DNA from: Marisa cornuarietis
Lineage: Eukaryota > Mollusca > Gastropoda > Architaenioglossa > Ampullariidae
Assembly: GCA_004794655.1 (NCBI GenBank)
Contig: SMMW01000146.1
Span: 248,001-312,000 of the forward strand
Reading direction: 5' to 3'
DNA: 64,000 bases
Shown one piece after another: positions 1 to 64,000 of the stretch. Every line of letters starts with the position of its first letter. The stretch's first letter is position 1. Below the pieces are notes generated by a model. It saw only the letters and a list, made by a program, of their open reading frames with translations, ran no database searches and was not told the DNA's origin. The position numbers and the translations under genes are program-made.

Positions 1-55
1 CACCCTTTACGTGTTTGTAAAATGTGTCCAGTAAAAGTTTTCTTTGATATTACAG

Positions 56-159
56 ATTACTGCGACATACCCGAACTGATGAATCACCTGCAGATCAACT
101 ATAAGTATTGGAAGGCAGAGGAAGAGCGTCAGAACAGGGGAAAGAATGAGAACTCCTGA
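56..159 (+). CDS. Terminal exon of an unidentified gene cut by the window start
   Basis: A polypyrimidine-poor but usable acceptor (gatattacag) ends at base 55 and is followed by an open frame ending in TGA at 157-159. The exon starts with two bases of a split codon and then reads YCDIPELMNHLQINYKYWKA, with a charged tail (EEERQNRGKNENS). The composition is that of a real protein C-terminus: Tyr/Trp-containing, amphipathic, then polar. I do not recognise the family. The rest of the gene lies to the left of the window. The stretch after the stop is probably its 3' UTR at least in part. Alternative: a chance open frame after a chance AG. Confidence 0.45.
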
Positions 160-221
160 TCTCCAAGCTGCAGTGTCCAGACGGTTTCCAGTAAACGTCG
201 TTCGCCTGCAAGGTTGAAAAC

Positions 222-366
222 ACCTGCAGTGATCACGGAAACACCTGTTGTGATCACAGAAATAAAGCTGTTGTGACCATGGAAACACCTGTTGTGATTT
301 TATTTAAAAAAAAACACTGATCACAGAAACACCTGTAGTGATCACAGAAACACCTGTTGTGATCAG
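222..366. repeat. Short minisatellite, about 21-bp unit
   Basis: Degenerate tandem copies of a unit like GATCACAGAAACACCTGTTGT occur about six times, interrupted by an A-rich stretch at about 303-315. It lies just downstream of the first exon and shows no coding potential. Confidence 0.7.
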
Positions 367-3300
367 AAGCTCAAGAGGTCAAAACCCTGTGCCCACTGGC
401 CGCGTGTGCCGCTGCTGATGGACTTGATGTCTTCATCACGTGATTGAGACCGGAAATGCTCAAACGGGATACACTCCGGTTAAAGAACGTGTCTGTGTTT
501 AAGAAATCTAGAGTAAACTGATATTGTATGGAATTTGTTGTGATTAGAACACATGCTAGCAAGTTTCCTTTGGCCAAGCCGTCAAGCGGTTTTCAGAGAA
601 TCCACAGACCTGTGTAGTGGACGTGAGTCAGTGTGGAAACAAAGTGTATGCGAAAGTCCATTGGGTATCTCTGCTGCACACGACCACTGTGCTGCATCAT
701 CACACTACGGGACTAAGACGTATCATTCTCTTCCACTCAAAGCTACGGGGCTGAGACATAACATTCTCTTCCACTCAAAGTTTTATTTTGTTTTACAGAC
801 GACACTGGTGAAATCGGTGTGAGATTTTTGTTTCTCTTTCTCTTGTGTACCATAGGCTGCCAATATTAGAATTGTTCGCCATGCTCTTCGTCACTGGGAT
901 TTATTTGGGTTTCTTTTTGTTTAGAAAACAAGAAACCTGCTTTCAAAGTGTTTCTTGTTGTAAGCTAGAGTAACCGGGCACAAGGGAGCAAACTGCGATA
1001 TAGTCGTGCCAAAATCTCTAGTTCCTCAGCGATTTTGTTGTTGCCCTTACTTTCTTGTTCACTTTTTTCTTGTTTTCTTTCTTTACTGAACGAAAATTAG
1101 TGTATTATTTAAGTATTCCGCTTCCAGGGAGAAGGTGTGGAATCGGGTGGTATGGTTGTAAACCTTTAGCCAACAATCGTCTGCACCCCCAGCCCCAAGC
1201 ACACATAGACGACCTTCCCTGTATTACGACTCTTTGAACCCTAGCCATGCCTACATCTGCGGATCCATGCTGCAGTGGTTGTAACAGCCTTTGATGTTGC
1301 GTTATGGCAATCAGAAGCTCAAGGGAGGCAATCTTGACGCAACGCACTTGTTTCTAGGTTGTGTTTGTTGCGTCCCCTGCACGACGTCAGGCGTGAATGT
1401 TACGTCCCTTGTGCTGCCAAGTTCTGATTTTATTGTGCTATTGACAGAACGTTGTTTTAAATATTCTTTTTTCACCTACCCAGCTCTAAATGACCCGACA
1501 CTGAGTCTCCCTACCCTATTTCTGTAAACACCTTGACTGTGATAAACTCCGTGTTTAGTTTCGTCCTTGTAACGCCATCTTGTGACTAACGAATAGCGAG
1601 TGTAAATGCAGCTTTAAGAGAGCAAACCCTCGTCCTAGTGTGGCAGCTCGGCTATTTTAGGACCCCATTAGACAAGTGGGGCCTAGGCATACACCATTTT
1701 TTAAATTTCACCTTTGGTTGTGTTCTGTGTTGTAACGCATTAGAATATCGTTCTGCAATGTTCCCGAAGTGGTGTACCACGTGATAAGAGATTCGCAATC
1801 TGATGACGCGCTTTGAGTTAAAGGGGCCATGTAGTTTTTCAATCTTTAATTTATCAAAGAAAATGCTTGGTAACAGAAGTTGCCAAATCTCGAAAAAAAA
1901 GTGACGTAGAATCATTCTTGGGACTGGGCGCGAACCAAGACACTTGAACCTTCATTTTCCAGACGTATAAGTATAACCCTCGCAGACCTCAACTCGGCGG
2001 ACTTCGTGAAGACAGCATCGGCTGTTGCGTCCAATATGTCTTGTAGGCCAGTGTATTTTGATCGCACGTACGTTGATGTTTTGCGTGAGAAAGTTAATTG
2101 TTCCTCTTTCTCTTCCCAACGGCGTTAAACGCTGCAAACAAATCAGCGCATGGGAAAGCTCTCTTCTGTCGACTGCTCCATCCAAGCAGAAAGACATTAA
2201 TGCACGAACTTGTATTACGCCCATGATTGATGTCAGTAATCGCGGGAAACACGGTGCACAAAACAGAAGGTTGTGTGTGCGAGTGAGAGGGAGACGCCTC
2301 TGGGTATTTGGGCTTAGATGTGGACTGTATGCATATTTAGAGGCTATAGTTTCATCTAAGAACAAAACACATTTCAGAAAGTTGTATTTGATAGTTCTAT
2401 CAAATTTATGAACTTATTTTTTCCAGCTTCCAAATCTAACACTCTAGCTTGAGAAGCAATTGTAAGCGGGTGGCATTGGCCTGATAGCTGCTAAGTCACA
2501 AACCCCTACCTTGCCTGGTGTTGCTCGGTATTTTTAACCTACACACAGACATGTCAAAGCACTTGCAGTTACACAATGCTATGTGCAGTCTGTGAAGGCA
2601 AGTTTGGTGTAGGGTTCGGTGCCGACAGTAAATGCGAAGGAGTCAAGTATACTGCTTTTAAAAACGGCGTCTGTGCATGTGAGCCTTGGAGTACTAGACA
2701 ATATCTACAGCTGTGCTCAACCCTGACGCACAAAAAGCAATATACAGCTGCATCCAGCCCTGCAGTACAGGTCCAGCTGTTCCCTTCCCTAGATTGTCAA
2801 TTAAGAAACATAAGGATAACGGGGCTGGGGAATGTAACCACTGTTGTTTTGGTCATCAGTTGGTCTAAATGTGGCAGTGGCTACACATCCTTAGTTTCTG
2901 TAACCAAGCCCACCACGTCCCTTTGTCAGTCGATGGGAGTGTAAACAGTTTGTTTTAAAATTAAAATGATCACATCATTCTGCAACATGTAGCCGCCCCA
3001 TGGCTCCTTTAACTCATTTCTGTTCGAGAAAAAATAAAAACTTTTGTTTTTTTTTAATGCTCTTGCTGCTGTAAAATAAATAGTCCTCACTTGTGGTGCT
3101 TTTGGATTCAGTCAGTAACTGCAGCGCAGCAGTTTTCAAGATAATGCTTTATTCTCGGATGGGAAAGTTCTATGAGGAATGCACACTGATGCCGCCCGAA
3201 TTTGCTTGTTTCACCAGGAACAAAATTTCACGCACAAGATTCTGTCTTGGTGCTCAAAGAACACATGCCAATGTTGACCTTGTGTGAGGTCGGGCAGTCC

Positions 3301-6300
3301 ACTGTTTTATGAGCACCACAACGATATTAAGCAAAACATGAGAGTTCGGGGAAAATCAATGTCAGCATATGATGTTGTCAAACCTTCCATTTAAATGTCA
3401 GAGAGAAAACTCTGTGTATTTGTCATGACAGGTATCGGGCCCATCTTCTGTGCTCGGAGTGTCTTTTAAGCAATTACTCGTAACCCCTGAACACCCTCAC
3501 TTGTCAGCCTTGGGTCCTCTAATCCTGCAAGCCATGGTTTCTCTCCTCTGTAGCCCGGGAAGATTAATTTCTTCTTTATCTATGGGTTGTTGCTGTGATA
3601 AAGTCTGCATTCTTTTCTTTCTGTTCTTCAGGCTGTCATAAATTCTATTGTCGTTGCTACGTAAAAACCTTCTTGTTCTACTGGCTCAAGCTTCTATGCT
3701 CTTCTTGACAGTAATCAGTATCAAGGGATCAAAGGTGAGCAAGAATTCGATCACAACTATTATTTTGTTCCACTTGTGAAGTGTTTGTTTAGGTCCCAAA
3801 GAAATGTTCCTCTCTTTTGCTCAGACCTTTCAGATTGTTGTTAAGTTCAAGCACAAATTATTAACTTTTACTAGATGATTTTTACATCAAGTTTGAAATG
3901 TTACGTTATGCAGCATGTCAAAAGGGCAAACGATCAGGGTCAGAGTCGGGGTTGGCAAAGAGAATAGCATTGACAAGTTGCTCAGGCACTTCAGCAAATA
4001 AATGACTTGGTTTGACACAGCACACCACTCACCCACTTTCAAACGCTAGCTCAACGCAAACTTATTTTTTAAATGCATGGTTTAGGTCATTGTAAGATAC
4101 TGATTCTCAAAATCTTAACAAAAGTAAAAAATGTACGTCCTGGTAATATTTTAAAAAATGGCCCTTCTGCTTATAGAGATAAAAATCTAACCTTATCTGA
4201 ATTTTTTTTTACATTTTTTGTTATTATTGTTATTACTATTTTTAGCAGTTGTGGTAAAGTATGGCAAAGAATTATTGGACAAAACATCAGGAAAGTGTCT
4301 TGACATTCATAATTATGGAATATATTTTTAAAGATACTCATTTGTCAGCAAATGAATGGTTTCTAAAAAGCCAATATTTTGTCTTCTGAATGAACAATTC
4401 AGTTTTAGGAAGAAATTTTTAAGTCCTTTAGAGGACATAGTGATGTTGATTCCTCATTCCTCTCACTTACCAGAAAAGAATGCCTTAGAAAAATTAGCTT
4501 ATTGCTGTTGTACCAGAGGCGACGTTTGAGGGTGGCAACGGGGGCAACTGCCCCAGACCCCACGATGAGAGATTCTTGTGGTACGGTATATAGCTTACGG
4601 CTCTTGCCCCCTCTATACCATACTCGCCCTGGGCCCCGCATACTGCTAAGGACATTACTGTGTTGTACAATTTAGGGATTGTTTGAAGCTGAATTTAGAT
4701 TCAGCTTAGGACGTGGAGTGTTGTGTGGAAATTAGTCCTCTTTCCTTCCAACCCACCCACCATTGAAATGTTTAGAGCTATTTCACTCAAGAACATTAAC
4801 ATTCACCATGAGCTCCTATTATCTTACAAGACTGCATAGTTCTCAAAGGCTGTAATACTTCCTGCTACGTTTTCTCTGAATATCGGGAGATAGCTCTGTG
4901 TGGTATTTCATCCTCAGTTGTCTTTTCTCTTTCCTTCACAGTAACTGCCTTTACTGCTGACATTTAAATTGTTCTGGATCTTGATGTTCCTATATCCTCT
5001 TTGCCTTCCTGACTCCCCATAGCCCCTATATATACACATATACTCAAGCCTTAAGAGTTTATACCGTTTATACCTATTTGTACCAATAATAATTCGAGCC
5101 GAATCACTCTGTGCATATCAGCATTCGAGATGAGGCTCAACTCTTACCACACTCAAGTAACCATCACTAATATTGTTTAGTGTGTTTCAAGGCTATCTCT
5201 GGGGTATACCTTGGGATATCTGCAGTGAGTTTGTGAATTTGAGATCAACATTGACTCTTTAGAGCAAAGACAGGTTAGCTTCCGCTTAATGACTGACACT
5301 ACTCTCCCCTTTCCCTCATCCCTGACCGATGTAGTGAAAACAAAATATTTTTTATGAGTGCAGCTGTTTCACAGGTCAAACTTTGTGCACCATTATTTTG
5401 GAATCCCAACATGTTTTTCATATTTCTGTCGACATCCTGTGTCATCATTCTCTGAATGACAATTTTCATATTAAGAAAGACTGCTTCATGTTTCCTCTTG
5501 AGAGAAAAATATCTTTGGTGTTATGTTTTATTTAGCACGACGCGACAAAGGCTCAAAGCTCAGAAGTTTTGTGATAGACTTTGTCAACAATGCTTTCAGC
5601 TGAACATTTCAAGTTGTGGACAATGTTTTAGTTTCATGTTTTAGAGAAATTAGTAATGTGATCTGTATTAAGTCTGGATGTTGTGTGTGGATTTTGTTTT
5701 GTACAGGAAGATAGAATATTTTCATATTACTGTTCAGTTCACAATGCATCCTCCGCTCCATTTGATGATTCTATTCTGTTGTTCTAAGAACATATTGTTT
5801 CATGCTGCAGGATGTATTACTTTCTCAGGTTCCTGTCTTGTATTTATTGTTTACCACTCAGCACACTTGAACTTTCAGTTCAGTCTCCTTCCTGAAGACA
5901 TCACAATCCTGTCATCTCTTCTTCCTTGCCTTGCTGACTCCATATCTATCAATCTTTGTTCCTCCATGTCTGCATAATATTTTCTTGACAGCACTCTTGT
6001 GCTGTGACAACAGATGACCCAGAAAGCTGCTACTCCTTCAATTATCATCCTCATCGTATCATCATGCCACCACCGATTTCACCCTTTCTCTCCGCTTCTA
6101 ATGTCTTGGATGAAGGCACATTCTCTGTGGCGGATGTAAGGTTAAAGAAGTGCCCACTAATGGTGGAATAGTGAACCAGCTTTCTGGTTTCTGCCAGGCC
6201 CATTCTCTTACAGCGACTCCTTTCATGACGTCGTCTTAGCGCGATGGTGTCTACCACTTCCTGCATTTAGGCTCAAAGTATGTTTCCATGTATAATGTGG

Positions 6301-6998
6301 AGTTATGCCCCATGGCTGATTAAGAAGCCAATAAAGTTACTGATAGAAGCCATAAGGGAGCAACTCCTACCACTCCCCAGCGAATGTGATAAATATATAC
6401 ATAAAAATCTTTTAAGTTTGTCAGTGATAATGTTTACTGCGTTCGCATGTGTGGATAAGACAACCCGACATTTGTGATAGACGTGTGTCGAGTGTTTTTG
6501 TCAGTGCTGCCTCCCCCTGATGTAATAACAGACTTACCCCCCTTCCCCCTGGATGTGATTATTTGTACAGACAAAACAAAAAAAGAAAAAAAAAAAGAGA
6601 GATAACATACTTATGTCCAAGTTGCCAGTTATAGTTGTCTTCATGGCACTAACCGTGATCTGTATCTTTGCACCTCCCTATTGTTGTTGACAAAAAGTAC
6701 AAATTAAAATACTGTTAGTGGGATAGTCTGTGACTACACGGTGCAGAATTAAACATATTTCTTGTCCACTGAGTTGTGCAATGAGTGGGTGACCATGTGC
6801 AATCTTGTTGAAAGGTAGGTTATTTCCCTTCAAAGAGATAAGGATGTAGGGTCTCCTACTGAAACTCACACATACAGGAACACAAAAGCAAAGTTATTGA
6901 AATTTTGTGAGTATATACTCTTGCATGCAAAAACAAAAATCATGCAACAATCATCTGCATTAATCACTCACAGCAAATAACATTCCCAGCTGTTAAAA
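367..6998. other. Intergenic stretch with no supported gene
   Basis: Only short open frames with no family resemblance are present. There is a local duplication of a roughly 40-bp unit at about 706-780 (ending in attctcttccactcaaag twice). Plus-strand AATAAA hexamers occur around 3074, 4007 and 6329, and any of them could belong to the 3' UTR of the gene at the left edge. A GC-rich patch at about 4510-4635 (gggggcaactgcccc) resembles the ends of mobile elements, but no paired end was found. Confidence 0.5.
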
Positions 6999-7004
6999 TT
7001 TATT
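6999..7004 (-). promoter_or_regulatory. Candidate poly(A) signal of the dual snurportin-like gene
   Basis: An AATAAA hexamer on the minus strand lies about 450 bases past the stop codon of the last exon (7453). It is the nearest canonical signal I noticed in the right orientation. It is assigned by position only. Confidence 0.35.
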
Positions 7005-7452
7005 GAACATATGGTAACTGGCAATCTTGCCAGAGAAACAAAACGGCCTAGTGGCAAATAAAAATTGAAAAAGACAAATTAATTGGCAACAACGTGCTGA
7101 TTAAGGATAAAATCCAATGAAATTCCAGGGAAAAGCAAATTTAGCAACAGAACTGAGATACTTTTGTTTAAGGTTTCAAATGACTTCTAGGGTGAAAAAA
7201 AGTCATTCACAAGCTAATCATTTTTGGCTTGATAAAATCTGTCAAATTATACTTGTACACATGAAGTATTTTACGCACCAGTTATGCAGTCTTACCCCAT
7301 TCTTTGCTCTGTATCTGTATGCTTGCACGCACACACAATTATTTTAATTGTCTGAAACAATACATTCCCATCACATAAGAACTTATCTTTAGGATCAAAG
7401 AATGCACCTCTCATGGCCTGGACACAAAAGTCAAATCAATTGAAAAAAAATT

Positions 7453-7866
7453 TCAAGAAACAGGATGATGTCTTTTGGTGTGCTTTGATTCCTCACTGCT
7501 TTCTAATGGTTGGCCAGTGGCATCAAAAACAGATTCATCGTCGGCAGCTAATTTACCATCAGAAACCATCCTGCTGTCCTTAACAGGTGCAGGAACGGAT
7601 GTGTTCTCATCAGCTTCTTCACTAATAACAATGGGATTGGACATGCTGTCACCATCTGCTTTGTACAGGCCACTGACAGTGGAAGCAAGCGATGTGCTCG
7701 CAGATGATAATGTTGCAGCAGCCTGCTTCTTTTTGGGGAAAATAAAATTTTCAGGTAGCTGAAGGCCCAGAATGGGTTCAATGTTTTCTGGAGTGAGCCA
7801 AAGGACAGAAGGAGACTCACCAGGTACATACCAGCCAGTCTTGTGGAAAAAGAGCATACCATCAAC
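7453..7866 (-). CDS. SNUPN-like: Dual snurportin-like gene, exon 16: end of domain B, tail and stop
   Basis: Acceptor ttcatttacag. It begins VDGMLFFHKTGWYVPGESPS and reaches VLWL, where the Trp sits at residue 23 of the exon exactly as in exon 8. After LGLQLPENF comes a tail of about 95 residues rich in Ser, Ala, Asp and Glu, ending HTKRHHPVS. It is disordered-looking and longer than the tail of human snurportin. The stop is TGA at 7453-7455. Confidence 0.87.
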   Translation of the reverse strand, partial: VDGMLFFHKTGWYVPGESPSVLWLTPENIEPILGLQLPENFIFPKKKQAAATLSSASTSLASTVSGLYKADGDSMSNPIVISEEADENTSVPAPVKDSRMVSDGKLAADDESVFDATGQPLESSEESKHTKRHHPVS

Positions 7867-10800
7867 CTGTAAATGAAATAACACTCATACTCATACAAAA
7901 CAATGGCAGGCCCTATACAAACGGTTGATGCTTTCTGAGTGTGGGATAGATCTCCCCCCCAAAAAAAGATATTAACAGGACTTTTATTATCAAAATATAG
8001 TTAACCAATGAGCTTATTGTCATCTTGAATCACAACTAAAATTAATACTTGTATTCTTTTATTTAAACAGGAAAAGTAAGGGCAGACCGTCATCTTTCCC
8101 TTGTTGGGGAGACAAGTATTAGAGATGGCACTTTTCTTGTGAAGGCAGTGCTGCAGTGCAGGAGAGGAGACAAACATTGCCTTTAAAAGGAAATATATTT
8201 CAAAGACCACAGCTATGATGATACACCTTTTGAAATAAAGCAGTTATGTCCCCTGCTGATTCAAGTTGGGAGTTGGGGAAGTTACTTTTCAAAACTGTTT
8301 CTGAGGTAAAGTCACAGTTAACAGTAGGCAATTAAACAAAATTATAGTAGTCACTAAAAATGAAATCATCCAAAAGAATAAAAGCTATCCAAAATGAGTC
8401 AAATCCAATATTTAAGAAATCCTGATAAGTTTGCAAAGTATATCAACCCACATGGACATGTTTCACTGGCTTGATCCCAAAAGAACCCTGTCTGAAACAG
8501 ACTGGAGTTCCTGCTGCTAAATGTACATAACAAGAATTAACTTGCTGTGAAGTGATTCAGCTTTTGCAAGCAACAGTTACTTTCCATGTAGCAGTTACAC
8601 TTCATGAATTATTAAAAAAAAGAAAAAAAAATCCAAAACACCACAAATATTTCCAGAGAACTTGCTATCAAGAGCCACAACACTTTTGTTGAGCTATAAG
8701 GCCTAGTAGTCTAGTAAAGTGAAATTTTATTATTACTTTTTGACTTAAAAAAAAACTAATATAAAGAAAAATCTATGCACAAAATCCAAGAAAACAAAAA
8801 GTTTTTTTTCTCAAGATACCATGTGCTATGGGACTGAAACTATATTTTTGAATCTACTCAAAATCCTTCTTGCATAATGGGAGCCCTTGTGATCAAGAAA
8901 GAAAATAAACAGCAAATAAAGATTTGCAAATATAATAGTCCATTTTCTGAAGTACTAATACTTTTGAAGATTTAACTTTAGCATTCTAATTCACAAGGAA
9001 TTACAAAAGTGGGCATGTTCAGGCTGGGGTATATTCATCATCTTCCACAGCTTTTTAGCAGTACTTAAAATGTTATGCTCTTCGGAAGACAATACTTCAT
9101 AAAAGTACAGGTAAAGTAAAAATTTGACTGCTAAAGAACAGCAAGGCTTGTAGAATGTTTAGTGTAAGCAGAGTGTGTACCAACCTTCCACCGTGATTTT
9201 TTCATGGCATCCATGATATCTTGCTGTGTGCAAGGAAATCGTGAGGGATTCTTGAACATGTACTGAAAAGACAGAAAACATCTATTACATTCTCAATTTG
9301 CCTGAAGCACGGGAAAAACTGCAAGGGATGGACAGCACACAAATTACCATATTTATACATATAACACAATAATCTACAACTTAATGGGATAATTTATACG
9401 TATAATATACAAAATAGTGGGATAATCTGACAAGTTATTTTAACAATTTTCCTTCATCTAATGCAGATATCTGGGTACAGACAATGACCTACAGTGCCTA
9501 TCATCACAACAGCTCTAACATTTCTCTTTAATCTCTTCTAATGGTTTTCATCAAACTACTTCATTTTCCTCCACGGTGTGTCAGAGTCTAACAGGAGAAG
9601 ACAATAAAGACTATGTAATGCCTACCTAAGGTGTGTGTGTGCTCATGTATCTTTGTGTATACTTACTGATGTTTAAGTATTTATGCAAACCACTTTAGCC
9701 TACTTTCAGTAGTGAGGGAAGGCATTCTAGGAATAAAATGCATTATTAAACAAACAAGAAAACCCCCCAAACAAACAAACAAAACCCTTTGTGTACTCTT
9801 AATCGAAGGAGCATGCCTACCTCATTCTGTTCATCCACAAGGTTTAATGGAATTTCTGAAAGCTTATCCTTGATCCAGTGAAACCGAAACTCTGCCTATG
9901 TGAAGCACAAAATCACTTAATGGATTTGTGAGATGACAAATATTTACAAAAAACAAATAAAATAAATGTTCATAGGCAAGGTGTATTTTTAGACAAAAAA
10001 ATAAGAAGAGTTTTTTGAAAAACACAGCCTCCTCCTTATTCTGCCATAACATGTACGAGAAGGTGCTTTGCTTTTAACATTTGTACTCTTGATTCTACCT
10101 CCCATTTCCTCTTGGACCACTTCTCCCTCTCACTACACTGAGACAAAGCAAAGATGCCCATGTCATATACATGGAGACAAACCAAAGATGCCCATGTCAT
10201 TTACCCTGAAAAGCTGCCAGCATCTGTCAATCCTACATTCACACATATACAGAATGATGTGAAAATGATCATACACAAAAATGTGAGACAATACAGTAGA
10301 GGGCTGTGAAGGGAAACTGCGAGGAATAAACAGTGCTCACCTCTGCCTCGTAGTAAGGCATCTGTTTCCAGTGCATAACATCAAGCACATAGAAAGTTCT
10401 CTCGGCTTTGAAATGCAGGCAGTCTAGGATGCACATGTCTGCGAGAAGACGTTTGCTGTTAAAACCTTGCATTCTCTTATGTATTTTATGTATGAATATA
10501 AACATTCTACCTGCTATAATATCCCTCAGCCAGCTGTTACCTTGCACTCACAAATACAACCATCAATGTGGAAAAAAATACGCTCAGCAATACCATTGTT
10601 TTTGATGACTTGCACGAAGTGCATGTTTCCTCCAGGTAGGCGAGACTGAAACTTTCGGTCGAGCATTCCAAGCTTATTGTAGCTACACGTGGAGCCCTGA
10701 AAAAAGCATTTAGATGCATACTATGCATTCTTCAAAGCCACCTCAAGCATATTCTTCCAACAATTTCAACATGAGAATTTAAAATCCTATATGATCACAA

Positions 10801-13800
10801 CTTCCCAACATGGTAACAAATAAAACTAAGGAAGATGATGAAACACTTGCCCGCCTGCTTGCAAAAGGTTTTGTGTGTGCAGACACATGTATCTGCGTAC
10901 ACACATACATGCACATTTGATTTATTCTTTGTATACAGTGTTCCCTTGCTACTTTACGGTTCCTTTATTGCGGACTCACTGTTTCGCGGGGTTTCAAAAG
11001 ATATTAATGTAAAATATTTATTGCAGTATTTTTGCTGTTTCGTGGTATTCCATCTAAAGTGTTTCCGCACCTGCGTAGTACGTATTGTACAGTAATGTAT
11101 CCCAGTCACTGATTGGCTCAGCAGCCATCGCATCTTGTTTTCTTTCACTGTGCGCAACTACCCCGCCTCTGCTCTTCCATTTCACACTGGCACCTGACTG
11201 TTGCGTGTGCGTAGTTTTCATCTGCGGTGTTGTGTATGCTATTTGTGAAATTTTACATGTACAGTATGGGAAAAAATATTATGGGAAAAGGTTATGTATA
11301 AGAATGTGGGGAGGGTTTATAAAAACTTAAAATAAAGTATAACTACTAAAATAAGTATAGCATCCCTACTTCGCAGAAATTCACTTATTGCGGGTGGGTC
11401 TGGAATGGAACACCTGCGATAGGTGAGGGATTACTGTTCACACTATTTACTGGGCAAAGCATTCACCAATTATTTATTTAACCAATATTCAAAACACTTT
11501 CGATTAGGTAGTGGCATTCAACATTTAGTTTCCAATGTATAATTTTGATACGTGATGTTGTAAGGTGTACGGAAATACAAAAGTTAAAAATAACGGTTTC
11601 CAGTATTGCTAGAAGCAGAGATATTCAACTTTAAAGACCAGCCTGAATGGTTTGAGTTTGTTTGCAGATATTGGTAGATATAGGTGATATAAACCTAACC
11701 CGTAAATTTCAGCCTCCCAAAACCCATGCGTTAATTATCTGCTAGCAAAGTATGTGATTCCCACTGGCGATCAACAAGCGCCTCTAACAGTGTACTACGT
11801 CATGCTAGTACACCATTCACAACATTGGTAGCTGCCAACACCAAACGGGAAGAGAGAATGAGCAACAGTCTAGGTTACTTGGACCTTGAAAGTCCGCATT
11901 TCTCGTGCTTAAGTAGCAGTTTTTCAGAACCATGAGAAATGCAGACTTTCATGGTGATGATGATGATGATGATGATGATGATGTCGATTTATATTGCGCA
12001 GGTATTCATTCAAAAGAATGCTCATTGCGCAGCAAAAACAGAAGAGAAGAAACAAATAAAAACAGGAAAGTAAAAAATAATAAAGACAGAAGTGGTGCTA
12101 GGTTGTTTAAGCAAACAAATGGGTCTTTAGTCTTTTTCGAAACGTGGTTGCTGAGGTGATGGTGGAGAGTGACAATGGCAGAGCATTCCACAGCTTAGGT
12201 GCCGCGTTTTTGAAGGCCCTGCCTCCAGTGCGCTGCTTGTTTGTGTCTTCCACTGCAGGGAGACAGAAGCGTGACTGGGAGCCAGAGCGCAGGGCACGTG
12301 ACGGCTGGTAAGGAGGAACTACCTCTTGCAAATAGTCAGGAGCAGTTTTGAACATGCCCATCTGAAATGTCGCTCATTCTCTCTCTGTTTGGTGTTGATG
12401 GCCAGCGATGTGAATGATGCACTAGCATGACGTAGTACACTGTTAGAGGTGCTTGTTAATCGTAGGTGCGAATCGCAGCGGATAATTAACGGATGGGTTT
12501 TGGAAGCTTAAATTTACAGGCTAGTTTAATATCGCCTATATCTACCAATATTTGCAAAAACGCAAACCATTCAGGGTATTTCCCCAAACTTTGTACGATT
12601 GTCATATTTTTTAACTAGTATTGATAACAATGAAAACATTTGGCAGCTATAGGTTGCTCTTAGTTCTGAAAAACTTGATCAGCATATCAGCATTATTGGT
12701 TAACATTAAACATAATAATCCCATATAAAAAATATGATGGGAATTCACTTCAAAAGCATATTTGGGGACTTTAGAAACAAATACTAATGTATTAGTAATA
12801 ATAGTAAAGTTGATTTATATAGCACTTTAACCTACCATTAAAGGCTACCTCAAGGCACTTTACAAAAAGTAAGAACACAAGGACATAAAAAAATTAATGG
12901 AAGCTGGTCTCAAAGCAAAGAGTTCATTGTGTGCCTGGTTAGAGTGAAGGTACTCATGTTTAGAAGGTGAATGCCATCTGCACAGATGTGGTCTGCAGCC
13001 TTGCCATTGCATAGAATCTTCGATAAGTCAATTCAAGTTAAAAATCTAGCTGACCGTTATTATGCAGTATGGAAGCAAAACTAAAATCTTTGGTGCACCT
13101 GCCTATCTTTTGGAGACAGAAATGTTTTATTAACAAAATCTTATTAAAGCGTCACACTAACACTCACTGCAAACTTAGCTCCCAAGAGATACAAAACATC
13201 AGCCATATCAGATCTGCCTATTAGGGTGTGGGTTATAGAAAGAACAGGAAAATGTGTTGACCATTTCACCCTCAACCTCTGGGCCTATCAAACATTTGTG
13301 AAATGGACAAAATGAGTAGTGATAAAGAATTTCTAAAACCAAAGTGGCACGACTAAAGGAGTATTTGTTGCTTTTTATTTTTTTTAGCTACTGTGTGTGG
13401 CATTTTCAATTTGATCTATTTATCCTAAGCCCATTATAACTAGAATACTTACATTGTAAGCTACTACTATTCTTCGTTTAGCAACAGGGCAGATAACTCC
13501 TATCCATTCTTCAGAAAATCTTTCAGGGATCTTTTCCATAATGACAGACATCATCACCTGAAGTAAAGGCAGAAAAACATATAACTTTAAACAGCATACC
13601 CTATTTTGATATTTAGCAATTACATTACAAAACCAACTTTGTCTCAGGTGTAGGTGCTTAGTCACAGCTAAAATTTTATAGGTGACTGAGTGTGATAAAA
13701 AAACATCTATATTCTTATTGGGTTTGCTCACATGATTCTAGTAAACTACTTCTGTAGAGGGTTCTCTTACATCATGTCTGTCCCATTCATCCCAGTTTGG

Positions 13801-16800
13801 TGTGTTGTCAATTTCCTGGCCCATAATCTGCTGTTTTTCAATGTCATAGTCACCCTGAAAAGAAAAATAGTTTGTACGAAAGTTATACACATTACATGCG
13901 AATCTATAAAACTGCATGATTGTGTACTTTTATTTCATATTAGCCAGGGTACCTGGGTTTGCCTGGGTGATTTCTGTCACTAACTCTTCGAACTATGATT
14001 TTACTATCAATTTTCAATCACTTCTCTTGGATCAAGCTTAGTAAGGTGCATTCTTCCTATTCCCCATCTCCCTGCTACTCTTCCTCTCTTTGTCTCTAGT
14101 AGGACTCCTTCTCAAATTACAACACATTTATTCAGCATAAAATATGATGCAGTTTCATCTGTATAACACTGTTTCATATGGACCCAGCAATGACATTTTA
14201 GAACTTCAAAAAAACAAACAAACAATGAAACAATGTACATGTGCCAAACATAGTTTAGGGCATTTTGAAATCAAAAGAAATATTCCTCCCATATTTGGTT
14301 GGGATTAGGCAAACAGTATGATATACTCTGATGCCACAAAATCCCTCCCACCTATCCACTCCCTGGTTTATTTATGACACGATGAAGAGGTGACAACAAA
14401 ACATCCATATTGTAATAACTGTAAATAGTGGGCTGCATTATGTCTGTAACTGTAAAACAGCTAGTATTGGATAAAGTCGTATGACTACAAAAAATTGATG
14501 TTTTTCTACTTTAAAGGGAAGAACTTTGATATGGGGTAAGACGTGACGTCATAGGCCGGTATATGTTATTTTGTCAGAGGTTTGGGGTAAGGTTAGGGTT
14601 AGGTTTAGTTTATTAGGTACATTTGGGCAATTGAGTGGAGGGAGTAGACGACAAATGCCGCAAGCCATATTTGTTATGGCCGTCGCGTCTTACCCCATAT
14701 CAAAGATGTACCCTTTAAAGTCCACGAGAATGTTTCCAAACAAATACGTTAGCAACGACAATAGTCTTCGTTTTATTTTTACTCTTATTAATAAATGATA
14801 GTCCATGAGTGTGAAAGAAATACAAACCTGCTGTGTTCGCTTTCGCTTTTTTCCCATTTCAAGCAATAATTTTTAATATCAAAATCCTCTTTTCAAAAGA
14901 AATATGTGATCACTTGACTCTTTGTAAACAAGCAGGCGTTCTCAGTTTCATTTCAGTATTCAGGGCTTTCGCGGGTAAACACCTTACACGGCCACCATTT
15001 TGAACAGACTAATAGCTACCGACTAGGTCAAAATAGTTTCTCATGCGCTTTTTGGTTTTATTATTCAGTTTAAACGCGACAGTGAGCACTGTTGTTAACT
15101 CAAACGCACACCGCCAGAATGTCTCCCACAAGGTTTGTCGATTACAAGCCACAGACATCAAGCTTCTCACAGGAAGCGCTATTTGAGAATTCAAGCAATG
15201 TGCGATCTCGTGCGCAATGAGAAGAGAAACTGAATAGCGATTAGTGAGTGACAATGACAATTCTTTATTAACGAGGGAGGAAAGAGACGAAGCCGACATA
15301 CTCCGGCCCAGGGATGAAATCGAGTTGCACTGTTCGATCTTACTGGATTTTTTAATTTTATTTTAAGTGGTGTTGGCGGTTTTTGGATTGTGTTTTCGTA
15401 TTTTGGGCTTTGGATTAACCCTAGGCTAATAATAGACTGTACATAAAGATACAAATAGCACCGCAAAACCACGCATTGCACATCGTGTACACAGCCAAAA
15501 CAACCTATCTTCAGTCCTAAATAATTAACACCTCTTCCAAAATGCTGTTTGACATCTGCAATGACTGGTCTTATCACGACAACACCATATTGCCCACTGC
15601 CTACCCTGCTTTACAGCTACTTTTTCACTAGTAAGATCTCTGACATTCGATCATCCCTAGAGTCGATGTCAGCACCTAACAACGTCTCTTGTGATGTTCT
15701 CCTGCGATGCTTTTTAATGAGTTTTAACCAGCCCCAGAGGCTGATGTAATGGCGATCATTCTAAGAGCCCTGCTAACAACTTGCCAGTTTGACCCAATGT
15801 CCACAGTCCTTCTTGAATGCTTAGATGTTTCATTTTCTGCCATTACAAATATTGTTAATGTCGGTTTGTCAACAGATGTTTTCCAATCTTTGTTTAAAAG
15901 TGGCCTGGTGATGTCAATGTGTTAAGCAACTACTGCCCAGTTTAAAATTTGCCTTTTCCCTTGAAGATAATTGAGAAAGTGGTTTTGAGAGTTCTGGCTT
16001 ACTTACAGGAACACCACCTCATCCCTCAGGCTCAGTCGGCATATATTGACCTTTTCACAGTACTGAAACTACTCTCATCAAAGTAACCACAGACACATTA
16101 TCTGCCCCCAACTGTGGTGATGTTTCCCCCTTAACTCTGCTTGACCTGTCTTCCACGTTTGTCAATAATGACCATTCTTTAATCCTTCAAAGACTTTGCA
16201 TCCTCTTCTGAATTTCTGGATCTGTACTAGCATGGTTCAACTCCTAATTGATAGGATCCAGACTGTGTTTGTTGATGGTCAAAGATCCCACTCTGCTCCC
16301 CTCTTTTGCAGGGTCCCCCAAGGCTCAAAACGTGGCCCCATTCTGTTCATTTGTACACAAAACCACTTTCATCATGCATCCAGTCTCATTGTGTTCTCAT
16401 CAATCTTACGCTGATAACATGCAGCTGTACCACCCTACGCTGCTTTTAACACCACTGAATCCTGTATTAGTGACATCAAAGATTGGATGGCATAGAACAA
16501 ATTTAAACTTAACGATGATAAAAACAGATGCTCTCTTCTGCAGGAGAAGAAGATATCGTTCATAGCTCAGTCCACTCAAGTATGTCAAGGTGGGCATGAC
16601 ACCAACATCACCTTTATGCCGTCCATCCCAAATCTCAGATTCATCGTTGCTGCAGATATGACACTTATAAGTTACAGCCATCTGTCAGTCTGCCTATTAT
16701 GAACTTTGTAAGATCAGCAACATCTGCCACATTGTCTCTACAAGCACTCTTTTCTGTGCATTTGTTCTATTTCAGCTTGATTATTGTATAACTCCTTGCT

Positions 16801-19800
16801 TGCAGCTGCCCCGCATACCTTTTTTCATTAACTCCAGAAAGTACAGAACTCTGGTGCATTTCTGGTGCTTAGAGCTAAGAAATAGGACCATGTCACTCCT
16901 CTCCTTTGTTTTCTGTACTGGCTTTCCATCTGTTCTTGCATTCAGTACAAACTGTGCTGTGTTTTGATTTCTTTCCAGGCTCCTGCCCTGACTATTTCTC
17001 TGAACTTCTCTTCCCCTATATCCCAGCCAGACTACCCTGCTCTTCATCTGATGATTATGCACACTCTTTCCCTGTCATCAGAACGAGCACATATGGTCAT
17101 CAGAGTTTTAGCTACTGTGCTGCAAAATAGTGGAACTCTCATGCATATCCACCATTGAATCCTTTAAATATGCACTAAAAACACTGCATAGTTGTTTCTC
17201 CTTCCATCCTTCATATTCTTTCCATGTCTCCTACTTGTCTTAAGCGCTGAGAGAATGCTCTTTATGCGCTTTATAAATCAAGTTTATTATTCTTAATAAC
17301 AGGAAAAGATCAGGCTGGATTCAATGAAAATTATTTGCCACGCCAGCATGAAAGGAATTTTAATTTTCCACAAGGTAACACAAGTCACTGGATAAGTGGC
17401 TGATTCTAATCAATGAATCCAGTCTCAGAGCTTTCTGAACACATGCAGCCTAAATAGCACTCATCTCCTTAGTGTTCTAAATGTTTCTTTTCACAAGTAT
17501 CCCCATTCAAACATTTCAATCCCCACCTTCCATACTGATTAAAAAAATCGATCATCAAACAACTTTAATACTCACTCTTTGGGTTTTTGCTCTGTGTCTC
17601 CTCCTGTTGAAACCTGTTGGTTTATTGTGGCCGTAGTTGTTGTACCCGTATCTTTGCCCACTTAAACTGGAGATATTAAAGCTGTCCCACTCAGAACCAT
17701 GGTTGTCTTTGTAGTATTGCCTTTTCCGGTAATCTGAAAAACTTTGGCCTTTATAGACATCTAATTAGGTGATAATGGTTTACACTTCTATGATTGAAAA
17801 ACCAAGTCTACTCAAGAAATTTCAACCTGTAAAGAGTTAATGACCTTCCTGAGTAGTGACACATATACTCAAAAGACTTCTTTCATATCTCTTAGTAATG
17901 CCTCCAACACAAAATTGCAAGGAGGAAGATGAATCTTGAGAAATTAAATAAAGGTGATTTCCTTCATCAGTTCAAATCTCCATCTGGGCATGAAGTTGTG
18001 CAATGTCATATGAGGAGCACAGCTGCTGATACAATTTGCTCAGAAAATATGGTATCTCGCAAGCACTTTGTTGGTGAATGTGCAGGAAAGAATTCCATCT
18101 TTCCCTAATGATTTGACTTTAGAAGACAGCAGGTCAACTTTGTTATGTGTAGGGGCAACTTCATCATGGCTGGACAACAATATTTATATTCATGTACATA
18201 GTCATTTGTCATGTACAAACAATGATTCTTTGCTCCTGATTGTTACCATATAATATATACTAGACAAAAGCTAAAGACTCCAAGGTACTATTGACAGTGT
18301 CTTATGTAGGGCTATGCCTGTTGTACATAATGCATTTTTTTTGTTTTGTTCCAACAACAGTTTCACTAGTAAACATCCAGTGTTTATAGTTCTGTGCTCT
18401 CAGAATCTGTCACAATAAAGTATCAATTCAAGCATTGCTACCCAACTGACGGCCTTCACAGACCAGTCTGGAGCTTGTACTAACATGACAAAACCTTATG
18501 AGACAGTGTTCTGTCACTAAACAAAAAAGATCATCAAATCTTACATCTTGTTAGTGTAAACCATCAGTGTCTGTAATTTAAAAAAATAATCACAAACAAT
18601 GAAAAAGTCTATTAATAGGTGTTTTTCTTCAGCAAAGTTTGCAATGGGGGAAAACTGGATGGGAGGTCGTGGTGTATATATATATATGGTAGATATTTTA
18701 GGAAACATGAAGAAAGAATTAGGTTCTTGCATTAACACTTTGCAACTTCAACCAAGCTTGTAGCAGACAAAAACAGTCATAACGGCTCAACAGACATACA
18801 CGCAAAATTAAAAGACCAACAAACAAATCTGACTTCAAAATGAATATTAGGAAAAAAAATCAAAAAAAAAAAATGCTTAACCATACAAGAAAACATGTAA
18901 CAGTAATCCCCCACTCTCTACAGTAAAAGTATTTGATTAAAAGTTGACATGACAAGTTCTCTTCTAAAGTTTTCACCGACAGAACAGGATACAGTCTCTC
19001 GCTGTTGCCCTCCTCTTGAAGTTAGATTCACCATGCCAGCCCACTTTGAACACAGGAAAATAGAACAGAACAAAAAAGAAAAAAAACAAACTTCGACAGA
19101 AAATCAAACTACTTAAAAATCTTTAAAGACATTACTATTCTAATTCAAAATGTACATAAAAAAATTAAAACCGAGGCAGACTCACCTTAACATGTTTTAT
19201 GTGAAAATTGTACACTTTTTAATCAGTCTGGTCAGGACTTAAATACAGCACCGGAGAAAACGGACAGGTATTTCTCCCGTCATATTCAAGGACATGCACA
19301 TCAGGTAACAAAAATCGCTCTTTCCCTGGCACTCTTAATCTTCAACTTAATGCCGTTACATCAAAGAAAAAGCAGGCATCATGAGATGCACACACCCACG
19401 CAAAACACTCGCCCATTCACCCATGCTTTCCATTCTCATTCAACAAAAATAAAAAAAAATAGACAGCAGGTTTGTGACAAACAGAAATACGGCAAAAGAA
19501 ATGCAGCAAAAAAAAAAAAAAAAACCAGCTAGTGAAGTAAGTCAGTTTTGACGGTGCCAAACAATGACAAGGTGTAAGAAGTAAAACTGTTCATATGTCA
19601 GTACCACAGCTGCACTCAATAAGTAAATGAATGTTTTGTGATGTCCCCCTCTCCTGTTATCCATATGCAAAGAAGAGAAAAAACTGCAGAATTTCAGAAT
19701 TGTAAATGTTTAAATGTTTTGTAATGGCCACCAACACTGTATTTACAAACCTTACAGTTTTCCTGAAGAAGTGTGTGTGTGTGTGTGTAACAGAACACCA

Positions 19801-22338
19801 ATGAAAGTTTACATGCTGTCTGTAGCATAGACTCTACAAAGTCCAGGTTTGTTGGCTGCAGCCACACAGATCTAGGTTTTGCAAATTGTCTTCAGATAAC
19901 TAGGAATAGGGCTATAGTGTTCATTCCTCACTTCTGCTTCCAACACGAGTTGAGTGAACACACTGTTAAACAGGCCATCATAAGATGAAATAGGTAACTG
20001 TGGGAACAAGTTAGCTGTTAAGGTGGTGTTACGACAGCAGTCGCTTTGACAGTACCAGGCTGTCCGGTGGACAAAAAGGTCAGGTATGTCTCACTGCCAT
20101 TTATCTTCCTATTGGAATCAGTTAGGCCTGGGAACTGCTGGACACTTATGTCCGTACTTAGCACAGGTTAGAATGTAGAACTGCAGTTATCGCTATGGGA
20201 GATCTCTCTGAAGAAGGGAGAACAGCAGTGACTGTAGGCCAGAATATCACTGTTAATTGTAAGGCTGCGGTATACCTAGGGCAGGACAACAGCGTTTGTT
20301 ATTATTGCGACCAACTGGACACAGGTAGTGAATAGGAAGCCAGATGGAATGGCGCCACAGTCACAGATCATGTTACTGGTGCAAGGGGGTTAAGAAAGGA
20401 GGTTCAGTGGACAGTGGTATGACAGAGTGACCACCTGTCTATCATGTGTTAGCTAGGTAGCTATTGGATGTAGCTGAGTAGCAGAATGGTTGGAAGTAAG
20501 TGTATAAGTAGGCTTGACCAATCATGAGAGAGAATGATCTTCACGGAGGGGGATTTAACATTGTGACCGACGAGGAATCAGGGTCTTTTGCAGTGGATGC
20601 TTGAGAGGGAAGGTTGTAACATAGATCTGTTGAAGGCAGTTAAAATTCTCTGATGAGAGTTCTGTCTTGAAACCGTGACTGCTCCAGCACACCTAACTGG
20701 TAGTGTGTAGACCCACTCTGTTATAGAGTGCTCAACGCTTCATCACCAGTAGCTGTTTGACAGCAAACAGCAGAGGCTTGAGACTGGTAGATAAGTGCTG
20801 GTCCCTCTTTAGGCGCTGTTAAGCTCTGACAGTGGGTTATGGCCTAACAGGGAAAAAGAGAGACACGTGGTGATGCAACACTCGTGTCAAGTGTCTTGGT
20901 ACTCTTGTGAAGGGCAGCAAAGAGCGTTGAAGAAACATCAACCAATTCCCAGACGTCGAGAACATCAGAGGGCCTTCCATGAGGAAAGAGACTTTCATGT
21001 GTGGAGAGGTAAGTTACAAGTATAGTGTGTTGTATATGGTAGCAAAACTAACTAGTCAGTGACTCACAATATCTAGATTAGCCATAGAGATTGTATCGGG
21101 ACACCTAGAAGCAAGCTAGAACTGGAATTGAAAGTAACTGTATTCTTGTAATTGATTGTCAAACTCTAGATTATTAATAATTTTCTTATTATACTAAATT
21201 GCCTTGAGTTTGTCATTGGCGACATACAGTGGTGGCTCAGAGTCAACTGAATCATTATTAGCAATTTAGTGTAAGTGTTTGTGTACACGTAAATGGCGGT
21301 GTGAGTTGGCAGAGGTATCGAGAGTATGATTAGACCGAGGCAACGACAATTCCAACCTCTGACCATCTTCACGTATTTATTCCCCAGAGTTCATGACACA
21401 AATGCGACAATTGTCTTCAACAGCAGCCATTGTAAGAGGCCAGACATTTTCATTAAAGTCAATATACCAAAAGAACACTATGCACAACTAAGCTTTCATA
21501 AGCTGGATACTGCTAGAGTCATAGTTGTACCAGGCCATAAGACAGATGAGGCAAAACAAACATTAACACCTGGAGCAATGAGGAGGAGAGCTATCTTAGT
21601 CAACAACTCTGAGCACAGATGGTTCAGAATGTATTAGATATGCAGCATCTAATGTCAGTAATGACCAGTAAGAAACAATAGGCTTTTCAGGCTGCGTGTG
21701 GTTAAAAATGTTACTGGTCAATTTGACCATTTATCGATTTGATCATAAGAACGCAGAGTCTGTTTGACCACTAGCCTCAGTTGATTCGTTCACAGCACTG
21801 AGTTGATTCAACCACCGAGTACAGAAGTTACTAACTCTTCAGTACAATAACACATTCATTGCTCATTGTGTGTAAAGAAAATAATGAAACTACATTCTCT
21901 TTCAATACAGATTAGCTGTGTGACATACAAAGGTCATAGGCCAGTTGCCATTGTTATCAAATGAAAAATGAATGCTGTTCAATTATGCCACTTGGCCTTA
22001 TATGCAAGTAAGAAATTTTTTTTTTTTAGTTTAACTTATGCAATAGCAGAGCAATCGACATGGCATAGCTGTACAGCTCATGGCCACAAAGTGAGTGAGC
22101 CTGTTAAGTTCAACTTCAAGTGGTCTGTAAAACTACACAGCATATCTATGGAGTTTGTGAAGACGTGCTTAGATGAATTAGATGCTATTTCACTATAGAT
22201 ATGTCTCTGGCTACTTTCTGACCTGGCGTGTCGTGCAAGCCTTTAAAAAAATCCTGCGCATATTGTGCTACATGCAAATTGAAACTACACTAAAATATAT
22301 TAATTGTTTTACCAAAAAAATTATTTCTAAAAAACAGC

Positions 22339-22372
<34 letters not shown>

Positions 22373-25300
22373 ATGATCAAAGAGCAAGATCGACGTGTGC
22401 AGGTCAACCAAGGATGATAAAACAGATTACATTTGTAACCAACACATCTGTTCCTGATGACTAAATAGGGGTGGGCTAGTTGCACAAGAAAAACACAAAA
22501 TCGAATTTGCCAAGGCACAGCTGTAGATGTTTATTTGAGCTTCACTCGGCAGCTGGCCTGCCTTCTCTCCACTCTTACTTCTAAACTCAAAAGCCTCTCA
22601 CAACTCCACAAATCTACACTATTTACTCTATCCTCGTCAAACGTTCCAGAACTACCCTCCACCTTTTCTCACCGTCCGATTACACAGCCTCGACCTTTCC
22701 CTGCCCGTAACGATAGTGGTCTTCCCACCCCACCCTCTTAGTCCAAGACCAGACTTCCTAGCCTTGCTAAGTGTTTGCCCACCTGTGAAGTGTGGCTGTG
22801 TTTGAGAGCATAAGTGTGTGCGCATACGCATAGCATGCCATGGTTGTGTGTTAAGGTGGGTACGCATGTGTGCATGCGAGTCAGTGTGTGTAAGTGCAAG
22901 ATAATCCCAAAGGTGCGTACACGCCCCCCCATCCCGCTCTGTCTGGTCATGATCTTCACAAGTGCCAAGTGGATCAGGTGACTTGGGATGTACACATAGG
23001 TCCAGTAGACACTAGCGGGACAGTTCAATGTTGCCTATTACGTATGGTAGGCGTGGGAAGGAACAGTCATGGGAGCCATTTGACCGTACTACCCTCTACA
23101 AAAATAAAGAAATAAGTAAGTACATTACTAGAGCGCTACACATCGAAATTCCCCTATTTTGTGGCTGAATTGTCACACAGATGATGATGTGGTTAAATGG
23201 ACTTAGGGCTGTGGTCCAATTAACTATTGGCTGTGGTCGTGGTTGAATCAACTGTAGCCGAGTGGTGAGGTCTTTCGGTGTGTCTCAGTAACAACAAGCT
23301 TTCAACACCCACTCCGACAAAGAAAGGAACAATCAAGCAGGTCTGCAACCCTTTATTCCACAGTGTAATGGCCACGGCTGCGTCGCGTCGTCAGAGGAGC
23401 TCGAAGTCAGGGCGGTCTCTTCTCGTTGTCTTCCATACGCCGCATGTCTGTTGCTCCCCGTCTCGTCTCAGCTCTGCCCTTATATACCCATCGCAGGGCT
23501 AACTTTACCGCGATGCTCCTATACGGCCGCCACATAGCGCCATATCCCTAGCCAATCAACGCCGAGCAGCTCTGCATCGAGCAACAAAAAGGGAACGCAG
23601 AGTCCCGCCAAAACTAGCAACTAGTGCTTAAAACAAAAGCCCCAAACTAACAAATAGCCCTGGCCTACCGGCCGTCTACACAACTATGGGGTGAGGGGGG
23701 GGGGGGTTTGGTATTTTACGCTGAGCCAGCAACTAAGGTTATAGCACGGTAAGGAAGCCAGCCCTGTAAGAATCGACTATGGGTCATGGCCAAATCAACT
23801 GGCCCCTCTTAAAAAGCACTGGCAAAACTGTTTTTTCTTCATTTTTATCAACTGTTCTCATCCTCTCAAGATTGGTACAGATGTGATACAGGTGTCTGCC
23901 CTGGTACAGCTGTTATAGATGTTATGCAGCTGTCAGCACTGATTAGGCTACAATTAATGGATCTTGATACAATGCCTCATTTCATTTTTCATTTGTTAAT
24001 AGTGACAAAGTGCAAGTAGACATGCAAATATACTGGTAAGAGTAAATCCCTGTGCATGTAAAAATATGTGCTACTTTTGGTCTGTATGCTACTTATGGAT
24101 CATGATTATCTATTATCTATAACAGTGTTCCTGAAAATGTTTATCCCTGATATTTTGGCTTTGTTTCCTTTTTCCAATATATTTTGGATGTTTAGTCTTT
24201 TGCTTAATGGTCAGCTGTAGCTAGCAAAATTGAACAAACATGGACTTGTGCTAGCCATAACAGCGTGAGGTCATTCTTGTACACTACATCAATGTCTTTA
24301 TTTGGTATTTGGGTGTCTGATCCCTGAATATTCCTTATGTTTTTATGTGTTTATTGTAAGACAATATGGATTGGATGGGCCTAATATGACCTAGCACATT
24401 ATGTTCATGCTGGAGCGAGATTCTGCAAGACTGGTTGATTATAGGTGGAAATCACCAACTTTGAAACCAGATTATAAATAAATGGTTGTATTTAAAGCAC
24501 TGAAATTTACAGGATATACTAATAATATTGTCTCTACCTACCAGAATTGGTGTATAACTTCAACCACTCAGGAAGGTCTTTAAAGCCTAATTACTTTTGT
24601 TGTCCACAAAACTAAACATTATTGAACAGTTTCAGTCCTATTCCACAGAACTATGTTGTTCAGAAACACTTTTAAATGGCACTGTCATAGGATGCAATGT
24701 AATCTGTATACCTAGTCTCCCATCCCTATGTCTGATTTTTTTAAGCCCTTGCCAATAAATCTAACTGACATTGAAATATGGATCTAACTTCTGTAGCAAA
24801 TCTTTGAAAATACTGTAATTTGTCTTCAATCTTTGCAATATAAGAGCTCTTTTGTCATATTCTGTAATCCTGACCTCTTACTTCTGTAAAAGCCTGGGTA
24901 GCAGTTACCTGAGCAAACCATAGACTGTGGACATTCATAACGACTCCTTCTGAACTCTCTCTGTGGAACCTGGCATTTTGTGGGAATCAATGCCTGATGT
25001 GCCCGATACAAAAAGGACTGGTGCAGTGTGACTGGAAGAACAGAATGAATCAGATGAGTTTCCAACCAACAACCAAGAGGCGTTAAGCCTGGTGTGTAGT
25101 ATGCATCTTTGTGGTAGAACAGAAGACCACTCATCTGGAACACACAAAAAAGGGTCTACCATGTATAGAAGGTGATGTCAGTTTCCCATGTCACAATAAC
25201 CAACATTTACCATTATCTCAGATTTGATATAGTATGGGATTCCACACCTCTTCTGAAAGCAGCTCATGAAAAAATAGGATTCTAAAATTCAGTTTCTTTA

Positions 25301-26276
25301 GAATGCTGCCTGTAACCAGTGTTCTCTTGGATGAACACAGTACACCCACATTGGTAGTTTTTTCTAAATATGGGAAAATGCCTTGAGATTTTACTGAGAA
25401 GGGAAATTATATTTGCTTTTCAGATATCTCAAACAATGAAGGGCTTGCAACAAGTCATGAAACTAACACTACAGAAGTGACAAATATTTGTTGATGTGAA
25501 ATGTGAAAATGAAGGAGTAGCATGATAAAGGATGTACGGAGATGGGAATAAAATTAATAATAAAATTAGAAAACACAAAAATGCATGTTTTTCTTTTTTT
25601 CTGTCTCCAAAATTGTGACAGATCTGCTTGACTATTACTTTTTTAATTTTAAAGGAAGCAAATCCAGTGGTATGTTAACAAGAATCAGCTGCAGTTCTGA
25701 CAATGCTTTCCCATGTTAAAAGAGCACTCAGTACTGTTTTTTTTTTTTTAAATTCTCAGGACGAGATTTTGATTTGAATTCTGAAACACAAAAAGGGTTT
25801 AGAAGAACTGACTCCTGACAGAAATGTCAACAGAAATGTCAACTCATGACAGAAATGTCAACTCATGACAGAAATGTCAAGGCAGCAGAAGGTGAGAATC
25901 AATGGCTATCTTGATGATTTCTCTTCACCCACAGATCCACTCTACAAGTGTTTTTGATATTCTAATGAGTGATGGGCTACTACAGCTCATAGATGGGAAT
26001 GATAAATCTTTCTAAATGCACCTGACAGGCTTATCTCAGTCTCCCTCTGTCTCTATCCAGATTTCCCTCCCTCCCTCGCCACATACCTGGTAAGAAACAT
26101 TGGCAATAGCACGAGCCAGAGTCAGGGCCATGCATGAACAACTGGTGAGTAGATGGAATGTGTACTGCAACCAAAAATATTTTGCATCAGACCAGTATGG
26201 TTGCACATGATCGTATCAAATAAATAGAACACTACCAAAACTGATTATTTAATAGACATATTAAGGTCAATATACT

Positions 26277-26318
<42 letters not shown>

Positions 26319-26727
26319 TAAATATATGTGACCCACCACCACAGAATGAGTCTTAAGTCCGAAATTAGAGATTTTGCAAATTGTATATTTTTAAAATGTA
26401 CAGGTTTTGACGTTTTTGTTTGACGTTAAAGTTTTTTTCCTAGTCCTAAAATTGAATGAGTTATAAAAGATTGAAGTGTGCAAGTATGATGATACAAAGC
26501 TGACCTTAATCATCTTTCTGGGCTTCTACTTCGAAGCTGCTCTGTGTGACTTAAGACTCAGTTCGTGGGTCCCATATACACTTCTTGATCTTTCTTTTTG
26601 CACATATTACAATTCCACTATAAAAACAAACACTGCTAATGATATGAATGCAAGACTTGATGAAGATTAAATCTGGGTAATTCTATGGTCATTGATGGGT
26701 TGAGAGTAGAGAACCCTTAACACATAA

Positions 26728-26763
<36 letters not shown>

Positions 26764-29700
26764 TCATCAGTTTTTTTTCTTGTCAAGACTATTCGTTTTA
26801 CTGATCTGCCTTCTGATTAGTGCTCTATGCCATTAGTACTTCATGACCACCTTTCTGTCAGCAACTGCTAAATTGTTATGTTTAGAAAACAATATGGGAA
26901 CTTTGTTATGTAGCAGGTGTAGGTGACTTGGTGGTGATTAACCTGTATAAGGTATAAGGTCTACAGGAGTGTACAGACTGAACCTGTTTGGACTCTTGGC
27001 ATATACTGGCACACAAGAGCATGATGAAAAGTTAGGGCCTGCAATAAGTTTATATGAGCACAGTTGAGATATGACAGACATGTCTGAGATCTTATTGGTG
27101 ATGCAGAGAAAGAGGGAAAGCAAAATTAAACATCTTGAAACCTTCACAATCTTGACAACGCCATGCTGAAGTTTTGCTGTGGAGGAAATGCAACTGTGGC
27201 ATTATTGCACCTTCATAGTACATAGTACATATGCTGGTTTTGAGTGTGTGGGGAGAAAATCTGCTTATTCACACCCTGCCTCCAATCACTCAGTTACAGT
27301 TAACTTCAAAATGTAAGTAAAACACTTGACTGGTTCCAAGTTTGTACAAGCCACTGTAAAACTCTTAAACAGTTATTTAATGCTAGCAACAGTCTACTTT
27401 ACATCATAGATCATAATTGCTTAAGCAATTACAAACCAGTTTCAAACCTGTCCTTTCTGTCTCAGGTTCTGGAAAAGATTGTTCTTTCCCAGCTTATTGT
27501 ACACATGGAGCAAAATCATCTTCTTAATCCCTTCCAGTCACCTTATAGAAAAGCCATGGTACTGAATCTGCACTTCTAAACGTTATAAATGTTTTACTCC
27601 TCAGTGCTGACGAGCATCATTTCTGGCGTTGTTAGACTTGTCAGCTGCATTTGATACTGTAGATCATTCTATACTTTTACACAGACAAGCACTCTTTTGG
27701 TATTCATGATGTTGCTTTATCCTGATCTTGATCCTATCTTATGGACCAAACCCAGACTGCGTGTGTGTGTGAGAATGGTGTTTACTCAGATGCTTCTGTC
27801 CTGAGATATGGTGTCCCGCAGGGATCTGTACTGGGTCCAATGCTTTTTGTCATATACCTCCCCTCTGATGTTATGTCATACCATGTCATGTCTGTCATGT
27901 GACATACTGATGATACACAGCTTTATGAGTCAGCTCTACTTACTGTACTCTTTGGACTACTGATACAGACACAAGAATGCATAGATGACATAAAGTCCTG
28001 GATGCTCTAAAACAGACTGCAACTAAATAACAATGAGACTGAACTGCTACTTACTTCTCTCTCTCTCAGTCTCTGTCTATAAACAACTCAACTATTTCTT
28101 TCTCCTCCTCTGTCCGCAGTTTGGGTGTCATTCTCGATCAGTTTGACATTTCATCAGCATATTTCTCATGTCTGTAGAACTGCTTACCTTGAACTTTGTA
28201 GGATCAGTACCATTCCTCACTATCTCACCACTGATGCAACTAAAACTCTAATCTGTGCCTTTGTACTGTCGAGGATAGACTATTGCAATTATCTTTTAGC
28301 TGGAATTCTCAAGTATCTTCTTGACAGACTTCAAAGGATCTACAATAACATTGCTCGCATCACCTGCTGACCATCTAGATATGAACATATATTGCCTATC
28401 ATAGGCTCTCTTCACTGGCTGCTACTCATGGACAGTATAGCCAACAAGCTTTCCACTTTGACTTACTCTGCTGTTTCTGGCACTGGTTCTCGGTACCTCG
28501 ACGAACTATACTCCCACCTATATGCCCGCACAACTTCTTCGGTCATCTTCTGACATCAAGCTTCTGCGAGTCCCACTAAGGCAAAGATGTATGAACAGAG
28601 GTCTTTCTCCTACCAAACCCCATCAACTTGAAACGGATTACCTATCAGCCTTTGACACTTTGATTCTTTTACCACCTTTAAGTCTAAACCTAAGACATAC
28701 CTTTTCAGAATGACTTCACTGTGACCCTTTCTGACCATGAGCATGCATAACGTGTGTCTATAATTTACTTTGTGTATGAGTGGGTATATGTTGTACAAGT
28801 GAGCAACTCTCTTATATGTGAACATAGGTACATGATTGTTGATGATTTAGTCTGTGTATGATTAATGTAAAGCTCTCTGAGCAAATCTTTGGAAAGGCGC
28901 TATATAAATCCTCATTATTATTATATAGGATGTATGTCTGGCAGGCTTTAAGAGTACTTGGGTGTTAAACAGTATTTCCATGGCTGAAATCCTCTAATGA
29001 TCACTTAATGCAATAGCCACAGACATCCGTTGTGAGAACTACCTATATTCTTATAAACACAAAAGAATAAGCGTAATCTATACTCATGAATGAATTAAAG
29101 CTCAAGTGCAAAATACTAATGGTAACTGAGGTCAGCAGATAAAACGGAAGTAAACAGAAAACATACTTACAGGATTTGTCTGTGAAATTTTGAAAAGAGA
29201 AGTTGTTTTGGCCAGTTTTTCATGCATGTAGTGATAACGGTATTGAGTCTGCAAAACAAAATTCAGCTGGTATAAGCAAGAATTTTTTAAAATCCTTTTG
29301 AGCTAATTCTTTTTAAAAATTACTCCTGCGCCAGAGAATGAACGCAACATTAAAACAAACAAAACAAAAACAAAAACAAAGTAACAAATAACATTCATTT
29401 AAGCAAAGTAATGTCTCTGAATTTCATTGATTATTACTCACATCTTGTCTGTATAATGACTCCCCATTCCAGCAGATGACGTCCATAATATAATAGACCT
29501 GCTGTTCCTCATTGTAGAGACAGTCCAAGACTGAGCAAACTGAGCGATCTGCAATGTATCAGAGACACAATGCCTACTTGATAAATAACAGCATAGAAGC
29601 TTGAGATACATCATAATTTCAGGTCTTTCATTCAGAATCTTCCCCTTTCCAAACTTCCCCTCCACCCTTGGACTTAGAGCTACGCCATACAAAGACTGCT

Positions 29701-32700
29701 GCATTTTAACCTCTTTACAATCTTAGCAACACTCTTGCTTCTTGTTATTTGGTCTCTTAAAAAGGGCACTGACTGTTACAAGAATAATTGCACTAAATGT
29801 TCACCTCTACAGCACTATTCAGACCTGCATCCCAGAAGACAATGGCCATGATGTTCTATTTAGAAATTGCTTAATCTGCACTTTTTTAAATTAATGGAAA
29901 AGCACTGATGCAAAAATGTTTTATAGACCATTACAAAAATATTTACTATCAATGCAATGAAATTTCCATTCTGATTTAGTTCAACAAAATAAAGATTGTA
30001 AAAGAACTGAGAGTAAAACATTTAGCATAAATGAAGATGGCATACCAAGCTGCTGGTAAGAAAGAAAAGTCCTATCTGGAGGTCCCTTCAGTTGTTGGAA
30101 AGTGGAATGTTAGAAACTGCATTTATTCTGTAGCCAGCATTTTGTGAGTGCAGTGGCCATACCCTGTCCTTTGTTGCCTTACCTTTCCCACCCTTATATG
30201 GATTCCTACCCATTCAAGCTGACAGCTGGGTCAACTGAGGAAAGTATGCTGTGCTACAAGGGTATCAATTGCTGGGTCAACTGAGGAAAGTATGCTGTAT
30301 GGGATCATACAAGTGTGTATGCTTCTGGCCTCAGACAACAGAACTCTAATCATTCACCTCTCTGCTTCCTAAATACAAAAATGAAAAAAAGGTCAACCCC
30401 TAACCTTTGTGGATCATTCGGTAGTGAGTTGTTAGAGACCACACTCTTCTCTGGGCTATTACCAACCCAACCCTCTATAGAGTCAGATACCCATTTTTAA
30501 CAGCTAGATTGACTGGGGAAAGTTTACTATGTGGGTTCAAACCAGCATGCCTTCATGTTGCCCATTAAAATAAAATGAAACAAATCTGTAAAGTGCATTA
30601 CACTTATGCATTATGAGTACAATTACAAGTGTAATCATGCATGTAATGCAGTACAAGCGCAGGCAGTCACACATGTAATGCTGAATGCCTGCTATTTGAT
30701 TATCTATGGTAATGGAGAATGTCTGTTATTTAGTCACCTTCAATTGTGATGAACTGTAGTAGGTCTTATATTGTTTCATATATGTGGTTTCCTGTGTTTT
30801 AGGTCTTTGACTGTGTGCACCATTCGGACGTCATAATTTTTCAAGAAAAATAGACATCATAAAGAGGCAGTTAAGCATGTCTGTGTGAAGCTGCAAAAAA
30901 AAAAGACCCTCATAAACTATCTGCAAACAACAAAGAATAACATTCTCGTTCTACCATCCAGTGAACAAGCTGTGTTATCAATGTCTTCATGCAGTTCCTA
31001 AAACAGTGTACTCTTTCCTGACTTACACCTTTCCGACTGCTATCCAACATCAACTGTCTTTACTCTCCATCTCTGTGCAAAGGATTTATTACATCAATAA
31101 TGCAGCATACCTACAATATCAATAAGCCACTTGCTATATTTTAACTCTGTGATACAGCATATCTGTTTCTAGCAAATACCACAACAAATACCTGAATGCT
31201 CGACATTGTGGGAAAGATAACGTACCTGTTACCTGAGAAACTCTGGCACAGCTTCCTGCTGGAAGATGCGTGTCATGTGTACAAAGAAGGTTGCCATCCA
31301 AGTCATATGCATGAGTAGTATTCTAAAATAAAACAAATGGAATAATGCAAAGTAGCATGTGGTTAGCAATAAGGAAATATAAAAGTTTATATAAGGACAT
31401 TTCGACATTTCAATTTACATCAGCTTATATCTGCATTTATTATTTTCGCTTCTTTAAAGAGTAGACTGAATGTAACATTACCTTATATCCTGTTCCTAAA
31501 AGATACTAGTTCTGTCATTCTGTGTGAATAGCTTAGTGAAATCTATGAAATACAAGCCTTTAAACATTACTATTCTCACCTGGGGTTTAGAAAGAGGCTC
31601 AAGACCTAATGCCCAACAATATATGATCTGGGAATTGTGTTATTAGCATATGCTCGAAGATCTTGCATGGGGTGCAGCTTTCAGACATATTAGGTTAGAA
31701 TTATGGTCAAACCACAGGCTTGGTGAAACAGAAAACTCATTAAAAGTTCACTGTATATTTATGTAACAAACTAATGACAACATTATGAGCTGGACTGGCT
31801 CTTAACTCACTAGTCTCATCCTCTGGGAACAGGCTTTCGCTTCCAAATATACTTTAATCATATTAAAAAAATGTTATAAAAAACTCAATTAAGGTAAAAC
31901 TGTAGTTTATGTTTTTCTATGTAGATAAATATATGCAAAAATCATTATTTCTTTACCCTTATTTGCTTCAAGCTTTTGTCATAGTTACTGTAACCGGACT
32001 GGACTGGTCGCTACACTCTACACTGCCCTAGCGCCATAAATCAGTCCGTTCCTCTTTTTAGTTCCAGGGGAGAGGACGGAAGTTCCCAAGGAGAACTTTA
32101 TTTCTATCTAAAGTTCTAGCTCTCGTTAGTCGGGTGCACGTTGTCTCTAATACTTCCTTGCGTTGTGTTCTTTTTTCCATCTATCTACGGCACCCGCACT
32201 CAGCCGACCTTGGAGTCCACAAAAGACCCTGCTTTTACTCTAGATCAAAAGTGTGTTCTCTGCGGTGTATCGCTCAGCTCCTTGATCTTCGTGTGTGTTC
32301 TGCTGCTTGACTCGATTACAATCGACGACACGATTTCTTTCTGTCTACCGATTCTCATTCGTCTCGTTCACACGACGAGGACACATACATCACGCTAGCA
32401 TACGGACTAAGACACTTACACAAGTGAGTAAGTTTCAAAGACATAAAGTTTATTTACATAATGCATACCTATAACTAGTAGTATCCCTATCCTAACTTGC
32501 CTACTTAGCTAGTATCCCTATCCTAACTTACCTACTCAGCTAAATCCTAACACCTAACTCCCTGGGGTGGGGGGGGGAAAGGTGGGGTGGAGCTACGAGA
32601 GCCTCTTTTCAGCGGACCAAGCTACCTTGCGGTAGGCTTGATACTTCTCTCGCACTCGAGTGGGGGGCAAGGTTGGGGAGGTAGTTGAAGTGACGAGAGC

Positions 32701-35700
32701 CTCTTTTCAGCGGACCAAGCTACCTTGCGGTAGACTTGACACTTCTCTCGAACTTCGAACCACCAGTTTACTGCTCGTCCAAGCAGGACCAGTTGCCTTT
32801 CGACAAACTAGGTCCAGAGACTGACTTTTCTCTGGTATTTATACTGAAATAGCTGGGTGCTACGTCACCCATCGTGCGGTCTGCCTGCCTCGCGATGCTC
32901 CGCTCGCGCAACCCAGCGTGGGGTGGAAGGGGGTGCAGGGTAGAGGGAAGAAAGCACCGTCAGCGATGCAAGCTATCTAGCGATCCCGCTACAGTTACAT
33001 ATACAGGAAGGTATTTAAACTGGATGTAAAAAACCTGCTTTCATGAAGTAGACTACTACACAAAACATGATTCTATCATCACAGCAGTCCAGAGTATCAT
33101 ATTATGCCAAAAGGGGTTTATCAACAAGTATGTTGTCTTCATTATCAGAAAGCATCTCGATAATAAAGTTCAAATACTTCTGATGTACTCTTCTAATCTC
33201 TGACTTGAAGAGAAGTGCCTATAAGGCCTAAAAATTCATATTTACTACCCAGGAACAACCCTCAAAACAATGCCAAGGAAGGTAGCTGCTAAAAAAATTG
33301 ATCCTTTAATCCATATTCATAGTTATTACCCTTAGTCTTTTATACGGAATGGAATAGCGAACTATTTAAAAATCCTTTGTTACCTCTCTTGCAGACCAAT
33401 CTCTGTACTCACGATCTTCAGCAAATGCACTTACTGAGTGACTCGTATGAGCTAAGGCTGGTTCTTACTTTACAGATTAAGCTTTTGCACCATCTTTATA
33501 AAATTTATGGCCCGTTTAAAATTCATTGTAGATCATACAGGAAATGCTGTTATTTGCCATTTTCACAATCTATATTTTTCTAACATTTGTTTAATTGTGT
33601 TTGACCTCTTGACCCAGCATATGTACTGTATCTCTTCCCTCTTCAACCCTCCCCCCTCTCTCTCCTCTCTCTTTCTTTGTAATGTACATTGTGTCTTTAT
33701 GTTGCTGTCAGTCAGCTTAGTGTTGTCTTTAGATCAGGCGTCTATGTCAAAATCCAGCTTCAATGTCAACTCTTTATTACTTCTGATAGCTATGTATTTG
33801 TTAGTTATCTCTAATTGTAATTATGTTTTCCTTGTCTCTCTGTCAGCTAAGCTGTGTCAACGACTGCACAGTTGTCTGTAATCAAGACATCTTCCTTTCT
33901 GTGATCACATCTAGGTTCTCTCTGTAGTTACACATGCCTGAAATTTAAATGTTTCCAGCTTTTTTGAGACTAATGATGTAACCAAAAGCAAGCACATCAA
34001 TGCTTCTTGTCAAATGGCTCCTTGACTGTCATTACAGTTGGGCTCAGTATGTTTATGGCCCTAACAGGGCTTGTCACCTATATCCTCTGAGCCTGTCATT
34101 CCAGTCTGGCTGTCAGTTTATGGTAATAACAGGGCCAGTCACTTACATCTGCCGCAAGCAGCAAGCATCGGGTGCCTTCAGGGCATGGTATACATAGCCA
34201 GTTGCGGTCTAGATCGCTGGGTAGTTCTGCCGTAGACGAAACATTTACAGGAAGCATTATCTGTAAAAAGTCATACCACATAAGTATATAAGCAGCCCGT
34301 TTTCATGATTAAAAACTGGAAAACAAAGACTTAGATGTCTTATTTTTTCTTCTGAAATGAAAATAAGTTTTCATTATAACTGTTTCAAATTATGCATTTT
34401 TTGTTAAGAAGCAACATCATAGTTGTGATGTTTCTCCCTTAACTCTTCTGGGCATGTCTACTGCATTCGACACTATTGACCACTGTATGCTCTTCAAAAG
34501 ATGCTGCTCAACACCCTCTACAGAACTTCTGGAGCCACACTAACATGGTTCAATTCCTATCTGACTGATAGGACTAGGCTGGGTTTACTGATGGTCAAAC
34601 ATCAAGTTACAGCTGCCTGTCAGTCTTCCTATTATAGGCTATGTAAGATCAGCGCCATCTGCCATATTCTCTCTACACGTGTTGCCAATGTCTCAAGCAC
34701 TGAGTGCATGCTCCTTCAAGAGCATGATCGTGCCCTATGTAAATCACATTTATTAATATTATAATAATAAAAAGTACGCTGTACAGAGGCAAGCAGATAC
34801 TGTTTGCTTAATGATCTGAGATACAAGCGATTATTACTACTGTTTGTTGTTTGAAGCAGAACGTTCCCATGAGTTTTGGTTAGTGCATGTCTGGAAATGT
34901 TGCCAAAGCACATAAAAACAAGCAAAAACATAAAATAAAAAAATAAAATTAACACTTGTGGGCTAAATGCAGAAATGCTAATGGTTTTCTAGAATGTCCC
35001 CAATGTCTGAAACTAACAAAATTTGACAATGATTATCAGTTAGGTAACTGAAAAATTATACAGACCAGATATCTTGAGAGCTGTTCAGGAAAAAAACGGC
35101 CTAGATTACAACTTCAGAAATATAATCAGATGAATAGAAAGAAAGCACTGTGGAACCCCAAGCAGACAGGTGTGAGAACAGCCAAAGCATAGAGGGTGGC
35201 ACACTGGATCAAATGAGAAAAGGACTAACCCATAACAACCCATGCTGCCAAGCCTGACCCAGGGAGAAATGGGCAGTGGCATGTCAGGAGAAAAGTCAAT
35301 GTCGGTCCTACAGAAGTAGGGAGGAAAATCTAAACAGCAAAGCCCACTGGGCCATCAGCAAAACATAGCTGCCTGAATGCTTGTTTTCTCCCAGATAGCA
35401 AAAGGCAATAGCCTTTGTTTGGCGTGCAATGAACCATTGTGTGTCTTGCAAATGTAAGCCTTGTGTAGTGGAACAAAGCAGGACCTTGTTAATAGCGTCA
35501 AATTTACTTTCAATCTGAGCCTAGAAGATCTATGCAACATTTGGGTCTTGCAGCTTTTCCACGTTCAAGTCAAAGCAACTTCAGGGGTTGGCTGTGTGAT
35601 GGTTTGCCATAAGCTTCAACTTCAGGCTAATTAAGACAAGGTCATGGTTGCTGCCTATGTCAGCGCCTGGATATGACGTAGTTTTAGCCTTGTTGATTTG

Positions 35701-37598
35701 ACACGCCTTGGCAGGAGGATGACATCTATTTGATTACGGACCATATTATCACAGTAAGTTGCCATCCTGGATTCCTTGTGGGGGAGGATCTTTGCAAACT
35801 CTAATCAAGGGCCCCTGTTCCAAAGAATGTGGAGCATAGTAGCTGTGTACTGACCTGGCCACTAAATATGTTATACATTGTTGCTCCATGTTCAGCACCC
35901 ACTCTCTGTGCATTTAGTTGTCTGATTGCTTCTACAAAAGAGTGCAGCAACTTGTGGTCCTCAAATGGCTTCATTCTGGAAATACAGACACAGAGCTGCA
36001 CACACGAAACAGCAAAGGCTGGCCTAAGAGAGGGAAAACAAAGATGGTATTTTACTACACTCACTGACAAGATACATTGCTGCCATTACCAAATAGTGAA
36101 TTTCCACAAGCTGCATATAATTAAAAGAAAGTGTTCATTTTATACCATCCCCATCTAATACAAAAATTAATCATTGCCTCACATATTTTCACTGCATCTC
36201 TCAATAATGGCAATACTAACAGATAGCATTATCATTATCAGTAACACAGATGCAATACATTAAACATTTAAAGCAAATTTAAAGACAAGTTTAATAATGA
36301 AACATTCTAAATGAAAGTGTAAGATCACATAAAAAAACAAACAGAAAATAGTTACAGCTACTAAAATGGTCCATTAACTCCAGTTAACTGGAGTACTATT
36401 TATTTAAGACAAATCCTAAAGAGCAAAATAAAATCAAGAAAATGATTTGCTGAACTTATTAGGAATATATGCCATTCATTTGATGTTTAGTGCTGCAGAG
36501 TAATTCATTTCAAATTTCAGTTTAGAAAATCTGTAAACTGTATGGAGTGATTTTAGAAAGCATGCTTGTTGAAGTCTGACTTTATTAACAGCTGGCTGTA
36601 ATATGCGATAGCAATTGTCTGCCTCCTTATCTGCAATACTTACTGATGACTATTAAGACATTTTCACTCTTTGGCAAACCATATCATCCTATATACCTCC
36701 CAAAAGTTTGTGAGTGATTATTCTCTTGTGCTGAACCTAAACTATGGATCAAACTCAGTCATTCTTGGTATAAACCATTCAGACTATTTCAAGTTTCAAT
36801 AAGGTGTTAAAGACTTTCTTGGTTTAAAAATTTCTCTTGCAACATTCCATTGTTCTATGTAGTCCATGGCTAAGATGTGTGTGTGTATGTGTGCATTTCA
36901 TATTCATGACGTGGTATTAATGCTAAAGGCAGAGAGTCTGGTAATGCAGAGTACAAAGAGACTGGCCACATGCTGAGATTTCATGCTACACAAATATCAT
37001 TTTATTATTATTTATCAGTATGTGCTAAATATACAAATACTGTGGTGTAGTGATGTTAACAGGGGATTTTTTTTGTTGAAATTTTGACTCTTTGAAATCT
37101 CATAGTTGTTTTGATGGTATGCACAGATCTGACACATACTAATAAAATTGCACTGGTTTAGAAAGTGGAACTGATGCAAATTGGTACACTGGATAATATA
37201 AACATCGTCACTGACTGTTGTGGACCGGGACCATTATTCCAGATTTCTTAGGAGTATTTCTGTTGTCGACATGAGTATACAATTTTTCTTTTGTTTCATT
37301 TTTTTAAGAGTATAAGTTCTTTTTAAGAACATAAATGTGGCTGTTGGGTACTAAAGAGTTTTAGTCCTGAGGTGTTTAATTATTTCACTTTAATCCGTGA
37401 AAATTTTTGGAATTGTTACATTGACTGCTTTTCTAAAAGGGCTTGTCGAAGTTGCGCCATTTCATTAGGTTTGGCAGTTGACAGCAGATCCTGAAGATTT
37501 TGCTTGTCCACTGAGAACCCGGTGTTTGAGCTGAGGTCAAGCTCAGCAATCAGCTGAACCATCAGGGCTTCCATGCTTGATTGCCTATCAAGAAACAT
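7453..37598 (-). CDS. SNUPN-like: Gene with two tandem snurportin-type m3G-cap-binding domains (16 exons)
   Basis: Snurportin-1 binds the 2,2,7-trimethylguanosine cap of spliceosomal U snRNAs and brings snRNPs into the nucleus. Sixteen GT/AG exons join in frame (2,142 coding bases from the first ATG, about 713 residues). Residues 1-100 are a novel N-terminus; cap-binding domain A covers about 101-300; a basic linker about 300-423; domain B about 424-613; and a Ser/Glu-rich tail follows to 713. Both domains keep the family landmarks: a CP..(K/T)R strand, LP(A/G)G, (V/I)LDC, a Tyr-Tyr/Val strand ending (D/C)V..W, (Q/E)(Y/F)R(Y/F)H(Y/W) and GLLFYHK/GMLFFHK with the downstream Trp. Exons 3-8 and 11-16 correspond one to one with identical phases. 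No importin-beta-binding region is evident. The first exon and the promoter are uncertain. Alternative: two adjacent genes, the upstream one ending at 24826. Phase agreement between exons 8 and 9 favours one gene. Confidence 0.68.
7867..9184 (-). other. Intron 15 of the dual snurportin-like gene
   Basis: AT-rich, with A and T homopolymer runs. I see no gene or element here beyond a short CCCCCC/AAAAAAA tract at about 7955. Confidence 0.6.
9185..9262 (-). CDS. SNUPN-like: Dual snurportin-like gene, exon 15 (domain B)
   Basis: Acceptor ctgtcttttcag, donor AAG|gttggt, 26 codons, phase 0. It reads YMFKNPSRFPCTQQDIMDAM, matching the KNFPCTPESLCDVL segment of snurportin. It is exactly as long as its partner exon 7. 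Confidence 0.84.
9821..9895 (-). CDS. SNUPN-like: Dual snurportin-like gene, exon 14 (domain B)
   Basis: Acceptor cttcacatag, donor GAG|gtaggc, 25 codons. It reads AEFRFHWIKDKLSEIPLNLV, equivalent to TDFRFYWMHSKL. An acceptor four bases further in (gcag) would break the frame, so the earlier AG was chosen. Partner of exon 6. Confidence 0.83.
10341..10438 (-). CDS. SNUPN-like: Dual snurportin-like gene, exon 13 (domain B)
   Basis: Acceptor gtcttctcgcag, donor GAG|gtgagc. It reads MCILDCLHFKAERTFYVLDV and then MHW. This is the ILDC...YVLDVM.W signature of snurportin and the partner of exon 5. Confidence 0.87.
10594..10696 (-). CDS. SNUPN-like: Dual snurportin-like gene, exon 12 (domain B)
   Basis: Acceptor gcttttttcag, donor AATG|gtattg, phase 1. 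It reads GSTCSYNKLGMLDRKFQSRL and then PGGN. It matches GSTSAYTKSG and LPGGN of snurportin and keeps the Lys equivalent to human K144. The frame also stays open through to a second gt at about 10541, but only the gtattg donor joins exon 13 in phase. It is the partner of exon 4, with the same phase and the same split Asp. Confidence 0.82.
10936..11436. mobile_element. Non-autonomous pogo/Tigger-like DNA element
   Basis: The left end CAGTGTTCCCTTGCTACTTT and the reverse complement of the right end, CAGTAATCCCTCACCTATCG, form imperfect terminal inverted repeats. Inside them the motif cactgtttcgcggggt is mirrored by cttattgcgggtgggtctgg. This style of end (CAGTnnTCCC, then TATCGCGG-like blocks) is typical of Tigger/pogo-derived MITEs. 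The left flank is TA and the right flank is TT, so the TA duplication has decayed or the boundary is off by one. No transposase frame is left. It lies in the intron between exons 11 and 12. Confidence 0.6.
11642..12575. mobile_element. Fold-back element: two ~210-230-bp inverted arms around a LINE 3' end
   Basis: The segment 11642-11870 (starting CCTGAATGGTTTGAGTTTGT) matches the reverse complement of 12362-12575 along its whole length at roughly 80% by eye, including gtgtactacgtcatgctagt and cgttaattatc. Between the arms lie an (ATG)n tract and the end of a non-LTR retrotransposon reading frame. The structure could be a MITE with long inverted repeats that gained a LINE, or an inverted duplication. 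No clear target-site duplication was seen. Confidence 0.65.
11950..12361 (-). pseudogene. 3' end of a non-LTR retrotransposon (LINE)
   Basis: The minus-strand frame at 12107-12361 encodes a reverse-transcriptase C-terminal segment with the usual landmarks PYQPSRALRS, GGRAFKNAAPKLWNALPLSL and FRKRLKTHLF. This is the conserved end of ORF2 in CR1/Rex/Jockey-like LINEs. Downstream on the same strand comes a tail that ends in an (ATC)n microsatellite at about 11953-11982, a common 3' tail type. The 5' part is missing because the frame ends exactly where the right inverted arm begins. Confidence 0.75.
12795..12880. repeat. Short LINE/SINE tail remnant
   Basis: The text agttgatttatatagcactt, continuing with accatt and ctcaaggcactttac, resembles the 3' tail of CR1-like LINEs common in invertebrates. 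It is only a fragment, with no reading frame. Confidence 0.35.
13453..13557 (-). CDS. SNUPN-like: Dual snurportin-like gene, exon 11: start of cap-binding domain B
   Basis: Acceptor ctttacttcag, donor AAT|gtaagt, 35 codons, phase 0. It contains IPERFSEEWIGVICPVAKRR, very close to [20 protein letters not shown] of snurportin, including the Cys and Arg of the cap pocket. It is the partner of exon 3. Confidence 0.87.
13771..13854 (-). CDS. SNUPN-like: Dual snurportin-like gene, exon 10 (acidic connector)
   Basis: Acceptor tttcag, donor GAT|gtaaga, 28 codons, phase 0 both ends. It reads GDYDIEKQQIMGQEIDNTPN and then WDEWDRHD. It is acidic and comes directly before domain B, as the acidic stretch does in human snurportin. 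The weak DY...Q resemblance to the end of the IBB region is not enough to claim one. Confidence 0.65.
14509..14720. mobile_element. MITE of 212 bp with ~40-bp terminal inverted repeats
   Basis: The left end CTTTAAAGGGAAGAACTTTG, continuing ATATGGGGTAAGACG, matches the reverse complement of the right end (CTTTAAAGGGTACATCTTTG, then ATATGGGGTAAGACG). Between them is a short telomere-like run ggttagggttagg at about 14589. There is no coding capacity. The target-site duplication is unclear. It sits in the intron between exons 9 and 10. Confidence 0.75.
15705..17303 (+). pseudogene. Decayed non-LTR retrotransposon (LINE) reverse transcriptase
   Basis: Broken plus-strand frames carry successive landmarks of a CR1/Rex-like ORF2. 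These are a FDPMSTVLLECLDV-type segment (about 15790), an AWFNS/LTDRTQTV-like segment near 16210-16270, DGQRSHSAPLFCRVPQGS at about 16275-16328, a catalytic box now reading YADN instead of YADD at about 16407, and the C-terminal trace YGHQSFSYCAAK at about 17090-17130. The 3' tail (tttataaatcaagtttattattctt) ends at about 17300. Many stops and frameshifts are present, so it is inactive. It lies antisense inside an intron of the snurportin-like gene. Confidence 0.75.
17576..17760 (-). CDS. SNUPN-like: Dual snurportin-like gene, exon 9: basic inter-domain linker
   Basis: Acceptor cacctaattag, donor AGA|gtgagt. Two leading bases complete the Asp from exon 8, then 61 codons with no stop. It is rich in Arg, Lys, Tyr, Asn and Gly (SDYRKRQYYKDNHG; GYNNYGHNKP; FNRRRHRAKTQR). 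The composition suggests a flexible, positively charged segment that could contact RNA or act as a nuclear localisation signal. That is inference; no family was recognised. It could instead be the early exon of a separate downstream gene. Confidence 0.6.
17761..24908 (-). other. Long intron 8 of the dual snurportin-like gene
   Basis: This 7.1-kb intron separates the end of domain A from the linker exon. It contains A-rich tracts (about 19440-19520), a (TG)n run at about 19772-19789, a (CA)n run at about 22341-22369 and a probable solo LTR (listed separately). About 20.0-21.7 kb is moderately GC-rich for this window and may be old retroelement sequence, but I could not identify it. The stretch cagtaatcccccac at 18901 resembles the end of the pogo-like element at 10.9 kb but has no partner nearby. 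Confidence 0.5.
23253..23680. mobile_element. Probable solo LTR, 428 bp
   Basis: The segment begins TGTAGCCG and ends GTCTACA, so it has TG...CA ends, and it is flanked by CAAC on both sides (23249-23252 and 23681-23684), a 4-bp target-site duplication. Inside are a TATA-like box (ccttatatacccat) at about 23478 and a GC content far above the surrounding intron. No internal retroelement region is attached. The short duplication makes this less certain than the solo LTR at 32 kb. Confidence 0.5.
24909..25134 (-). CDS. SNUPN-like: Dual snurportin-like gene, exon 8: end of domain A and start of linker
   Basis: Acceptor tgttccag. It begins MSGLLFYHKDAYYTPGLTPL and then GCW, matching VDGLLFYHK...STPLVGW of snurportin. 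The Trp (residue 23 of the exon) is the one that stacks on the trimethylguanosine base in human snurportin (W276). The exon then runs into an Arg-rich stretch. Donor TCAG|gtaact gives phase 1 and completes an Asp with exon 9. If this donor is not used, the frame stops at 24826-24828 and domain A would be a separate protein. Confidence 0.78.
25815..25880. repeat. 20-bp tandem repeat
   Basis: Three to four copies of a unit containing gacagaaatgtcaactcat, within intron 7. Confidence 0.7.
26087..26164 (-). CDS. SNUPN-like: Dual snurportin-like gene, exon 7 (domain A)
   Basis: Acceptor tttggttgcag, donor CAG|gtatgt, 26 codons, phase 0. It reads YTFHLLTSCSCMALTLARAI and is the most diverged exon of domain A. 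It keeps the length of its partner exon 15 (78 bases) and the position of the FPCT-type Cys. Confidence 0.7.
26279..26315. repeat. (TG)n microsatellite
   Basis: About 18 uninterrupted GT units next to the left end of the MITE that follows. Confidence 0.9.
26327..26574. mobile_element. MITE of ~248 bp with TATA target-site duplication
   Basis: The left end TGTGACCCACCACCACAGAA, continuing TGAGTCTTAAGTC, mirrors the right end, whose reverse complement is TGGGACCCACGAACTGAGTC followed by TTAAGTCA. TATA flanks both sides (26323-26326 and 26575-26578). The interior is AT-rich and non-coding. The element lies in the intron between exons 6 and 7. Confidence 0.7.
26727..26763. repeat. (AATC)n microsatellite
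   Basis: About nine tandem copies of AATC (caatcaatcaatcaatcaat...), in the intron between exons 6 and 7. Confidence 0.9.
27423..28928 (+). pseudogene. Decayed non-LTR retrotransposon (LINE) reverse transcriptase
   Basis: Plus-strand pieces in shifting frames spell a CR1/Rex-like ORF2: NYKPVSNLSFLSQVLEKIVL at about 27429-27490, LDLSAAFDTVDHSILL at about 27640, YGVPQGSVLGPMLFVIY at about 27810, a catalytic box reading TDDTQLY at about 27907, HISHVCRTAYLELCRISTIP at about 28150, and the tail aaggcgctatataaatcctc followed by a short ATT repeat to about 28925. Stops and indels make it inactive. It lies antisense within the intron between exons 6 and 7 of the snurportin-like gene. Confidence 0.8.
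29171..29248 (-). CDS. SNUPN-like: Dual snurportin-like gene, exon 6 (domain A)
   Basis: Acceptor tttgttttgcag, donor CCT|gtaagt, 26 codons, phase 0 at both ends. It reads TQYRYHYMHEKLAKTTSLFK, corresponding to TDFRFYWMHSKL of snurportin and continuing to a conserved NP at the exon end. Confidence 0.82.
29442..29548 (-). CDS. SNUPN-like: Dual snurportin-like gene, exon 5 (domain A)
   Basis: Acceptor gatacattgcag, donor GAT|gtgagt. Two leading bases complete an Asp split from exon 4. It encodes VLDCLYNEEQQVYYIMDVIC and then W, a close match to the ILDC...YYVLDVMCW core strand of snurportin. This is one of the clearest exons for family assignment. Confidence 0.85.
29549..31225 (-). other. Intron 4 of the dual snurportin-like gene
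   Basis: No gene or clear element. A direct duplication of gctgggtcaactgaggaaag lies at about 30224 and 30270. A loosely palindromic stretch around 30595-30655 (gcattacactt ... catgtaatgc) may be a remnant of a small inverted-repeat element. Confidence 0.5.
31226..31322 (-). CDS. SNUPN-like: Dual snurportin-like gene, exon 4 (domain A)
   Basis: Acceptor tattttag, donor ACAG|gtacgt, phase 1 at the end. It encodes NTTHAYDLDGNLLCTHDTHL and then LPAGS, aligning with the GSTSAYTKSG and LPGGN parts of snurportin. The Lys of that loop (human K144) is Leu here. A nearer gtaaca (seven bases earlier) is also a possible donor, but only the gtacgt site gives the right phase for exon 5. Confidence 0.75.
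31989..32993. mobile_element. Solo LTR, ~1,005 bp, with 5-bp target-site duplication
   Basis: The segment starts TGTAACCGG and ends CCGCTACA. GTTAC precedes it (31984-31988) and follows it (32994-32998), a perfect 5-bp duplication as left by LTR retrotransposon integrase. Internal repeats are visible. A unit with gagcctcttttcagcggacc and aagctaccttgcggtag occurs at about 32600 and again about 99 bases later, and a roughly 32-bp unit (agtatccctatcctaact) is doubled at about 32481-32530. A TATA-like tatttatact lies at about 32837. No gag/pol region is attached. It lies in the intron between exons 3 and 4. Confidence 0.78.
32999..34146 (-). other. Distal part of intron 3
   Basis: AT-rich with no recognised gene. 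A 124-codon plus-strand frame at about 33507-33881 is hydrophobic and T-rich in a way expected from base composition. I do not call it a gene. Confidence 0.5.
34147..34260 (-). CDS. SNUPN-like: Dual snurportin-like gene, exon 3: start of cap-binding domain A
   Basis: Acceptor ctttttacag, donor GAT|gtaagt, 38 codons, phase 0 at both ends. It contains ELPSDLDRNWLCIPCPEGTR, matching the snurportin strand pair around VPSDLGQEW and CPVGKR. The Cys and Arg of that strand are kept. A short insertion (SSTAE) precedes the PSDL motif, and the tryptophan that precedes it in human snurportin (W107) has no counterpart. Confidence 0.82.
34415..34770 (+). pseudogene. Internally deleted LINE fragment
   Basis: Plus-strand text carries a reverse-transcriptase trace, STAFDTIDHCMLF at about 34450-34495 and LTWFNSYLTDRTRLG at about 34540-34580. 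It then jumps directly to a later region (SSYYRLCKISAICHILSTRV at about 34622-34690) and a tail ending in (ATA)n at about 34770. The catalytic YADD part is missing. It sits antisense in the intron between exons 2 and 3. Confidence 0.65.
35540..35800 (-). pseudogene. Decayed retrotransposon endonuclease fragment
   Basis: On the minus strand two shifted frames read MVRNQIDVILLPRRVKSTR and then SYPGADIGSNHDLVLISLKL. These match the end of an APE-type endonuclease domain of RTE/CR1-class LINEs, where R.QIDYIL and GAD.GSDHDLV are conserved. The catalytic SDH box reads SNH. One frameshift lies between the two pieces. It lies in the intron between exons 2 and 3 in the same direction as the host gene. 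Confidence 0.6.
35855..35975 (-). CDS. SNUPN-like: Dual snurportin-like gene, exon 2
   Basis: Acceptor gtctgtatttccag, donor CAG|gtcagt. One leading base completes the Ile codon split from exon 1, then 40 codons beginning MKPFEDHKLLHSFVEAIRQL. It is a likely helical segment in front of domain A and is not recognisably conserved with snurportin. The phase fits both neighbours. Confidence 0.6.
35976..37419 (-). other. Intron 1 of the dual snurportin-like gene
   Basis: AT-rich. No element or gene recognised. Confidence 0.6.
37420..37598 (-). CDS. SNUPN-like: Dual snurportin-like gene, exon 1 as visible (from first ATG)
   Basis: The first in-frame ATG (MFLDRQSS, 37596-37598) is followed eight codons on by another (MEALMVQL). 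The frame stays open upstream to a TAA at 37698-37700. It passes through a Cys-rich stretch (CVVCVSGSEGSCTC) that could be coding if this is really an internal exon with an acceptor at about 37681 (tatttttcag). The donor is AT|gtaaca, phase 2. The sequence is Leu/Gln/Glu-rich and helical-looking (LRQALLEKQS) and does not match the IBB region of snurportin. No family recognised for this part. Confidence 0.5.
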
Positions 37599-37699
37599 GT
37601 AGTTATTACAAAAGCCCACATCGCAAGTACAGCTCCCTTCACTTCCTGACACACAGACTACACATGTGGAAATGACAGACTGAAAAATATCAAGAACTT

Positions 37700-38245
37700 A
37701 AGCAATTAAATAGTATGTTCATGAATACATCGTCCCTAACGCGAAAATGACTATAATACTGAATGTGGCAACATAAAACTTCTACGTTTGCACCTATAGT
37801 TAGGCCTATATAGTAATAAGAATGCTTCAAGTCTGCCAAAATTCTCTCGAAGTTTGCATTTTTTTTCTGCTGCTGCTCTCAGCAAAACAAAATGTGTACG
37901 TCTAGCAAGAAGAGTTTACAAATTATTAGAACGGGCCATGAAATGCTTTTAGACTTTCTGAGTGCTTCTGTGATGACAAATGTAAACAACGGTAGCAAAA
38001 ATTCGTCTGTACCTCTGGGAGGCCATTTTAAAACCACATGACTATTTGCGAACATATCAATTTGAGAATATGAGTGATGTTTGGACAGCAGCTAGAGTAT
38101 TACTGGGATAACATCGATGTTATGGACATTCGTACTGTGCGTTGCTACATCTTAGCTTAACAAATCATTTTGGATATGTTTCACTTCATTGAAGTGGGAG
38201 AGACGCAGTACCACTATCCGGTTAAACTTCAAGTATACTGTGCAA
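37700..38245. other. Region upstream of the first visible snurportin-like exon
   Basis: The promoter and 5' UTR should lie here if exon 1 is the true first exon. A minus-strand ATGGCCTCCCAGAG followed by gtacag at 38011-38026 looks like a start codon next to a splice donor. Its phase (2) does not fit the acceptor at about 37681, so I do not join it. No TATA box was identified with confidence. Confidence 0.35.
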
Positions 38246-38432
38246 CAGGGCCGGCCTTAGGTAATTGGAGGCCTTATAGGCGAAGTGAATTAGGTGGCCC
38301 CAGATGAAATAGAAAAATAAAAATAAACACCGAAAAAAATAAAATTACTTAATGTATTAAAAACCTACCTGTATCTACATCTAAATCAACAAATAACTGA
38401 AATTCACATAGCGTAATTTCCGTAGCGTTCAA

Positions 38433-38730
38433 CTAGCATTCTAAGCTTCTAAACATATTCGTGCAGATGTCATAAACCTTCAACAAAATCGACTTTTCGT
38501 GCTTTGATGGCAGCAAAGTCTCGAATAAATTGTGAATAATCCAGAGACTGGACGATATCTCGTTGGATAGATCGATATCATTGCCAGACTGTTCAGGAGT
38601 TCTTGCGTCATATATAGTCGTTCCCAAACAGTTTTTGATTAATTTCAACTTGGAAAAACTTCTTTCACCCGATGCAACAGCGATAGGAATTGTCAATGCT
38701 ATACGAAGGGCTGCTTTGGAACAACCCAGC
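38433..38730 (-). pseudogene. hAT transposase C-terminal fragment
   Basis: It reads RIALTIPIAVASGERSFSKL and KLIKNCLG in the minus strand, the conserved dimerisation region of ZMYM1-like hAT transposases, then diverges. The N-terminal side is cut by the palindrome at 38725. Confidence 0.7.
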
Positions 38731-38832
38731 AAACACGCAAGATTCACCCTAGCTAGGCCCAATCTTGGTCCAATGTATCAAGATTGGACCAAGATTGGGC
38801 CTAGCTAGGGTGAATCTTGCGTGTTTGCTGGG
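38725..38832. repeat. Perfect palindrome: 50-bp arms, 8-base loop
   Basis: 38725-38774 (starting CCCAGCAAACACGCAAGATT) is the exact reverse complement of 38783-38832, with gtatcaag between. Fifty of fifty arm positions pair. It interrupts the hAT transposase remnant, so it is either a small fold-back element that inserted there or a recent local inverted duplication. Confidence 0.9.
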
Positions 38833-39001
38833 AAGCAGTATTCAAACCGTGATCATAAGTAAAACGGAAAGCAGACGAAACAGGATCGATCTGCCCTCGC
38901 CACCGACAAATCGGCCCCCATGCATGCAGCTGGCACGTTGACCAGCCTCTACCACAAAAGTAGAGACAGAGCTAGGCTACAGTAGACGTAGAGCCATAGA
39001 G

Positions 39002-39149
39002 CAGTGGCGTAAGAACCGGGGGGGGGGGCATGGTGTCAGCCGCCCCCCAGAAAAAGATGCTGGGAAGCAAGAATGTGAACATCATTCATTGTCAGCATGG
39101 AGCTTGCCTCCCCCCCCCCCCAAAGCCGAGTATCTTCCTACGCCAACTG
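39002..39149. mobile_element. Small MITE with G/C homopolymers and TAGAG duplication
   Basis: The left end CAGTGGCGTAAGAACCGGGG and the reverse complement of the right end, CAGTTGGCGTAGGAAGATAC, pair over about 15 positions. A run of G inside the left end is mirrored by a run of C inside the right. TAGAG occurs on both flanks (38997-39001 and 39150-39154). It is nested inside the truncated hAT element. Confidence 0.55.
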
Positions 39150-39280
39150 TAGAGCTCTGCCATGTTTGAGATTTGATCCAAGTTTCGCAATTTTTTTCCC
39201 CTTAAAAAAAAAGATTTTTCTTTTGAGTCCTGTACGTGCGAGGCCCCCACCAATCGGAGGCAAATTCGCAGCCGGCCCTG

Positions 39281-42200
39281 TGTACGAGGTGTGCGATGTG
39301 GCGTACGTCACTAATTGGCGTAGTGCTGGTTCGCACACACGTCGCTCGATCACACGCACTTGATGCACACATATGGTCAGATATGATATGAGCGATGTTC
39401 CGCTTCCGCCTGGACTTGACAAAAAAACGCAACCGGAGAATTTTTTGAACATTTTTTTCTTATTCTTCAACTCTTTATACACTTTTTCAACAAATATGCA
39501 TTCTCAATTCGGCTCTAGGGATCCAGTTTTGAAAACACTCCAAAAACGCTGATTTTGGCATCAATTTCAGCTATTCCCTCACTCCAGCAATGAGTTCGAT
39601 CTCTCGAGTTTCGTACTAACTCCACACAGGGGTTCTTTCAGCTTGGAGAACAAGCAAACATCGCGTAATGCAAAGTCTGATGAGTAGAGAGGCCGAGACT
39701 TGAAAACCTTGACACCCGCGCAAGAAACTCCAGTGGATCACTCCGTGGCGCGTGCATCGACTTGCTTCTCCTCTCCGTCCTGGAAAAACTAGGAGAGGAA
39801 AAATTATAAAAAGAAATGTGGAAACACCTTAATTAAAATCACTCTATCGAGTCCACATGCACTTGCCGAAAGCGCGCGAAATACTGAAGTCCGAGTGGAA
39901 GTGGAACATCCCCCGTACATGCCACTGAAAGTGTTTATCATTCACCAATGCTTGTGTCATACGCGACCGTGCACAGACGTACAGTAGTGCTATTATTATA
40001 GGTACACAACTAAACAGACAGACGGGTAAACTGAAAACCGAAATGTGTTCAAGGGAAAGAGCCCCTGACACACTCATTTTACCTATGGTTGTTTCCCTTT
40101 GACGTTTATATCGTCCGTTTATCCGCAGCCCTCTCCGTGCTGTAAAAAGAATGCTCAACGAATTATTGCATGATATATATATATACATAGAATAAAGTAA
40201 TTAAAGATGTATTCAAATGTTTTTCATAAAATACTAACGGTGGACTCCTAGGGAAGTTGCAGAAGTGTGTTGAGTGTTATGTGTGTGAGGGGCACAGTCT
40301 CTTTGTTTTCTTGGTGGGGCTGGGGGAGAGTTCTTCTTCCCATCAAGATACCAGTCATAGGGCGAGGGTTATGTGAGGCAGCAGATGAGGTGAACTCACG
40401 CCAGTGGGACACGGACAGCCTGGACTGGTCTTTCGCCTGCTTGCCCCACTGGACATTGGGTCCACTCCTAAACAACTCATATCTTCCCTTCTTCTTTGAC
40501 CAGGGTTATGGTTGGTGCACTGCTGCTTGTGAAGCCGATTGGATGAATTCAAAACTTCTACATTAATGGCTCAACAGGTGGCAGCTCAGTCCACATGTGT
40601 GTGTGCGTGCGTGCTGTTGATTTACTTGAATTAAAACGCAAGTGACTTTCGATTACTGCTGCGTGTTTGCCTCGCTTGTTATGTAAATTGATAAAAAAAA
40701 GATAATTAATGTGCTGTTGTGCGTAGCAGTTCATCCTCAAAGTGGTCGAGGCATTGTGACGAATATGAGTCGTAGTGCAGCTCTAATGGAGCGTAACAGA
40801 GGTGAACTCACACCAGCAGGGTCAATCTGAGATTTCAGGTCCCCCAGTGAACAGCCTGTCCACTCACTCGTGTTAGTCCACGGGATTATAATGTAACTCC
40901 CTGCATTAGTCACTGATCGACCTTTATTCCGTTTGCCACAGCGTCGATCGACCGCCTTCAAAGTAACCTGGGAGGACCATCTTGGTGTTAAGGTTGCACC
41001 ATCTTGGTGTTAAGGTTGCACCATCTTGGGCAAAGCTCTGAAGTTTCAGTAGCCACCACAGACTCCTGAGAATCTAACAGGCAGGTGACTAGGCTAATGT
41101 GCGTAGCAGTAAACTTTTTTAAAATGCTTGTGAATGTCGGGGGTTGTAGTGGATTTTAACCGTAGTGTAATGGTGTGAGTATTTAAGAGGGGGGGGGGAG
41201 GGTATCAGAATGTACTGAATATCAAATACACTCGTTTAAGCATTCATTTTCCTCTGCAGCCTTTTCCGATCTGTTCTGGGTGAGCAATTCAGTTTTGCAT
41301 ACGTACCTGCGTGAGCAAATGCGTGAATAAAACGGGCGGAGAATAAAAATAATATTAGGATAAAGTACTTATACAATAATAATAACAACAGCAATATAAA
41401 GAACCTATACAATAATAACAGTATGAAGCACCTATATAATAACAATAAAAATATAAAGCACAACAGTATACAACATCAATATAAAACAAAAGTATAAAAT
41501 ACCTATAATAACAAAATAAAACATCTACATAATAACAAGAGTGTAAAGTACTTATATAATGGATTATCTCGCTTGACGATGAGGTCAGTGGACCTGAACA
41601 CAATTGAAGCACTAAAACTAAATATAGTAACATGGCTGTGAGCTGCCAACACAAGGGGATGTGTGGGAGGGTGAGATGATGGGATGAGGAGGCGACAGTC
41701 AGCTTTTAGAGGTGCTTAAAAAAAGAGGTAGGTGTTAAGGCCAGTCTTGCCTAAAGACATTATAGTGCGATACTACTGAGTTATTTTACTAAACAGCCGA
41801 GTGTGCGAGATACTGCAGACCTGACCAGCAATCTTCTGATTATAGATTTTACGCTTTTGCAGTGAAAAGGCCTGCTTACCTGAGCTGACAGTTTCATTCA
41901 CTCTCATGAATTCATGACTAGTATGGGTACTGCCTTTGTTCGGGTAATGTTTGCCTGATAGTCCTCCGTCCACATTTATTTTAGAGTTGACAAAATGTGT
42001 GGATTTATGAAAACTTCCACATCCCTCCTCCCCAAACACACATTGCAAGTGATTTAATGTGAGGAGATTATGTAGTTACAATTGAGGACTAGCACACTTT
42101 TTATACTTATTACATATTTTAATATATACAGAGATATAAATATATCTCATTTAATTCATTCTTTCAACTGCCTAGTTCTTACGGCGCCTCACTGACCGAT

Positions 42201-42401
42201 GTACCACCACAACTCGTGAGCGCAAAAGCAAAAAGAAAAGACAGCGAGAGAGAAACAACCAAAGCTCGACTTGAAAGGCTACAAAGAGTTAAGTTCCTGA
42301 CTATTAGACTTACTGCTACCTAAAGTAATGATATCGAAGTCTGAGACGACTGTGATAGCACAAATGCAATAGGGAGAAGGATGTAACCCTTGTACTGTCT
42401 T
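39281..42401. other. Intergenic stretch with no supported gene
   Basis: It contains a 22-bp direct duplication (catcttggtgttaaggttgc) at about 40979-41030. Two similar blocks containing gaggtgaactcac lie at about 40388 and 40800. An AT-rich degenerate repeat (aataataacaa/tataaag) spans about 41340-41570 and produces spurious Leu/Tyr-rich frames on the minus strand. I recognise no coding exon. Confidence 0.5.
42394..42401. repeat. Left target-site duplication of the hAT element
   Basis: ACTGTCTT, identical to 47984-47991. Eight bases is the length hAT transposases make. Confidence 0.9.
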
Positions 42402-45400
42402 CAGGGCCGGTTCTACCTATTAGGCAAACTAGACAATTGCCTAGGGCGCAGACTGAGGGGGGGGGGGGGCGGAAAAAATGGCCTGCTCTTTTTTTTTAAA
42501 GATGAATAATTTTAGGGAAAAATATAATTTTTACAGAATGATATTAGCAGGACACCTTTCCTCTGCTTGTAGACTGACCACCACGCTAGTTTCTCAGTAC
42601 ATGTATTACAGGAAAACCCCATTATCCCAGGGCGCGCTTGCAGTGACCAGCTAACCAGCAGGGAAGTAGAGGGCGGATGGGGCGGCAGAGGGGCGGGGAA
42701 GGGCGATGAGAGGGGCGACGTTGGTGGATGGCAAAGGGGGTGGTGGCGCAGTCATGGAGTGGGGGGGGGGCGCAAAAATAGCCTGCTTTTGTTGATGAAA
42801 AGTGTTAGGGAAAAAGATCATTTTCACAGAATGACATGAGCAGGACGCCTTTCCTCTGCTTGTAGGTTGACTTCACCACGCGAGTTTCTCAGCTCATGTA
42901 TTACAGGAAAATCCCATCATTACTACAGGACAGGGCGCACTTGAAGTGACCACCTAACCAGCAGGGAAGAAGAGGGCGGAGGGGGCGGAGGTTAGACAGC
43001 AGAGGGATGGGAGAGGGGCGGCCGGGCGGGTTGGTGGATGGGGTCTGGTCAGGGCGGACCTTTACAATGGATGGGACCACATTCCACTAATACCAACCTC
43101 ACCTTTCTCTCTTCTATCCTACTTTGAAAGACGTTCCACACTTATGCATTAAAAACACTGCAGCTGAAATCAGGGAGAACAACACTGACTTGAGTTTGCT
43201 ACACGAGTTTCTTTTTGGTTATGACAACTGTTTTATGTTCAATATTTTTTACACTTACGAACTTTAAACCAAAAGGAACTTAGCTAATGTCACGATCGCG
43301 TTCTTAGTTAATAAGAGTATTAAAGTCTTTAGCAGACAAACATCAAGGTAGAGTCACTTGAAGTTTATAGCATATCTATTTTTATTGTCAAATTTCAGAT
43401 CAATTTATTTAATTCACTGTCCCGAACCTGTTTTCTCCTTAGTGCTGTGTACAGCGGTGACACTGATGGCCTAGAGTCTTGTACTTATTGTTGTGACTCA
43501 TGGTCGTGAATAGTTAACTTTCTTATTAATTATTAAATTTCGGTTCGATTGCATGGTGTATTAAACTTAATTTAGTTGGCAAATTGTAATGTTTGTTTAT
43601 TTTTATTATCTAAGAGTGTGTCTGTCTGTCTACAGTTTGAACAGATAGCTTGTTGTTATGCTCCATTGACAGAATATTTGAAATTGGTTATTAAGTGATA
43701 ATGCGTACTAAGACCTATAGTCTACATACTTCTCTTGTTTTCAACAAACCCTATGCTGGACACCAAGTAGCGCTGACCATTAGAATGTGTTTGGGCAGCT
43801 GCCTTGACACCATGATTTACAACTTTGCATTGTTAGCGTCTAGAAGACTCTCACTTGACGGACCTCTTACTGCCCCGCCCACCTGTCAGGTGTGACTTTG
43901 GATGGGAACATGATAGTTTCGATGATGGTGGTCTAGATGCTAGAAGCTGTGATAGCCAGAGTTTTAGACCACACAGCAAAATAAGACCAGAGCAAGGTGC
44001 TACAGATTTCTTGTCTCCATCAGTGAGCAGTCAGTCGTCACTCCATAAAACCTTTTACACGAGTGTTTGAACTCCCCCTACTCATAAGTGTAGGTCTGAT
44101 TTGGTAGACATGCAAGTATCCATGTGTGTATGATGCACGCCTGACATTGAAAAACAGACGTACTTTTTCTTGACAAAAAGTAGTTCTTATTTATAAGTTA
44201 TTAATAAAATCGGAGAGCAAATTCTCGAAAAAGATTTAATTTTAATAAGCCATTCCTTGACACTCCTGGGCTCTAACACCTCTGGTCGTAATGAGTTCTT
44301 GTAGAAAACCACTTTTCCACTATTTTTAAGCAGCAAACATGTAGTCAGTGCGGTTTTACTTGTTAGTTTCTCTGTAAGATGAGAAAGAAGAGAACGATTG
44401 AAAGCACTTGCCGATCGAGGTGCTAGTTGGAAAGGCTTAAAGGATGGCGATAAATCTGTCACAGTTAGTGACCAGTGGGATCAGATTAGAAGACTGGACG
44501 AAGAAGGTGGTGCGATGTTACTTGATAGTTGTCCGTGAGATGAGAAAGAGAGAGGAGAGAAAGATTGGAAGGACCTTAGTGGGGTGGCTTAGTGGAGAAG
44601 GGCAGAGATAAATCTACCACTGAAAAGAAAGTCAGATCACATTAACAGGGCTGGACAGCTGAGATGGGGGGGGGGAGGTAGTTTTAACTTTAACAAACCC
44701 ACAGGATGTTGTAAAAACCTCACTTTTCTGAGCGGCTGCAGACATCTCGTGCTGCTGTTTGAATTTACTTTGTGATCGTCTGTTCGGGTGCTTGGAGCTA
44801 TCATCCTTCCACAGCTGAATCAGTAAACTAGTAAAGGTTGTGAACTGGATTTAGCCGTACAAGACTGAACAGTGCTACTGTACTACAGCCACTTCGTGAG
44901 AGTTTGTAAAGATAAGTTCGCATGATTTTATACATTGTGACATAGCTGTATATACTTTATTAACACGATTTATGTCCTTTTTTACATTAATTTCATTTCC
45001 TTATTTCTTATAGTGCTTATTTTGATTGTGTGGATGCAACGGGTTGCGATAGTGGTGGTGTAACGTTTTGCAAAACTTTTCATTGCACAAACGTGTCCGT
45101 TACAGTCCTGTGGTCTTTAGCACATCACAATCGCGTTGAGACTGCCGCAATCATTACTGGTGATATTTAAGCCTAGCTTTCTTGTTTGAAATTTCTGTTA
45201 AAATAGAATTAAACGCATATTTATTCCAATATTTGTGTTGATAAATGGATAGCAAACGACTGTCTGGAGCTCAATATCGGAAGCGAAGAGCTGAAAAAGC
45301 CAAAGAGATGGCAAAACAAGAAAAGTCGCTGCATAAATATCTTCGCCAAGACAGTGTCACTGAGAGCCACAGTACTGATGTTGTTTCTGTGCCTTCAACA

Positions 45401-47983
45401 AATGTTAGCGATCCTGTGGTCTCGACAAGTTACGGCGTTCCTGTGACTTTCACTACTTCCACTGCTCCAGTAGCTTCCACAACTTCCACTGCAGAATGTC
45501 AAAATCACACTGGTGTTGCGCGAGAACCTCATAAGGATTGTCAAAACAACAATGACAGCGAAGCCAATGTGGATAATGTTCAAATAGATAATGAAAATAC
45601 CTATGGTGAGAATAAAGAGAAACAGTTAGAGCTGGATTATAACGACCCTGCTACCTGGTCTTGCAACGAAAGGCAGGTAACTGAAATCATTGTTCAGCAT
45701 GGCCCACACCAGGTACATGATTATAATTTTCCTAAAAATGAAAACAAAAGGAGGTTCTCTACAGTCCACTACAAAAGGAAACTGGCTAATGGGGAAGAGG
45801 TGCAATGCCAATGGTTAGTTTATTCAAAGTTCAATGATGCAAGTTATTCAGCAATAAGTCTGACAGCTCATCTCTGCAGAAAGTTGGATCAAAGGACTGG
45901 AAAAACATTTCGACCATACTATCTTCACTTGAAAAAAGTGCAGCACACTTAGAAAACTACCAGACATGGAGAGAACTTGAGCTGCAATTACTACATGGTA
46001 AAACCATTGATGATGTCAACCAACACAAGATTAAGCAGGAAGAAGACTACTGGCGCCAAATACTGGAAGGACTAATAGCTTTAGTGAGGATACTAGCAAT
46101 GCAGAACCTTGCACTCCGTGGTGCAAATGACAACCTTCATAGTGCAGGAAATGGCAATTTCTTGAAGTTTGTCGAATATCTAGCACTTTTTGACCTTGTG
46201 ATGAACGAACATTTGCGGAGAATTAAAGACAAGGAAACAATGATACACTATCTTGGAAAAGATATACAAAATGAATTAATACAGCTGCTGGCAAATGCAA
46301 TAAAGCAGAAGATTTTAACAGCTGCTAGTCACGCTAAATATTATTCTGTCATCTTGAACTGCACACCAGATGTTAGTCACAATGAGCAAATGACAATGAT
46401 TATTCGATTTGTTAATGTGGTGACCGCTTCTGAAAGTTCTAGGTCTCACATAGAAATAAAAGAGCATTTCCTAGGATTTGTACCATTGTCTGAAACTGGA
46501 AGTGCATTTATGACAGAAGTTCTTCTCAAACAACTTCAAGAAATGGAACTGGACATAGATAACCTGCGCGGACAAGGCTATGACAATGGAAGCAACATGA
46601 AAGGCAAAGACAGTGGTGTACAAAAAAGGATCATAGATATAAACCCTCGTCCTTTTTTGTCCCATGCAGTGCGCATTCTCTAAACCTTGTAGTAAACGAT
46701 GCTGCTAAGAGTTGTCTAGAAGCTGTTAATTTCTTTGGATTAATTCAACAAATTTATAATTATTTCTCTGGTTCAACTAGACGTTGGGAAGTACTAAAAA
46801 ATCATGTTCCGGATGTCACAGTGAAGCCAGATGGGCAAGTAGAATTGATGCTTTGAAACCTCTGAGATACCAGCTTGGTAAAATTTATGATGCTCTCATA
46901 GATATTTCTGAGAATGCAAGCTTTCAGGGATCATCAGGAAATGTAACAGGAGCTGAAGCTCAAGCCCTTGCTAATCGCATTTGCCAGTTCAGATTTGTTG
47001 CAGCACTAGTGATATGGTATAACATCTTGTTTGAAGTCAATGTTACCAGCAAATGTCTTCAAGACAAAGAAGCTGATTTAAAGACAGCAACAAAGCAGAT
47101 GCACCAAACCCTGGAATATCTCAAGAAGCAGAGAAGTGATAAGGGATTCAGGCAAGTGTTAGCAGATGCAACAGAGATTGCATGTGAGTTAGAAATACAG
47201 CCAAGCTTTGAGAAAGACCAAGTACCAAGAAAAAGAAGAACTAAACGACAATTTGACTACGAGGCTGCCGACAACACAATAGAAGACCCTGCTGAAAATT
47301 TCAAAGTCAGTTTTTTTTATGCTGTCGTAGACACGGCCACTGCATCCATTGAAGACAGATTTAAACAGATTCAGGAGCACAGTGCATTATTTGGATTTCT
47401 TTATGATATCCAAAACATTTCTGAAAAACCAACGAAGGACATTCTACTATCTTGCCAGGGCTTGGAAAAGGTGCTAATGCACAGAGACAGCAAAGACATT
47501 GAGGCGGAGGAAGTCTGTTCTGAATGACAGGTTGTGGCTAGAAGGCTTCCCAAGCCTAAAATGAACCCCAAAGAAGTCTTAACATTCATTATCCAACATA
47601 AACTATTTAATATTGTGCCGAATGTTGTAGTGTCTCTCAGAATTTTATTGACCCTTCCAATTTCTGTTGCCGGTGCAGAACGGAGTTTCTCAAAATTAAA
47701 ATTAATTAAAAATTATATGAGATCAACAATGTTGCAAGAGAGACTGACTGGGCTGGCCACCATATCTATTGAGCATGACTTGGCAAATGCACTCAATCTG
47801 AAGGAACTGATAACTCGTTTTGCACAGCAAAAAGCAAGAAAAGTGAGGTTTTAAGCATCAATTTTATGACCAGGACTGAATAAATTGCAAACTAAATGAT
47901 ATAACATAGTTCACTTTTTGTGAGGTAGGGGGCGCAGAATTTTTATTTCGCCTAGGGCGCAACACAGCCTAGCGCCGGCCCTG
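42402..47983 (+). mobile_element. Full-length hAT-type DNA transposon (decayed), 5.58 kb
   Basis: The left end CAGGGCCGGTTCTACCTATT, then ...GCCTAGGGCGC, is mirrored by the right end, whose reverse complement is CAGGGCCGGCGCTAGGCTGT, then ...GCGCCCTAGGCG. A perfect 8-bp target-site duplication (ACTGTCTT) flanks it. The 5' 2.8 kb is non-coding. It holds a tandem duplication of about 230 bp offset by 300 bases (about 42458-42680 and 42760-42990), marked by cctttcctctgcttgtag and ctaaccagcagggaag in both. The transposase occupies 45.2-47.9 kb. The intact duplication suggests fairly recent insertion, yet the reading frame is broken. Confidence 0.88.
45245..47854 (+). pseudogene. hAT transposase of the ZMYM1/TTF-zinc-finger type, broken
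   Basis: It starts MDSKRLSGAQYRKRRAEKAK, the usual N-terminus of these transposases, then a Ser/Thr-rich region. A TTF-type zinc-finger region follows (DPATWSCN, KRRFSTVHYKRKL, CQWLVYS), then a DUF4371-like catalytic core (about 46090-46680) with GQGYDNGSNMKGKDSGVQKR. The hAT C-terminal dimerisation region ends it (VAGAERSFSKLKLIKNYMRS at about 47670). Breaks: one frameshift near 45880, a second near 46680, and an in-frame TGA at 47525-47527 just before the dimerisation region. It therefore cannot make a full transposase. Host relatives of this family include domesticated zinc-finger MYM proteins. Confidence 0.85.
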
Positions 47984-47991
47984 ACTGTCTT
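47984..47991. repeat. Right target-site duplication of the hAT element
   Basis: ACTGTCTT, identical to the left copy at 42394-42401. Confidence 0.9.
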
Positions 47992-49780
47992 TGATCTTCC
48001 TGTTTTCCATGGTGAGTTGTTGACATTCCACTGCTGACATTTCAGGCCTCTTTCCACTCTGAGAATTTTTCCTATAGAGGAAGTGCAACAAGATTGATCC
48101 TTCTACGCCATTTTACCTCATTTACTTACCACTTACGCACACACGCACACACACACACACAGTGTAGTTCTGTGCACGTTTGCTAATGTTTATTGTGTTG
48201 ATTACATGACCACACGAGGTGTAGATATGGCCAGTTGTAAGCACACTAGTAACCCAGTCTACAGGGAAAATCATTCACGATTACAATGAATGATTGAATT
48301 CAAGGGGCCTGGCTGTGGTTGAATTGTTTAGTAGTAGCTAGGTGTGCGTATTGCGCTCCTGTCTGTCTGTCTGTCTGTCTGTATGTGTGCGCGCTTGTGT
48401 TGTGTCCGCTTATTAAACATTAATGTATGTGTGAATCCAGTTCAGTCGTCACAGGCTTGGTCAGCTGCTCAACAGTATTTGATTCACTTGCACACTTCGA
48501 GAAAAAGAAGACTGGACTTAGGATTAGATGCGAATTATGCTTTATTTGACAAGAGTGTGGTACACAAGTTACGATCTAGGTCAGACTGACCCAGTTCGCA
48601 CTGTTCCAGCGCCACCTGCTGGAGTTCATAGTCTATACAGTCATCAATCTGTTCAGCTGTAATGCAGGGCTGTATTGATTAACAGGTTTACAGACCAGAC
48701 AAAAAGAACACACCGTTTGTCACATACAGGAAAGCCAAAGTGAAAGACACAAGTGGACATTGTTGGTTTGTCCCCTGGCGGGCCTCGTGGCGGGCTCCAT
48801 GGTGGGCCTCACGAGGGCTTCATGGTTAGCCCCCATGGGACTCGCTGTTGTTGTTGACGATTGTCCAAAATGTCCTCATATCATCGTTTACCGCTAGTAA
48901 CACAAGTTACTTCCGCTGTCAGTCTCCAATGATACCCGCGTGTTTGAATCTCTGTACCTCTCTACCTGATCCCTAAAACAAATACAGTACAACCTCGTTA
49001 CCTTGCTAACCCCTTGTCCACTCTCGCCAATATCACGGCAGCAATCGGCCCAACAAACCACGGCCGTTCGTAGGAGACAGTGTAACTGGTTCACTGTGCC
49101 TAGGAACGGCATGTGGAGCTTAGCCCCCTCCTTCCCTCACTTGCTGCCGTGTGATCAATCAGCTACTCATCACTGCTGGGTAGGCGGGGAGAGTTTCCAG
49201 GCATCGACCCAAACACAATTCTAGCGAAGTATCTTTTGCTCCGAAATCGTAGAAATGGATTCGATTCTACTCATATTAATCATCTCGTTAAACCTTTGGT
49301 TTAATTGAGGACAGTTTGGACAGGCCGATCAACGTGGAACAGTAAATTGAAATGACGAATGGCAAAGGATGTGGAAGTGGAGGAATGAGGCGATGAAATG
49401 AAGTTGCATGATAAAACTGGAGTCTTTGCACAATAAGAACCATTATATCAGTTTCAATATAACCACAGTCACAGAGACACAGACACAGAGACACAGCAGC
49501 AGAATAAGAAAGTCATCGTCAACGCAGCAACATTAGAACAAAAGAAAGGAGCCTTTGGATAAACTGCATCGACACCTACCTGTATATTTATATATATATA
49601 TATTTCAGTTTATCGCAGTGGCAAGATAGTGAGCGAGGGAAAGAGAGAGAGGCCTCAGTTCATGATATACTTGTCTGTTTCCATGAACATTCAACAAAAC
49701 TTGCTTGCGGCTTGTTTTTCGAGATTTGAAAAGGTAAGTCTGTTATGTTGTTACCTGTCGGCTTGATTGGCCAGCGGTAT
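47992..49780. other. Intergenic stretch with no supported gene
   Basis: It holds a short (CA)n at about 48139-48160, a (TCTG)n run at about 48360-48382 and an imperfect ggcctcatggtgggc-type repeat at about 48778-48835. A TA-repeat lies at about 49588-49602. No coding exon recognised. Confidence 0.5.
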
Positions 49781-49784
49781 CAGT

Positions 49785-50465
49785 ATGTGTATATGTCTAC
49801 ATGGTGTCTACATGGTGTCTATGTGTATATGTCTACATGGTATGTGTATATGTCTACATGGTGTCTACATGGTGTATATGTCTACATGGTATGTGTATAT
49901 GTGTATATGTCTACATGGTGTCTATGTGTATATGTCTACATGGTATGTGTATATGTCTACATGGTGTCTACATGGTGTATATGTCTACATGGTATGTGTA
50001 TATGTGTATATGTCTACATGGTGTCTATGTGTATATGTCTACATGGTATGTGTATATGTCTACATGGTGTCTACATGGTGTATATGTCTACATGGTATGT
50101 GTATATGTGTATATGTCTACATGGTGTCTACATGGTGTCTATGTGTATATGTCTACATGGTATGTGTATATGTCTACAAATAGTCTACATGGTGTATATG
50201 TCTACATGGTATGTGTATATGTGTATATGTCTACATGGTGTCTACATGGTGTCTATGTGTATATGTCTACATGGTGTGTGTATATGTGTATATGTCTACA
50301 TGGTGTGTGTATGTGTATATGTCTACATGGTGTCTACATGGTGTCTATGTGTCTATGTGTATATGTCTACATGGTATGTGTATATGTGTATATGTCTACA
50401 TGGTGTCTACATGGTGTATATGTCTACATGGTATGTGTATATGTCTACATGGTGTCTATGTGTTG
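49785..50465. repeat. Minisatellite with higher-order period of ~103 bp
   Basis: The array is built from two short words, gtctacatggt and gtatatgt, alternating in a pattern that itself repeats about every 103 bases (compare 49860 and 49963). It is free of stops in all plus-strand frames, so long Val/Tyr/Cys/Met-rich open frames appear. These are composition artefacts, not proteins. Confidence 0.9.
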
Positions 50466-50548
50466 CTTTGTGTGTATAATATTGTACATGAATGGAAGAT
50501 GCAAGCAAGTGCGTGTGAACATGTAAATATGCGCGTGCCCTCGTTATT

Positions 50549-50549
<1 letters not shown>

Positions 50550-50588
<39 letters not shown>

Positions 50589-50945
50589 TGTGTGTGTGTA
50601 TAATTATTATAGCTTCTCTTTCTGTGTGTGTGTGTGAGAGAGAGAGCGAGAGAGAGAGAGTATTATTATTATAGCTTCTCTTTTTTTTCTGTGTGTGTGT
50701 GTCCTGTAACCTTCTGAAGTGTTTCTTATTGTGAGACGTTCAAACACTCTATTTCACGCATGCCTTCTCTCTCTCTGTGTGTGATTGTTACAGCTTCTGT
50801 GTGTGTGTGTGTGTGTGTGTATGTGAGACAGCTTCTGTGTGTGTGTGTGTGTGTGAGACAGCTTCTGTGTGTGTGTGTGTGTGTGTGAGACAGCTTCTGT
50901 GTGTGTGTGTGTGTGTGAGACAGCTTCTGTGTGTGTGTGTGTGTT
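50550..50945. repeat. Compound (TG)n/(GA)n microsatellite and TG-rich minisatellite
   Basis: Runs of TG and AG alternate at 50550-50700. Then four copies of a unit of about 35-40 bp, built as gagacagcttc plus (TG)n, lie at about 50824-50945. Confidence 0.9.
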
Positions 50946-53430
50946 ACAGTCTGCTAATTTCTCAGGAAAGGTCAAGGTCGAATATAAAGAAACGCTTACG
51001 ATTGTGAACAACTTCCATGGCAACCGTATTTTTAAGACCGTTACTGACGTCACTAGCCTCGTTTAGGACTTAAAACTGTATGACCCACTGCCACAATTAA
51101 CATCCCCTCTCCCAGCTCTGCTCACCATTAATAAATGTCACCTGTGCTGTAACCTGGGCTCCCTGACACATAAAAGTCTGTCTGCCCAGAGACGCAAGGA
51201 ACAGGAACTCGTACATCTTTCGTCTTTTCAAAATATATCAGAGCAGATTGTATGCAATACAATGGTGGCAGCACAACTCAGCTCTCAGAGATTCGGGGTG
51301 GTCAAAATTTCCTGTTTAAGTCGATTTACTTAAAATTTCTGGTCCGGCACTGGAAGTAAAATCTTCACGTTTGCGGCCATTTTAAGAATAATTATTATTC
51401 TTTCGTCTGTATTCTCATCTGACTAGTGTAACTGGCACACGCCGGTAAAATACTGTCAGGCTTTTCCATAAGGGAACCTGGCCCCTCCCCTCTCCCATCG
51501 CAGCTGCAGTACAAGTTAATGTCTATCCGAACATAAAAAAGACTTTGAAGAGCAGACACATGAAGGATGAAATAGAAGCACTGGGTCTTTCCACAATCCT
51601 TTCCATTTTGGTCTCGCCTGGATCAGAAGAACTAGGGAGCAGATAGGGCTACTACGGGCACCGTCGAGTTTTGTTTTCTTCTTTATCACGACTTTAACCT
51701 TTCCTGCGGGGGCTTTTGTAGCTTGATCATCAAGCGAGTGAAATAAGCATTCATGGATTTTATGAAGCGCCATCTGCCAAGTCCGCAGTCAGGCAAGTCT
51801 CGAGCTCGTACAGTTGCACACCACTGGCTGCTCTTCTCACCTTACTACCGGCCACCTGCAGGGAGACCTCTTTGGGGGCCAAGAAATTAAAGCGAAATGG
51901 GTTTTTAGTTATCCTTTCATCTTGTTACAGAAATTATCGTGGCATGCACAGAACTTGATCTACTAGATTTTTTTTTTCATTTACGCCTGTTTTAAGGTTG
52001 CACATCCACGCGCATAAAATCGCGTGCACACACACACACACACACACATTGGCATGCGCGCTAACTCATTCATACGCACGCGTACAGAGTGTGGATGCTG
52101 CTAGGAACAATGTCAACACAAGCGACAGCGATGATCGGACAGCGAGGTCGTCGTAGGTAAACAAGAATGACTGGTGTGTCTACTACAAAACGTTTCTAAA
52201 TAAAGCAACATGATGTTACATTCCAGGAAATTATAACAAAACAAAAAAAAAAAATTAAACGAAGTTACCGTTGGATTGCGAAGTAGGGTATCGTCAAGAT
52301 CTGTCGACGTTTATCAGAGCAGACGATAAAGCCGGGTAGATGTCGGACCACGCAAGTTGCCAACGAGCAGTGACCTCTGACCCCAGGCAGCCTAATGTGA
52401 AGCTATGCTAAGTTAGACCCTAAGCTGCCTCTACTTCAAGATGAAAGGCGATCATAGACATGGATGGGGGAACTACCCGTGTACTTGCGATGCCTTGCCT
52501 CCATATTTTCGCATTTTTCATAAACTTTCAACACTGGACGTTTTTCTCGACTTGCTTTAAGTTCTTTGGTTTCCAAACTGCGGGGAGCTAAATGTCAATT
52601 TGTTCGTGTTCCATGCTGGTTTCTATGGCAATAGGAGTGGTGAGATGACTGGGTGGTGGCTACAGCGCTCGCACTGTGTAGCCAGTAGGTGTAGTACTGT
52701 AGACCACTGTGTGCACGTGGCCAGCCACCTCTACTTACTGTGCAGGCGAGTACACGAGTCTGGTTGCCAACGGTACCAAAGTCATTGCAGTATAGCACGA
52801 CACAGAAAATAGTGCACGCGGAGTTATATCCGGCTGGAGGGACGCGCCTTCGATCGAGTGATACATAACGAGGTTTCTCTTTGTTCACCATCAGCCAGCC
52901 AAGGAATGGAATCAGAGGGAGACAACAGAAGACAAAGACCCCCCCCTTCTACCAGCCGCTCCAAAAATAAAACAAAAAAAAACAAACAAAAAAACAAAAC
53001 AAAACAAAAACAAAACACAAAAACAACAACAACAACAACAACAACAAAAACAGTTGAAGTGGTTGTTGTGCTGTTATTTCTAACTGTTGAGGTTTACCGA
53101 GTTAAGCTTTTCAACCAAAGGGATAAAATTAACCCATCAAAATACACAGGTAGGTATGTCCGCTATCTTATATACGATCGGACGTAGTAGTCATCATGAT
53201 TGATGTACGTGTGATGGAAGTGCCTTAAAAATATTCCTTGTTTTCAATGGCAGCTAACATCCTACAACTTTTCAATTAACAAACTTCAAAAGTGTGTCGT
53301 GCTTTTAAGTTTTGAAATATAGCTGTTTTCTCATTTCTTTAGTTTCTTTTATTTCTGACACGTGATCTATATCTATATATCGGATCTGTATCTATTTTTT
53401 GTTTCATATATATATATATATATATCCTTA
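50946..53430. other. Intergenic stretch with no supported gene
   Basis: It contains a (CA)n run at about 52028-52048 and an A-rich (AAAAC)n/(AAC)n tract at about 52965-53051. The frames seen across that tract (Lys/Thr-rich) follow from the repeat. No coding exon recognised. Confidence 0.5.
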
Positions 53431-53431
53431 G

Positions 53432-53649
53432 ATCTGGGCTCTTGCAAAACAGAATTCAAGAATCATACTTCAATTTTCATACGAGAAGCACAGCTACCCG
53501 GGGTGTGCAAGTCAGGGTGGATGAAGCGAAGGGCATGCAGACAGGTGCAGGATTGGGTTAAGCGGTGTGCGCGTCAGGAACCTACATTAGCAGAACTTTA
53601 CACACCTGCAGATTGTATTCGAGAAGTTAAAAATAAATTACCTGAGTAG
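53432..53649 (+). CDS. Possible terminal exon of an unidentified gene
   Basis: After a TA-rich run and an acceptor-like tatatccttag, an open frame reads DLGSCKTEFKNHTSIFIREA and later SGWMKRRACRQVQDWVKRCA, ending at TAG (53647-53649). The composition (Cys, Trp, Arg, charged helices) is more protein-like than other frames nearby. No family recognised and no upstream exon found. It may be chance. Confidence 0.22.
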
Positions 53650-54125
53650 CTAGTCAATATTGTCTGGCGGTTAGGCAGTTGTCGCTTAAAACAAAATCGT
53701 GCTTAATTATTGGCTTTGGGAAGACATTTCAAGGGTGACCATCAGCACATTCTGGACACAGAGCGTCGACACTTTGCCACTGTCCACTGAGCCCCGAAGG
53801 TGTGTGTCTGTGTGTTTTCATAACAGGGCTGCTGTGAACAGGCTAAAGTGACGAGAGGCTTACTCATCGCCGTTCACATACAAGATCCTCAGTCTCTGTC
53901 AGACACTGGCTGCAGCAAATCAGTTGGCGTCGTTATCATCTGTATCGTCATTGTATAGTGTGAGGATTCCTGAGGGCAGCTAATGAGAACAGCTCTGTAG
54001 AGGCACAGGGACAATGACAAATGCCGACTAAAGATCGTGGCCTTGACCCCTCATCGACCAGTCTGTTGGCGTTGTTCGCCGCCAACACTGCAGTGACAGG
54101 GTCTCAGCAGCAGGGAGCAACATCA

Positions 54126-54270
54126 CACAGTTGTCAGTCAGTGACATCAAACAGTTATCAGTGACATAAACCAGTTATCTGCCAGCGGCATTAAGTAGGT
54201 GTCAGTCAATGACATGAACAGTTATCAGTGACATCAAACAGTTATCAGTGACATCAAACTGTTATCCGTC
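54126..54270. repeat. ~20-bp tandem repeat
   Basis: Degenerate copies of cagttatcagtgacatcaaa, about six in number. Confidence 0.75.
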
Positions 54271-54426
54271 AGGTACGTCACACCAAAGATCCTGATAGCG
54301 GGGCAGAGGAAGATGACAGAACTCTGGTAACAGCGATGTTTGTGTCATTCGTCAACTGATTTTTGCAAATTACATTGAGAGCCATCACGGCTGGCCATAC
54401 AGCTATCTGTGACAACGATAAACTTC

Positions 54427-54684
54427 ATGGACACTGACGTCACAGAGATGGTGAGAAGACAAATTCAGGAGGCTAGAAGAATGATGGAATGTTTGCCTCT
54501 GCGGAATGAAAACATGGCAACGTTAGGTCGTGAAACAAGAGCACCTGGAACGAAAAAACTCAACATAGGCATGACACTACTGCAAGGACAAAACATTGGC
54601 TTCCTTTCTACAGCTGAAATCATGGAAAACGGCATTACACGGAAGTGCATTGCGTACAGGTTGTTTACAGTTAGCTCAGCTTGA
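54427..54684 (+). CDS. Possible small open reading frame, unidentified
   Basis: An ATG-initiated frame of 85 codons starts MDTDVTEMVRRQIQEARRMM and ends VSSA, with aacaaataaataa (possible poly(A) signal) about 20 bases after the stop. There is no signal peptide, no recognised motif and no visible splice partner. Listed only because the composition is plausible. Confidence 0.2.
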   Translation: MDTDVTEMVRRQIQEARRMMECLPLRNENMATLGRETRAPGTKKLNIGMTLLQGQNIGFLSTAEIMENGITRKCIAYRLFTVSSA

Positions 54685-55247
54685 CAAGTTTCGACAAATA
54701 ACAAATAAATAATTAAGCCAAGACTGTGATAAAAACCCATTACCACATCAAACAGTGTAGCATGTATTTGGTATAATTTCAAAAAATAGTGTCAAATGTC
54801 AAAATATTAATTAACATTCACATAATTTCTGTTGCGAAGCGCCGCTGACCGGTCCCTGTTTTAACACGAGTCAAAAATAGTTAACAATCGTAAAGTGTCG
54901 TTTAGCATATGTGTCTTGACGCCGTTGAATACTTGCAAAAACATGCACCCGAATACCCGCTAAATCGTCTGCTCGGTTGCTTGGCTGTTGGCAATGGCCG
55001 TACGTCCCCCTCACCTGCATCAGCGTTAATTAAATATAATTGGCAGAACTTTCGCGAAGTACCTCGCTTCCCCAAGCGCGTCAAACTGAAGACAAGGATG
55101 AAATGACTGAAAACCTCCTAAAAGCACCCCTGAAGTGTAAGCGACCCTTTGAAGTACCCGCTGTTATCCCCCCCCCCCGTACGAGTCCCCCGCTTACCGC
55201 GACGTCCCCGAGGGGGTCATCAACACCTGTGAAGGTCAGCTTCATGC

Positions 55248-55266
55248 TTTTTTTTTTTTTTTTTTT
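55248..55266. repeat. Poly(T) tract (poly(A) on the minus strand)
   Basis: Nineteen T in a row, 22 bases beyond the stop codon of the Spätzle-like exon on its sense strand. It may be chance, or the tail of a retrocopy. Confidence 0.85.
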
Positions 55267-55288
55267 GCCAAGGCGAAGGCCGGTGAAT

Positions 55289-55658
55289 CTAGAACGTTCC
55301 GTTCAGGGTTAAGTCCACTTCACACGAACAGCCGGAGCGCACTTTCACGTAGTCCATGCGGTAGTGCCCTGTCACGTTTACGTCCCTGACAAACGCGTAG
55401 ACATAGGAGTACTTCTGCACGCAACGAGAGAAAGGCCGGATCGAAGGTTCGAGCAGACTGCACGGTCGGTCGAGGACGCCCGGGCGGCACGTGGTCTGGA
55501 AGAGTCGCTGCACGGTCGATCGGTCGCGGTACAACTCCAGCAACGTCCCGTCACGTGATATGCCCCCTGAAGGCTGCACGCGACGGGTCACCGAAGGGCA
55601 GCACTCGACATGCAGGTTCATGCTGGGGTCCTCTCTCTTGGACATGACCTCATAGTTT
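55289..55658 (-). CDS. spz-like: Spätzle/neurotrophin-like cystine-knot ligand, terminal exon
   Basis: Spätzle-type ligands are secreted, cleaved, disulfide-linked dimers that activate Toll-family receptors or act as neurotrophins. The minus-strand exon begins after the acceptor ctctttcttcgcag with one base of a split codon. It reads about 122 codons to TAG at 55289-55291. Cystine-knot landmarks in order: VECCPSVTRRV, LFQTTCRPGVLDRPCSLLEP, FSRCVQKYSYVYAFV and SGCSCEVDL. The CVQKYSY and C-x-C pattern near the end is characteristic of the Spätzle domain. The prodomain, cleavage site and signal peptide must lie in upstream exons (to the right), which I could not identify. The poly(A)-like tract just past the stop leaves open that this is a retrocopy, but the acceptor argues for a spliced gene. 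Confidence 0.72.
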
Positions 55659-55811
55659 CTGCGAAGAAAGAGAAAAGACAAATCCGAATTACAAAAGTTT
55701 GCGAAAAACTTTATGCCTTACTAGGATTAACTGAGGGTGTGCCGGGGAGTTTTCTTTTGACTGTTTGCGTGGTTGGCTGGAGTGCTAGGTGGAGTTTAAT
55801 GAATGGGCTTC

Positions 55812-55945
55812 TGTACGTGACATTAAAGGGACAGAACTCTGTAGCGACATTAAAGGGACAGAACTCTGTACGCGACATTAAAGGGACAGAACTCTGTACG
55901 TGACATTAAAGGGACAGAATTCTGTACGTGACATTAAAGGGACAA
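55812..55945. repeat. ~28-bp tandem repeat
   Basis: Five near-identical copies of gtgacattaaagggacagaa plus ctctgtac, directly upstream (on the minus strand) of the Spätzle-like exon. Confidence 0.85.
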
Positions 55946-56017
55946 AAGAGTAATTCGGCTAGTAGTGTCACGTTTACTGGTATAGAAGCTGGCTTGTAGC
56001 TGTAGGTTTGTATTAGT

Positions 56018-56985
56018 TGTATACAGCTGTCGGAGGGGTATATGACCTGTAGCCTATACAGCTGTCGGGGGGGGGGTATATGACCTGTAGCCTATACAGC
56101 TGTCGGGGGGTATATGACCTGTAGCCTATACAGCTGTCGGAGGGTATATGACCTGTAGCCTATACAGCTGTTGGAGGGTATATGACCTGTAGCCTATACA
56201 GCTGTCGGAGGGTATATGACCTGTAGCCTATACAGCTGTTGGAGGGTATATGACCTGTAGCCTATACAGCTGTCGGAGGGTATATGACCTGTAGCCTATA
56301 CAGCTGTCGGGGGTATATGACCTGTAGCCTATACAGCTGTCGGGGTATATGACCTGTAGCCTATACAGCTGTGGGGGGGGTATATGACCTGTAGCCTATA
56401 CAGCTGTCGGAGGGGTATATGACCTGTAGCCTATACAGCTGTTGGAGGGGTATATGACCTGTAGCCTATACAGCTGTCGGGGGGGTATATGACCTGTAGC
56501 CTATACAGCTGTCGGAGGGGTATATGACCTGTAGCCTATACAGCTGTCGGAGGGGTATATGACCTGTAGCCTATACAGCTGTCGGAGGGGTATATGACCT
56601 GTAGCCTATACAGCTGTTGGAGGGGTATATGACCTGTAGCCTATACAGCTGTCGGAGGGGTATATGACCTGTAGCCTATACAGCTGTTGGAGGGGTATAT
56701 GACCTGTAGCCTATACAGCTGTCGGGGGGGTATATGACCTGTAGCCTATACAGCTGTCGGGGGGGTATATGACCTGTAGCCTATACAGCTGTCGGAGGGG
56801 TATATGACCTGTAGCCTATACAGCTGTTGGAGGGGTATATGACCTGTAGCCTATACAGCTGTCGGGGGGTATATGACCTGTAGCCTATACAGCTGTTGGA
56901 GGGGTATATGACCTGTAGCCTATACAGATGTCGGAGGGGTATATGACCTGTAGCCTATACAGCTGTCGGGGGGGGGGTATATGGA
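56018..56985. repeat. Minisatellite, ~35-bp unit, about 27 copies
   Basis: Unit gtatatgacctgtagcctat followed by acagctgtcggaggg. Copies differ mainly in the length of the G run (2 to 9) and in tcgg versus ttgg, which suggests replication slippage at the G tract. It lies in what may be an intron or the upstream region of the Spätzle-like gene. Confidence 0.95.
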
Positions 56986-57639
56986 GACTGGCCTATGGCC
57001 TATACAGCTGTAGGTGTGGATTACAGTGGTGCTCTGGTGCACTGCTAGCTGTATCGTCGAAGGACTTCTAGAGCAGCAAACAACTGTTTAGGTGGCCATC
57101 ACTGAGAAAAGTCTGTGATATTCCAAGTGGAATGCAGTTCAGCGAAGAGAGAGGTACTCTGTACATCAAAGGCGGTCTGTCCAATAGAGAGATAGCTCGC
57201 AGCTATATGTACAGCAGAAGGGATTCCTTGGGTCAAGTACAACATCTGAATCCCTCCCCCTCCTCCTTTTATTTTCGCCTGACCGCCAGTGTTCCTGAGA
57301 TAAATGTCGTACCCCGCCTTGACTTTTTCCCTTATAAATATGTTTGGAAGGTAGTCTTACATCTTGCCGCCAGCCAGTTGGTGACATCCAGCACATCCCG
57401 ACAATTTGATATTTACGGCTTTATTCGGCGGGGTGGGGGGGAGGAAGCGTGAAAGGGGACGGTAACAAAAACATTTCACTAAGATTTCGAAATTTCATGC
57501 CCTTCTTATAAATCAGAGATGGGAAACACGCAAAGTGTAACTGGGGTGGGAAGTGATCTATCGACGTAACGAGTCAAGAGTACAGGATGAGGAATAGTCA
57601 TACAGCCCACAGGGAGTGTTAGGACAAGACTACTATGAT

Positions 57640-57930
57640 ACGTCTACATGTACTAAGTAACCATTCGTCTACATGTACTAAGTAACCATACGTCTACATG
57701 TACCAACATACGCCTACATTTACTTAGTAACAGAAGTCTACATGTACCAACATAAGTCTACATTTACGTCTAGATGTACTAATATACTTCTAGGTGTACC
57801 AACACCCGTCTAATTTACTAACATACGTCTACATGTACCAACATACATCTACATGTACTAAGTAACATTCGTCTAGATGTACTAACATACGTCTACATTT
57901 ACTAACATAGGTCTACATATAATAAGTGCG
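57640..57930. repeat. Degenerate ~25-bp tandem repeat
   Basis: About a dozen diverged copies of cgtctacatgtactaagtaa or its shorter form catacgtctacatgtaccaa. Confidence 0.85.
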
Positions 57931-58158
57931 GGCACAAAGTAGTCACAGTAATATGAGGTCGATTTGTTTCGGCAGTGTTGCTCGCCTCTGGGGGTGTGGG
58001 GGTGAGTGACCGCTGAATGGCGGAGCTTGGCTGGGGTGTGAATGGGGTGCATCCCGAGAGCACCCCACGTGCAAGACACGTGCAAAAGGTGAGAAATCTG
58101 CTGAGTGTGTGGTCACACCCTGCTAGTCGGCGCGTTCAGCCCAGCTGTTCCATGTCAT

Positions 58159-58265
58159 CAAGACCTCTTGGTCAAGTCCTGTTGGTCAGTGTGCGGTCAA
58201 GTCCTGTTGGTCAGTGTGTGGTCAAGCCCTGTTGGTCAGTGTGTGGTCAAGCCCTTGTTAATCAG
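58159..58265. repeat. 25-bp tandem repeat, four copies
   Basis: Unit gtcctgttggtcagtgtgtg plus gtcaa, nearly identical between copies. Confidence 0.85.
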
Positions 58266-61193
58266 CAAGGAAACTTGGAGAGGAGGTCGCAAGCCTGTGA
58301 GATATCCCGCGTCTTCACCTGTCAATGACAGTGACCCAGCATGGGCTGACTTTCACAGATGATGCACTGTAGTAGTCACGTGCAGACAGACCGTTGGCAA
58401 ATCACTCAGTCATTGACATACCGACAGTTTCTAATGTACTAAAGCACTGTCACCACCTACCATGTGCCATGTGGTGTCCTACGACTACCAGCGTGACAAC
58501 TGTACTAAGTCAGCGGCTTTATGCTGTCTGTACGAGGTGCTCAGCAGCCAAGTCACGTGATGACGTGAGTTACAGGTGAGATGATGGGAGAATACTGTCA
58601 GCCACGCCATACTATCAGCAACTGATAAACCAGTCAAGATCAAGTTTGACTAATCATCACCTAAAACTGATCAGCAAACGTTTTTGGGTCAAAATTCGTC
58701 ATAATGCCGTTTTATGCAGGAACAAGACGAGTTCCTGCTCACTTAAAACTACTCAGTTATAACTTATTAACAGTCACGCGCATGTGCAGTAAGCGTGAAA
58801 TTAAAAATAAAGAAATATTTTGCACAATGAAGCCTTCTAGTCCACTCTGAAAGATGGAAGTTGTTTTTTTTCCCGTCCTCTTGCTATCGCCTTTAATTGG
58901 AAGAGTTACAATAACAGATCGAGCGACAGTCTTAATTCTGGTGGAAGACAGTATGGACTCTACACTGGCCGGTATTTCCTTCTCACAGTTGCTCGAGGCA
59001 ACGTGTGTTTGTACTTGTGGTCGTATCTTGTTAATGCACATGCGCTACAACTGCTTGCTTGCGCGTTTTCCGGCAGTTGCCCCAGTTCACCATTCGTCTC
59101 CCGTGTGGTAAAAAAGAAATCACCTATCGCAAGATACCGGCGAGAGAAGGCGAAGTGAACGCAGGAGACGAACTCAATCCTCGCGACTTACGATGCTATC
59201 AGACCATCTGACCTCCTTGCAGCAGTACCTCCGTCTCTCTACCCGTTTAATCAGTCTCGTCCTCTTGCAGGCGAAATGTACCCGAAAGTACAAACCTCTG
59301 TCGCCCATCCCATCCGAGGTAATCCAGGGCTGTGCCAGCTTAGCCAAAAAACCCCGCACCCTATTATGTAACAAATGATGGCGACACAACAAAGCGCTTA
59401 TTGGGCGCGTGAACAGAATGAAGTGCCGTGAGAGTGAGCGCCCTTGCTTCTTCATCACGCCAGGGGGGGGGTCTTTGTCTGCAAAAGGGGAGTAAGGCCG
59501 AAGCCTGCAACAAAAGCGTCTGCTGTGGCCAGAAAAGGGCTAATTTCCCGCAAATCTTGAGCGGCCTTGCAGAGATAGGCTCTTCATTTCCCCAATCGCG
59601 ACTTGCCCGCAGCTGCCTCTCCTGTAACTGATCCAGGGGTCAGGCGGGAAAGGGCAGAGTGTCGTGCCTACCTCCCACGCAGTCCTCCGAGTTGTCGGAC
59701 CCTCCCAAAGGCCCGGGAAATTGAATCTCAAGACATCGCCTGCTGCTTAAGTCGGCTGGTCAGCGCCTCTACATGCTAATGATGTGGGGTGGGATGGGCA
59801 GAGTGAGTGGTAGTCCCTCCCAGATACAACTAGGGCTTCCCTCTTAGTTTGATTTTGTTAATCACCTCGCTATACTGATCCGCCATCACATGGGTCTTTC
59901 TTTTACGACACATCAGTCCACTGCAGACTACTACACAGCTAGAACCATGCTCTTGTGTTAATTGTCATTTAATCAGTCTATATCACTTGTTATTATTTTC
60001 TCTCTATACAAGATAGTATTACTGTTTCTTTGGACAGGGAACAAGCCACATACATTTCAAAGGCATGTATGTAGGTGTGATAATCACAGAACCTCAGAAG
60101 ATTCAAAGATGTGTTTGCAGGTCTGACTATCGCAGAATCTAAGAAGATACAAAGGTATGTGAGCAGATGTCATTGCCTGACACGCTTGACTACACAATGG
60201 TACAAAACTCGAGAACACTTACTCCCATTTCTCTTTTATGAAAGTATCCCCACCCATCGCAGCCTACACGTACAGTCCTCTTGCCACCCGCATCTCCCCA
60301 CACTGTGCTTCTCTAACCTAGGAACTATAGGTTGCTTTGCTACAGTCCTACCCAGGGTGTGCCAGCAACACAGTATTAGCTAACCCTTTTGTCAGGAAAG
60401 TTGCAAAAAGTTTAACACAAACTTACTGTTGATGTCTCAGGAATGTCCCATAAAGTTCCTATCAAATCAGTCGCTTGATCTGAACTGGTTGACCTATGCT
60501 GATTGACTTGTGCGAGAAATGACCGGGTGCATGTGACCCCACACTTCATTTCCCTATCAACGTTTTCTAGCGGTCATCTACCTACAAGACTCTTATTGTG
60601 TTCATTTCTTGACAAGCTGCTTATCGTGTGTATGTCTGCAATCGTCGCTTAGTGTTGTACACACTTCACAATCAATCAGGAGCCCTCCTCCTGAAACATC
60701 GAAATACATTCTCAGCTAGCAAACAAACAAACACCACAAAACAAAACAAGGGAAAACCCATCTCGCCAATACCATCAGTGGCAGCAAAATGTCAAAGTTC
60801 ACCTTAACTGACTCGTTGGGGAGAGAGAATGTGAAAACTGTCTGATGTGTCACCAGAGGTTACAGTTACAAAGAGAAAGATTAATGATGGCGGTCGCAGA
60901 GAGTTGCAGCTTTACTGTTTTATTCTTCCGTGTCGCTCTCACGGGTATGAGATAATAATAAATAATAAAAGAAGAAAGACACCACACAATGCACAGGGCA
61001 TGCATACTCAAGGACACGCAAAGGTCTGCACCCATGGGCGCACGTGCAGTGCACAAAGTGCCACAGACCGTGGCGAGTATCGCCAGACTAAGTCTGGGTG
61101 AAACACTATCACCCAAGAGGGAACAGAGGGCAACCTCGGGGGTCCATCCCTGCTGACAGCCAGCAGCACGCACAGCCACACATGCTCTCTCCT

Positions 61194-61228
<35 letters not shown>

Positions 61229-62352
61229 GCCAGGGGTGGGTGGACGCACACACAAGGAATAACACGCGCATACGTATGGTTGTCAAAGGGTCACAGTCAC
61301 ATGCATAGGTTGACTGACGTCACGGCACTCAGTCGACACGCTCAGGCCAGATGACGTCATTGTGGTCACTGCATGCGGTGGCGGGTTAACGTCAGCGACT
61401 GAGGCGCGCGCCCGTCGCACGGGGTCTCCTTGGCAACGAGAAGGAAGGTCAGGACTGGGAGTTCCCGTCCTGCTCGCCCGTCCGCCCCCCCCACCTGCCC
61501 CCCGGTCAGTACCACTGTGCGTGGTCCAGGCATGTGGCAGTTCCGGCGCCAGCTTTCGTCATCTGCCTGCTGGTAATCCCCTCGAAAACTGCTTGAGATA
61601 ATGGGCTTAACGACTCCCACCACCTCACTTCCGGGGAACTATCCTCACTCATTACCCCGGTCTAGAGGGAATCCGCACCCGTAGGGGGAGATTTTCTCTC
61701 TCTCTCTCTTTTCTTTATTCCTCTCTTTTGCTTACTTGTTCTTCTTTTTCTTTCCTTTTTTTTCTTCTTCTGTCTTCTTCTATTTCCATCACTGTTCTTG
61801 ATGTCACCCCCATCTCTTTCTCTTATCGTAAGGTAATAAAAATACGCAGCCAGATTTATTTAATGTAATAATTGACAGGCATAATGCTCGGTAATCCTTT
61901 ATGGATTTAGTTTGTCTGTTAAAGCTTTAAATAGGCTGCATGTATGCATGTGCACGTGTGTGTGTGTGAGTGTGTGTGTGTGCGCGCGCGCGCCTGTATG
62001 TGCTTGCGTGCGTACTATTTTCAGGATGAGCTTTAACCTCGATATATTTTATTTCAGGAAGTTGAAGCAGGCCAGGACAGCCAAAGAACAGGTATTAAGA
62101 GCTGGAATTGGGATTAATAAAGTGAATATCGGTGAGTGCACGTGACAGCGCGCTGAGACTTGATGAGGTAGAGAAGAGCACAAGACCAAAAGGTTTCCAG
62201 AGACTAGAATGTGTTTAATTATAGTGAAAAATACTTAGCCAACCCTCTCTGACAGAACGAAGAGCAGACCACAAAGGAAAAAAAAGTCTGCACATATTGC
62301 AAACATTTGTTGTTGCTTCCTTGCTGCTTGCTGTCTTGGCATGCGTTTGATG
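58266..62352. other. Stretch with no supported gene
   Basis: Upstream exons of the Spätzle-like gene could lie here on the minus strand, but none can be supported. A (CT)n(CA)n run lies at about 61196-61228, a T/C-rich run at about 61694-61790 and TG/CG runs at about 61958-61992. It is more GC-rich than the snurportin-like locus. Confidence 0.45.
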
Positions 62353-62440
62353 AGTAGCGTGCACTAACGAAGGGAGTAGCGTGCACTAACGAAGGGAGTA
62401 GCGTGCACTAACGAAGGGAGTAGCGTGCACTAACGAAGGG
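62353..62440. repeat. 22-bp tandem repeat, four copies
   Basis: Unit gagtagcgtgcactaacgaa plus gg, four nearly perfect copies. Confidence 0.9.
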
Positions 62441-62960
62441 CCATGCAGGGAGCACATATACTCGCTGGCTCTTACACCACGACACTGGATGGTGCAAGAA
62501 AGCTGCAGTGGAGCGAGATTACACAATGACCCAAGTGACAACACTGTGCCAGAGAATGACACCATCCTCGTCATACATTCCCACTACAAAATCTGGTTGA
62601 AACGGCTCGAAAGGGTCACAAGGGGCTTGACCTTTCAGGACTGGCAGGTGAAGCTCCAGGCGGCGTGGCTGATGGCGGCCATTGTTGTCTCCCTTCTGAC
62701 GGTTTCTCTTTGTGGAAAAAACCCACACACACACGCGCGTGCGCGGAATGATAGCATCTCCCACCTCCCTCCACGAACCTCCACCATTACTGCCTCTGTG
62801 TCTGCCTTGTGTTAACGACTTGTTCGATCTTACCGGCTTTTTGAAAAACGAATTGTTGTTGCTATGCTGAGTGGCTTCTCAAGACTTTCCGTCCACTGGA
62901 CCTCGAAAAGAACACCGCAGAAAGGGAGGATCAAAGCATGTACTTGGCAAAATAGGGTGG

Positions 62961-63600
62961 GAAGTAGGATAGACAACCTGTCGGTGGTAGGTGAGACAAG
63001 TAAGAAGTAGGATAGACAACCTGTCGGTGGTAGGTGAGACAAGTAAGAAGTAGGATAAACAACCTGTCGGTGGTAGGTGAGACAAGTAAGAAGTAGGATA
63101 GACAACCTGTCGGTGGTAGGTGAGACAAGTAAGAAGTAGGATAAACAACCTGTCGGTGGTAGGTGAGACAAGTAAGAAGTAGGAAAGACAACCTGTCGGG
63201 AGTAGGTGAGACAAGTAAGAAGTAGGAAAGACAACCTGTCGGTGGTAGGTGAGACAAGTAAGAAGTAGGAAAGACAACCTGTCGGTGGTAGGTGAGACAA
63301 GTAAGAAGTAGGAAAGACAACCTGTCGGGAGTAGGTGAGACAAGTAAGAAGTAGGAAAGACAACCTGTCGGTGGTAGGTGAGACAAGTAAGAAGTAGGAA
63401 AGACAACCTGTCGGTGGTAGGTGAGACAAGTAAGAAGTAGGAAAGACAACCTGTCGGGAGTAGGTGAGACAAGTAAGAAGTAGGAAAGACAACCTGTCGG
63501 TGGTAGGTGAGACAAGTAAGAAGTAGGAAAGACAACCTGTCGGGAGTAGGTGAGACAAGTAAGAAGTAGGATAGAAAACCTGTCGGGAGTAGGAGAGACG
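62961..63600. repeat. Minisatellite, 43-bp unit, about 15 copies
   Basis: Unit aagtaagaagtaggatagac followed by aacctgtcggtggtaggtgagac. Variants (ggata/ggaaa, gtggta/gagta) are interspersed in a partly alternating order. Because 43 is not a multiple of three and the unit lacks stops on the minus strand, all three minus frames stay open for more than 200 codons. These frames are artefacts. Confidence 0.95.
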
Positions 63601-64000
63601 AGCGAGCAGGGATTAAAAAGTTGTTGGAAACAGTAAAGTTTGGAGGCATCATCTTTTTCCGAGCGTTGAAGAATCATAGCAATTTTGTTTAAATCACAAT
63701 CAGAAAGATTGGTATGCACTTCTTGGGTTTTACGTGGTACTCACACTGAGAAATTTCGACAAAGGAATACAAACACGACAACAACGGCTTCAGCTCTGTC
63801 TTGTTACATTCAAATATAGCAAGGAGAACAGGTGTCGCCCTGTGTGACCACAAGTAAATGTCTATTTGCAAGTGACTACAGATATTTATTTCCGACAGTT
63901 CTACTTGAACTGCTTGAGATCCATCAACTGTACTTTGCTTAATTTACATTACATGCCAATTTCTCTTGACTAAAGTGACTTAAAAACACATCATCATCAT
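63601..64000. other. Right edge, no supported gene
   Basis: No element or exon recognised. The window ends in a short (ATC)n run. Confidence 0.5.

Follow-up and report, generated by a model that had tools for sequence, protein, structure and literature searches.

The usual view of snurportin-1 is of an adaptor with a single cap-binding domain that serves the import of spliceosomal particles. In a 64,000-nucleotide stretch of DNA from the gastropod Marisa cornuarietis (hereafter, the window), a single run of exons spells two snurportin-type cap-binding domains, one after the other. This locus raises the question of whether the two domains belong to one protein or are encoded by neighboring genes, and of what a paired form would do that a single domain does not.

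Exon structure of the locus

When its exons are reassembled by splice site and phase, the locus, which lies on the minus strand with all of its parts described below, consists of 16 exons joined in compatible phases by 15 GT–AG introns. Unit 1 opens with E1 (37420..37574), which encodes a snurportin-like N-terminal segment and then a degenerate importin-β-binding (IBB) domain; it aligns to canonical N-termini and matches the N-terminus of the Pomacea canaliculata model P0002. A further in-frame ATG is found at 37598. By alignment, E2 (35855..35975) carries the remainder of the degenerate IBB region and a linker. Cap-binding domain 1 (block 1) begins in E3 (34147..34260), assigned from the splice model and Pfam, and runs through E4 (31226..31322), E5 (29442..29548), E6 (29171..29248) and E7 (26087..26164) to E8 (24909..25134), which holds the Trp276 equivalent and ends at the donor GTAACTGC. 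E9 (17576..17733) is a linker exon whose acceptor was taken from the P. canaliculata models. The shared part of unit 2 starts in E10 (13771..13854), with an internal ATG at 13824, followed by the first exon of cap-binding domain 2 (block 2), E11 (13453..13557), again assigned from the splice model and Pfam. Domain 2 continues through E12 (10594..10696), E13 (10341..10438), E14 (9821..9895) and E15 (9185..9262) into E16 (7453..7866), which contains the second Trp276 equivalent, the C-terminal tail and the stop. Paired exon lengths in blocks 1 and 2 are exactly 114/105, 97/103, 107/98, 78/75 and 78/78, and the second exon of each block (E4 and E12) ends with the G of a split Asp codon (G-AT, G-AC). 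In lengths, phases and split codons, the sixteen-exon structure stands as originally predicted.

Other parts of that model required revision. The E8–E9 junction reads S-D-Y in both P. canaliculata models (P0001 and P0002), and for this reason we take the exon 9 acceptor to be TTTTTCAG and not CACCTAATTAG, located 27 bases upstream; exon 9 thus probably starts at 17733 instead of 17760. From the ATG at 37574, the fused frame is a single open frame of 696 residues with acceptor TTTTTCAG or 705 residues with CACCTAATTAG, and the 713-residue protein proposed previously is shortened to the former length. The set of exons was also incomplete, as a coding exon at 14857–14828 (E9b, see below) had been missed. 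When E8 is read on without splicing, the frame stops at 24828–24826. Reading E9 beyond its donor leads to a stop at 17557–17555, and unit 1 can therefore end there as a protein of 384 residues.

P. canaliculata P0002 starts with MVHEQSN ahead of MEALMV, and the window reads MFLDRQSS at this position (37574–37598). An exact-pattern search found no upstream exon coding for MVHE; unit 1 may have a further first exon upstream.

A second start exon within the exon 9–10 intron

When minus-strand positions 24900–13700 were scanned in three frames with a loose basic-start pattern, the sole match was the ATG at 14857. This ATG opens E9b (14857–14828), with which the coding sequence of unit 2 can begin as an alternative; the exon encodes MGKKRKRTQQ, and its donor, GTTTGT, leads in phase 0 into E10. 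A stricter pattern of MG plus five basic residues, which was set after E9b had been found, occurs once across both strands of the window and in 0 of 3,000 dinucleotide shuffles of the intron.

Block 2 occurs alone in seven models of 258–363 residues (P0019–P0025, with Nucella, Littorina and Babylonia among them) from a profile search that gave 25 matches, and all seven start with MGKRK. Scored against a profile of these N-termini, the E9b start reaches 96.5 bits, compared with 89.3 for the fused start and 85.9 for the shared part alone. Read from E9b, unit 2 has the features of this family, namely an MGKRK-like start, then PNW..RHxVMMSV and one domain. The seven proteins share their start and domain with unit 2 and differ from the window fusion in being separate models from which block 1 is absent. 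Because E9b is in phase with E10 and matches the MGKRK proteins, we read the locus as a tandem pair of units that have separate starts and stops and can be fused as well. Calling it one gene overlooks the conserved start exon that unit 2 has of its own and the relatives in which unit 2 stands alone; indeed, a start exon inside the exon 9–10 intron comes close to the separate downstream starts that the original prediction had named as the mark of two genes.

Domain identity and the cap pocket

Both blocks match PF21974 far above the cut-off (E 1.4e-46 and 2.4e-54), which rules out a chance chain of ORFs, and both match human snurportin-1 in the PDB (8e-39 for block 1, 1.4e-44 for block 2). Together with fused models in relatives, these matches bear out the proposal that two snurportin-type domains can share one protein. 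The window has in common with human snurportin-1 (SNUPN; PDB 1xk5, 3gb8) the m3G-cap-binding fold and sequence, and an exon border near residue 254. By contrast, the human protein combines one domain with an IBB, whereas the window has two domains and an IBB was not detected.

The snurportin-1 residues that we take to form the cap pocket (L104, W107, R129, K144 and W276) are partly retained in the window. R129 and W276 are kept in both blocks and K144 in block 2 only; the L104 position is L in block 1 and M in block 2, and W107 is absent from both. Block 1 has also lost D255 and is changed at S105–E106. With W107 lost from both blocks and D255 from block 1, it may be that neither binds the trimethylguanosine cap. 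The snurportin fold is kept in predicted models of the protein, the mean pLDDT of two models being only 65.3 and 66.7 and the domains themselves scoring better.

The N-terminus of unit 1

Pfam finds no match to the IBB (PF11538) at E 1 or better in the window protein. The unit 1 N-terminus has about half of the basic residues of an IBB, and most of the importin-β arginines are missing. Because the basic residues gripping importin-β have mostly been lost, we predict that the protein would not carry cargo into the nucleus in the usual way. In the alignment, the equivalent of Arg55 is P in the window, G in Babylonia, G in P0006 and L in P0005; R55Q of snurportin-1 is a human disease variant, according to PMC10899626. 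The CRM1 export signal at the N-terminus of human snurportin-1 is given as MEELSQALASSFSVSQD in PMC6488578. MAFFT aligns IAELDLSSNTGFSVD of the window to this signal, with Ser at export-signal position 8; an initial register, MEALMVQLIAELDL, was dropped in favor of the MAFFT register. The profile match of the N-terminus scores above all of 100 shuffles, yet its hhalign probability is just 33%. We infer that unit 1 came from a complete snurportin ancestor and that its N-terminus follows the export-signal-plus-IBB layout of snurportin.

Gastropod and bivalve relatives

Searching with the complete protein yielded 18 matches, including fused models from P. canaliculata and Babylonia areolata. P. 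canaliculata LOC112553693 has the two-domain layout of the window, with domains that are 90.5% and 90.7% identical to it; isoform X2 (603 residues) starts in exon 3 and contains both domains. A second fused model of this species, C0Q70_20715, has a broken first domain. B. areolata LOC143296870 (674 residues) shares the layout with domains 38.2% and 61.8% identical, and differs in its longer, Gly/Gln-rich linker. LOC112553693 and LOC143296870 are likely orthologues of the window protein. Gly, Gln, Tyr and Asn abound in the segment that follows block 1 in whelks (residues 326–440 of Babylonia P0003, the tail of P0006), and that of the window is shorter and less rich in them; P0003 residues 326–440, a hand-picked range, are 20% Gly and 17% Gln. 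We set aside a weak match to GEMIN8 that the P0005 tail gave short of the cut-off (E 0.0057).

The Nucella halves are separate models, ACOMHN_048862 (P0006) and ACOMHN_048860 (P0019), which are presumably neighbors given their tag numbers and equal contig size (2125092). Nucella lapillus has at least five snurportin-like models, comprising an ordinary one (P0062) and two each of the block 1 and block 2 types (P0005, P0006, P0019, P0025), which suggests expansion of the gene family. Ordinary snurportin is a separate model in both Nucella (P0062) and Littorina (P0056). The 120 matches listed of 313 include no ordinary snurportin under the name of Pomacea or Babylonia, so the signs of a division of labor are confined to Nucella and Littorina. 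The Littorina saxatilis block 2 model P0021 and ordinary P0056 may share one chromosome, the contig size being 111777080 for both.

Domains were counted with a home-made domain profile in 152 proteins plus the window. Besides the window, two domains are present in P0001, P0003, P0039–P0047 and P0004 (from Potamilus, with its first domain cut short), and in P0002 with its first domain broken; P0010 and P0038 each have one domain split in two. Ten of these are bivalve-type proteins (P0004 and P0039–P0047, that is, nine named species plus P0047, from the 120 matches listed of 313), and precomputed annotation places PF11538 in 10 of 10. P0047, which groups with Mactra in the tree, is encoded by 712 codons that run without interruption in a 2,485-base contig, suggesting a spliced transcript. 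Only one domain is found in the bivalves Solemya (P0063, 376 residues) and Argopecten (P0069, 409 residues). Like the window, the proteins of Crassostrea virginica (LOC111131337) and Pecten maximus (LOC117335093) have two PF21974 domains in one ORF. However, the bivalve two-domain proteins keep the IBB and a near-canonical first domain, whereas the window has no IBB match ahead of domain 1. The layout had been thought to belong to no described family; two-domain proteins with an IBB do exist in bivalves, where they are uncharacterized. The two-domain layout is already in databases without a descriptive name, and none of the open-access PMC papers listed in our searches describes a mollusc or two-domain snurportin.

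Origin of the two blocks

Blocks 1 and 2 are 25.5% identical. Each forms one group in the tree (100/100), and the two are not nearest relatives. Block 1 is placed with ordinary snurportins, where the branching order is poorly resolved, and block 2 joins five second domains of bivalves, from oyster, scallop and mussel (support 88/91 and 98/95). Freshwater-mussel and clam second domains are placed elsewhere, and the nine bivalve second domains form no single group. A clade of these nine plus block 2 was not found and is not rejected (AU p 0.364). The AU test does not reject a clade uniting the two blocks either (p 0.294, or 0.189 without the bivalve second domains). Both blocks are long branches, of 1.3 and 1.28 changes per column.

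Internal exon borders fall at human residues 137, 166/168, 201, 227 and 254, with four of the five identical between blocks and the fifth two residues off. PMC10899626 has the last coding exon region of human snurportin-1 beginning at about residue 254, so at least the 254 border is part of the common inheritance of snurportin genes, and we rejected matching exon borders alone as proof of duplication. Low identity and the unpaired position of the blocks weaken the internal tandem duplication proposed earlier, and the AU tests do not reject a joint origin. On balance, a tandem older than the caenogastropods seems more likely.

Alternative readings of the locus

Two ordinary adjoining single-domain genes could also give this arrangement if the public fused models were products of gene prediction or of infrequent read-through, a possibility that we consider real although unlikely. 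It would account for the start exon of unit 2, for the unit 1 stop just past the exon 9 donor and for an AATAAA at 17288 after that stop, a signal that is common here. The separate Nucella models (P0006 and P0019, with equal contig size) and the intronless block 2 ORFs in contigs of 1.4–2.2 kb (P0020, P0022, P0023) point the same way. It has to contend, however, with three fused models in two species, a fused frame that is continuous through the linker in both, and the existence of two-domain snurportins in bivalves, including the uninterrupted ORF of P0047. At the other extreme, a single gene might make only the two-domain protein, as first proposed, with E9b a relic. This reading, favored by exons that are in phase throughout and by relatives annotated as fused, seems to us improbable, because E9b has an intact ATG, five basic codons and an in-phase donor, like the seven one-domain starts.

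A different alternative concerns function. The domains might no longer read trimethylguanosine caps and instead bind another nucleotide end (m7G or an unmethylated cap) or act only as a protein scaffold. Loss of W107 in both blocks, loss of K144 and D255 with altered S105–E106 in block 1, and the long branches of both blocks argue for such a change. Nevertheless, W276 and R129 are kept in 30 of 30 aligned domains and K144 in 10 of 10 block 2 rows, and the predicted models retain the fold; we regard lost cap reading as a minority possibility.

A proposed tethered cap reader

The explanation that we prefer, and to which we would give about an even chance, is that two tandem cap-binding units with starts and stops of their own, which can be fused into the 696-residue protein, yield both the fusion and a free unit 2, the fusion acting as a tethered, non-importing cap holder. 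The locus is predicted to make both products. Domain 2, with R129, K144 and W276 kept, would be the likelier cap reader, and domain 1, without K144, could be a weak reader or a partner.

Human snurportin forms cytoplasmic oligomers via its C-terminus, and SNUPN variants in muscular dystrophy impair these oligomers, as reported in PMC10899626. Because human snurportin oligomerizes, a covalent pair has a plausible use: the linker-tied domains might resemble a permanently joined version of the oligomers from human cells. Such a pair would hold or sort trimethylguanosine-capped RNAs, with import left to a separate ordinary snurportin. On this view, an importing snurportin would have become a tethered cap holder, accompanied by a second head that is free. 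A bolder version, which we find rather doubtful, is that in caenogastropods the two-headed snurportin of molluscs has become a tethered cap reader incapable of import, that the internal start frees the second head, and that the locus thereby sets the balance of capped RNAs held versus sent to the importer. More broadly, if two-domain forms persist in molluscs, some with the import handle and some lacking it, then nature has separated cap reading from importin binding, which would provide a natural test of the purpose of snurportin oligomers.

Other features of the window

An ORF that looks like an exon, at 55292–55717 on the minus strand, has a match to Spaetzle above the cut-off (PF16077, E 2.3e-07) and a weak one to NGF, suggesting that a gene for a cystine-knot protein of the growth-factor kind lies upstream of the two units. 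Three adjoining long ORFs on the plus strand at 45245–47524, one matching DUF4371 (E 6e-17) and two without a Pfam match, look like transposon pieces. A hAT dimerization piece at 38436–38777 on the minus strand scores under the cut-off (E 0.0017). Long tandem arrays occupy 49783–50458, 56020–56974 and 62961–63599, with units of 57/103, 35 and 43 bases, respectively.
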